A stretch of DNA of 64,000 bases, taken from contig OX359245.1 of NCBI GenBank assembly GCA_947179485.1, positions 40,225,067 to 40,289,066 of the forward strand, written 5' to 3'. Below are positions 1 to 64,000 of this stretch, piece by piece; the stretch's first letter is position 1; the number at the start of each line of letters is the position of its first letter. Source of the DNA: Allacma fusca. Taxonomy: Eukaryota > Arthropoda > Collembola > Symphypleona > Sminthuridae. Both the position numbers and the translations under genes were made by a program. Under the pieces are notes generated by a model, which did not search any database, was not told where the DNA came from, and was given only the letters and a program-made list of their open reading frames with translations.

Positions 1-2120
1 TCTCTTTTACAGTCAGACTTCATTGTATACTGTCCTACGAGGGACATGCACACACGGACCTTCATAAGTCTCAAGGCTGTTACCTATCCAGTGTACATGT
101 GTGCATGCCAAAGCACACACTTTGGAGAAAGATGAGAGCTGTTTCCGCATAGGGAGAAAGTTTCCAAAGAAATCCAAAAATGAATGCTATGGGGAATCTA
201 AAGGATGTATGTACATACGTCCACGTAGATGTTAGCATCCGCTCTTTTTTCTTTCCCCATAAACTTGTCGCTTTTCGGATAGCTTGAACTCGTCTAAGTT
301 TTTTCATACAAGTCTATTGATATGGTTATAAATGTACACGTATTTTCCATCTTTCAACTCCAAGGGCAGCATCCAGGATAGACCAATCCCTTTGTATAAC
401 ATTAAGCTCAAAGGTTACTCTCTGGAGTCCAACTCGTTTCCGCATTATGTTTCTATATACTTGTACATAGCGGTTCGTTTTGCTATAGATAGTCAAACTT
501 TGGAATTTCCTTGGTCTTGCGAAAAAAAAACCTTGTGCTGGGAATCCTTCCAAAAAATATCTATCTTCCTGGAACTTTCACTTTGATTGACTGTACTATT
601 TCCAATGTGTTGAGAGCTTGGCGGATTTGGGTGAAATGTAGAAACTGGGAATGAAAAGTTCCTTCATATTTTTATTCTGAGTATAGATAGATAGATACAC
701 ATATACATAGTGAACTTTCCTTTGTGAAAGGGAGACTCGGAGGGGAAAGTTCAACTTTCTTTGTATTCTGACAAGACGCTATCGTTGGAAGGAGTAGGGA
801 AAAATTACTTGTAGGGAGAAATGTGTACATTTGGGCTCGGAGGAGAAAGATTGCTTTAGATTAGAGACAATAGACTATTAGATCTAGCCGGCTGCTGTCC
901 CTACAGTTGATACTTTTTCTTTCTCTGGGAAAACTTTGTTCTGGGCTCAAAATGTGTCAGGTTTCAATTCGTAGGAGGGAACTATATAGTCCATGGATAT
1001 AATATCCGGGCTGTTTTCTATACCTATAGACAAAAAGGGTTAATAAATGCATTTGTAGTTGGGCCAAACCTCGGGGTCCTACACTTAAAATTAAAAAGTA
1101 TTAAAATCAAACCAAATATAAATCATTGTTAGATCAATTGTTTTATCTGTAGTCCAAAAATTAAGGAATTAAATAAATAAAATGAATTTGTGATGTGTGG
1201 CTTGTAAAGTCGAATTTAATAATGGCAATAGAATTTCCAGGGATAATTTGTGATTTAATTTAACTCTTATTTGGCAGCTCCATCGGAAAAATTCCTGGAG
1301 AGCGGAGAAATAAGGAAATGGGATTCGGTGCTACAACAACCCTTAACTTGTTGAGTTGATTTAAAGGTGTTAAGTGCTTCTGAGCACACACACATATATA
1401 TGTACATACGTATGTACAAAAGACGTCAGACGCTGTTAATGCTGTAGAAACCACAATCCATCCCTTCCACCAGGAATCTACTTATTTGGAAGGAAACTCA
1501 CTCAACTGGGAGGAATAGCATACGTACATATATACAGCCTGGATATTATAGGTAAGTATCTACAAAAATAGAAACAGGGGGGAAAAAAATGAATAGAACT
1601 GATGGAGTTTTTTGTGACTGGCGTGTGTTTGATTTCCTCGGACAGGTTTTTTTCTCACCATTGTCGAAACCACATTTTGAGACAGAACTAAAGCACCGCT
1701 GTCATCCATTCTCTTCCCGGTGTATGTGGCTGTCAAGGAGATCCCCACAAGTTGGACTAATGCAATTTGTCATCCTTTCATGTCTACCAGTGTCCATTGA
1801 TTTAGACATCCCAACTGGAAGTTACCTTACATTTCCCTACATTTGAATCCTTCATTGCTTCTACCGTGACATACACACACACACACACATACACACACAC
1901 ACAAACCACGGGGCTACAAAAAAAAAATCTTGAGTCATTTTTATAACACGTCAGTTTGTGTGGGAAGGCATTGAAAAACTTACTCTTGAATGTGCGTCCC
2001 CGTCCGACACCACTCCAACTACTCCAAGGGATCGAAAGTAGTCCGATGGATATTTTGTAGGGAGATCTTGATGGGAAGGAATATATTTAATAATAATTGT
2101 GGAATCTATAGTGACTGATC
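1..2120. other. upstream non-coding region
   Basis: I see no convincing exon here. Short open frames on both strands overlap one another (for example near 330-590) and lack splice or domain support. The stretch contains a short GATA run near 686-700, a dinucleotide repeat near 1873-1903 and many purine-rich segments. Its last part presumably includes the promoter and 5' untranslated region of the claudin-like gene starting at 2121, but I cannot place a transcription start. Confidence 0.5.
1873..1903. repeat. (AC)n microsatellite
   Basis: An AC/CA dinucleotide run, interrupted once by a T, about 220-250 bases before the claudin-like start codon. It is likely length-polymorphic. Confidence 0.9.
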
Positions 2121-5100
2121 ATGAATCACTACCAGCCCACGACAAGTGCAGGGACGGAAGTTCGACCGGGCGTGGCTGTGCTCCGTGGGCGTGGTCCTCA
2201 CAATGTGAAAGTCAAACGAACATGCATCGAGATTATTTGTGAGCCCGCTGCCATTTTCCTAGTGACAACAATACTCGTGACGGCCCTCGCCACCGCCCTT
2301 CTCTACAATGCCCTCACATCCCGCTACTGGGAAATGATGATTTATGATGAGGAGGAACTCGTGAGCTTAGTGGATAACAGGACTCAGTTGAGCATTGAGT
2401 GGTTTTTTGAGGGGAGGGTCTCTAAAATTACAAATCATACGGGGCTCCAAGTGTGGGGGGAGGAGACTGCAACCGTTCCAGCACTTGCAAATACGAATTT
2501 AAATGTGATGTCAAAACAATCAACCAGTCGTGGTTCGGGGAGTAAAGGCTCTAGTAGTACTGAGGATCGGGAGTTGAGCGATTTGGAGTCCGATGCTTTC
2601 TCCTCTCCTGGTCCGGATCTGGAGACTAGGGCTAATATCGTTGCCAATCCCGCCATCGTTTTCCTCCTTCCATTACATTCGGGTGTTTGGATTTCCTGTA
2701 TTGATATTACAGGCACGTTTACTCTATTTTTTTCTTATTCTGTAGATATATTTAAAAAATATTTATGGAGTCTCCTCAATTTTGAAGAGTTTTCTGACAG
2801 TTGAATGGACCCAGTTTGAAAATGTACTACTATAGGTTTTATAGAATAGAACCTTCTTATTCACACGCAATAAGTTGAGATATCTCAGTAGAGTTATACA
2901 AGGATGTTTTTTATATAAGAATACTTGGTATAAGATCTTTTAACACTGTACAATGGTAAGTGTTAGTGCTGGGACAGTTCCGGTCCGGACCAAATATTTT
3001 GGTCTGGTATTTAGTCCCGCTTGGTCTGGTCTTTGGCCCAGCTTGGTCTGGTCCCAAAGATTCGAACACTTGAAATGGTTTCTTCCAAATGTATGCAGGG
3101 CCATTTTTTCCATAATTTTGGACCAGACCATCAGGACCGTTTATGTATAAGGACAAGGCCGGCGGCCATTTGATCGGACTGTATTACTAAATTTGATGAG
3201 TTTTTGTGCGTCGTTTTGCTGTCGAAAAACATACTTACGAGTATAAAACCGTTCAAAGAACGTCAACCAAAGGAGTTTATTTCAGCTATACATATGTTAA
3301 TAAAACAGCAGAAATTTACAAGGAATAGTTATTGTTAATTGGTGGACAGTTTGCTTTAAATAATTTCCCGCCAATAATGTTAGGCCCCAATGGTCTAGTC
3401 TAGTCCGTTCTGGTCCGTTTCGATGATTGGACCAGAACATATAGTTCTGGTCCAGAAAATCCGACGGACCATGTTCTTTGGTCTGAAAGTGTGGAAGAGA
3501 TCATTTGGAATGATCCTGAGCTTGAACCAAACCAAACTGGAAATCTTGGAATTGACCGGAACATTCCCACCCCTAATGGTAATATGTACCTTGTAGAGCT
3601 AACGTACCTATCGACACGGGAATGCTGGAACGGTACCCCTTAACGTTCCTGCATACATGCTGCAAAAAAAAATCATATTATTGTAAATGACCATGTTTGC
3701 AAATACTTTCCACTACTACCAAAAAAACACTCTTCTTTGAAAGTCTCCTTAAGAGAAACTTCTATGCCTACAGTGCACTCTCTATATACGAGCGCCACTG
3801 TTATACAGACAAAATTCGACATGGTGGTAAATGGGAATGTGTCAAAGTTAAGGTTTCTAAAATAGAAAATTTCATTTTTGTGTGAGTGTCTGCAATGGCG
3901 AGAGCACATTTTATATATGTACATATATAACCTGATGGCTTTATATTTTGAATCAGGAATTTTTGATATTTCTCCAGAAGAATAGAAGTTAAGTCAAGCA
4001 CGCAGTCAGCAGGCTCGCAGTTGCAAATACGTAGATTCACATTTGCCGCCACTTGAGTCAGAAATAGCATGATGGCAGAGTCAGCATTTTCCGAGCAGTT
4101 TGAATTTCTACGGATGACTGCGGACAGCTTCTCCAACTATCAATTCCACTGGCCACTTTATTGTCAATTCTGGACGCATTTACGGAGAAAATGTGCAGTA
4201 ATGCTAAAAAAATTTCCGCTCTGAATGTTCCTAAGGAGATATAAAGATGCGGGGGTAGCCGGAGGAAGGAAGCCATTACATAAGTACATGCACAAACACT
4301 TAAGTATGCATATGCAATAACAATGAACTTGCTGACACATCTAAAAACTCATAAAACCCATCCAAAGGATCAAGCCAGCTTTCAATTCCGAGAGTAAAGC
4401 TGGAAGCTACTGTTAAATTTCCCGAGTTTGAATATCATTTTGACCATTCCCGCGGAAAGTATTTTCATTACTCGTAATAAGTATTTTAAATAGTTTTTAA
4501 AATATCTTACTCCAAAATTAGGCAAAAGTATTAGCAGAATTTACCAAGGATTTGAGTTAGCACACTGCCTGATATTTAAATGTCTTTTTTTTGTAAAATA
4601 TTGTTTCATTCCTTAACCTTCGAAGATATGAAATATTAAATTCATGTATGCCTACAAACATTCAATTATTTTAATTACATCATTTCCAGAGCAACAATTT
4701 GACGAACTTCAAAACCTGGGCTATCATAATATGGTTCATTGTGTGGACCATTTAAATCCAGACTTACCAAAACCCCCTGAAGGTCGAAAGTGGCAGCATC
4801 GTAAGTATATACGCAGTAATAAATACTTTCTCATAAAAAATTTTCAGGAATTAAAAAATAACACTTGAAATATAAAAACGCAGTTTAATTCTAACCATTG
4901 AATTTTTTTCCCCAGGGATGCAAAACCTCGCCATAGCATGCGCCATGGTTTGCTTAATACTGCTGGGTGCTGCTGTTGTCGTGGGGTTATTTGGTATCCT
5001 GAGCCGTCAAATTAGTGCAATCCTAGTGACGGGTGTGATTTACGTCCTTGCCGCCCTCTTCGCACTATTTACTCTGACAATCGTTCATTTGAAGGATAAG

Positions 5101-5301
5101 AATAGACATGAGAAAGAAATGCTGGATGTTTGGACCCAGCTCACGCCGGACTACAGCGAGTACAGCACTGCCCGGAATATATCTCACGGCTGGTCACTCA
5201 CCCTGGGCTGGGCTGGGAGCTTTGTCTGCGTCCTTGCCAGTATTATGTGGATTTTGCTGTCAAAAATCATGAGATATAACCCCATTTCTTTCTTCCCTTG
5301 A
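2121..5301 (+). CDS. claudin/PMP22-superfamily four-TM protein
   Basis: Exons 2121-2712, 4690-4800 and 4916-5301 join in frame to 362 residues. The protein has the claudin-fold layout: a hydrophobic segment at about residues 42-64, a long extracellular loop, then three membrane segments at about 237-262, 270-296 and 330-352. The first loop has the family signature in order: Trp70 just after TM1, Gly188-Val-Trp190, Cys193 and Cys215. In the family these cysteines form a disulfide; members act in septate or tight junctions or as channel auxiliary subunits. The first loop is unusually long, with a Ser-rich acidic insert at about residues 125-175. Intron 1 appears to use a GC donor (ACAG/GCACGT) because no in-phase GT donor keeps the Trp/Cys signature; it also houses a hAT-like element. 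Intron 2 is a standard GT-AG intron. The exact subfamily (claudin, stargazin-like or other) is not decided. Confidence 0.72.
2964..3575. mobile_element. non-autonomous hAT-like element in intron 1
   Basis: The ends are imperfect inverted repeats: TAGTGCTGGGACAGTTCCGG on the left and the reverse complement reading TAGGGGTGGGAATGTTCCGG on the right. The motif ATGGTAA occurs next to both ends (2953-2959 and 3576-3582), but on the left three bases separate it from the TIR, so the target duplication is imperfect. The interior repeats TGGTCTGGTC-like words on both strands and has no long reading frame. It lies in the first intron of the claudin-like gene. Confidence 0.6.
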
Positions 5302-5446
5302 CCCGGGGCTCAACACATAGATGCTCAATATTATTTTTACTAGCGGAAGATTTTTTTTTTCAATTGGACTCTGTATGGTCTCAAGGAATTACATCACGAT
5401 ATACTACATACATACAGACACTACTATAATATAAGTATTAGCAGTA
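5302..5446 (+). other. 3' untranslated region of claudin-like gene
   Basis: AT-rich sequence after the TGA stop of the claudin-like gene. Candidate AATAAA signals lie further on (near 5840 and 6064), so the 3' UTR may run through the small transposon at 5447-5658. Confidence 0.4.
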
Positions 5447-5658
5447 CAGTCCACTCTCCTTATAACAGCACCCATCAAAATAATACCAAAATTCCCCGTT
5501 TTAACAGTCTTCTCTTGTAATCCGGGGGAAAAAAAGTTAACATTCCAGGAAACGGAAATGTGTCCAATTCTGTTTTTGAAGATTTCTGTCTCACTAAAAG
5601 AATCTGATTATAGTTCCTCCAATAACAAAAGGGACTCTTATGAGGAGAGTGTATCCTG
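5447..5658. mobile_element. pogo/Tigger-type MITE
   Basis: A 212-bp element with inverted ends: CAGTCCACTCTCCTTATAAC on the left and, reverse-complemented, CAGGATACACTCTCCTCATA on the right. It is flanked by TA dinucleotides (5445-5446 and 5659-5660), the target duplication of the Tc1-mariner/pogo superfamily. CAGT.. ends with a CTCTCCTTATAA core are typical of pogo-family MITEs. There is no coding capacity. Confidence 0.75.
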
Positions 5659-5660
5659 TA

Positions 5661-7171
5661 CTTTAGTGCATATTGTGTAAGCTGTTCATATTAGACAAAT
5701 ATTATGTGCTATCTTTAAGGCTTCCAATGGCAAAAGTATTAATGGGATTGTGAAATCCTACTAGAGTTTTCTACTGTTAAAGTATTTGTTCACTTGTATG
5801 TATTTAATTATACATAGAGTAATGTGTATGTACTCATGCATAATAAAAAGTATATAATATGTTTGTATTCCTTAAATATAAATACAGGCTTGACGGGTTT
5901 TAAGTACTGACTGAGTCAAACCGGGCCGTGTATGAGGGATTCATGGATTCATGTGTATGTATTGTATGTGTAATAGTTTAGCTTTTTCAGACGTAAATTG
6001 TTTTTTGCATAACTACATGATATGGACATATGTACATATGTACGTAGCCGTAGTTATTGATACTAAATAAAGTTTTGGATGGTAATTGATATTGACTTGA
6101 GTGTCTATCAGCAAAGGTCTGTATACATTGTTACTCCTGACCCATGTAATTGTCTCTATGAGGTATGTATTAACATTGAGTTTTTGTACTTACGTTTAAG
6201 CATTCCTATTTATAATTCCTTCAGCACAATGAAGCATATTTGTACAATAGACTTACTTAAGATGAACTGACACAATGGCCGAAAAACAGATTGGGCATTA
6301 GGGGCAGTCAAAGGAAATTGTTATGTTTGTGAGAATTTTATTTGTACTATGGATATTGTAATCATGTATTCTATATATCTATATATATTATTCTCTGTCT
6401 TCTCATGTTGTAATACGCTCTACAGATAAAAGAAGGGATTTTTGGGAGAGCAAAAACTTGTATGCTTTCCGAAAGACAGGGAAGCATACACAAACCTTAC
6501 AAGCTAAAATTATTATGTCAGTGATGTGTAAATGAACATACACACTCCTATAAATTATGTAACCAAAGAGGCTCGAAATACACTCATGATGATTATTTGT
6601 TAATGAATTAGCACCTTGAAGCTCATTCACGTGGAGTTGATTTAATATAGTGAGAAATGGCATTTATAAATTTTCAAGGGTTATACGGAAGCATCTTGTC
6701 TATTATTTCTTTCACTATGTAAATCATTTCCATTCTGCACCTGGCCTACTCATGACGGTAAATGTTAGTATTTTTGTTCAAGACTTTTGGGAGTCAATTG
6801 TGAACAAATTTTAAATTCAGAAGGTGTCAGGCAGAGTTTCTACAAAAAACATTTAACTTGAAAGGAACAATACAAAATGGCTTGGAAAATACAGAGGTGT
6901 TTTAATCACAATGGCAAGAAAAGTATTCTGTAACTATTACTGTTCAAATTCATTAATGACAGAGAAATGGGATTGAGCACCGACCCCTCAACAAACTAAA
7001 AACCAACTGGCACAGAAACTTTCCCTTTAAGAGCCCACTTACGGTTTTAGTTTGAAAATAGCGAGCAGAGTGCCCTATGTCATCTCCTGAAGCTTTTGCT
7101 TCACCTCCACCCTCCTTGTTGGTAATAGTGACTGAGTCCGGGAAATAGTCATAACTCTAAGTTCTATAATC
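5661..7171. other. intergenic region
   Basis: AT-rich sequence between the claudin-like and secreted-protein genes. Polyadenylation-like AATAAA motifs occur near 5840 and 6064. Short tacatatgtacata palindromic runs occur near 6030. I found no spliced coding structure or RNA gene. Confidence 0.5.
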
Positions 7172-9297
7172 ATGGTAACATTCCTAAACAGCGTAGGAGT
7201 AGTTTTGCTTTTTGTATGCGGAGCAGTTGGAGAATTCCGATTTTGCCATTTCGGACCTCAGAGGATAAAGAATAGCGACTGTCCCTACGGTCTTTTCTTT
7301 GATGGGCCAATTTCAACTCCTTGTGCTTACTATGCAAACGATGGGACTGGACCTAGTGCTGAGTAATAAATATAAATTTTACTTTCCAATTTGATCATTG
7401 ATTGAAGTAAAATCACATTAAAAAATTTTCCCTTAAAATTAGAGCTGAATTGAGCACATGTAAAGGATCGGCCAAAGCATTGTCCTCGTCTGGTGAGAGG
7501 GCAGACTCTACCTCTGTAAGTTTTAGTCAAGGATTTATTTCAAATTTTTTTAAAGCTCATACTATAAGCGAAGTATTGTTTACAAACATTCTATTTGAGG
7601 TATAGCTCTCAGAATTTCAAAATTCGACCAAAATTGATTTTCTCGCATCCAAAGTGTTTAATAATGTCATGTATTCCATCTGCGAGCTCAAACATCCCAA
7701 CATATTATCATCCGAACATCTCAGTATTTTGGTGGGATTTCGAAATTCCGAGTGATATTTCTGAGATGGGATGCTTTTTAGTTGGTTAATTGTATGGGGT
7801 TAGAAATAAATCTGTTAGGGTGGATCTCAGAACAAAAATCAATGATTTATAATTATTACAGTTTCGAGCCGTATTTATGGACGTAGCTGATCCGAACGAA
7901 AAAGGCGATAAGGGCAAACGTAATGTCAACCCTGCAAATCAGTATTCAGTTAAAATTTTGTAAAAGAGAAATTTAAAAAGCTATAATTTTGAGTATGCAA
8001 AATTTTTGTGTATTTATTTATAGTTGCTAACGACTGTGTCGAGGAATGTTTTGATCAATGGGTCCCCTTAGAAGAACGGGGTGGGGAAAGTTCTTCCGGG
8101 GTTGTGGTAGAAACTGAGCCATTTTACGATTACAAAGTACCACCCTTATTGGAATGGGATGTGCATTTCCAGAACAATCTGACGGCCCAAGTCTTCTTGG
8201 AACTGTTAGATGACGACGATGAAAATATGAAGAAGGATCCGAAGTTAAGTTACATTCGATCCGTGACACTCCTCAAACAGTCCTTTGAAATCATGAGGAA
8301 AGTATGCGAGCCGTACATAAATAAAGAGTTCATGGACCAGCTCTATAAGGGTTTTTTGTTCATGGTGTCAAAATCCAAGGAAGAGGTATTGGACATCGGG
8401 GAACTAGAAAAAACAGAAATTCTAAAAGCTTTGAAAACATGTTCAGGGAAAAAGGACGGGGTCAAAATTTTCGGGAACGTTTGCAACAATTACACTCGGA
8501 TCATTGGCTATGGAAAGCCAGGCTCCGATGTCAGCTCAATGACACGCTACAAAATCCTCGATAAGTCCTTCCGATGGCTGAAGTACGATCCGATTGTTGA
8601 GGGAACTTGGGCAGCCATTGACTTCGTCCATGGATATTGCTTCAATGACCATTTACCAGATTTCAACTATCACCATATTTACCAATTTGGACTCGAGGCA
8701 TTGTTCACCAAGACAATTTTGCAGAGATGGTAGTTATTTTTTTAAGCGAACAAATTTAAACACAAATCAAAAAAAAAAATTAAAAGGGATTGCGGAATAA
8801 TTTCATAATTATATTTCATAATACCAGGCCCTACCCACCGAAACTGAAGCGAGGACCTGGTTACTGGAATAACATTTTGGATACTCGGGATGCCAAATTA
8901 ATGATGCAGAACATGGATGCTTGTGCCCAAGCCGCATATTTTGAAAGTGCCCATGAGAAAAGGCTCAATAGACCATTCAGCAAGTTTCCGTAAGTCAAGA
9001 TTTTAGACCCCTCAACTTATTTTTAATTAAGCTGGAGAACGCTTCCTCCGACATGATTTTTATTAAATGCTTCCGAACAGTCAACTTTTCGGCGACCCAG
9101 GAAAAAAGACTACCACAACCGCAAAACCAGATAAAAAACCAAAGCACCTTCAAAATGCGGCTAACTATTGGGATTGGTACGATAAAAACAACGCACTGGA
9201 CTCCTATTTGGAGACTGTGGGAGGAGCTTGCATTAAAACTGAAAATGACCTGAATAACTTTAGGACTCAGTTCGAACACATTTGTGAGGGTAGTTAA
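7172..9297 (+). CDS. unrecognised secreted protein, six exons
   Basis: Exons 7172-7362, 7443-7515, 7862-7919, 8024-8729, 8828-8989 and 9081-9297 all have GT donors and AG acceptors and join without a phase break to 468 residues. Residues 1-20 are a clear signal peptide (hydrophobic core VGVVLLFVCGAVG). The rest has scattered cysteines, an acidic run (LLDDDDE) in the large fourth exon, aromatic motifs such as YWNNILDTRD and NYWDWYDKNN, and a Thr/Lys-rich linker (TTTTAKPDKKPK) shortly before the C-terminus. There is no transmembrane segment or enzymatic motif I can name. It is convergent with the ligand-gated channel gene, whose stop lies 291 bases further on. The even cysteine spread and the signal peptide suggest an extracellular or luminal protein; the function is unknown. 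Confidence 0.75.
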
Positions 9298-9588
9298 AGG
9301 CGGATTGGTTTCAAATATAATTAGTCCATAAGCAAACTTATTTATTTTTAATGTAACTTGTGTATATAAGGTATAGTGTTAATTATAATCCTGGATTAAA
9401 TACATTTTAAATTATGCATATAAAAAATTACATGTACATACATACTAAAAACTTTGCTAATTAAAACATTTTGTGTTCTTGTATTATCATTCGTGTAGTA
9501 CTCCCAAACCAATTTGCACAACAAAGATTTCTAAACAAAAATACTTAAAGTATCTTATTGAGACAATCTGTAGCTGAAGGAAGGAAAC

Positions 9589-12500
9589 TCAAACATTCAA
9601 GTCTTCCTGGGCTACGCTAGATGGCTGGACACGAATGGATCCAATGATGATGGCAGTCCAGTAGGCAATGTTGAAGCTGATGTACAAAATCGGGATGATT
9701 ACTTTGGACTTGCCAAAAGATCTGCAAGAGGGAATTACCAGTTACATTTTGAGAAGGTAATTACAATGAGGAGTGAATAATTATTGTAAATGTAAGGTTT
9801 GAGGATCGTACTGGTAAGTCACGTGCTCTATAGTACTCGCCCAACTAGGACGACCTTGTCGGAAGTGGTCATCCGCAAGTGTGTCTCTTGATGCTTGAAG
9901 TCCACGTCTGAGATCACTCAATTCTAAGGACTGGAATAATAATTTCAAAGTATTTGTATTATTAGCATGTAGAAAATATTTTCTGCAACTGCAACGACAT
10001 CCTAATTCCGAGATTTTCCCGAGAGAGAACGAAAAATCATTATATTTTCCTAAACGCCAGTTATTGCAAATATTATGGCAGTACTGCCGTAATACAGGAA
10101 GCATTCAAATTAAGATTTAATGTTTTGGGTAAATTCCTGAAAATGACCACTGGATGCGCCACGGAGTCTGTACAATTACATACAAGTAGATACTTGAAAT
10201 ATAAAATACCTCTCTGTTCTTTTCCCCCGGTCGTTTGAAATTTTCGAGTACAAAGTGCGCTGTAAAGAAAAGGGCATCACATAAAAATCTGGTAGTCACT
10301 AATTATAAGACCATGTTTTAGCTTCCAAATTATTATGGAGTGGCCATGTCAAAGCTACTCCAGCTCCCTCTGTCAGTACTCGTAAAGGTACCCTTACAAG
10401 GAGCGACATTGGCTTTTGTAGATAAGGACAAGCGCATTCAAATAAAACTAGAAAACATTTGTTGTAGTGACTTTGCCAGAGAAATCTATCTTATAGGGGC
10501 CGCTTACAGTGACAGAGCTAGGAAGTTTCTTTGTGCACTTACTGACGACGACGAAAAATACCACTCCCAAATTGAAAAAGAGGAAGAGGTCTAATGAGGT
10601 GTGGTGCGATAGCTGAGGGAGATTTCCCATTGAGATTGAAGTAAACACCGCCATTGCCGCTAACTTATATGAAAAACATGCAATCTCATTAGTGTTGTTG
10701 TGGATTTTTAACTAACTCTAATAATTATGAATAAACGAAAATATAATGTAAGGAAGTTTAATTGCATACAATAAAACAGCTGAGTTGTAGCTTGAGAGCA
10801 TATTGCATGACGGAAAATGTCATGAAGGAGATGACTGTTAAAGCTGCAATCGGGAAGTAAATATCAGTCAAGTACCGACCACAGTAACGGACAAGAGTAA
10901 ATTCCATTGAAAACCTTGAGAAGTTCGCTAAAATGTAAAAATAATATTGTGTTTGAATATACTTACATACGGCTCGAGCTATCAAATTTTATGTGAATGT
11001 ATTAGTTAACTTAAATCCACGTGCAGTTTGTTTGGAAAAATTATTTTTTGTGAATATAGTAATTATTACCAAACAGGTAAACATAATTATGACTTACCTC
11101 CATGCATAGTTATCATGGACTCTTTAGAAATAACGTTCGCAACATGAAAGCGCGGGTTTGTAGCTTCTCCTGAGACTTGGACGAAGTTCAAAGAGTCCTG
11201 TTTCCATTTGTAGTAAAATTCTGAAGCAGAAAACCCATCTGGAAAAATTTGTAAATATTTCATATGGTAAAACATAATTACGAATATGCCTAATTCCCTT
11301 CATAGATTTAACTGTCTGTTTTCATTGTCATTTTAGACTTTTTTTGCGTACAGCTTTCAAATTCCAGCGAGCAAACTTGCATGTCAAATGGGAAGTATCC
11401 AAGGTCAAATTTGCAAGCCGCAGTGGTAGAGATTCTGTAAGGTTATATTCATCGTGATTTTATTAATATATGAGGTAGCATTCCTTAAGAATTTGCAAGT
11501 TTTTAAAATTACTTTTAAGTGCTAAAATAAGAACAATTGAATTCATGTAACCTGTTCGATCTCACTATAGATCCATCAAATGATACTTTCGTGGCCTCAT
11601 TGAAATTATCAGGGGACTCCATTTTCCTCAAGTTCACAATGAATGTGTCCGGTAACCAGAGCTTATGTGCATGCTCGGAGTCCAGCTGCAAAAACTTCAT
11701 AGTTTTGATAAAGAATGAGAACATTGCACTTTCAAATGTGCAATGATATTTCATTAGGGCACTTAAACTATTTGATTAAGATATGCATTGATGTCGGTAT
11801 TCGAAAGTTTATTGAGCAAAACTAAAGCATAATAAATGAATGAACTTTAAAATATGTTTCATACATACCAGAACAGCACTGAGCTTAGACTTTCTGAACG
11901 CTGAAGCAAGTCTGGGATCTCTCCAAAGGTGCCGGAGGTACATGCTTACTGTGAATTCCTTAATATTGAGTATCAGAACGTATTAGTACTCCGTAAGAGT
12001 ATTTACACAATTGCAAAAATATTTTTGACTAGGAATCTATTATTTCAAAAAAACAATCAAATTACGTGTCGTATTTCGTCAATCCCATAAACGTCTAGGA
12101 TGAAAGCACTCATTGATATCTCCAATGGTTTCACTAACAATGAGCAATAAAGGTACAATAAATTGTGTATTACATCACATGTACCCTGTAAAACACTCAA
12201 CTATTTGAAACCTCAGATTTCATAAAAATCATAAATATAATAACTTTCATAAATTATTGCATTCTGTATGCACAAGTAACCAAATTAATGGCTGCTTTAT
12301 AAAATGTTATGTCAAGATATTTTATATACTGACGTTACCTCCGGCGTAGGGACGAACTCGTTTGTCATAATTTTCGAACATATCGTCAATAATTTTGGCA
12401 GAATCATTTGTACAGCTGTAACAAATATTCACAAAAACAATAGGTTTAAAGTGGTTGCTTTTAAAGAAATCAATTAGGATCCTGCAAGAATTTTCTGAAA

Positions 12501-12589
12501 CTTTTAAGAATATTTAAATATAATTAAATGTCTCACCTGGAATCATACAATAAATGTAGGAAGTAAAATAAAAAAATTAACTGCTTCAT
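9589..12589 (-). CDS. Cys-loop ligand-gated ion channel subunit (anion-channel type)
   Basis: Twelve exons on the minus strand (12589-12537, 12415-12339, 12133-12066, 11958-11869, 11685-11552, 11434-11352, 11238-11098, 10927-10770, 10663-10543, 10447-10398, 9930-9812, 9721-9589) join in frame to 408 residues. Residues 1-17 are a signal peptide. The ligand-binding domain shows ENYDKRVRP, the loop D region YLRHLWRDPRL (73-83), WLPDTF (106-111) and the canonical Cys-loop Cys148-x13-Cys162 containing DLGYFPFD. M1 follows at about 234-256, M2 at about 262-282, M3 at about 291-315 and M4 at about 369-390. Overall it resembles invertebrate GABA/glutamate/histamine-gated chloride channels. The pore is odd: the usual Pro-Ala-Arg before M2 is replaced by Ala-Leu-Lys (259-261) and M2 lacks the Thr-Thr-Val-Leu-Thr core. 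The M3-M4 loop is only about 50 residues. The ligand is unknown. Confidence 0.85.
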
Positions 12590-13712
12590 TTTTCCGAGAG
12601 GAATTACTACACTCGCGTGTTTTGATAGTATTGTATTTATTTCAAAAATTTCCTGTTTGCGAAGCCAAAATTAAGCGTTGTACTGATTATTGACTTTCAA
12701 AACACGTCTGCATTAAATGCCGGCTAAAATAATACTCCTTGAAAAATGTGCTTCTTATTGCATTTTAAGAGTGCTCCAAGTTTTCCATGCAGTTCAAAGT
12801 AAATAAGTCTACAAGGACAGATACTTTTCTCGTGATGATAGTAAAATTACAGAGCAGATGCTAAGCTAGTCTATGATTATCTGCTTATGACGCAGATTTA
12901 AGTAAATCCTTTCACAATCAGTCTCACTCGAGCGTATACTCTATCTGAAGAATTTTCTGGTTCTTTTCCTTGTTTCTAATTGTACTATATCTGTCTGTAT
13001 TACCAACTCCTTCTCATAAACACTGAGGCTATCGTGTACAGCCTGGGGTCACAGTTGATTACTCTTAAGTAAAAACATGACATCATAAATCGATTATTCA
13101 GAAGTTGATTGGACTGAAAGTGAGAGGAATCTGTCTGGCAGTATTGCTGAGAATGCGTTAAATATTACATGGACCATAATATGAAAAAAGTTCCAGATAA
13201 TCTTTTACCCTTTTGAGGAAAATCCGTCTTGATGGTTGGTGCATCAAATGAAAGTAGTTTGGTTGCCATATGTACGTTTGTAAATAATAATAATTATGAG
13301 GACGAATACACGCATAAATAATGCAAATAGGCTTAAAAACCTCTTTTGAGAACCCAGTATCATTAAAAATAGGCAATTAAGTCAGGATGCAATTTTTTTA
13401 TAGAATTCTGTCGGCCACGAGGATTAACTGACAATTATTGACTGATTTTTGTATTGCTTTCTCTAAAACCAGTTTTAGGATTAATCCAGAATTCATATTT
13501 TATAATTGCTTGCATCAACACAAATTATACCTTTCGTATTTAAATTTCTTGCATGTGTAGTTCAAGCTCTATTAAGGAGCACTTCAAACTTATGACCAAA
13601 TACAGAAAATATTTTTAAAGGAAGAATATAAAGAGAGATAATGATTTTATTGACACTGTTTTTGATTTGATGGGGGTCTATGGGTTCAATTAGTATTTGT
13701 ATTAGTAAGTAT
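12590..13712. other. intergenic region upstream of channel gene
   Basis: This holds the presumed promoter of the minus-strand channel gene and AT-rich sequence with no convincing exon, repeat or RNA gene. The last eight bases (13705-13712) are the left target duplication of the hAT-like element that follows. Confidence 0.5.
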
Positions 13713-14534
13713 TAGGGATGCCAATACGATATCGCGTGGGTATCATAGCTAAGCGCATAATCGTCTAAACACGTAAGGTATATAAGAGTAAAGCTCACCT
13801 AAACGCATAAAGTAATTAAAAGTAATCGACAGAGACATGCAACATACTCCATTGGTTAATTTAAAATACTAAATAAAATACTAAAGCACCGAAGTCACGC
13901 CAAATAAAAGTAGAAAATAAAAAAATACTCATAATAAAAATTTGAGAAACATTTGTTGCAATATAGTAAAAATGCATTTTGATCAAAATATTATAATATG
14001 TTAATACATTACATTAACCTTATAAATGTCAAAAGTACTTATACGCTTGCTGGCATTTTAAATACAAAATATAGTCTTATATTAACTTTCCAAATACCAA
14101 ATACAAATAATTACTGCATTACTTGTGACGTAAAATACGTATTTTCAACTGAGGTACTCGATAATACGCCATATCACTCCTACCTAATAAAATTAGTTCT
14201 TGGTTTCCAACATTGACTTAATTTTTCTAAACATTACATTTTAAAACGTTTTTGAGGAAAGATTAGAGTTATTCACCACTGTATTGAAAGAGGTTTGTAT
14301 TTTTAGTTTCAAACAGACGTCATATTTTGCACTTTATTTCAAGCAATTATATATTTTGTCTGAAATATTCTAGCGTATTCGGATTTTAGAATACAGTGTA
14401 CCTTTAATAAATTATCCTTAGTATTTTGTATTCATATTTGTATTTTATACTTACTTTTTATGAAATACCTTTTGGAAACGTTTTTGTGCTTCGTATTTTT
14501 ACCTAGAAGTTTATATGGTTTCCATACCTCTGAC

Positions 14535-14925
14535 CAGGGGTTGGATTTTTGTAAATCTCCCGGGAAGATCATTTCTGAATTTCCCTGCTGACCATTATCT
14601 CCCTGCTGGTAGGTCCTCCACGATTTCAAAAATCCCTGCTGAAAAAAAGGTCAACGATTTTCAAAATCCCTGTTGACAAAAAACAATCCCTTACAAGACG
14701 TGAAAACCCTGCCAAATTAGGCCAATTACGCCAAAAATCCCTGTTTGCTTAACAAATTTCCCTGAAACCCGTCAACAAATTTGAAAATCCCTGCCAAAAA
14801 AGGATCAACGATTTTTAAAATCCCTGTTCGTAAAAATAAATCCCTTCCCTTTGAGGTTTTCCCTGCCAGAAATATTTTCTCCCTGGGAAGAATCTTCCCG
14901 TCTTCCTTAAAAAATCCGACCCCTG
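14535..14925. mobile_element. hAT MITE with perfect 8-bp duplication
   Basis: A 391-bp element bounded by CAGGGGTTGGATTTTTGTAA on the left and its near reverse complement on the right (CAGGGGTCGGATTTTTTAAG). It is flanked by identical CCTCTGAC octamers (14527-14534 and 14926-14933). CAGGGG ends plus an 8-bp duplication define the hAT superfamily. The inside is made of degenerate repeats of an AAAATCCCTGCTGA-like word. There is no coding capacity. Confidence 0.88.
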
Positions 14926-16022
14926 CCTCTGACCTCTGGTTAATTGTAAACAAGACAAATTTTAAATCCTTTTTTTGCAAATCCATTTCCCCCCGGTGAA
15001 GATGTATGAGGCTGTCACAATATAAGATACCGCTCCATCCTGTAGGCAATTAGCACGGTAATGCTAATCATCTATGCCATTTACTTCAAAACCTACTTGC
15101 ATCTGTCTTGTCTAATGCTGCAAGCCTTGTTAAACATTGTTGATTTTGTATCCCATTAATTAAAGATTAATACTTTTGTTCCAACTTTTTGATTGTTCTA
15201 AACAAAATGAGGGGATTCACTATGGAGGGACCGTAATGCAAGTAATTACTTATACACAAAATACAGATAGTTACGCAATGCAATTATAATCATACGTGAA
15301 TCTTAAAATCTAATTTTTATACACCTAATTTAATGATAAGTGCAATCTGTTTAAACGATAATCCCTCAAACCAATATGTAGAAATGCAAATTTCTATTCG
15401 CAAACACCGAATACATTGGCAAACGCATTGATTACTTTTTGTAATAGTTACTTTATGCGTTTAGATGCGTTATACGTTCAGATATTTGTGTATTTAGACC
15501 AGTGCTCTCAATTTTACTCATTACTCGAATTTTTCATAAAGTGAGTGAGTATTGTACTTGCTCGTACTCACATCCATGAGTATGAGTAAGTAATGAGTAA
15601 ATAATTTCAAAAAGGTATGATGTTTAAGTAAGTAATAAGCAAGTACGAACACTCATTCCCCAGTGTAGTGTAAGTAATGAGTTAGTAAGATGAACTTCAA
15701 AGTATCTAAACCGTGCAAGTACTGTAACGCTAAATGGCGTACCGTTTTGGCCATCTTTTTTGAGCCGGAAAATGTCCAAGAATGCAGCGCTAAAACTGCG
15801 CATTGGCGGTACGTATTGTGGGCGCAATTAACGCAAGCTCTTTGTTGCGTTTACTAGCTGAATATTTATATGCGTGGTTTATGCTTTTTATGAACTATGC
15901 TATCTAGATACGAATTCATAGATTTTAATATTTACAGACTTTATACTCAGACTTTACTTTTTATTCAAAAATATCAAAACGTACTAAAATAAGGAATACT
16001 TACAAATTTCTCACAAGAATTG

Positions 16023-17585
16023 TCAAAAGGAAGTAACACACATTTCTGAAACAAAGCCGTAACGTTGCAACGAAGTGGATTTGAAAAAAAGATTAGTAGT
16101 CTTATCAATTTGTAAAGTATCACTCCTCACTGGATAATCTTGAACTTGCTCTAACCTGAAAAATGACTCATATTTGATTACAATATTGCCATTGTTCGAT
16201 TCAGCTACATCTTTAATTTTAATTAACTTACCATCATGTATATAAAATATATTATCGCGCCATAAAGACCTCACAACCATTCCTTTGTACAAATATTTAA
16301 ACTTGCTTAAAAATCGATTCGGTCTTAGGTTTGCTAACAAAGCACTTTTGTGACTATCTATTTCAGCTACTCTCTTAATAACTTGTTGCACGCAACAATT
16401 TATTTATAAGCTCATTTTTGAGAATTTGTAAATAATTCTCAAATGGAAAAGCGCTTATTTTATCAAGACTCCCAAACTTTCTACAATCATCAGCAATTTG
16501 GATCATCGAATGAAAATTATAAGTGATTATTTCTGACCCGCATAACTCTTTAGCTTCAATGACAAAGCTCTGGAGGAAGTTTTTGGCAACAAAATTCACA
16601 CCCCTTTCGGAACATTTAGGGGACACTTACAATTCCGAAAATCCGACTACACATTATTGAAGGTCCTAAGTGATGTTCAGGATCAGCCAAGCTTTCAAAG
16701 CTTTCATCTGTCCTAATTTCGCAGTTTTGATCAAGAAAAACCACTCTACGTTTCATCTCTCGCAACTGCTATAACCAGAATGGGTTTTAATATTTTTAAG
16801 AAAAGCCCGAGCCGGAGCACCGGCTATTACACACTTTATTTTAATGTGTACTTCTGATCTTTAAACACAATTCATTCAGTTTCAAGAATAGAACATTCTT
16901 GAATAAAAGGAGGTTGAATCGCTAGGCTTCGTATGACCTGAGTATTTTGCAATTATTAATGGGTATTTGGAAAGTTTGAATATCATTTCTAATATTGGCC
17001 AGAACTAAAAATTGCTGCCGTGACATAATAGAACACCACCACAGCTAGCTACCAAATTCAAAGTTTGTGTTGACAAACGTCCACAATTTTCTAAATATTT
17101 TAATAATCCTACCTGTATACCGAAATATTGATAATGACCTCCAAATTGTTTACTAACAGATGCAGATCTAGGAGTCTTAAGTATTGTTCTGGCGTCAGTA
17201 TGGGTACTATTATTTACATGAGATTTCAATATTTTTAAAAGATCATTTAAGGCTACATGTGTAATTTTGTGATAAATGGACCATTAAGCTAATTTGTTCC
17301 CTAATATAGCGGACATCGAAACGAAGTCTTTAGCTTCAGAAGTATCCTAACTTTTGCTTGAGTTATGGTCATTACTTTCACTTGTAAAATTCTACAAAAA
17401 TCACTACATTCAGACAAATCAGTTTTCGGCTGTAGATCCGCTTTGCTGATTATATTAGAGGTGTCACTTCCTTCCAGAATGAGCGGGGAACTTTCTTCTA
17501 AATTACTTTCAACTTGAATTTCTTGTAATAAGCTGCTTACCTCTTGTGCAATGCGCCTTCGCTTTGTTCTACTACATTTGATCAT
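16023..17585 (-). pseudogene. internally deleted CACTA-like transposase
   Basis: Three minus-strand segments read in transposase order. Residues at 17585-17301 have a basic start (RTKRRRIAQEVSSLLQEI) typical of this family's N-terminus. The segment at 17229-17005 includes DARTILKTPR and GGHYQYFGI. The segments at 16626-16375 and 16391-16023 include NFHSMIQIADDCRKFGSL and AFPFENY, the C-terminal Tnp2-like motif that corresponds to GPLWAYSAFQFENFNG in the intact transposase at 24.8-27.0 kb. The central catalytic portion is absent between about 17.0 and 16.7 kb, so this copy is not functional. Confidence 0.6.
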
Positions 17586-18454
17586 TTTTGGGAAACTTGT
17601 TCTGGTACACTTCCAGCTATTAAGCTTTTAGAATTCCAAAACCAATTTATGCAAACACGTTTTGCGCAGTCATCAGTCAAGTCCGGGAAACGCCTTCTTC
17701 TGAAATGTGTTTAAATTACTTGTCTAGTTTGATATTTTCCGTAAAATATTGGTTAATAATATTAACATTTCAGTTACCTGTCACAGCTTTGCTTAGTCAC
17801 AGCTTTTCAAACTCAACTTTGGAGTGCTTTCCACTCCGAATGATTAAACGAGAAATCTCTGGGCTTAATAGGTTCTTCAGAATTTTGCGAATCCCACCAA
17901 TGAGAAACAGATAATTCTTCTGTAAATAAATTATAATCTTATACTAAGTTTTGTTATTCTTATGAAGTATTATCGATTTTCAATTATAAATTATTAAAAC
18001 ATTAGTTACTTCTGAGGGATACGTTTACTTACAATTTTAATTAAGTTTTCACGATACTAGAGCTAGGTTTCTAGATCGTCAAGGTCTCCCTTTGATAACA
18101 GGAGAAGGGTTGGAAATTCGGAATCACCTTCGAAGTCCCATTGACTGGCAAGTTGGAGTAATTTATTTGTTGAAATATCAGTTTCAAAAGTTAGCTTGGT
18201 TAGCACCACCTTGTAGAATTCTGCAAACTATTTAACGGGCTCATAATAAAATAGTCCACACATTCATTCGCAATGGTGCATCTTATTTTTTATTTATGGA
18301 AATTACAACATTATACATACTGCGATTTTCAGAGATAATGTAACCCAGTTGTCAGATACAGTATCTCAGAAAATATTTAATATTGTGATTTCTCAATCAC
18401 TACTGTCGTCGGCTAGTCAATGTTCAATAAATCCTCCCCATGTTTTCAATTCAG

Positions 18455-19004
18455 TTAAATGCAAGAAATCAAATGAATTTTACCAGTAGTAAATATTTGA
18501 AAATTCTCCGGCAATGCTTCTGGAATTGCTACTGACGTTCCCTTAAAGGAAGAACTGGAATCACTGACACCCAAACTTGCAAGCGAAATACTATCATTAG
18601 AGGTGGTAGGAGTCGTATTCACGATTTCCTCTTCATTTGGCTTCAACACAGTCGCCTGTGCCAAATATTCTAATTTAAATCTAGGAAATTCTTTCCGAGT
18701 TCTTTTAATACCGTTAAATAACCCTCGGTTTCTGTCCAATCTGAATTATTACGCTCATTCGCCATGAGAATATTAGCAGTTACTTGCTCCATTGTATGTT
18801 ACTGTAAATAATTTTAAGATTTCTTTGACAAGTATTCCTATTCCAAAGAAACAAACTAATTAAGGAATTGGTAAAATTATAATACCAACCGGAAGTAAAT
18901 GATCTTAACGCATTTTTTGACACTTCACAAGAATGTTTTGACCAGTCATCCTTAGCTGGCATCAGTGACTGAATCTGCGTTCTCAAGGATAGGCCAAATT
19001 TCAA
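18455..19004 (-). pseudogene. possible second gene of the broken CACTA-like element
   Basis: Two minus-strand open segments (19004-18780 and 18739-18455) precede the transposase remnants. The downstream one begins MDRNRGLFNGIKRTRKEF and continues into a Ser/Thr-rich acidic stretch. I recognise no domain; position inside the element suggests an accessory transposon gene. Splice sites were not resolved. Confidence 0.3.
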
Positions 19005-19930
19005 TGAAAAAGAACATAAAGTTTCCGATGAATTCAGCCAGCTAAAAGGAACAACTTCTACGGGTTTTCCTTCGGAAATACAATCACCCAGTAAGGTGTT
19101 GCACCGGCTAAATTACTCATTAAGAAAACTGGACGAAGTTTATTTCAGCAAGTCTGAAAAATTCCTTGATACTAATAAGTAAGATTGATAAAAAAATTTA
19201 AGAAGACACAAAGCGGAGACAGGGACTTGTTGCACATAGGACCGTTGCTTTAAATTGTGGTTGATTATTTCTGTATGCTCTACACTTGTGTAAAGCGCAT
19301 GCCCGCAAATCCAGAATTGGCGCTTTATGATTAGGCGTCAAAATAACGCTTTTTATGCCAGTATAAAAATGCGCTAACAGATTGCTGCATTTTTGGCACC
19401 TATTTAATGCCCGTAAATTGACGTAGGAATTCAGGCGCCTAGAAGAAACACATTATACGCACAATAGTTTGCACTTGCATAGTTTCTGTACTGCACCGTA
19501 TTTTATGCGCAGTTTAGATTGACGTGTGCTATAATGGAAGTAAAATCAGCTTATGTTTGCGAATAAGTAAGTAAAGAGTAAGTAATATCAGCTAATGTTT
19601 GCGAATAAGTAAAGAGTAAGTAATATCAGCTTATGTTTGCGAATAAGTAAGTAGAGAGTAAGTATTACACTCCGACCCGAAATTTTGAGGGAGTAGTAAG
19701 TAAGTTAGCCACCATGAAACCCGTGATTAAAAGTAAAACGTAAGTACTGGACATCATGAGAGACAAAATTATGAGTAAAGAGTAAGTAATGGTGTCTAAC
19801 TGAGAACACTGATTGAGACGCGTATGCGATTAAATAGGTAATGCGTTTTGATGCGTTATACATTTAGATACCTTGAATGTAGAAGATAATGCTTTTAGTA
19901 ATGCTTTAGTACTGCTTTATGCGTATAGAC

Positions 19931-20710
19931 CAAGGATGGGAAATCGGAAAAATATGAATTCTAATTCGAATTAAAATATTGAAGGCGAAGAATTCCAATT
20001 TAAAATACTAATAGCAATACTGAAAAATATGAATTCTAATACGGATTTAAATATCCTCGAGTACTCGTTCATTATGAATTCCGATTTGAATATATACTTG
20101 AATACTAGTATACTTAAAAAACAAAGAATTTATTACGGAAAAAGTTCAACCTTAGAAACATAATATCATCAATGTTTTGGGAAGCTATAGTTTCCCCCGC
20201 AGGTCATTAGGTATAAATTTAAGAGCCGAAAAACACGTTCAACTAATATTTGAACTCCAATATTACTAATTTAAAAAATTTTTAATATCAACGTTTTAAT
20301 TTACTTAGTAATTAGCTTGTAGTACAAACATTAGTTTTGAGCACAACCTTTAAAAGCCTCTGACAATTCGACTCTATTTTATGTAGAATGCGGAAGCATG
20401 TTCATTTCGGATGAAGAAAATGTTCGCCAATACTCTTTGATTAACTTTACCTTGTAAGTTAAAAAATTGAAACAATTTTAAATTCATATTTAGGTATGTA
20501 CACTTGATGAAATATAGAATTGAAAATAATACTTTATTTTAATCGGAGTTCAGTAAACAAATATTTGAATACCAATTCCAATTCCAAAAATTTTTTTGAA
20601 TGCGATTTTGAATTAAAATACGTCTTGGGAATTATTTGGAGTTCCAATATGAATTAAAATCCTCAAATGTTCGAATACAATACCGATACCGATTCCGATT
20701 CCCATCCTTG
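19931..20710. mobile_element. non-autonomous hAT element
   Basis: Inverted ends read CAAGGATGGGAAATCGGAA on the left and CAAGGATGGGAATCGGAA (reverse complement) on the right. Flanking octamers GTATAGAC (19923-19930) and GTTTAGAC (20711-20718) match at seven of eight bases. The interior consists of variations of GAATTCTAATTCGAATT-like words and has no gene. Confidence 0.82.
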
Positions 20711-20718
20711 GTTTAGAC

Positions 20719-21335
20719 GTTTATACAAGTGAACTTTATAAGTTTATAAAGTTTTGCACCACTCAAATAGTTGAAATGAAATAGATTACAGTATTACAGT
20801 GTATATTTAGGGAATAGAGAACGACGAGCTGATGTTAGGGCATATTTGAAAGAATATTCTGATCAAGCCTACTTATTCGGGGAAACGTAGACCTGCGAAT
20901 GCGTAGAACATTTTTCAAAGCAACAGCAGAACAACTTGCATTTACAAGCAAAGCTGCTGTCTAAGTAATCACAGAATTCAGGAGTTTAACTACCGCTAAC
21001 TGGGTTATAGGAGAAGCTGTTTTACGTTTGGTAAGTACCAACAGACCTTTGAAGAAGGTCTTAAGGTACTGATTAGTATATAGTTGTTTGCTTCTTTTTG
21101 GGTGTCTAAGTAATTTTTAATAAGCGTAGTTTACAACAGCACAACGTATGTTAACTTATTAAATTTTAGTTATTGAAGGTTTGTTCATTGCAAGTTGACA
21201 CTAAGTATAATTTGTTATGCATATAATTTTTACCATTATTTTTAAATGGAAAATATTAATATTATGGAAAACTTTGTAGGTTTGACGAGACGGAGAAACT
21301 CGATATAAGCAAAAAAGCGATATTTGGCATCCCTT
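20719..21335. other. right portion of the host hAT-like element
   Basis: This is AT-rich sequence belonging to the composite element that ends at 21335. No coding region is seen. Confidence 0.45.
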
Positions 21336-21775
21336 TTAAGTTTTCCATTTGTATTTGCAATACTCGCGTGCATGAATAAATTGTATGGGTTTTCTACAAA
21401 ATATGCCAAGATAAAACATATTTATCCCGCATGGAAAATGCTGTTCACAATTGTTAACAAAACGTCCTGTTCAAAACAGGACCACTTTCGTAAACAAACA
21501 ATTGTGAACAACGAATTGTGCATTCAATATTGTGAACAAAGTGTGTGCACAAAGTGCGGTTCTCAAAGTTACTTGCACAAATAACGGTCCTCGTACCTGA
21601 ACGCAAAATTGTGTTTATAAAAAATAATATAATGAGTAAGAAGTTATAGCGATGATTATGGTATGAAGATTATTTTAGTAAAATGAAAATGCATAATGAA
21701 AATCAAAAAGGCGATTTCTGACAAATATCTTGTTTATTGCATCTTGATTTTTAATTGTTTTGACAAAATAAGAAT

Positions 21776-23633
21776 TTAATTACCCTTACAATTTTCCTCT
21801 CGAAGCAATTTATTTAATGAATCCACAATTCGGCTCCTTTGCACAACGTACTCACTGACTTGACCTCTTCTGCAGCTGCTCGGTAACGGCTTCAAGTTGT
21901 AAGTGTTCAGGCAGTACTCTACAAAATTAGAACAAATAATTGAAGAATTAAACGGGCATTAAACATAAATTAATATACCACATATTTCATCTTTTATTCC
22001 ATAATACGAAATCGACACATGAAGTATTACATTAATCAAATACCTATTAGAGCATCCCGCTTGATCCCGTCCACAGACGGTAAAACTGGAGCAGATTTAT
22101 TTGCATTACAGGTTCTTCCAAAAAGCGAACAACCCTTCATTTCGTCAGGTTTAAAAAGCTGCCGAAATAGACTTCGTGCCAAGATTGTTGGAGTTTTAGC
22201 AGTTAATTTTGCTGCAGCCAGTGTTGTTTTCTCCATGTATACTCCGGTACCGACTGTAATTTCGACATTATCCTGAAAATAAACCGGAGTACATTAAGAT
22301 TAATCGCAATGCAATTTACATTCGTATCTGAGTCAATAGTTACATATATTAAAGTGATGGCGCAGTATACCTCGGAAGTTGCAAGATTCTGTTGTTCCTT
22401 TAATTCCTGGATTTGGCGTTTAAGCATCTTTGCGCACTCTGTGAAACAATATTATATTTCAAAGTAATTAATTCTTGTCGTGAGCTAACTAATTTAAGCA
22501 ATACCTTACTTAATAACATGCAACGGCTGACCTTTATGTTTTTGCGAAATAGCTTTCCACTTTGCCACTTTTGCTGTTAGTTTTGCTATAGTCTCCTGGG
22601 GATCCTCGACTTCGTTTTCACAGTTTTCATTGGAATTTAGGGTTTCTGGAATAGCCTGAGGCGCTAAGACAGCGGAACAGATTTCCTGTAAATGTAAACA
22701 TGTTGTGAAAACTGTAGTAACAGCTAATTGAAAGAAACAAAAGTCAAGCGGGGTCAAATTTTTGAATTCCGGAAATATCATTAATCGTGGCAGCATAATG
22801 TGTATAGTAGAATTTTAGAATAATCAAATTATCATGCCGGTTAAACGTAATCATAATTATATAGCTTCAAGCGGGAATAATTATTAATAATAAAGGGACA
22901 ATTTCATTTTGTTCATATTAACACAATAGTTTTTCGTTATAATTGTTTCCAATAGGATAAGCATTTACGTATTGGGTAATCTAAATTTATCAATCATATC
23001 TAATCAATTTGAGGTAAATATGGTGTTTTCCGAACTTTCTGAGCCATTAGATTCAGAGTTCATCTATTTATGCTTGAATAATTATTTTAATATTTTAATT
23101 TGCAGAAACCTTTAAATAAATTTAAAATATGAACCTTGTCAACTTGGTCGTTCAGTTTTTGAACTTTCTGTATCCGCATGGTAGAAGGACCAGGTTCATT
23201 AAGAATCTTGCGTTTGTTCAGAATTGCAGCAATCCTTCCGGCAGCTGAATTCCCCATTATAGAAGATTTGTCAGTAGTAAAATTGCTTCCATCACACTCA
23301 GTCAAATTGGAACATCTGTCATTCATTTCAGTTTGAGAACCTGCGAAACAATTGACATGTATTAATGGCATGAAAATATTCTAGGCAATAAAAATTAATC
23401 TTGAAATTTGTTTTGAAATAATGACACAAATATAAGAAGTTTATAAAAGTAACTTAAAACTCACCAAATCCACGCACTTTAACAGAGTAAATCCGCCGGC
23501 CCCAAAAAACTTCCACAGTTTTTTCTGGTAATTCAGCTTTTAATTCTCTCAATTTCTTGTCCACTATTTTGTCAATGGAAATTACTGCAAATTTGTTCCG
23601 ATTACTACTGAATTCTACTAGTACAAACCCCAT
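21776..23633 (-). CDS. transposon-encoded BEN-domain protein
   Basis: Six minus-strand exons (23633-23465, 23340-23135, 22685-22532, 22438-22371, 22272-22044, 21918-21776) have GT-AG introns and join in frame to 322 residues. The N-terminus (MGFVLVEFSSNRNKFAV ... VEVFWGR) resembles the short module that precedes BEN domains in transposon proteins. The middle is acidic with a coiled-coil-prone stretch (MLKRQIQELKEQQNLA). The C-terminal part has the BEN pattern: TILARSLFRQLFKPDEM, KGCSLFGR, then VLPSVDGIKRDALIG. BEN domains bind DNA and chromatin; in such elements the protein probably assists transposition or silencing interactions. It is divergent from the transposase about 1 kb away and likely shares an intergenic promoter region (23634-24600). 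Confidence 0.8.
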
Positions 23634-24634
23634 TCTTTGAAAAGAAATTCTACGAAATTTTAGCAAATTAATTTTTAACAAGCGCACAGTGTTACAAGTA
23701 ATTACTAATGGTGGAGCATGTGAATAATTGATTTGGGTATGGTGAGTAACGGAAAGGCTTGAAGACATGTAATAAGTTTGAAACGCTACAAAAACGTGGG
23801 AGTGCATCCAATGCTGTCACATTTACTATATGGACATGGCATGTACGGTGACAAAGTTAGCACTGTAGTTGAATGCAGAACTAAGCGGTAAAAATATTTG
23901 CAACATCGCAAATCAAGTATTATTTTCCAAAATGAGCGCTAAATTATTTTCATGGAATGGGCGCCAACAGTTTCCAATTCCCAATGTTTTCGTTCTGTAA
24001 TAGATTTACTTTGTTTTGTTAATTTTCTGAAAATTAATTACTCCTCTGACAAATATCAAAACATCCCAATGAAACAAAATAAACGATTCGAAAATAATCT
24101 TTTTAAAAAGCTCCCAAGACGAAAAAGGCGTCAATTAATTCGGGTAATTAAAAAACACCAATATTTCATATTTTGTTCAAGGGTCATTTTTTTCCCATTT
24201 ATTACTATTTACTTCATGAACTTCATCAGGATCTTCACAACGGGGTCGCCTTAAACTTCACTGATATCTTTACATTACCTGTCACGGAGGGATCCGTCAG
24301 CGAAAGTACGGTGGTGGGGGATCGGAGTAACTACTTTCAGGTAATAACTATTTACTTAAAATGTTGTCTGCAACGAATTAAAAGTTCCGACATAAATAAT
24401 ACTCATATTTACAAAATATAGAAGAGGAAAATACAGATATTTATGGTCAGCATTTATACTCAATAATTCCTCTCTTCCCATTTTAAATACTAAATTGATT
24501 TTTCCATCAATTCGATCGTAAAATTCGATTACGCAACCAACAAAATATTTTATTTCAATTCATCAAGACTGGGACAAACTTTTACCAAATATGTATAATT
24601 TCACAATATACTATATTACATTAACCAATTTCAG
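23634..24634. other. divergent region and unresolved 5' exons of transposase
   Basis: This lies between the BEN gene start and the first confidently placed transposase exon. A candidate start is ATG at 23932 (MSAKLFSWNGRQQF). A basic stretch near 24069-24145 (FKKLPRRKRRQLIRVIKK) and an open segment ending at a donor after NYFQ (24341, phase 0) are likely 5' exons of the plus-strand transposase. I could not join all of them with certainty. Confidence 0.4.
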
Positions 24635-27008
24635 AAACCTAATGAATATTCCCCGGCTGAAGTGCCAACGTGTGCTGGAGTTAATGCGGAGTCAATTGAA
24701 TTCCAGAATTCCATCAATTCAGAACAAGATAATGAGGTAATTATATGACCATTTCCCCCTGATTTTCTGCAAATAATTGCATCAGATAATAAAATCCAAA
24801 ATCTTCGTGCTTTTACAGAAATGTTTTATACATCCGTACTGTGAACTATCGCCTGAAGAAAGCAATTTGATCATCACAGCATTTGCATTAAAACACAATC
24901 TGACGAAAGTTGGAACGGAAGACTTATTGACATTGCTTGCCCTGCATATGCCAAGAGACTCCTTTCTGCCATCAAGTTTTTATTCGTTAAGGAAAGACTT
25001 AAATGTCGATCAGACTTCTTGTACTACCCACTATATTTGTTCAAATTGTAAAGCCTACGTAAATGCGGAAGATTCGTTCTGCGAAGAATGCAATTTTCAA
25101 ATTAATGTCGCCGATTTGAGATCCAGCAACAATTATTTTTTTACTTTCAACCCGGCAGTCATGTTGAAAGAAATTTTACAGAGTGAAGCCGTTGCAGATA
25201 ATTTAGCTGCTAACCTAAGAAGACGCAATTTAGAGAATACTACGCATGTGGAGGATATTGTACATGGACGCTGTTACAAAGCCCTTCATCTCGGTGAGCA
25301 AGACTTTTCTTGTTCCTTGAACACTGATGGAATATCGCCATTTCGCTCTTCAAAATTCAGTCTAACTCCTGTTCTTATATCTATAAATGAGCTCGACTAC
25401 AACATACGAAGAACAAATACAGTGTTGGCAGGCTTATGGTTCAGCTCAGAAAAACCGAATTACAATGCTTTTCTGAAGCCCATCGTCGACGAGTGCAATA
25501 AATTAAGCACACATCCAATTGAATGGTCAGCTAATAACTACATATTTTCAAGTTTTGTGTATTTTCCTATATTTGTCGCCGATTCAGTTGCCCGATGTGC
25601 TGTTCAAGGTATGAATCAGTTTAATGGGGCTTTTGGTTGCCCCTGGTGCAATCAAAAGGGGGAGACATGCTGGATTACACCAACCACCCATAAATGGATT
25701 TACCCACCCACTTGTACTATGGACTTACGAACTGAAGAATCATTTTTGGCAAGTCTGGAAGCATTAGCGGAGTCGCTGCAAAACGGCTCATGCAGACAAA
25801 AGCACATTAATGGTGTCAAATTTGCATCCCCATTGTTGACTCTGAGAAAATTCAACATTGTTGATGGTTTTGCTTACGATGTGATGCATTCAGCTTTTTT
25901 AGGGGTGTCCAAAATGTTCACATTATTGTGGATCGAGTCTTCCAATTCATCCGCACCGTACTACATAGGCAACAAAGTCAAACGTATGGAGAAATTACTT
26001 TTAAATGCAAAGGTGCCGTACGAATTTGATAGAACGCTGCGCTCATTTTCAACGATCAAATACTGGAAAGCTTCCGAGTGGCGCTCTTGGACATACGTTT
26101 GTTTTAGCATCACAAAAGGGTTCCTACCAGACGTGTATAGAAAACATTTTTTGAAGTATGCAAATTCAATCATGCTGTTATCTGATGAAAAAATTACCGA
26201 ACTTGATTTTCTGCACGCCCAAGATCAGTTGCATAGTTTTGTGTATCAAGCCAAAAATTTATATGGTATGAAATGTTGTACTTTTAACTTGCACATACTT
26301 TTGCACGCTACGAATTGTGTCAGAAATTGGGGGCCGCTGTGGGCCTATTCCGCATTTCAATTCGAAAACTTCAACGGAATTTTATCCTCTATGTTTCGGA
26401 GTAGCCAACAAGTCCTAACACAGATCCGATCAAGATTCTTGGAACTCATGGCTTTAAAGCATCATGGAACCCGGCGAATTGAAAACCCTGTTGTGCTGGA
26501 ATATTTTCAGTCATTGTTGTCCTCGCATCGATTTATGCATTCAGCATGTAAGACTAACGATGGCTGCGTGTTTCTAGGCCCGAGTAAAGATTATATATTT
26601 TCGGATGAAGAGAAGATTAAACTAGCTCGAATTAAAATTACGTGCGCCAAAGGACGGAGCTTTAGAAAATGCATAATACATGGTAAAATATTTTGCACTG
26701 AAGAGAACGCAACGACCAAACGGAACAACGCCATTGTTGCAACAACAGAAAACAAGTTTTTTGTAGTTAGGAAACTTTTATATGTTGAATTTTGTGGAAT
26801 TAAGCAAGGTTGCGCAATAGTTAGCAGAATCAATGTGTTTTACCCTGAGCCTGCAAGCTCATATTTGATTTCAGTTAGAAGTATTAATTCAAGAATGGAC
26901 ATAATAAGCATTACGAGTATTCAGAGGCAGAAGTTTTTTAATTTGTATAGCTTAAGCTCTGAGTTGAAGTTTTTGATCCGGCTTCCAAACATTGTTGAAT
27001 TAGAATAA
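24635..27008 (+). CDS. CACTA/EnSpm-like (Tnp2-type) transposase
   Basis: Exon 24635-24736 (phase 0 to 0) joins a long exon 24819-27008 of about 729 codons ending in TAA; more 5' exons lie upstream. The long exon starts after an AG acceptor in the sequence reading KCFIHPYCELSPEES. A zinc-ribbon-like C-x2-C-x10-C-x2-C (CSNCKAYVNAEDSFCEEC) follows. Family motifs then appear: NTDGISPFRSSKFSL, VLAGLWFSSEKPNYN, FNGAFGCPWCNQKGE, DGFAYDVMHSAFLGV and a C-terminal LHILLHATNCVRNWG followed by GPLWAYSAFQFENFNG. These match the pattern of animal CACTA-like transposases. The reading frame is uninterrupted, unlike its relative at 16-17.6 kb. It should act in the nucleus on the element's TIR and subterminal repeats. 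Confidence 0.85.
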
Positions 27009-27250
27009 GCAGCAAATCAGCTATGAAGGAATAAATACATCACGAGCAAAATAATTGTGCTCATATTTATGTGCTCATTATATTGTCTTCAGTTTGTTTA
27101 CAAATGTGCACCAACTAAATTACAAATAACTACTGTGAAGCTTTGTGCACAAATTTTGGGTAGAAATTTGATTTGAGCAGAATTGTGCAGCTAATTTCCA
27201 TGCGGGATGATTACCGGTGACATTGCATTTAAATTATACGTGGGTACATA

Positions 27251-28187
27251 TAAGGAATGTCGATTGAAAATGCCCTCGCATATATGCCTGCCAAGCTGAA
27301 TATGCCCAAAATGCCCGCCAACGTGACATATTTTTGGGCATATTGGCATATTTGGTAAATGCCCTGAATTGGGGCATTTTCGGCAGGGCATATTCGACAT
27401 TTTCGACATTTGTAGGCATATTCACCTGGGAATATTCTTCATTTCTGGTAGGTAAAACTCAGTTATACAATCGAGCCAAAAATGCCACTATTCAATATTG
27501 AAATGAAATCCTATTAAAGGCGTGCATGGCAATTTTGTTTAAATGTGTTATATTTCAAAAGATACTCGCTGTGTATCATACAGACGCTTTATGTTGAATT
27601 ATTGACGAATGCAATTTTGTTGCATTTTGTATAAAGTTAATCAGAAGACGTGAAAAATAAGTGACGAATACGTCATCAACAAACCCTCCCCATCAGAACT
27701 TGGATTTGTATAACTTTCATCCTCTGTAGCAGTGCTCGGCCACCAGCGTAAATAAAATTTCTCAAATTTTCAGACCAGTGCTTCGAGGTTGGCATAGTTT
27801 ATTGCGTTCCAAAATGTGATTTTTGTCTAGTAATAACAATGATTAGACGTTTTAAAAACTACAACTCCTACAATTGTCTACTGACCAGATTTATTTACCT
27901 GTGTGCTAAAACCGTCGAGTAATCGTTTTTAGTTATAACGATGTGAGCGGGGTAGTGTGCAGTAGTAGCAAGTGGAAGTAGTAGCAGCAACCAATAACGT
28001 CTGGAAAAGGTAATCCCCCCGAAAATTTGAACTGAATATGCCCAAAATGCCGAATATGCCCAGGAATGAAAATGCCCAAAAGGCCCGTGCCGAATATGCC
28101 CAAAATCTACGTATTTGCCTAAAGTTGAAAATGCCCAAAATGCCAGATGCCTACTATGCCATGGCATTTTCAAATCGACAATCCCTA
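27251..28187. mobile_element. non-autonomous hAT element, perfect 8-bp duplication
   Basis: A 937-bp element flanked by identical GGTACATA octamers (27243-27250 and 28188-28195). Its ends pair as TAAGGAATGTCGATTGAAAA and, reverse-complemented, TAGGGATTGTCGATTTGAAA. The interior near both ends is built of AATATGCCCAAAATGCC-like words in both orientations. The open frames inside are low-complexity shadows of these words. It inserted 36 bases from the right end of the CACTA-like element. Confidence 0.88.
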
Positions 28188-28195
28188 GGTACATA

Positions 28196-31079
28196 CTACA
28201 CTAATAGGATTTAATTAACAAAGCAGGTCAAACTCAAGTCCATTACAAAACGACCATAAGAATAGCAGAGACAAATTCCGGTATTACAGCCGGTTTCGGT
28301 TGGCATTATCATCACATTATGTTACAAATTGTTACTATTCTGTCACTAACAAACATTCATATGGTGCATGCAACCAGATTATCCTTTCTTATTATTGACC
28401 ACTTCCTGTCCGTTGATTTAAACCTTCGCGCGTTTGTAGTACACATTGAAGCTTCGCGCGTTTGTGATTCAATGGCATCGCCATGAAGCAATGCCAAAAG
28501 GTTGTTTACTATTTCACTACATAGCCCAACAAGCCGGTGGTATATTACAGCAAGCAAACCGAGAAGCACAGCGAGCTGAAACTCTGTCGCAGAGGAGAGC
28601 TGTTTCAGCTCGCTGTGCTTCTTGGCTGTATACCACCTGCTTAAAATACTGCAATCTGATTATTTTGTCAAATCGAAGCCGAAAGGGCACTATGATCTAT
28701 CATTCAAACTAAATATACTTTCTAATTTCCCAGACCTTAAAAGAAAGAAACCTTGAAAAGAGGAGAATTTTAGTGACTGAACTTTGTACGCATAAGTGTG
28801 GGATTCCTGTTAGGGAAAATCAAATGGAATTGAAAGTACTTATTGTAACACTTTATATTTACGTGAGTTAATTTCTCAAATACTGTATTGCTGAAGTAAC
28901 TTATTTGCTCACATTTTTTAATTACAAGCCTTAGCATCCACATTTGATCTTTATATCCCCTAAACATATCATTTCGGAAATAAGGATTGATTTGTAGGAA
29001 CCATGAATTTCAGTGACTATTGCACGTGAAACGTGTTGCGCTACTACGAATTCCTTTAATTTTTCCTATTTTAAATAATCAGTGCATCCAGTGACGGAGA
29101 CATCAGTTGCAGTATTACGGTACAACCGAGCTGTATACAAATTATAATAAAATGATAAAAAATCATTATTTGATCAGCACGTTGTGCTGATCCACTAAGG
29201 GGCGAAGCACCATACAATGATGCAACAGCAAGATTTAATAACAACGGAATGGTGGTATTAAATTGATCAAGCGATTAGTTAAATTCTACGTGTATAGCGA
29301 AATACTGAGTTTGGGAGAGCACCTTGTTGGGCCGGAGCATTGTACAATTATTTTTGATGATGTAATGTTTACGACGAATTGTTAGTCTTACAATTAATAG
29401 TTCACGTGTCTTATATGAGATTAATTTTCCCGGCGAAGCGGGCTATTAACATTAAGCCTTCTCGACAGGCCTTAATACGGGATCTACAGCAATTTACTAT
29501 AGGACTTAAGTTTTTGTACGCTCACAATTCTCAAGTACTTGCCCCTGTGAAGCACAGGGCTTTTACTAGTTCCAATTAAGATGCACAATACCTTGTGTTG
29601 TAAACACGTACTTTTAATTTTGTACAAGTATACTTGTAAAATAAAGGCACATCATGTTAGCTCTGACATAAAAGAGAAAACACGACAAATCCTTTTAGTC
29701 TTCCAAAGTAATATAAGCTACTGGATTGCAGTCACAATGTAGTACAAATGACATAATTTTGCAGGGCAAAATGAAACATTTTTAACTACACCCGAAATTG
29801 TGAAACCATTTTTTCAGTATAATGCATTCCACGTATAGTGATTCCCAATTGATTGCAAAAAAGCTGCCAATAAACAAGGAGCCAATATATCTTACTACTA
29901 CAATCGAATCTCCTTATAGCGTCTCTCCCTATAGAGTCACTCTCCCTATAAAGTCATCCTGGGATTTTCCCAAGCTGTATTATATGATATTTTCCACCCT
30001 TATAGCGTCACTCGTTATAACGTCAGTTCCTTTATCAAGTCGTTTTTTATAGCCGTAGGGTGATATGCGAACGCTTATTATGTCATGTTGACTTTACAAA
30101 ACGTCAAACCTTGCTAAATTACTTACATACAATTGCTGTCATTTTTACTCGACTCTACAATGTCACTATAACTGCACTGGCTGATGCGGCGCCGTTATAA
30201 AAGATTGGACGAAATGTATTAACGTCAGGAATTTTCAAATAAAATGCACTCGAAAAGCAGCAACAGAATTCAAGCTACTCAACTCAGCCCGAATGATCGT
30301 TTCATGTTTTGAAACTACATGCGAAGAGTCAACGGTAATTATTGCACATTGGTTTAACTCATGGCAATGCCAGTAATTGTCAATTATAATATTTATTCAT
30401 AATTTGAAATGGTGAATTGTAAATATATATAGCAAGCGTGTTTCACGTCATTAAGTAAGCCTCATCCATGAAAATCCAAATTTCCCAGCTTTAATGTTTT
30501 TTTCGCCTCAACTAAAGAACTGATAGTTCAGAAATTAATTGTTTACTGCAAACTTTTGTAAATGAGCTGAGAAACTTGTGCTGCATTGGAAAGATATTTT
30601 TTGTAAGTTTGCTTGATATTTTCATTTCATAAATGTCAGCAGTCAGACAAATATTTTCATGATTTCTTTTGAAGTATCCCTACGAGTAAATGCTCCTTTA
30701 AAAATAGGCACACATCGATTACTCGGACGCTGATCCTGGTCGTGTCCTGTATTTTCAATTCCAATTGGGTCGCATCATTGCCTCAGGACGAAAATACCAG
30801 AAATCTCTTCATGCAAGTGAGTAGAACTCCGTAGCATTTTTATGTATATAAATATAGATAATTTTATCAATTAATGTTTTGAGTTATGTTTAGTCTCGCA
30901 GAAATATAATGCAATATGGAATTATTCGGCAATGATTTTAAATTAAACATTATTTAAGAAAATATTGGTGGCTGTTTATAGATTGTTGTATTAATTTTTA
31001 GTTAGACATCTCTAAAATCTGTGAGTTTATAGTTGCTTGCATACACGCTGAACATGGTGAATAAATTTTAGACAATTCT
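28196..31079. other. intergenic region with hairpins and degraded repeats
   Basis: No gene is supported in this stretch. It holds the long hairpin at 28529-28650, a cluster of GC-rich short palindromes at 29172-29560, and at about 29890-30190 degenerate repeats of a CTTATAGCGTCACTC-like word that look like a decayed pogo/Tigger MITE without clear ends. Confidence 0.5.
28529..28650. repeat. long imperfect hairpin with 21-bp perfect stem
   Basis: The segment 28562-28582 (AGAAGCACAGCGAGCTGAAAC) is perfectly complementary to 28602-28622 across a 19-base loop. The pairing resumes outward with mismatches: AGCCGGTGGTATA on the left against AGCAGGTGGTATA (reverse complement) on the right. It could be a small foldback transposon or an expressed hairpin RNA. 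No flanking duplication was evident. Confidence 0.7.
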
Positions 31080-31309
31080 GTCTCTGGCAGTGCTCTCAGT
31101 TAGACATCATTACTTATTCTTTTCTCATAATTTTGTCTCTAATGGTGTACAGTACTTACTTTTTACTTACTCGCGGGCTTCATGGTAACTACCTTACTTA
31201 CTAATTACTCTCTCAAAATATCATGTCGGAGCGTAATACTTAGTGGCATTTAGCACTTAGCATTTATTGGTCCAGGGGTTGAGCATTCTTTCACACAAAT
31301 GTACCATTT

Positions 31310-31420
31310 TCATGGTAGAAAATCAATTGTTCAAATCTAATACATTTTAAATCATTTCTACGAGCACGTCCTTTATTAATAAGTTTGGAAAATAGACGTT
31401 CCGTAGTTAAAGTTGATGCT
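31310..31420 (-). pseudogene. hAT transposase C-terminal dimerisation remnant
   Basis: On the minus strand this reads SSASTLTTERLFSKLINKG followed by RARRNDLKCIRFEQLIF. That is the hAT C-terminal signature (T-S-S-x-x-S-E-R-x-F-S ... R-N-x-L ... E). Just upstream on the same strand (about 31690-31520) is a short open segment ending in His/Cys residues (CERNFNKKHIRSHLNCIKAKHEH is too long to be certain; key residues are one Cys and spaced His) that may be a BED-finger remnant. The catalytic middle is missing, so this is an internally deleted derivative. Confidence 0.65.
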
Positions 31421-31691
31421 GAACTAGGTTTTGAATCAAAACATGTTGAGGTGGAACACTTTCCTTCCTATCTAGTTCCTCCACAACAATACTCTCTTTT
31501 GCAGACCATGAATTAGTTACATCAATGTTCATGTTTAGCCTTAATACAATTTAAGTGGGATCTTATGTGCTTTTTATTAAAATTACGTTCACACGTCTTT
31601 GGTGATGTTGCTACCGATTCGAGTTTAACGAGTTCAATCGTCACATTTATTGTAAAAGACGCATTGTTTGCCGCTGTTTTATACATACCTA

Positions 31692-31976
31692 ACAATGGAC
31701 CCTTTTCTCCTGCCACACTCCGATCGGCATGATATGCACATGTATGGAAAGCCCGTGCTGAGAGCTTTCCAATGGTGTACATATTATGGCTGTATGGGCT
31801 TTGGATTTCGCGCAAATCAGTCATAAAGTTTTGGTGAGTGGAATATAGCCTCAAATAATTCTGCTCCTTCCAAGAAGTGGTGGCGTGGCGCAGCGTACAG
31901 AGTGCAGAGCGTTGGTGCTCTTTTGCACTCGGGTTCACATCCACCATGGAGCATATACTTTTTGTCATTTTTTTGC
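31692..31976 (+). repeat. left inverted repeat of pogo-family element
   Basis: Nearly identical in reverse complement to 34768-35068. It lacks 19 bases present in the right arm; the missing segment is bounded by ACTC on both sides, pointing to a deletion between short direct repeats. It contains TGGCGCAGCGTA and GGTTCACATCC, close to RNA polymerase III A-box and B-box consensus, about 50 bases apart. Confidence 0.85.
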
Positions 31977-32219
31977 AATCAAATGCATATAGTTTTTTTT
32001 TGTTTCATAATACGCATTAATTTGAATACATAATTCCATACAATTCATTTTGATATTGTACCAACAGTATATATTGAAAATGCCCTTCATAATATGCATG
32101 TAATAGAACGCGCCATATGATGCAACGTTTTAAGGCAAAACTTATTATTGCTTGAGCCTGTTGAAGTTGAACGGAATGGTGTACTACATAATTACTTGTA
32201 ACATTAATTTGAAAAACTC

Positions 32220-34437
32220 ATGGAGGCTCAAGTTAATCCTCACAATGTTTCAAAAGAATTTGATAGACTAGTGAATGAAAACCTTGATTTTGACAAAGAT
32301 GAGAGCTTAAAACCCGCTGATACTGTCGTGGCACAATTTTTGTTTGACAAGTTTGCCAAAATAACTTGTAAATATGACGTGAAAGAGGCGATAGAAAATT
32401 TTTCAGCAAGTGATGGTAAGTTCTTACGCGTTGATTAATTTAATATTGAAATATCGCATTTGCATTAAAACTTCAAAATGAGATATTAAAGAACAGCCTA
32501 CAATTGGAAAAAATGGCAAAATAACTCATACGTTACGTCAAATTATTTATTGTAGAGAGATTGCAACGCTATTTAGGACGTGAAGCTGGAAAATATGAAG
32601 AAGACTGGGAAGAAAAATCGGAGAGAGTTGATCCTGCTTGGATATACGTGGATGAAACCGAAATAATTGAAAGAGAAAGTGATCCTAGTTATGTCCCCTT
32701 AAAAAGAAAAATTAATGTTTTACAGTTTTGCGCTAATGAAGGTAAGAATTGGAAGTTTGACGCCCTTCGTAGAAGATTCCCGGATCTGAAGGACAGATCG
32801 TACATTGCACGTTGGAAACAACAGGTTTAAAAAACAATAAAGTATTCGCTCTAACTCATATAAGGGGCAGTGGTAAAAACATTTGAAACAATTCTGTAAT
32901 TTTCACGGACATGTTTGAATGCTTTCATTTGTTTGAACTACTGCCTGCATGTTTACAATTAGTTTTAAAGAGCCTTATGCGTACTACAAAGATGGTTTTT
33001 TTATATACATTACATTGTTTTGTATCTACATGATAGCTTTGCACAAATTATTTTCAGGTGGTCCAGGGAGGAACAAAATATGAAAAATACGAAGAAATTG
33101 ATGAATTTGTTTGGTCTATATTTCAAAATACCCGAGCAAATTACAGAGCTGTGAGAGATATTGATCTTCGGGTTTGGGCTTTAGAAAAGTCTCGACAATT
33201 TCAGGAATTTTCATTCAAAGCAAGCCAGTCATGGGCTGAAAATTTTAAGCGAAAACATAAAATTTCCAGCAGAAAAATACAGAAAGTTGTCAGTCAAAGG
33301 GAAATTACAGACGCAAAAATACTGCAAGAAAATGTCAATAAATTTCGGGTGGAAGTAATGAAGGAAGCTCCGAAATATGGTGCAAATTATGTGTGGAATA
33401 CAGATCAAGTTGGAATCAACTACGAAATTCTGCCCACAAGGACACTGTCGTACAAAGGAGAACGAACCACATTTGGTTTTGGATTTTCCCCTAAAAATAA
33501 GGCTACTCATTCATTCACTGTTCAACCAATTATAAGCCTTGAAGGGAAAATAATTGGGGATTTTCTTGTTTGCCTGCAAGAACCTTCTGGAAAACTTGGC
33601 CCTAAAATTCAAGAAAATATTTTTTTAGCCCCAAATTTAACAATCACTTGCAGTGCGTCTGGAAAACTTACCAAATCCCACGTTGAATATTTTTTAGACA
33701 AAGTTGTCATTCCCCATGTTGATAAGGAAGTGTTATTTACTTTTAATCATTGGTCAGCTCAACTCGACGCTGATTTGTATACACGCAGGTTTGGAGTTAA
33801 CAGAGTTCCAGAAGTCAAGCTCATTATAATCCCAGAAAAATGTACTTCACTCTGTCAGCCTTGTGACACGGGATTCAATAGAGAAATGAAGTATATTTTG
33901 AGAGAAATTCATTCTCATGCAACCCTTCATTCGGAAACTATTGAACCTATTAGTGACAGAAATAATTGTATAAAAGCTATTTCTTTGGTGCATTTTATTT
34001 TGTCATCCCCAAAATTTATTCCAGTAATTAGGCATGCCTGGTTCCAAGCTGGACTTCTAGAAGAGGAACCGACATTTAAAAATGTTCGTGATATTTGTTT
34101 TCGATTTATGAAAACAAAATGCGATCATTGTGATCATAAGCCATTTATATGCTGCAGCTGGTGTGACAACACAATATGTTTTGAAGAATTTTTCCACGAC
34201 TACCATGTTATGGTATGTAGCAAGAGTCCATTTTTACAAGCAGATACGTATACTGGTTTCAAACCTACTTCAGCTGTAACATCTAACTCGGAAAAAGAGT
34301 CGGAAAATGTAGTGTTACCTGATGTACAAAACCAGGTAGAAGTTCCTCAAGTAACCCCAAAAGCTTCGGGAAGAAAACCATCCCGCGGAAGAGCTTTGCA
34401 AAGAGCTAATAAAACTAGACCTACCCCTAAAGAATAA
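32220..34437 (+). CDS. pogo-family transposase (CENP-B HTH plus DDE_1)
   Basis: Exons 32220-32415, 32556-32824 and 33058-34437 join in frame. The start MEAQVNPHNVSKEFDRL is the first ATG. Exons 2 and 3 hold a helix-turn-helix pair, including LRVWALEKSRQFQEFSFKA and WAENFKRKHKIS, as in CENP-B/Tc5-type transposases. The DDE_1 domain follows: first Asp in VWNTDQVGINYE, the second motif in FNHWSAQLDADLY, the third Asp in TSLCQPCDTGFNREMK. A Cys/His-rich C-terminus (CDHCDH ... CCSWCDNTICFEEFFHDYH) resembles a zinc finger. The second catalytic Asp, usual before x-W-S, is Asn here. An in-frame TAA (34435-34437) is followed by 44 further open codons ending in an AT-hook (KRGRGRPRGSKRNE), suggesting a late nonsense change. 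Activity is doubtful. Confidence 0.8.
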
Positions 34438-34572
34438 AATCTCTCTGAAGGGTATTTACAAGTGGAGGAATCACCGGCCGTAGAAGCTCGATCAGAACCA
34501 GGTTTACCATGCATTCGTGGGGCTCAAAAACGAGGACGAGGTCGTCCAAGAGGTTCAAAAAGAAATGAGTAA
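34438..34572 (+). pseudogene. orphaned AT-hook tail of pogo transposase
   Basis: In the same frame as the transposase and directly after its TAA stop, this segment stays open to a second TAA at 34570-34572 and ends with the AT-hook motif RGRGRPRGSKRNE. AT-hooks bind the minor groove of AT-rich DNA. It most simply represents the ancestral C-terminus cut off by the stop at 34435-34437. Confidence 0.55.
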
Positions 34573-34767
34573 TTGTCAAATTCTTATAAGGAATTAAATT
34601 GGATGCAAATTTCAATACGAAATCTACATCTAGTACCCCAATGATATCGTTAAACAAGTTGATTAGTATTTGTTAGCCTGATTTTACGAACAATATTTAT
34701 AAACATTAAAAATTGTTTTTCCAACATTTATTTGGAACAGTATATTGTACAGAGCGAAAAATGGTAA

Positions 34768-35068
34768 AAAAAATGACAAAAAGTATATGCTCCATGGTGG
34801 ATGTGAACCCGAGTCCATGTGTAGCGTAAGAGTGCAAAAGAGCAACTACGCTCTGCACTGTGTACGCTGCGCCACGCCACCACTTCTTGGAAGGAGCAGA
34901 ATTATTTGAGGCTATATTCCACTCACCAAAACTTTATGACTGATTTGCGCGAAATCCAAAGCCCACACAGCCATAATATGTACACCATTGGAAAGCTCTC
35001 AGCACGGGCTTTCCATACATGTGCATATCATGCCGATCGGAGTGTGGCAGGAGAAAAGGGTCCATTGT
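34768..35068 (-). repeat. right inverted repeat of pogo-family element
   Basis: Reverse complement of 31692-31976 with a few substitutions and 19 additional bases (near 34817-34835). It has the same A-box-like and B-box-like words on the minus strand. Confidence 0.85.
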
Positions 35069-35370
35069 AAGCCATATTAAGTCATAGATATTGCAGGAGA
35101 ACATTTTGTCTATGGTAGTTTCTCAAGTAAAGAATTGATTACTTACTCAATACTTACGTTTCGATACTTTGAAGTTTGCCACATTTACTCATTACGTACT
35201 CATACTCGTGGATGTGTACGAATACACACATACTCACTTACTCATTTTATGAAAAATTCGAGTAGTGAGTAAAATTAAGAGCACTGGCCTGAGGAACAAA
35301 ACTGACCTGGTTTTTCAAAGGTTCTTTCTCCATGTTCTTTCTTGATTTTTCCGACAGATTTTAAAAAACG

Positions 35371-36650
35371 GTGTCTTCGATTAAGCGTCGGCCTTTTATT
35401 TTAAAAACGAAAATGAATATAATTTCCAAATTAGAATCTGGTAAGAAAACGACGTCATTGGTGAAAGCAATGAACATTCCTAGAACAACAATCAATAGAA
35501 TTTGGAATTCCGGAGAAAAAAGAATTTCAGTCAAAAAATTCCGAAGATCTCAAAACTTCGCAAAGTTGAATTCGAGGATATCAATGAAGCATTGCTAAAA
35601 TGGTCCAACTTTCAGCGTGATCGCAATGTACCCCTTGATTGACTGGTTTTGTTACGAAAAGCCGAGGAATTCGCAAAACGTTTCCAGTAAAATTCCTTTA
35701 AAAGCAGTCAGGGTTGGTTAAGCGAATGGAAAACTATTAAGGTATACTATTCAGTTTAAACTATTACACGGCGAATCGGCCGAAGTCGACCAAACCGTTG
35801 TCAGCGAATGGTTAAGAAACGTGTACCAAATAGTTTCTAGAGAATACAGTGCCGAATACAATTTTCATTCTGACGAGACCGGACATTTTTCAAGGCACTT
35901 CATGACAAGGCAATCGAATATATGAAGAAACCCTGCAAGGGCGGTAAACGTTCGAAAGAAAGATTGCCAGTTTTGTTGTGCAGTAACAACGACCGGAGTT
36001 TAAAACTAAAGCCCCTAGTCATCGGGAAGTATCAAAATCCCAGATGTTTCCAGAAAATCACAAAACCGATCTTCGCTCCCAGTTACATATTATGCTAATG
36101 CTAAAGGATGGATGATTGGCCAGGTTATTATTAATGATAGATGATTTGCATGCAATATTTTCAAAATCGTTAAATTACTGTTACAATGTCCTGTTAATAC
36201 TTTAAGTAGCAATTCACTGTCGTAATCTTAGATGTTCCCGGAATGGTTGCAGAAGTATTATAAGTACACGAAACAGAAGAAACGAAATAATTCACTTTTG
36301 ATTGATAACTGTGGAGCACATCCAACCAATGTTTAATTGGATATAAAAAATGTTGTTTTTATGCCGCCTAATATGACATTGGTTTTGCAACATCTTAACC
36401 AAGGAATTATTAGCGAAGCAAAACGTTATATCGGCAGGCTGCTTATTCAAAAACTCATTAGACATCCCTGACTCACGATCCTAAATAAAGAATTCTATTT
36501 TAATGCTTCGTGGCGCGTTGTAAAAAGTGCTATCGAAAATTGCTTTCAGAAGGCATACAAATTGGATGAAAAATATAAGGACATCGTTTTTATTATTGGA
36601 CCAGAAATTAATTTTGATGCTATTTTTATTTCAGACTTACAAACTTAAAA
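35371..36650 (+). pseudogene. degraded Tigger/pogo transposase
   Basis: The start (35371-35598) is open and reads KRRPFILKTKMNIISKLESG followed by NIPRTTINRIWNSGEKRI, the pipsqueak-type helix-turn-helix of Tigger/CENP-B-like proteins. Further on, in shifting frames and with stops, are DDE_1 pieces: SDETG near 35871-35885, LLIDNCGAHPTNV near 36298-36335, FMPPNMTLVLQHLNQGIISEAKRY (shortened motif) near 36358-36425 and ASWRVVKSAIENCFQKAY near 36508-36560. Several frameshifts and stops show it is dead. It ends about ten bases before the tandem array begins. Confidence 0.75.
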
Positions 36651-38262
36651 ACTTGCTCAAACTGTTTATAATAATTACTCATCTATGATAGCTGTGGTTA
36701 TTCCTGGCTGGCGATGTATGAGTGAGGCACATGTGAGTTTAAATGGTAGAGTAGTTATCAGCAAGGATTTTCCGCGGCGGAGATTCGGTTTACATATGTA
36801 TATGTAATTTAATGAGGTAAAGCTAGGACACAAATGTATGTTGTTAAGCATAATTTAACGATTGAGTTGTCACGCAACGTCACAGATACTCGGAGCTTCT
36901 GATTAACCAAGTATAGTACATTTATGTAGTACACGTTTACATTTCTCGTGACGTCGTGCTTTTCAAAAGCCGTTTAAACCAGCCAAAATACTACTTACTA
37001 TTCTGAGACGCCAAACCCGTCTCTTTCTTCACCATGCTTATTTAATTGGTATTTTTCTGCTTACTTGCACATTATATTGTTGTGCATGTCCTTGAAGATC
37101 AGCAACTGGAAATTTACTGGAGGAACAAAATGCTAAAAAATAAATGGCCTGCCACTGATTTTTGATCGCATGTTTATATGTGCCGTAGATACACATGGGA
37201 GTATGTTTTACATATAGAGTGGCGAATATTTGAAATCGAATTGCACATACAAACAGTAACAATAATCCTGGTGCATGTGGTCCATCCCTAGGAACACAGA
37301 CTTCCCTGCTGCTATGTATCTGACTATGTATGCAGTTCATTGCATGTTTTTCGATTAGGACCTGCATATATATTTGCCAATGGTTTTTTCTCCTTCTTAA
37401 AAACTAAATTTAGTTGGTTTCCAGCTTTTAGAAGAGCCTGTTGGACTAGAATAAATAACTACCGTTCGACAAAATGCTTCCTATTACTTTCTATTCGCTC
37501 TTTATAGTTTGAAACGGTGATACTAGCCTTCGTGATACACTCTAAATAAACTAGAAATCTGCGAACTGTCGACATGGTAATGCCGCAGGTGTAATTAGTC
37601 AGTGTAATGGAATCTCGGGAGATATTTGTACACGACAATTTCTTCAGCAATCCTAACCACGTTGGTCAACCAGACGCATGTAATCTCAAGTTTTATTCCC
37701 AGTGCAATATAGCTGTTTGACTAATAGTCAAGTTTGGTTTGACGTCGGCATGGTTTTCCTGCAAGTAACTGCATATGGAAGTGTGCTGATTGTCAGCATC
37801 TATGCGCATTTTATGGATAACAAAGCTAGGCGAGTCTTCGTACATAGAGCAGATGTGGATGGACAATTATTATGCCCTAAACTTATACTAATTTCCTGCA
37901 AATTCAAAATCATGGCGTTGTGCGGTAAAGTCGTAACGAGTGATTTACTAATTTTGTGGAATATTGGTGAAGATTGCATGCATTTCCAAGTTACTTGGAT
38001 CGTTTTTATGTGTACATATGCATGTATATGTCACCACCTGTTAGATTAAAATTCCAAAAATTATGTCTAATATGTACTGTAGATGAGTGAACCAAGATAT
38101 GTAAGATTTTATAAAATTCAGCAACTTTTAATAACACTGATATTGTGTTGGTATAAAAAATATATTGCACATTTACAATGCAGGATTTCCCCGAAGGGTT
38201 TCTAATTAAGTATACGTTTCAGCAAATGACTTGGACGTGTTTCGGACGACCGAAAGTTTCAA

Positions 38263-38683
38263 CTAACGTCCGAACCTTCCGTATCGCGTCGAGTCGGCAC
38301 TTGACCAAGGACTCCATGCCCGGCTCTCACTATTGAACATAAACAAGAAACGTGATTAGTAAAATGACACAATTATTCTGGCAATCACTCATGATTAGCC
38401 GCACAATATCATGTAAGGTGTTCTTACCGGTAATTTGTCATTGGACCCTCAGAGAGATACGGCATAGGCCCGTCCATTAAAGGCATTCCGAAAGGTAAAG
38501 CGCTCAAAACTCCCAGCAAGGTCAGGATAGTGATGAGGCCCAGAAACAGTGATACGACTGAAATCTATGAATGAAAATATTATGTATTAGCAATCGCGTA
38601 TTCCAAAATTCACCCGCACTTATTTTTCGAAACGTTTCCAGAATGTGAAACTCGATTAAAGAACAGGTTCTCACCGATTTCAT
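38263..38683 (-). CDS. secreted amidated-peptide precursor, copy 1
   Basis: Three exons (38683-38675, 38564-38428, 38329-38263) encode 70 residues. Exon 1 is just Met-Lys-Ser with a strong start context (CAACCATG) and a GTGAGA donor. Exon 2 supplies the rest of the signal peptide (core ISVVSLFLGLITILTLLGVL, likely cut after Leu-Ser-Ala25) and a Pro/Met-rich segment (LPFGMPLMDGPMPYLSEGP). Exon 3 encodes SRAWSPWSSADSTRYGRFGR and then TAG. The mature part is about 45 residues with no cysteine. It contains an Arg-x-x-Arg site (RESR, 49-52) that could release a 16-residue peptide, and the terminal Phe-Gly-Arg is a classic amidation signal giving an Arg-Phe-amide end. It looks like a neuropeptide- or effector-type precursor; I recognise no family. 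All splice sites are canonical. Confidence 0.75.
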
Positions 38684-38779
38684 GGTTGATTGTCTGGTCT
38701 TGTTATATAAACGGATGTTCAATGATTCACAACTTTTACTTGGTTCTGTGTTCCGTGCGTTAGCTTGGAGTGTGTGTGG

Positions 38780-38900
38780 CAAGCTGAATAAGCTTTAGGA
38801 AACGCTGCCATTTATACAAGCCATTATCTCAAATGTCATACAGCGTTCCTTTTCCCTGGTCACATGAGATGATAAGCTCGTTTTGTTTCTGATAAGTGCT
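38780..38900 (-). promoter_or_regulatory. core promoter and GATA sites of peptide gene copy 1
   Basis: On the minus strand a TATA box (TATAAAT, 38816-38810) lies 31 bases before an initiator (TTCAGCTT, presumed +1 A at 38785), the ideal spacing. This predicts a 5' leader of about 100 bases before the ATG at 38683. Upstream are two TGATAAG words (38870-38876 and 38890-38896, plus-strand reading) and a TTATCT (38824-38829), all GATA-factor sites. A GGGAAAAGGA word between them is only loosely kappaB-like. The arrangement is repeated in the other units; units 5-9 carry TTCAGTTT, a better initiator match. Confidence 0.65.
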
Positions 38901-41195
38901 CTGGCTAAACCTGAACAAATTATCGGAATTACAAGAACCAGAATAACCAGATTTCAAGTCGTAATGACGTGTTCGTGTTTCAGCATTTACTTAATTCTCG
39001 TGTCATGTACATAGTAAGCATGAATAAGACGTGCAATAAATAAATATACACCCGTGGTGTTCCGTTGGGAAACCATTTGTTTTCAACAATATTTTTGTTT
39101 TTGTGTATAACTGAATACTCCACCCAATCTTAGAGTCGAATTGTCTTTTGGGCGTTCGGAGCATTTCCCTTAAGTTGGCTCTCCTTGACTGTAGCAGCAC
39201 ATGGTTGACGATACACGACCGTGCATTGGCGTTTAGAGAAACAACTACTATTTTCACGGATAACCATTTAATATCCAAAACTATAATTGCTAAAATGCAA
39301 TAATTGCGTAGCACTACCGACACAATGTATGGCGATGGAGCCATTTTTACCATAGTCAGCAAAATGGACAGAGCCGCTCTCTGATGTCAAGCATAAGGCG
39401 GTGCAATTATTTAATTTCTCGGAATCGTAGTGTGTGTTTTCATACCTATGTTTTAATTGTAGTTATGGAAACGAGTAATATATATAACAGATCGTTATTT
39501 ATTGCAATGTATGTATATGGGCTGGCCTTTCTGTTAATCGAAACCCAGAAATCAGCCTTAGTAACGCTTTCTTATGTAATTTATCTCAATGAAACTGGTT
39601 TTAATAATTACTCATCTATGATAGCTGCGGTTATTCCTGGCTTGTGATGTATGAGTGAGGCACATGTGAGTTTAAATGGTAGAGTAGTTATCAGCAAGGA
39701 TTTTCCGCGGCGGAGATTCGGTTTACATATGTATATGTAATTTAATGAGGTAAAGCTAGGACACAAATGTATGTTGTTAAGCATAATTTAACGATTGAGT
39801 TGTCACGCAACGTCACAGATACTCGGAGCTTCTGATTAACCAAGTATAGTACATTTATGTAGTACACGTTTACATTTCTCGTGACGTCGTGCTTTTCAAA
39901 AGCCGTTTAAACCAGCCAAAATACTACTTACTATTCTGAGACGCCAAACCCGTCTCTTTCTTCACCATGCTTATTTAATTGGTATTTTTCTGCTTACTTG
40001 CACATTATATTGTTGTGCATGTCCTTGAAGATCAGCAACTGGAAATTTACTGGAGGAACAAAATGCTAAAAAATAAATGGTCTGCCACTGATTTTTGATC
40101 GCATGTTTATATGTGCCGTAGATACACATGGGAGTATGTTTTACATATAGAGTGGCGAATATTTGAAATCGAATTGCACATACAAACAGTAACAATAATC
40201 CTGGTGCATGTGGTTCATCCCTAGGAACACAGACTTCCCTGCTGCTATGTATCTGACTATGTATGCAGTTCATTGCATGTTTTTCGATTAGGACCTGCAT
40301 ATATATTTGCCAATGGTTTTTTCACCTTCTTAAAAACTAAATTTAGTTGGTTTCCAGCTTTTAGAAGAGCCTGTTGGACTAGAATAAATAACTAGCGTTC
40401 GACAAAATGCTTCCTATTACTTTCTATTCGCTCTTTATAGTTTGAAACGGTGATACTCGCCTTCGTGATACACTCTAAATAAACTACAAATCTGCGAACT
40501 GTCGACATGGTAATGTCGCAGGTGTAATTAGTCAGTGTAATGGAATCTCGGGAGATATTTGTACACGACAATTTCTTCAGCAATCCGAACCACGTTGGTC
40601 AATTAGACGCATGTAATCTCAAGTTTTATTCCCAGTTCAATATAGCTGTTTGACTAATAGTCAAGTTTGGTTTGACGTCGGCATGGTTTTCCTGCAAGTA
40701 ACTGCATATGGAAGTGTGCTGATTGTCAGCATCTTTGCGCATTTTATGGATAACAAAGCTAGGCGAGTCTTCGTACATAGAGCAGATGTGGATGGACAAT
40801 TATTATGCCCTAAACTTATACTAATTTCCTGCAAATTCAAAATCATGGCGTTGTGCGGTAAAGTCGTAACGAGTGATTTACTAATTTTGTGGAATATTGG
40901 TGAAGATTCCGTGCATTTCCAAGTTACTTGGATCGTTTTTATGTGTACATGTGCATGTATATGTCACCACCTGTTAGATTTAAATTCCAAAAATTATGTC
41001 TAATATGTACTGTAGATGAGTGAACCAAGATATGTAAGATTTTATAAAATTCAGCAACTTTTAATAACACTGATATTGTGTTGGTATAAAAAATATATTG
41101 CACATTTACAATGCAATATTTCCCCGAAGGGTTTCTAATTAAGTATACGTTTCAGCAAATGACTTGGACGTGTTTCGGACGACCGAAAGTTTCAA

Positions 41196-41616
41196 CTAAC
41201 GTCCGAACCTTCCGTATCGCGTCGAGTCGGCACTTGACCAAGGACTCCATGCCCGGCTCTCACTATTGAACATAAACAAGAAACGTGATTAGTAAAATGA
41301 CACAATTATTCTGGCAATCACTCATGATTAGCCGCACAATATCATGTAAGGTGTTCTTACCGGTAATTTGTCATTGGACCCTCAGAGAGATACGGCATAG
41401 GCCCGTCCATTAAAGGCATTCCGAAAGGTAAAGCGCTCAAAACTCCCAGCAAGGTCAGGATAGTGATGAGGCCCAGAAACAGTGATACGACTGAAATCTA
41501 TGAATGAAAATATTATGTATTAGCAATCGCGTATTCCAAAATTCACCCGCACTTATTTTTCGAAACGTTTCCAGAATGTGAAACTCGATTAAAGAACAGG
41601 TTCTCACCGATTTCAT
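41196..41616 (-). CDS. secreted amidated-peptide precursor, copy 2
   Basis: Exons 41616-41608, 41497-41361 and 41262-41196. The coding sequence and splice sites match copy 1. A difference lies in the 3' flank, where CAGGATTT becomes CAATATTT. TATA and initiator are intact (initiator of the TTCAGCTT form). Confidence 0.75.
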
Positions 41617-44129
41617 GGTTGATTGTCTGGTCTTGTTATATAAACGGATGTTCAATGATTCACAACTTTTACTTGGTTCTGTGTTCCGTGCGTTAGCTTG
41701 GAGTGTGTGTGGCAAGCTGAATAAGCTTTAGGAAACGCTGCCATTTATACAAGCCATTATCTCAAATGTCATACAGCGTTCCTTTTCCCTGGTCACATGA
41801 GATGATAAGCTCGTTTTGTTTCTGATAAGTGCTCTGGCTAAACCTGAACAAATTATCGGAATTACATGAACCAGAATAACCAGATTTCAAGTCGTAATGA
41901 CGTGTTCGTGTTTCAGCATTTACTTAATTCTCGTGTCATGTACATAGTAAGCATGAATAAGACGTGCAATAAATAAATATACACCCGTGGTGTTCCGTTG
42001 GGAAACCATTTGTTTTCAACAATATTTTTGTTTTTGTGTATAACTGAATACTCCACCCAATCTTAGAGTCGAATTGTCTTTTGGGCGTTCGGAGCATTTC
42101 CTTTAAGTTGGCTCTCCTTGACTGTAGCAGCACATGGTTGACGATACACGACCGTGCATTGGCGTTTAGAGAAACAACTACTATTTTCACGGATAACCAT
42201 TTAATATCCAAAACTATAATTGCTAAAATGCAATAATTGCGTAGCACTACCGACACAATGTATGGCGATGGAGCCATTTTTACCATAGTCAGCAAAATGG
42301 ACAGAGCCGCTCTCTTATGTCAAGCATAAGGCGGTGCAATTATTTAATTTCTCGGAATCGTAGTGTGTGTTTTCATACCTATGTTTTAATTGTAGTTATG
42401 GAAACGAGTAATATATATAACAGATCGTTATTTATTGCAATGTATGTATATGGGCTGGCCTTTCTGTTAATCGAAACCCAGAAATCAGCCTTAGTAACGC
42501 TTTCTTATGTAATTTATCTCAATGAAACTGGTTTTAATAATTACTCATCTATGATAGCTGCGGTTATTCCTGGCTTGTGATGTATGAGTGAGGCACATGT
42601 GAGTTTAAATGGTAGAGTAGTTATCAGCAAGGATTTTCCGCGGCGGAGATTCGGTTTACATATGTATATGTAATTTAATGAGGTAAAGCTAGGACACAAA
42701 TGTATGTTGTTAAGCATAATTTAACGATTGAGTTGTCACGCAACGTCAGAGATACTCGGAGCTTCTGATTAACCAAGTATAGTACATTTATGTAGTACAC
42801 GTTTACATTTCTCGTGACGTCGTGCTTTTCAAAAGCCGTTTAAACCAGCCAAAATACTACTTACTATTCTGAGACGCCAAACCCGTCTCTTTCTTCACCA
42901 TGCTTATTTAATTGGTATTTTTCTGCTTACTTGCACATTATATTGTTGTGCATGTCCTTGAAGATCAGCAACTGGAAATTTACTGGAGGAACAAAATGCT
43001 GAAAAATAAATGGCCTGCCACTGATTTTTGATCGCATGTTTATATGTGCCGTAGATACACATGGGAGTATGTTTTACATATAGAGTGGCGAATATTTGAA
43101 ATCGAATTGCACATACAAACAGTAACAATAATCCTGGTGCATGTGGTTCATCCCTAGGAACACAGACTTCCCTGCTGCTATGTATCTGACTATGTATGCA
43201 GTTCATTGCATGTTTTTCGATTAGGACCTGCATATATATTTGCCAATGGTTTTTTCACCTTCTTAAAAACTAAATTTAGTTGGTTTCCAGCTTTTAGAAG
43301 AGCCTGTTGGACTAGAATAAATAACTAGCGTTCGACAAAATGCTTCCTATTACTTTCTATTCGCTCTTTATAGTTTGAAACGGTGATACTCGCCTTCGTG
43401 ATACACTCTAAATAAACTACAAATCTGCGAACTGTCAACATGGTAATGTCGCAGGTGTAATTAGTCAGTGTAATGGAATCTCGGGGAGATATTTGTACAC
43501 GACAATTTCTTCAGCAATCCAAACCACGTTGGTCAACCAGACGCATGTAATCTCAAGTTTTATTCCCAGTTCAATATAGCTGTTTGACTAATAGTCAAGT
43601 TTGGTTTGACGTCGGCATGGTTTTCCTGCAAGTAACTGCATATGGAAGTGTGCTGATTGTCAGCATCTTTGCGCATTTTATGGATAACAAAGCTAGGCGA
43701 GTCTTCGTACATAGAGCAGATGTGGATGGACAATTATTATGCCCTAAACTTATACTAATTTCCTGCAAATTCAAAATCATGGCGTTGTGCGGTAAAGTCG
43801 TAACGAGTGATTTACTAATTTTGTGGAATATTGGTGAAGATTCCGTGCATTTCCAAGTTACTTGGATCGTTTTTATGTGTACATGTGCATGTATATGTCA
43901 CCACCTGTTAGATTTAAATTCCAAAAATTATGTCTAATATGTACTGTAGATGAGTGAACCAAGATATGTAAGATTTTATAAAATTCAGCAACTTTTAATA
44001 ACACTGATATTGTGTTGGTATAAAAAATATATTGCACATTTACAATGCAGGATTTCCCCGAAGGGTTTCTAATTAAGTATACGTTTCAGCAAATGACTTG
44101 GACGTGTTTCGGACGACCGAAAGTTTCAA

Positions 44130-44550
44130 CTAACGTCCGAACCTTCCGTATCGCGTCGAGTCGGCACTTGACCAAGGACTCCATGCCCGGCTCTCACTAT
44201 TGAACATAAACAAGAAACGTGATTAGTAAAATGACACAATTATTCTGGCAATCACTCATGATTAGCCGCACAATATCATGTAAGGTGTTCTTACCGGTAA
44301 TTTGTCATTGGACCCTCAGAGAGATACGGCATAGGCCCGTCCATTAAAGGCATTCCGAAAGGTAAAGCGCTCAAAACTCCCAGCAAGGTCAGGATAGTGA
44401 TGAGGCCCAGAAACAGTGATACGACTGAAATCTATGAATGAAAATATTATGTATTAGCAATCGCGTATTCCAAAATTCACCCGCACTTATTTTTCGAAAC
44501 GTTTCCAGAATGTGAAACTCGATTAAAGAACAGGTTCTCACCGATTTCAT
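44130..44550 (-). CDS. secreted amidated-peptide precursor, copy 3
   Basis: Exons 44550-44542, 44431-44295 and 44196-44130. The precursor is unchanged from copy 1. Outside the gene this unit shares with unit 4 an extra G (TCTCGGGGAGAT near 43480), so units 3 and 4 are recent sisters. Confidence 0.75.
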
Positions 44551-47063
44551 GGTTGATTGTCTGGTCTTGTTATATAAACGGATGTTCAATGATTCACAAC
44601 TTTTACTTGGTTCTGTGTTCCGTGCGTTAGCTTGGAGTGTGTGTGGCAAGCTGAATAAGCTTTAGGAAACGCTGCCATTTATACAAGCCATTATCTCAAA
44701 TGTCATACAGCGTTCCTTTTCCCTGGTCACATGAGATGATAAGCTCGTTTTGTTTCTGATAAGTGCTCTGGCTAAACCTGAACAAATTATCGGAATTACA
44801 TGAACCAGAATAACCAGATTTCAAGTCGTAATGACGTGTTCGTGTTTCAGCATTTACTTAATTCTCGTGTCATGTACATAGTAAGCATGAATAAGACGTG
44901 CAATAAATAAATATACACCCGTGGTGTTCCGTTGGGAAACCATTTGTTTTCAACAATATTTTTGTTTTTGTGTATAACTGAATACTCCACCCAATCTTAG
45001 AGTCGAATTGTCTTTTGGGCGTTCGGAGCATTTCCTTTAAGTTGGCTCTCCTTGACTGTAGCAGCACATGGTTGACGATACACGACCGTGCATTGGCGTT
45101 TAGAGAAACAACTACTATTTTCACGGATAACCATTTAATATCCAAAACTATAATTGCTAAAATGCAATAATTGCGTAGCACTACCGACACAATGTATGGC
45201 GATGGAGCCATTTTTACCATAGTCAGCAAAATGGACAGAGCCGCTCTCTTATGTCAAGCATAAGGCGGTGCAATTATTTAATTTCTCGAAATCGTAGTGT
45301 GTGTTTTCATACCTATGTATTAATTGTAAATATGGAAACGAGTAATATATATAAAAGATCGTTATTGATTGCAATGTATGTATATGGGCTGGCCTTTCTG
45401 TTAATCGAAACCCAGAAATCAGCCTTAGTAACGCTTTCTTATGTAATTTATCTCGATGAAACTGGTTTTAATAATTACTCATCTATGATAGCTGCGGTTA
45501 TTCCTGGCTTGTGATGTATGAGTGAGGCACATGTGAGTTTAAATGGTAGAGTAGTTATCAGCAAGGATTTTCCGCGGCGGAGATTCGGTTTACATATGTA
45601 TATGTAATTTAATGAGGTAAAGCTAGGACACAAATGTATGTTGTTAAGCATAATTTAACGATTGAGTTGTCACGCAACGTCAGAGATACTCGGAGCTTCT
45701 GATTAACCAAGTATAGTACATTTATGTAGTACACGTTTACATTTCTCGTGACGTCGTGCTTTTCAAAAGCCGTTTAAACCAGCCAAAATACTACTTACTA
45801 TTCTGAGACGCCAAACCCGTCTCTTTCTTCACCATGCTTATTTAATTGGTATTTTTCTGCTTACTTGCACATTATATTGTTGTGCATGTCCTTGAAGATC
45901 AGCAACTGGAAATTTACTGGAGGAACAAAATGCTAAAAAATAAATGGCCTGCCACTGATTTTTGATCGCATGTTTATATGTGCCGTAGATACACATGGGA
46001 GTATGTTTTACATATAGAGTGGCGAATATTTGAAATCGAATTGCACATACAAACAGTAACAATAATCCTGGTGCATGTGGTTCATCCCTAGGAACACAGA
46101 CTTCCCTGCTGCTATGTATCTGACTATGTATGCAGTTCATTGCATGTTTTTCGATTAGGACCTGCATATATATTTGCCAATGGTTTTTTCACCTTCTTAA
46201 AAACTAAATTTAGTTGGTTTCCAGCTTTTAGAAGAGCCTGTTGGACTAGAATAAATAACTAGCGTTCGACAAAATGCTTCCTATTACTTTCTATTCGCTC
46301 TTTATAGTTTGAAACGGTGATACTCGCCTTCGTGATACACTCTAAATAAACTACAAATCTGCGAACTGTCAACATGGTAATGTCGCAGGTGTAATTAGTC
46401 AGTGTAATGGAATCTCGGGGAGATATTTGTACACGACAATTTCTTCAGCAATCCAAACCACGTTGGTCAACCAGACGCATGTAATCTCAAGTTTTATTCC
46501 CAGTTCAATATAGCTGTTTGACTAATAGTCAAGTTTGGTTTGACGTCGGCATGGTTTTCCTGCAAGTAACTGCATATGGAAGTGTGCTGATTGTCAGCAT
46601 CTTTGCGCATTTTATGGATAACAAAGCTAGGCGAGTCTTCGTACATAGAGCAGATGTGGATGGACAATTATTATGCCCTAAACTTATACTAATTTCCTGC
46701 AAATTCAAAATCATGGCGTTGTGCGGTAAAGTCGTAACGAGTGATTTACTAATTTTGTGGAATATTGGTGAAGATTCCGTGCATTTCCAAGTTACTTGGA
46801 TCGTTTTTATGTGTACATGTGCATGTATATGTCACCACCTGTTAGATTTAAATTCCAAAAATTATGTCTAATATGTACTGTAGATGAGTGAACCAAGATA
46901 TGTAAGATTTTATAAAATTCAGCAACTTTTAATAACACTGATATTGTGTTGGTATAAAAAATATATTGCACATTTACAATGCAGGATTTCCCCGAAGGGT
47001 TTCTAATTAAGTATACGTTTCAGCAAATGACTTGGACGTGTTTCGGACGACCGAAAGTTTCAA

Positions 47064-47484
47064 CTAACGTCCGAACCTTCCGTATCGCGTCGAGTCGGCA
47101 CTTGACCAAGGACTCCATGCCCGGCTCTCACTATTGAACATAAACAAGAAACGTGATTAGTAAAATGACACAATTATTCTGGCAATCACTCATGATTAGC
47201 CGCACAATATCATGTAAGGTGTTCTTACCGGTAATTTGTCATTGGACCCTCAGAGAGATACGGCATAGGCCCGTCCATTAAAGGCATTCCGAAAGGTAAA
47301 GCGCTCAAAACTCCCAGCAAGGTCAGGATAGTGATGAGGCCCAGAAACAGTGATACGACTGAAATCTATGAATGAAAATATTATGTATTAGCAATCGCGT
47401 ATTCCAAAATTCACCCGCACTTATTTTTCGAAACGTTTCCAGAATGTGAAACTCGATTAAAGAACAGGTTCTCACCGATTTCAT
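47064..47484 (-). CDS. secreted amidated-peptide precursor, copy 4
   Basis: Exons 47484-47476, 47365-47229 and 47130-47064. The coding sequence equals copy 1. Its upstream region shifts to the variant seen in later units (CATCGTTCC instead of CAGCGTTCC near 47642), so a switch between repeat subtypes falls within this unit. Confidence 0.75.
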
Positions 47485-49996
47485 GGTTGATTGTCTGGTC
47501 TTGTTATATAAACGGATGTTCAATGATTCACAACTTTTACTTGGTTCTGTGTTCCGTGCGTTAGCTTGGAGTGTGTGTGGCAAGCTGAATAAGCTTTAGG
47601 AAACGCTGCCATTTATACAAGCCATTATCTCAAATGTCATACATCGTTCCTTTTCCCTGGTCACATGAGATGATAAGCTCGTTTTGTTTCTGATAAGTGC
47701 CTTGGCTGAACCTGAACAAATCATCGGAATGACATGAACCAGAATAACCAGATTTCAAGTCGTAATGACGTGTTCGTGTTTCAGCATTTACTTAATTCTC
47801 GTGTCATGTACATAGTAAGCATGAATAAGACGTGCAATAAATAAATATACACCCGTGGTGTTCCGTTGGGAAACCATTTGTTTTCAACAATATTTTTGTT
47901 TTTGTGTACAACTGAATACTCCACCCAATCTTAGAGTCGAATTGTCTTTTGGGAGTTCGGAGCATTTCCTTTAAGTTGGCTCTCCCTGACTGTAGCAGCA
48001 CATCGTTGACGATACACGACCGTGCATTGGCGTTTAGAGAAACAACTACTATTTTCACGGATAACCATTTAATATCCAAAACTATAATTGCTAAAATGCA
48101 ATAATTGCGTAGCACTACCGACACAATGTATGGCGATGGAGCCATTTTTACCATAGTCAGCAAAATGGACAGAGCCGCTCTCTTATGTCAAGCATAAGGC
48201 GGTGCAATTATTTAATTTCTCGAAATCGTAGTGTGTGTTTTCATACCTATGTTTTAATTGTAAATATGGAAACGAGTAATATATATAAAAGATCGTTATT
48301 GATTGCAATGTATGTACATGGGCTGGCCTTTCTGTTAATCGAAACCCAGAAATCAGCCTTAGTAACGCTTTCTTATGTAATTTATCTCGATGAAACTGGT
48401 TTTAATAATTACTCATCTATGATAGCTGCGGTTATTCCTGGCTTGTGATGTATGAGTGAGGCACATGTGAGTTTAAATGGTAGAGTAGTTATCAGCAAGG
48501 ATTTTCCGCGGCGGAGATTCGGTTTACATATGTATATGTAATTTAATGAGGTAAAGCTAGGACACAAATGTATGTTGTTAAGCATAATTTAACGATTGAG
48601 TTGTCACGCAACGTCACAGATACTCGGAGCTTCTGATTAACCAAGTATAGTACATTTATGTAGTACACGTTTACATTTCTCGTGACGTCGTGCTTTTCAA
48701 AAGCCGTTTAAACCAGCCAAAATACTACTTACTATTCTGAGACGCCAAACCCGTCTCTTTCTTCACCATGCTTATTTAATTGGTATTTTTCTGCTTACTT
48801 GCACATTATATTGTTGTGCATGTCCTTGAAGATCAGCAACTGGAAATTTACTGGAGGAACAAAATGCTAAAAAATAAATGGTCTGCCACTGATTTTTGAT
48901 CGCATGTTTATATGTGCCGTAGATACACATGGGAGTATGTTTTACATATAGAGTGGCGAATATTTGAAATCGAATTGCACATACAAACAGTAACAATAAT
49001 CCTGGTGCATGTGGTTCATCCCTAGGAACACAGACTTCCCTGCTGCTATGTATCTGACTATGTATGCAGTTCATTGCATGTTTTTCGATTAGGACCTGCA
49101 TATATATTTGCCAATGGTTTTTTCACCTTCTTAAAAACTAAATTTAGTTGGTTTCCAGCTTTTAGAAGAGCCTGTTGGACTAGAATAAATAACTAGCGTT
49201 CGACAAAATGCTTCCTATTACTTTCTATTCGCTCTTTATAGTTTGAAACGGTGATACTCGCCTTCGTGATACACTCTAAATAAACTACAAATCTGCGAAC
49301 TGTCAACATGGTAATGTCGCAGGTGTAATTAGTCAGTGTAATGGAATCTCGGGAGATATTTGTACACGACAATTTCTTCAGCAATCCAAACCACGTTGGT
49401 CAACCAGACGCATGTAATCTCAAGTTTTATTCCCAGTTCAATATAGCTGTTTGTCTAATAGTCAAGTTTGGTTTGACGTCGGCATGGTTTTCCTGCAAGT
49501 AACTGCATATGGAAGTGTGCTGATTGTCAGCATCTTTGCGTATTTTATGGATAACAAAGCTAGGCGAGTCTTCGTACATAGAGCAGATGTGGATGGACAA
49601 TTATTATGCCCTAAACTTATACTAATTTCCTGCAAATTCAAAATCATGGCGTTGTGCGGTAAAGTCGTAACGAGTGATTTACTAATTTTGTGGAATATTG
49701 GTGAAGATTCCGTGCATTTCCAAGTTACTTGGATCGTTTTTATGTGTACATGTGCATGTATATGTCACCACCTGTTAGATTTAAATTCCAAAAATTATGT
49801 CTAATATGTACTGTAGATGAGTGAACCAAGATATGTAAGATTTTATAAAATTCAGCAACTTTTAATAACACTGATATTGTGTTGGTATAAAAAATATATT
49901 GCACATTTACAATGCAGGATTTCCCCGAAGGGTTTCTAATTAAGTATACGTTTCAGCAAATGACTTGGACGTGTTTCGGACGACCGAAAGTTTCAA

Positions 49997-50417
49997 CTAA
50001 CGTCCGAACCTTCCGTATCGCGTCGAGTCGGCACTTGACCAAGGACTCCATGCCCGGCTCTCACTATTGAACATAAACAAGAAACGTGATTAGTAAAATG
50101 ACACAATTATTCTGGCAATCACTCATGATTAGCCGCACAATATCATGTAAGGTGTTCTTACCGGTAATTTGTCATTGGACCCTCAGAGAGATACGGCATA
50201 GGCCCGTCCATTAAAGGCATTCCGAAAGGTAAAGCGCTCAAAACTCCCAGCAAGGTCAGGATAGTGATGAGGCCCAGAAACAGTGATACGACTGAAATCT
50301 ATGAATGAAAATATTATGTATTAGCAATCGCGTATTCCAAAATTCACCCGCACTTATTTTTCTAAACGTTTCCAGAATGTGACACTCGATTAAAGAACAG
50401 GTTCTCACCGATTTCAT
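49997..50417 (-). CDS. secreted amidated-peptide precursor, copy 5
   Basis: Exons 50417-50409, 50298-50162 and 50063-49997. The coding sequence is unchanged. Intron 1 has two substitutions (TCTAAACG and GACACTCG) shared with copies 6 and 7, and the initiator is of the TTCAGTTT form. Units 5 and 6 also share TTTGTCTAATAGTC near 49451. Confidence 0.75.
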
Positions 50418-52927
50418 GGTTGATTGTCTGGTCTTGTTATATAAACGGATGTTCAATGATTCACAACTTTTACTTGGTTCTGTGTTCCGTGCGTTAGCTT
50501 GGAGTGTGTGTGGCAAACTGAATAAGCTTTAGGAAACGCTGCCATTTATACAAGCCATTATCTCAAATGTCATACATCGTTCCTTTTCCCTGGTCACATG
50601 AGATGATAAGCTCGTTTTGTTTCTGATAAGTGCCTTGGCTGAACCTGAACAAATCATCGGAATGACATGAACCAGAATAACCAGATTTCAAGTCGTAATG
50701 AGGTGTTCGTGTTTCAGCATTTACTTAATTCTCGTGTCATGTACATAGTAAGCATGAATAAGACGTGCAATAAATAAATATACACCCGTGGTGTTCCGTT
50801 GGGAAACCATTTGTTTTCAACAATATTTTTGTTTTTGTGTATAACTGAATACTCCACCCAATCTTAGAGTCGAATTGTCTTTTGGGCGTTCGGAGCATTT
50901 CCTTTAAGTTGGCTCTCCCTGACTGTAGCAGCACATCGTTGACGATACACGACCGTGCATTGGCGTTTAGAGAAACAACTACTATTTTCACGGATAACCA
51001 TTTAATATCCAAAACTATAATTGCTAAAATGCAATAATTGCGTAGCACTACCGACACAATGTATGGCGATGGAGCCATTTTTACCATAGTCAGCAAAATG
51101 GACAGAGCCGCTCTCTTATGTCAAGCATAAGGCGGTGCAATTATTTAATTTCTCGAAATCGTAGTGTGTTTTCATACCTATGTTTTAATTGTAAATATGG
51201 AAACGAGTAATATATATAAAAGATCGTTATTGATTGCAATGTATGTACATGGGCTGGCCTTTCTGTTAATCGAAACCCAGAAATCAGCCTTAGTAACGCT
51301 TTCTTATGTAATTTATCTCGATGAAACTGGTTTTAATAATTACTCATCTATGATAGCTGCGGTTATTCCTGGCTTGTGATGTATGAGTGAGGCACATGTG
51401 AGTTTAAATGGTAGAGTAGTTATCAGCAAGGATTTTCCGCGGCGGAGATTCGGTTTACATATGTATATGTAATTTAATGAGGTAAAGCTAGGACACAAAT
51501 GTATGTTGTTAAGCATAATTTAACGATTGAGTTGTCACGCAACGTCACAGATACTCGGAGCTTCTGATTAACCAAGTATAGTACATTTATGTAGTACACG
51601 TTTACATTTCTCGTGACGTCGTGCTTTTCAAAAGCCGTTTAAACCAGCCAAAATACTACTTACTATTCTGAGACGCCAAACCCGTCTCTTTCTTCACCAT
51701 GCTTATTTAATTGGTATTTTTCTGCTTACTTGCACATTATATTGTTGTGCATGTCCTTGAAGATCAGCAACTGGAAATTTACTGGAGGAACAAAATGCTA
51801 AAAAATAAATGGCCTGCCACTGATTTTTGATCGCATGTTTATATGTGCCGTAGATACACATGGGAGTATGTTTTACATATAGAGTGGCGAATATTTGAAA
51901 TCGAATTGCACATACAAACAGTAACAATAATCCTGGTGCATGTGGTTCATCCCTAGGAACACAGACTTCCCTGCTGCTATGTATCTGACTATGTATGCAG
52001 TTCATTGCATGTTTTTCGATTAGGACCTGCATATATATTTGCCAATGGTTTTTTCACCTTCTTAAAAACTAAATTTAGTTGGTTTCCAGCTTTTAGAAGA
52101 GCCTGTTGGACTAGAATAAATAACTAGCGTTCGACAAAATGCTTCCTATTACTTTCTATTCGCTCTTTATAGTTTGAAACGGTGATACTCGCCTTCGTGA
52201 TACACTCTAAATAAACTACAAATCTGCGAACTGTCAACATGGTAATGTCGCAGGTGTAATTAGTCAGTGTAATGGAATCTCGGGAGATATTTGTACACGA
52301 CAATTTCTTCAGCAATCCAAACCACGTTGGTCAACCAGACGCATGTAATCTCAAGTTTTATTCCCAGTTCAATATAGCTGTTTGTCTAATAGTCAAGTTT
52401 GGTTTGACGTCGGCATGGTTTTCCTGCAAGTAACTGCATATGGAAGTGTGCTGATTGTCAGCATCTTTGCGTATTTTATGGATAACAAAGCTAGGCGAGT
52501 CTTCGTACATAGAGCAGATGTGGATGGACAATTATTATGCCCTAAACTTATACTAATTTCCTGCAAATTCAAAATCATGGCGTTGTGCGGTAAAGTCGTA
52601 ACGAGTGATTTACTAATTTTGTGGAATATTGGTGAAGATTCCGTGCATTTCCAAGTTACTTGGATCATTTTTATGTGTACATATGCATGTATATGTCACC
52701 ACCTGTTAGATTTAAATTCCAAAAATTATGTCTAATATGTACTGTAGATGAGTGAACCAAGATATGTAAGATTTTATAAAATTCAGCAACTTTTAATAAC
52801 ACTGATATTGTGTTGGTATAAAAAATATATTGCACATTTACAATGCAGGATTTCCCCGAAGGGTTTCTAATTAAGTATACGTTTCAGCAAATGACTTGGA
52901 CGTGTTTCGGACGACCGAAAGTTTCAA

Positions 52928-53348
52928 CTAACGTCCGAACCTTCCGTATCGCGTCGAGTCGGCACTTGACCAAGGACTCCATGCCCGGCTCTCACTATTG
53001 AACATAAACAAGAAACGTGATTAGTAAAATGACACAATTATTCTGGCAATCACTCATGATTAGCCGCACAATATCATGTAAGGTGTTCTTACCGGTAATT
53101 TGTCATTGGACCCTCAGAGAGATACGGCATAGGCCCGTCCATTAAAGGCATTCCGAAAGGTAAAGCGCTCAAAACTCCCAGCAAGGTCAGGATAGTGATG
53201 AGGCCCAGAAACAGTGATACGACTGAAATCTATGAATGCAAATATTATGTATTAGCAATCGCGTATTCCAAAATTCACCCGCACTTATTTTTCTAAACGT
53301 TTCCAGAATGTGACACTCGATTAAAGAACAGGTTCTCACCGATTTCAT
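52928..53348 (-). CDS. secreted amidated-peptide precursor, copy 6
   Basis: Exons 53348-53340, 53229-53093 and 52994-52928. The coding sequence is unchanged. One substitution sits in the intron-1 polypyrimidine region (GAATGCAAAT near 53234) and one in the 5' leader (GGAGTATGTG near 53433). Confidence 0.75.
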
Positions 53349-55860
53349 GGTTGATTGTCTGGTCTTGTTATATAAACGGATGTTCAATGATTCACAACTT
53401 TTACTTGGTTCTGTGTTCCGTGCGTTAGCTTGGAGTATGTGTGGCAAACTGAATAAGCTTTAGGAAACGCTGCCATTTATACAAGCCATTATCTCAAATG
53501 TCATACATCGTTCCTTTTCCCTGGTCACATGAGATGATAAGCTCGTTTTGTTTCTGATAAGTGCCTTGGCTGAACCTGAACAAATCATCGGAATTACAAG
53601 AACCAGAATAACCAGATTTCAAGTCGTAATGACGTGTTCGTGTTTCAGCATTTACTTAATTCTCGTGTCATGTGCATAGTAAGCATGAATAAGACGTGCA
53701 ATAAATAAATATACACCCGTGGTGTTCCGTTGGGAAACCATTTGTTTTCAACAATATTTTTGTTTTTGTGTATAACTGAATACTCCACCCAATCTTAGAG
53801 TCGAATTGTCTTTTGGGAGTTCGGAGCATTTCCTTTAAGTTGGCTCTCCCTGACTGTAGCAGCACATGGTTGACGATACACGACCGTGCATTGGCGTTTA
53901 GAGAAACAACTACTATTTTCACGGATAACCATTTAATATCCAAAACTATAATTGCTAAAATGCAATAATTGCGTAGCACTACCGACACAATGTATGGCGA
54001 TGGAGCCATTTTTACCATAGTCAGCAAAATGGACAGAGCCGCTCTCTGATGTCAAGCATAAGGTGGGGCAATTATTTAATTTCTCGGAATCGTAGTGTGT
54101 GTTTTCATACCTATGTTTTAATTGTAGTTATGGAAACGAGTAATATATATAACAGATCGTTATTTATTGCAATGTATGTATATGGGCTGGCCTTTCTGTT
54201 AATCGAAACCCAGAAATCAGCCTTAGTAACGCTTTCTTATGTAATTTATCTCGATGAAACTGGTTTTAATAATTACTCATCTATGATAGCTGCGGTTATT
54301 CCTGGCTTGTGATGTATGAGTGAGGCACATGTGAGTTTAAATGGTAGAGTAGTTATCAGCAAGGATTTTCCGCGGCGGAGATTCGGTTTACATATGTATA
54401 TGTAATTTAATGAGGTAAAGCTAGGACACAAATGTATGTTGTTAAGCATAATTTAACGATTGAGTTGTCACGCAACGTCACAGATACTCGGAGCTTCTGA
54501 TTAACCAAGTATAGTACATTTATGTAGTACACGTTTACATTTCTCGTGACGTCGTGCTTTTCAAAAGCCGTTTAAACCAGCCAAAATACTACTTACTATT
54601 CTGAGACGCCAAACCCGTCTCTTTCTTCACCATGCTTATTTAATTGGTATTTTTCTGCTTACTTGCACATTATATTGTTGTGCATGTCCTTGAAGATCAG
54701 CAACTGGAAATTTACTGGAGGAACAAAATGCTAAAAAATAAATGGTCTGCCACTGAATTTTGATCGCATGTTTATATGTGCCGTAGATACACATGGGAGT
54801 ATGTTTTACATATAGAGTGGCGAATATTTGAAATCGAATTGCACATACAAACAGTAACAATAATCCTGGTGCATGTGGTTCATCCCTAGGAACACAGACT
54901 TCCCTGCTGCTATGTATCTGACTATGTATGCAGTTCATTGCATGTTTTTCGATTAGGACCTGCATATATATTTGCCAATGGTTTTTTCTCCTTCTTAAAA
55001 ACTAAATTTAGTTGGTTTCCAGCTTTTAGAAGAGCCTGTTGGACTAGAATAAATAACTAGCGTTCGACAAAATGCTTCCTATTACTTTCTATTCGCTCTT
55101 TATAGTTTGAAACGGTGATACTCGCCTTCGTGATACACTCTAAATAAACTAGAAATCTGCGAACTGTCGACATGGTAATGTCGCAGGTGTAATTAGTCAG
55201 TGTAATGGAATCTCGGGAGATATTTGTACACGACAATTTCTTCAGCAATCCAAACCACGTTGGTCAACCAGACGCATGTAATCTCAAGTTTTATTCCCAG
55301 TTCAATATAGCTGTTTGACTAATAGTCAAGTTTGGTTTGACGTCGGCATGGTTTTCCTGCAAGTAACTGCATATGGAAGTGTGCTGATTGTCAGCATCTA
55401 TGCGCATTTTATGGATAACAAAGCTAGGCGAGTCTTCGTACATAGAGCAGATGTGGATGGACAATTATTATGCCCTAAACTTATACTAATTTCCTGCAAG
55501 TTCAAAATTATGGCGTTGTGCGGTAAAGTCGTAACGAGTGATTTACTAATTTTGTGGAATATTGGTGAAGATTCCGTGCATTTCCAAGTTACTTGGATCG
55601 TTTTTATGTGTACATATGCATGTATATGTCACCACCTGTTAGATTTAAATTCCAAAAATTATGTCTAATATGTACTGTAGATGAGTGAACCAAGATATGT
55701 AAGATTTTATAAAATTCAGCAACTTTTAATAACACTGATATTGTGTTGGTATAAAAAATATATTGCACATTTACAATGCAGGATTTCCCCGAAGGGTTTC
55801 TTATTAAGTATACGTTTCAGCAAATGACTTGGACGTGTTTCGGACGACCGAAAGTTTCAA

Positions 55861-56281
55861 CTAACGTCCGAACCTTCCGTATCGCGTCGAGTCGGCACTT
55901 GACCAAGGACTCCATGCCCGGCTCTCACTATTGAACATAAACAAGAAACGTGATTAGTAAAATGACACAATTATTCTGGCAATCACTCATGATTAGCCGC
56001 ACAATATCATGTAAGGTGTTCTTACCGGTAATTTGTCATTGGACCCTCAGAGAGATACGGCATAGGCCCGTCCATTAAAGGCATTCCGAAAGGTAAAGCG
56101 CTCAAAACTCCCAGCAAGGTCAGGATAGTGATGAGGCCCAGAAACAGTGATACGACTGAAATCTATGAATGAAAATATTATGTATTAGCAATCGCGTATT
56201 CCAAAATTCACCCGCACTTATTTTTCTAAACGTTTCCAGAAAGTGACACTCGATTAAAGAACAGGTTCTCACCGATTTCAT
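55861..56281 (-). CDS. secreted amidated-peptide precursor, copy 7
   Basis: Exons 56281-56273, 56162-56026 and 55927-55861. The coding sequence is unchanged. An intron-1 substitution (AGAAAGTGACAC near 56238) and a 3'-flank change (TTTCTTATTAAG near 55798) mark this copy. Confidence 0.75.
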
Positions 56282-58793
56282 GGTTGATTGTCTGGTCTTG
56301 TTATATAAACGGATGTTCAATGATTCACAACTTTTACTTGGTTCTGTGTTCCGTGCGTTAGCTTGGAGTGTGTGTGGCAAACTGAATAAGCTTTAGGAAA
56401 CGCTGCCATTTATACAAGCCATTATCTCAAATGTCATACATCGTTCCTTTTCCCTGGTCACATGAGATGATAAGCTCGTTTTGTTTCTGATAAGTGCCTT
56501 GGCTGAACCTGAACAAATCATCGGAATGACATGAACCAGAATAACCAGATTTCAAGTCGTAATGAGGTGTTCGTGTTTCAGCATTTACTTAATTCTCGTG
56601 TCATGTACATAGTAAGCATGAATAAGACGTGCAATAAATAAATATACACCCGTGGTGTTCCGTTGGGAAACCATTTGTTTTCAACAATATTTTTGTTTTT
56701 GTGTATAACTGAATACTCCACCCAATCTTAGAGTCGAATTGTCTTTTGGGCGTTCGGAGCATTTCCTTTAAGTTGGCTCTCCTTGACTGTAGCAGCACAT
56801 GGTTGACGATACACGACCGTGCATTGGCGTTTAGAGAAACAACTACTATTTTCACGGATAACCATTTAATATCCAAAACTATAATTGCTAAAATGCAATA
56901 ATTGCGTAGCACTACCGACACAATGTATGGCGATGGAGCCATTTTTACCATAGTCAGCAAAATGGACAGAGCCGCTCTCTTATGTCAAGCATAAGGCGGT
57001 GCAATTATTTAATTTCTCGAAATCGTAGTGTGTGTTTTCATACCTATGTTTGAATTGTAAATATGGAAACGAGTAATATATATAAAAGATCGTTATTTAT
57101 TGCAATGTATGGATATGGGCTGGCCTTTCTGTTAATTGAAACCCAGAAATCAGCCTTAGTAACGCTTTCTTATGTAATTTATCTCGATGAAACTGGTTTT
57201 AACAATTACTCATCTATGATAGCTGCGGTTATTCCTGGCTTGTGATGTTTGAGTGAGGCACATGTGAGTTTAAATGGTAGAGTAGTTATCAGCAAGGATT
57301 TTCCGCGGCGGAGATTCGGTTTACATATGTATATGTAATTTAATGAGGTAAAGCTAGGACACAAATATATGTTGTTAAGCATAATTTAACGATTGAGTTG
57401 TCACGCAACGTCACAGATACTCGGAGCTTCTGATTAACCAAGTATAGTACATTTATGTAGTACACGTTTACATTTCTCGTGACGTCGTGCTTTTCAAAAG
57501 CCGTTTAAACCAGCCAAAATACTACTTACTATTCTGAGACGCCAAACCCGTCTCTTTCTTCACCATGCTTATTTAATTGGTATTTTTCTGCTTACTTGCA
57601 CATTATATTGTTGTGCATGTCCTTGAAGATCAGCAACTGGAAATTTACTGGAGGAACAAAATGCTAAAAAATAAATGGTCTGCCACTGATTTTTGATCGC
57701 ATGTTTATATGTGCCGTAGATACACATGGGAGTATGTTTTACATATAGAGTGGCGAATATTTGAAATCGAATTGCACATACAAACAGTAACAATAATCCT
57801 GGTGCATGTGGTTCATCCCTAGGAACACAGACTTCCCTGCTGCTATGTATCTGACTATGTATGCAGTTCATTGCATGTTTTTCGATAAGGACCTGCATAT
57901 ATATTTGCCAATGGTTTTTTCGCCATCTTAAGAACTAAATTTAGTTGGTTTCCAGTTTTTAGAAGAGCCTGTTAGACTAGAATAAATAACTAGCGTTCGA
58001 CAAAATGCTTCTCATTACTTTCTATTCGCTCTTTATAGTTTGAAACGGTGATACTCGCCTTCGTGATGCACTCTCAATAAACTAGAAATCTGCGATCTGT
58101 CGAAATGGTAATGTCGCAGGTGTAATTAGTCAGTGTATAGGAATCTCGGGAGATATTTGTACACGACAATTTCTTCAGCAATCCGAACCACGTTGGTCAA
58201 TTAGACGCATGTAATCTCAAGTTTTATTCCCAGTTCAATATAGCTGTTTGACTAATAGTCAAGTTTGGTTTGACGTCGGCATGGTTTTCCTGCAAGTAAC
58301 TGCATATGGAAGTGTGCTGATTGTCAGCATCTATGCGCAGTTTATGGATAACAAAGCTAGGCGAGTCTTCGTACATAGAGCAGATGTGGATGGATAATTA
58401 TTATGCCCTAAACTTATACTAATTTCCTGCCAATTCAAAATCATGGCGTTGTGCGGTAAAGTCGTAACGAGTGATTTACTAATTTTGTGGAATATTGGTG
58501 AAGATTCCGTGCATTTCCAAGTTACTTGGATCGTTTTTATGTGTACATATGCATGTAAATGTCACCACCTGTTAGATTTAAATTCCAAAAATTATGTCTA
58601 ATATGTACTGTAGATGAGTGAACCAAGATATGTAAGATTTTATAAAATTCAGCAACTTTTAATAACACTGATATTGTGTTGGTATAAAAAATATATTGCA
58701 CATTTACAATGCAGGATTTCCCTGAAGGGTTTCTAATTAAGTATACGTTTCAGCAAATGACTTGGACGTGTTTCGGACGACCGAAAGTTTCAA

Positions 58794-59214
58794 CTAACGT
58801 CCGAACCTTCCGTATCGCGTCGAGTCGGCACTTGACCAAGGACTCCATGCCCGGCTCTCACTATTGAACATAAACAAGAAACGTGATTAGTAAAATGACA
58901 CAATTATTCTGGCAATCACTCATGATTAGCCGCACAATATCATGTAAGGTGTTCTTACCGGTAATTTGTCATTGGACCCTCAGAGAGATACGGCATAGGG
59001 CCGTCCATTAAAGGCATTCCGAAAGGTAAAGCGCTCAAAACTCCCAGCAAGGTCAGGATAGTGATGAGGCTCAGAAACAGTGATACGACTGAAATCTATG
59101 AATGAAAATATTATGTATTAGCAATCGCGTATTCCAAAATTCACCCGCACTTATTTTTCGAAACGTTTCCAGAATGTGACACTCGATTAAAGAACAGGTT
59201 CTCACCGATTTCAT
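58794..59214 (-). CDS. secreted amidated-peptide precursor, copy 8
   Basis: Exons 59214-59206, 59095-58959 and 58860-58794. Exon 2 has Gly12 to Ser in the hydrophobic core of the signal peptide (GAGGCTCAG on the plus strand) and a silent change at the Gly codon of the Asp-Gly-Pro-Met segment (GGGCCGTCC near 58998). The predicted mature peptide is identical. A 5'-leader change (GTTTCGTGC near 59282) is also present. Confidence 0.75.
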
Positions 59215-61724
59215 GGTTGATTGTCTGGTCTTGTTATATAAACGGATGTTCAATGATTCACAACTTTTACTTGGTTCTGTGTTTCGTGCGTTAGCTTGGA
59301 GTGTGTGTGGCAAACTGAATAAGCTTTAGGAAACGCTGCCATTTATACAAGCCATTATCTCAAATGTCATACATCGTTCCTTTTCCCTGGTCACATGAGA
59401 TGATAAGCTCGTTTTGTTTCTGATAAGTGCTCTGGCTGAACCTGAACAAATCATCGGAATTACAAGAACCAGAATAACCAGATTTCAAGTCGTAATGACG
59501 TGTTCGTGTTTCAGCATTTACTTAATTCTCGTGTCATGTTCATAGTAAGCATGAATAAGACGTGCAATAAATAAATATACACCCGTGGTGTTCCGTTGGG
59601 AAACCATTTGTTTTCAACAATATTTTTGTTTTTGTGTATAACTGAATACTCCACCCAATCTTAGAGTCGAATTGTCTTTTGGGCGTTCGGAGCATTTCCT
59701 TTAAGTTGGCTCTCCCTGACTGTAGCAGCACATGGTTGACGATACACGACCGTGCATTGGCGTTTAGAGAAACAACTACTATTTTCACGGATAACCATTT
59801 AATATCCAAAACTATAATTGCTAAAATGCAATAATTGCGTAGCACTACCGACACAATGTATGGCGATGGAGCCATTTTTACCATAGTCAGCAAAATGGAC
59901 AGAGCCGCTCTCTGATGTCAAGCATAAGGCGGTGCAATTATTTAATTTCTCGAAATCGTAGTGTGTGTTTTCATACCTATGTTTTAATTGTAGTTATGGA
60001 AACGAGTAATATATAACAGATCGTTATTTATTGCAATGTATGTATATGGGCTGGCCTTTCTGTTAATCGAAACCCAGAAATCAGCCTTAGTAACGCTTTC
60101 TTATGTAATTTATCTCGATGAAACTGGTTTTAATAATTACTCATCTATGATAGCTGCGGTTATTCCTGGCTTGTGATGTATGAGTGAGGCACATGTGAGT
60201 TTAAATGGTAGAGTAGTTATCAGCAAGGATTTTCCGCGGCGGAGATTCGGTTTACATATGTATATGTAATTTAATGAGGTAAAGCTAGGACACAAATGTA
60301 TGTTGTTAAGCATAATTTAACGATTGAGTTGTCACGCAACGTCACAGATACTCGGAGCTTCTGATTAACCAAGTATAGTACATTTATGTAGTACACGTTT
60401 ACATTTCTCGTGACGTCGTGCTTTTCAAAAGCCGTTTAAACCAGCCAAAATACTACTTACTATTCTGAGACGCCAAACCCGTCTCTTTCTTCACCATGCT
60501 TATTTAATTGGTATTTTTCTGCTTACTTGCACATTATATTGTTGTGCATGTCCTTGAAGATCAGCAACTGGAAATTTACTGGAGGAACAAAATGCTAAAA
60601 AATAAATGGTCTGCCACTGAATTTTGATCGCATGTTTATATGTGCCGTAGATACACATGGGAGTATGTTTTACATATAGAGTGGCGAATATTTGAAATCG
60701 AATTGCACATACAAACAGTAACAATAATCCTGGTGCATGTGGTTCATCCCTAGGAACACAGACTTCCCTGCTGCTATGTATCTGACTATGTATGCAGCTC
60801 ATTGCATGTTTTTCGATTAGGACCTGCATATATATTTGCCAATGGTTTTTTCTCCTTCTTAAAAACTAAATTTAGTTGGTTTCCAGCTTTTAGAAGAGCC
60901 TGTTGGACTAGAATAAATAACTAGCGTTCGACAAAATGCTTCCTATTACTTTCTATTCGCTCTTTATAGTTTGAAACGGTGATACTCGCCTTCGTGATAC
61001 ACTCTAAATAAACTAGAAATCTGCGAACTGTCGACATGGTAATGTCGCAGGTGTAATTAGTCAGTGTAATGGAATCTCGGGAGATATTTGTACACGACAA
61101 TTTCTTCAGCAATCCAAACCACGTTGGTCAACCAGACGCATGTAATCTCAAGTTTTATTCCCAGTTCAATATAGCTGTTTGACTAATAGTCAAGTTTGGT
61201 TTGACGTCGGCATGGTTTTCCTGCAAGTAACTGCATATGGAAGTGTGCTGATTGTCAGCATCTATGCGCATTTTATGGATAACAAAGCTAGGCGAGTCTT
61301 CGTACATAGAGCAGATGTGGATGGACAATTATTATGCCCTAAACTTATACTAATTTCCTGCAAATTCAAAATCATGGCGTTGTGCGGTAAAGTCGTAACG
61401 AGTGATTTACTAATTTTGTGGAATATTGGTGAAGATTCCGTGCATTTCCAAGTTACTTGGATCGTTTTTATGTGTACATGTGCATGTATATGTCACCACC
61501 TGTTAGATTTAAATTCCAAAAATTATGTCTAATATGTACTGTAGATGAGTGAACCAAGATATGTAAGATTTTATAAAATTCAGCAACTTTTAATAACACT
61601 GATATTGTGTTGGTATAAAAAATATATTGCACATTTACAATGCAGGATTTCCCCGAAGGGTTTCTAATTAAGTATACGTTTCAGCAAATGACTTGGACGT
61701 GTTTCGGACGACCGAAAGTTTCAA

Positions 61725-62145
61725 CTAACGTCCGAACCTTCCGTATCGCGTCGAGTCGGCACTTGACCAAGGACTCCATGCCCGGCTCTCACTATTGAAC
61801 ATAAACAAGAAACGTGATTAGTAAAATGACACAATTATTCTGGCAATCACTCGTGATTAGCCGCACAATATCATGTAAGGTGTTCTTACCGGTAATTTGT
61901 CATTGGACCCTCAGAGAGATACGGCATAGGCCCGTCCATTAAAGGCATTCCGAAAGGTAAAGCGCTCAAAACTCCCAGCAAGGTCAGGATAGTGATGAGG
62001 CTCAGAAACAGTGATACGACTGAAATCTATGAATGAAAATATTATGTATTAGCAATCGCGTATTCCAAAATTCACCCGCACTTATTTTTCGAAACGTTTC
62101 CAGAATGTGACACTCGATTAAAGAACAGGTTCTCACCGATTTCAT
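61725..62145 (-). CDS. secreted amidated-peptide precursor, copy 9
   Basis: Exons 62145-62137, 62026-61890 and 61791-61725. It shares the Gly12-to-Ser signal-peptide variant with copy 8 but not its silent change. One substitution lies in intron 2 (CTCGTGATTAG near 61850). The mature peptide is identical to the others. Confidence 0.75.
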
Positions 62146-63054
62146 GGTTGATTGTCTGGTCTTGTTATATAAACGGATGTTCAATGATTCACAACTTTTA
62201 CTTGGTTCTGTGTTCCGTGCGTTAGCTTGGAGTGTGTGTGGCAAACTGAATAAGCTTTAGGAAACGCTGCCATTTATACAAGCCATTATCTCAAATGTCA
62301 TACATCGTTCCTTTTCCCTGGTCACATGAGATGATAAGCTCGTTTTGTTTCTGATAAGTGCCTTGGCTGAACCTGAACAAATCATCGGAATGACATGAAC
62401 CAGAATAACCAGATTTCAAGTCGTAATGAGGTGTTCGTGTTTCAGCATTTACTTAATTCTCGTGTCATGTACATAGTAAGCATGAATAAGACGTGCAATA
62501 AATAAATATACACCCGTGGTGTTCCGTTGGGAAACCATTTGTTTTCAACAATATTTTTGTTTTTGTGTACAACTGAATACTCCACCCAATCTTAGAGTCG
62601 AATTGTCTTTTGGGCGTTCGGAGCATTTCCTTTAAGTTGGCTCTCCCTGACTGTAGCAGCACATCGTTGACGATACACGACCGTGCATTGGCGTTTAGAG
62701 AAACAACTACTATTTTCACGGATAACCATTTAATATCCAAAACTATAATTGCTAAAATGCAATAATTGCGTAGCACTACCGACACAATGTATGGCGATGG
62801 AGCCATTTTTACCATAGTCAGCAAAATGGACAGAGCCGCTCTCTTATGTCAAGCATAAGGCGGTGCAATTATTTAATTTCTCGAAATCGTAGTGTGTGTT
62901 TTCATACCTATGTTTGAATTGTAAATATGGAAACGAGTAATATATATAAAAGATCGTTATTTATTGCAATGTATGGATATGGGCTGGCCTTTCTGTTAAT
63001 TGAAACCCAGAAATCAGCCTTAGTAACGCTTTCTTATGTAATTTATCTCGATGA

Positions 63055-64000
63055 AACTGGTTTTAATAATTACTCATCTATGATAGCTGCGGTTATTCCT
63101 GGCTTGTGATGTATGAGTGAGGCACATGTGAGTTTAAATGGTAGAGTAGTTATCAGCAAGGATTTTCCGCGGCGGAGATTCGGTTTACATATGTATATGT
63201 AATTTAATGAGGTAAAGCTAGGACACAAATATATGTTGTTAAGCATAATTTAACGATTGAGTTGTCACGCAACGTCACAGATACTCGGAGCTTCTGATTA
63301 ACCAAGTATAGTACATTTATGTAGTACACGTTTACATTTCTCATGACGTCGTGCTTTTCAAAAGCCGTTTAAACCAGCCAAAATACTACTTACTATTCTG
63401 AGACGCCAAACCCGTCTCTTTCTTCACCATGCTTATTTAATTGGTATTTTTCTGCTTACTTGCACATTATATTGTTGTGCATGTCCTTGAAGATCAGCAA
63501 CTGGAAATTTACTGGAGGAACAAAATGCTACCAAATAAATGACCTGCCACTGATTTTTGATCGCATGTTTATATGTGCCGTAGATACACATGGGAGTATG
63601 TTTTACATATAGAGTGGCGAATATTTGAAATCGAATTGCACATACAAACAGTAACAATACCCCTGGTGCATGTGGTTCATAACTAGGAACACAGACTTCC
63701 CTGCTGCTATATATCTGACTATGTATGCAGTTCATTGCATGTTTTTCGATTAGGACCTGCATATATATTTGCCAATGGTTTTTTCGCCATCTTAAGAACT
63801 AAATTTAGTTGGTTTCCAGTTTTTAGAAGAGCCTGTTAGACTAGAATAAATAACTAGCGTTCGACAAAATGCTTCTCATTACTTTCTATTCGCTCTTTAT
63901 AGTTTGAAACGGTGATACTCGCCTTCGTGATGCACTCTCAATAAACTAGAAATCTGCGATCTGTCGAAATGGTAATGTCGCAGGTGTAATTAGTCAGTGT
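63055..64000. repeat. tenth array unit, truncated by window end
   Basis: This holds the first ~946 bases of a unit. It is among the more divergent copies (for example ACCAAATAAATGACCTG near 63530 and AATACCCCTGG near 63657) and shares many variants with unit 8 (57191-60121). Its peptide gene, if present, would lie beyond the window at roughly 64.66-65.08 kb. Confidence 0.9.

Follow-up and report, generated by a model that had tools for sequence, protein, structure and literature searches.

Amplification of genes for short secreted peptides is already well known in animals. Fish antifreeze genes are amplified, and the Nv1 gene of Nematostella vectensis, whose product is secreted and is a known neurotoxin with cysteines, undergoes concerted evolution. 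Across populations of N. vectensis, the Nv1 locus is described as holding 1-24 diploid copies, some of them identical, with a copy number that correlates with both transcript and protein (PMC9842752). The Stellate and histone arrays of Drosophila are described as undergoing gene conversion and unequal exchange and as varying widely in copy number, with Y-chromosomal piRNAs suppressing Stellate (PMC12400953). Several antifreeze gene copies are reported from arthropods with strong antifreeze activity, and the collembolan antifreeze proteins are reported to be glycine-rich with GXX repeats (PMC10235112); a literature search on antifreeze gene amplification gave no match.

The window analysed here, a stretch of 64,000 nt from the springtail Allacma fusca, contains an array that can be compared with these systems. 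We consider it rather probable that the array represents a taxon-restricted, RNA polymerase II transcribed gene for a short secreted peptide, which would have been amplified for dose in units of 2.93 kb that include its promoter and poly(A) signal.

Organization of the Array

From about position 36,668 to its edge, the window consists of nine complete units of 2,931-2,934 bp and part of a tenth. The spacing of exact 16-mers over the whole window peaks at 2931, 2933 and 2934, and 16-mers that recur fill 36.7-64 kb almost completely while being nearly absent from 0-36 kb. The complete units, delimited by cutting at a gene anchor, are 98.26-99.66% identical in pairwise comparison, with indels between them. 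The spacing and the identities bear out the initial annotation, which had described at least nine consecutive near-identical units, and the association of each of the nine with a small-peptide gene is likewise confirmed. The start then given, 36660, needs correction: homology to the next unit begins at 36,668/36,669, eight bases further inside. Because the window ends inside the array, the unit count is a lower bound. The array is absent from the Tandem Repeats Finder output since the period limit there was 500. The units, from 16-mer spacing and unit alignment, are as follows.

36668-39600, unit 1
39601-42534, unit 2
42535-45468, unit 3
45469-48401, unit 4
48402-51332, unit 5
51333-54265, unit 6
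54266-57198, unit 7
57199-60129, unit 8
60130-63062, unit 9
36668..63062, the nine complete units together
63063..64000, unit 10, a 938-bp fragment that the window edge truncates ahead of its gene

Gene Model and Transcription Signals

The same three-exon gene lies on the minus strand of all nine complete units. Its features are listed in full for copy 1, and from ATG to stop for the other copies.

38810..38816, minus strand, TATA box of copy 1 (TATAAAT), conserved in position across 9/9 copies
38782..38787, minus strand, initiator-like site, with its A at 38785
38684..38785, minus strand, predicted 5' leader of 102 nt, free of ATG; ATG context AACCATGA
38675..38683, minus strand, coding part of exon 1, 9 nt (M K S), donor GTGAG
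38428..38564, minus strand, coding exon 2, 137 nt, donor GTAAG, preceded by a 110-nt intron
38263..38329, minus strand, coding part of exon 3 with stop, 67 nt, ending RYGRFGR, preceded by a 98-nt intron
38127..38132, minus strand, ATTAAA poly(A) signal of copy 1, 130 nt past the stop, in 9/9 copies
41196..41616, minus strand, copy 2
44130..44550, minus strand, copy 3
47064..47484, minus strand, copy 4
49997..50417, minus strand, copy 5
52928..53348, minus strand, copy 6
55861..56281, minus strand, copy 7
58794..59214, minus strand, copy 8, with G12S and one synonymous change
61725..62145, minus strand, copy 9, with G12S

The exon and intron lengths are the same in every complete unit, the first intron running from GTGAG to TAG and the second from GTAAG to TAG. 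The gene model re-derived for unit 1 has the junctions predicted earlier (38675/38564 and 38428/38329), and the coding sequence (213 nt with the stop, 70 residues) translates completely in all nine units, in agreement with the earlier description of a signal peptide, a short mature region and an amidation signal in each. Relative to unit 1, coding differences are confined to unit 8 (two, G12S and a synonymous change) and unit 9 (one, G12S), and units 2 to 7 have none. Residue 12 falls within the signal-peptide-like start. The mature peptide, which had been called unchanged, is indeed identical in all nine predicted mature regions (residues 26-68); the precursor as a whole is not constant, given G12S in units 8 and 9.

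The earlier claim that each unit has its own promoter also stands, in that a TATA box and an initiator-like site are found in all nine, the latter with a one-base variant in units 5 to 9. TATAAAT sits 133 nt upstream of the ATG, and in units 1 to 4 the distance from its first T to the initiator A is 31 nt. The initiator reads TCAGCT in these four units and TCAGTT in units 5 to 9 (C to T at -100), a difference of one base that left a literal search for TCAGCTT without a match in the latter. Its position there follows from the listed sequence differences, and the site stays in place; TCAGTT is nearer than TCAGCT to the arthropod initiator consensus. The TATA/initiator pair is not rare by itself, since a relaxed version (TATAAA followed by TCAG or TCAT at similar spacing) occurs twice on the plus strand, and not on the minus strand, of the 36.6-kb left flank. 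A second candidate promoter element, TATATAA at 26 nt upstream of the ATG, was rejected because transcription at the usual TATA-to-start spacing would then begin at about the ATG; the TATAAAT/initiator pair has normal spacing.

How special is the combination of signals? A gene-finding rule requiring a TATA box, an initiator, the first ATG, GTRAG/YAG introns, a signal-peptide-like start and a length of 60 residues or more gave one model, the array gene, in unit 1 plus 500 bases. In the 36.6 kb of left flank, both strands included, and over 1000 dinucleotide shuffles it gave no model. Since the rule postdates the model, these results show how special the model is and do not amount to an unbiased P value. 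The intactness of the gene means little at the age of the array because other open frames of the same unit, of 109 and 114-116 aa, are likewise uninterrupted in all nine units. The 116-aa frame (39006-39353, minus strand) was searched against public proteins as a control and possible second gene; two candidates were returned, neither with E up to 1. Besides it, the long frames of the unit are the one of 109 aa just mentioned and those of 99-106 aa.

Variation and Exchange Between Units

Variation is low along the full unit: among the nine copies, 97 of 2933 columns vary, 58 of them as singletons. By class, variable columns number 2/213 in the coding sequence, 5/208 in introns, 3/102 in the 5' leader, 4/153 in the 3' region, 1/100 in the 100-nt promoter and 82/2157 in the rest. 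Those of the leader lie at -100, -89 and -70. The coding sequence (0.94%) is thus the least variable of the six classes, followed by the promoter at 1.0%, against 3.8% for the rest. Its depletion of variable sites relative to the remainder of the unit (95/2720) has a hypergeometric P of 0.023; the corresponding values are 0.040 for exonic mRNA and 0.023 when introns are added to make up the transcribed region.

These figures bear directly on the main rival, a neutral gene-bearing satellite, in which unequal crossing over would have spread the array of a real gene with no gain from dose and most copies may be silent. In its favor are the low variation throughout the unit, the position of the longest stretch without variants (251 nt), which falls outside the gene, and the other open frames, which stay open as well; of all windows of 213 columns, 13% are no more variable than the coding sequence, with at most two variable columns each. 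Against it stand the low variability of the coding sequence and promoter, and the retention of the coding frame, the TATA box and ATTAAA in all nine copies. We regard the neutral satellite as an explanation to be taken seriously, though a clearly less likely one than amplification for dose.

The constancy of the peptide would fit recent homogenisation and points weakly to constraint. It is weak evidence of selection, given the small divergence between copies (about 1%), their mixing by exchange, and the share of windows that are equally invariant. The earlier suggestion that constancy of the mature peptide reflects selection for high expression is accordingly weaker than first put. Selection for dose is a plausible hypothesis.

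Exchange between units is seen in mosaic variants and in the greater likeness of near units. Mean divergence is 0.89% between neighbors and 0.84% at a separation of two units, 1.14-1.24% at three to six, and 1.42% and 1.43% at seven and eight, the last from one pair. Four-gamete conflict is found in 319/703 pairs among 38 informative sites. Units 7 and 9 have a single difference in their first 930 columns, and the partial unit 10 differs from unit 8 at 13 of 930 columns and from the others at 23-29; it and unit 8 have 12 variants in common that occur in no other unit. Such a pattern is consistent with unequal exchange and conversion, in which a step of two units may have occurred toward the right side of the array.

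Class of the Predicted Peptide

The 70-residue precursor has a signal-peptide-like start, a predicted mature region of 43 residues and a C-terminal Gly-Arg. The signal peptide was judged from hydropathy, which averages 2.5-2.8 in windows of 11 residues that begin at positions 4 to 16, and cleavage after residue 25 was placed by eye. The C-terminus reads RYGRFGR-stop, in which Gly-Arg-stop can serve as an amidation signal, and this end would yield an RF-amide. The initial description of a small, apparently secreted peptide with an amidation signal agrees with both ends of the precursor.

Searches with the peptide gave no Pfam family up to E = 1, one chain among PDB sequences (E = 1.5, without meaning) and one tblastn match among plasmid records (E = 0.7, without meaning); Rfam at the gathering score and ARAGORN with bacterial settings gave nothing. 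Several known classes were tried and set aside. The motif WSPWSS in exon 3 resembles thrombospondin repeats, a resemblance that was dropped because the peptide has no cysteines and no Pfam match. The predicted mature region has no Cys, hence no cysteine framework of a disulphide-rich toxin or defensin, and it balances 4 K/R with 4 D/E in 43 residues, hence no net positive charge of a cationic antimicrobial peptide. The venom-like and immune functions proposed at first, in their cysteine-rich and cationic antimicrobial forms, accordingly find no support in composition. With 4 Gly in 43 residues and no GXX repeat, the region lacks the composition of a collembolan glycine-rich antifreeze protein. 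Neuropeptide F ends by consensus in R-P-R-F-amide, and the end here is Y-G-R-F.

RFamide precursors have a signal peptide, a C-terminal F-G-R and dibasic sites. The signal-peptide-like start and the F-G-R-stop raise the alternative of an amplified neuropeptide precursor gene of the RFamide type. The precursor differs from that class in having no dibasic site (no KK, KR, RK or RR pair in 70 residues), no second peptide copy and no family match in Pfam up to E = 1; the word-limited protein search described below found no relative besides the peptide itself. To our knowledge, neuropeptide genes seldom form near-identical arrays, which also counts against this alternative. A survey of the neuropeptides of non-pterygote hexapods (PMC4770511) mentions RYamide once in its main text and neither RFamide nor Allacma, and literature found on GRFamide arthropod neuropeptides contained, by titles and abstract openings, none on such an arthropod peptide. 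We therefore think a neuropeptide precursor unlikely.

The Public Protein Record

The protein search, which covered proteins sharing short exact words with the peptide and 0.55-1.75 times its length, returned one public A. fusca protein, an "unnamed protein product" identical over 70/70 residues, and no other relative. By this search the gene is so far matched in A. fusca only, and a literature search on a tandem-repeat peptide in this species gave no match. The expectation that standard annotation would miss the gene did not hold, since the identical protein is in public collections; the array is not visible there. The record has one member sequence and a longest contig of 729, vs. nine gene copies in the window. 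If encoded by such a unit, the public protein would require the predicted exon joins; if it was predicted ab initio, its basis is the same set of signals as that of the present gene model. Annotation terms looked for in PMC9630974 were not there, and the prediction route of the protein was not found. The single short contig may be the repeat collapsed in the short-read assembly GCA_910591605.1, to which we infer the record belongs; that assembly is called fragmented (PMC9630974), and the chromosome-level A. fusca assembly, GCA_947179485.1, is described as made with Hifiasm (PMC10427803). Elsewhere in the window, an unrelated frame at 24777-27005 has as its best match, among the 8000 top word-sharing candidates, an A. 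fusca protein (97% over 40% of the query).

Unlikely Alternatives: Selfish Amplicon or Assembly Artefact

A selfish or sex-linked amplicon like Stellate, kept by transmission conflict in a springtail with paternal genome elimination, would share a similar architecture, the Stellate units being given as 1.15-1.26 kb and the euchromatic copies as one to ~198 between strains (PMC12400953). Male sperm of A. fusca are described as carrying one parental haplotype only (PMC9630974). A secreted peptide would, on the other hand, be an unexpected kind of drive product, and we consider this origin very improbable. An assembly artefact, one gene duplicated in silico, might be suspected where the window ends within the array, and is the least credible explanation of all because false duplication would not create the 97 variable columns with their 58 singletons, the indels between units or the ordered block similarity; the array looks real.

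Proposed Mechanism and Comparison with Known Systems

Amplification for dose, the reading we favor, draws on the directly observed array, the gene models with their signals, the invariant mature region, the mosaic variants and the identical public protein; the initial interpretation is, overall, partly supported. Each unit would act as an independent transcription unit, with a TATA/initiator promoter, a 102-nt leader, two short introns spliced in vivo and a 70-residue precursor. The signal peptide would direct the precursor into the secretory pathway and be cleaved after residue 25, and trimming of the terminal Arg and amidation at the Gly would yield a linear peptide that ends in Tyr-Gly-Arg-Phe-amide, has at most 43 residues and carries neither cysteine nor net charge on its side chains. 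Unequal exchange and conversion would let the array grow, shrink and stay homogeneous, and the likely effect of amplification, on which selection may have acted, would be more transcript and more peptide. A bolder form of the proposal, which we hold to be improbable, is that the peptide represents a new class of linear amidated secreted peptides confined to globular springtails, to which A. fusca belongs, with a signalling, seminal, pheromonal or defensive role, whose dose would be set by an array length that varies between individuals, in the setting of paternal genome elimination. If the copies are expressed, the locus would be a compact case of gene-amplification dosage in a basal hexapod, with a peptide for which no relative was found, and a copy-number trait measurable per individual.

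Among the systems considered at the outset, antifreeze genes resemble the array in occurring in several copies, and Collembola own such a family (PMC10235112), from whose glycine-rich proteins the mature region differs in composition as noted above. The Stellate and histone arrays of Drosophila similarly place protein-coding genes in kilobase tandem units (PMC12400953); their products are intracellular, whereas the springtail product is apparently secreted. The nearest known kind is the amplification of a gene for a short secreted peptide that raises its dose, as in Nv1 of Nematostella, and the springtail array most likely works in a like manner. Both loci hold such a gene in several copies, some identical; Nv1 is a neurotoxin with cysteines, whereas the springtail peptide has none, and by the general Pfam and protein searches the two do not appear to be related. 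The likeness is thus one of kind and not of family: a homogenised peptide gene array, in which head-to-tail, near-identical units each carry the gene with its promoter signals.

Unit variation within the array

Two of the tandem ~2.93-kb units, the complete unit U8 (57199-60129) and the partial tenth unit U10 at the window end (63063-64000), have in common 12 variants that are absent from every other unit in the window, and this comparison suggests that they represent a second unit subtype. The subtype is perhaps more frequent past the window edge. When the nine full units are compared, 27 sites are private to U8, 14 of them at unit offset 660-945. The longest stretch of the unit without variation covers 251 nt (36884-37134; permutation P 0.015) and lies outside the peptide gene.

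Reading frames in the left flank

A protein search with the 743-aa frame at 24777-27008 found at least 28 relatives among the matches listed, some with PF02992 (an A. fusca protein) or PF06869 (a Folsomia candida protein), families by which we take the frame to be a transposase. Used as a Pfam query, the frame itself matched no transposase family over the cut-off. On the left side of the array, the frame at 33037-34437 resembles a Tc5/pogo transposase in a Pfam search (DDE_1, E 5.2e-06; HTH_Tnp_Tc5, E 1.6e-05). The frame at 4876-5301 matches the Pfam family Claudin_2 (PMP-22/claudin; E 2.3e-10) and is probably a piece of a host gene for a membrane protein.
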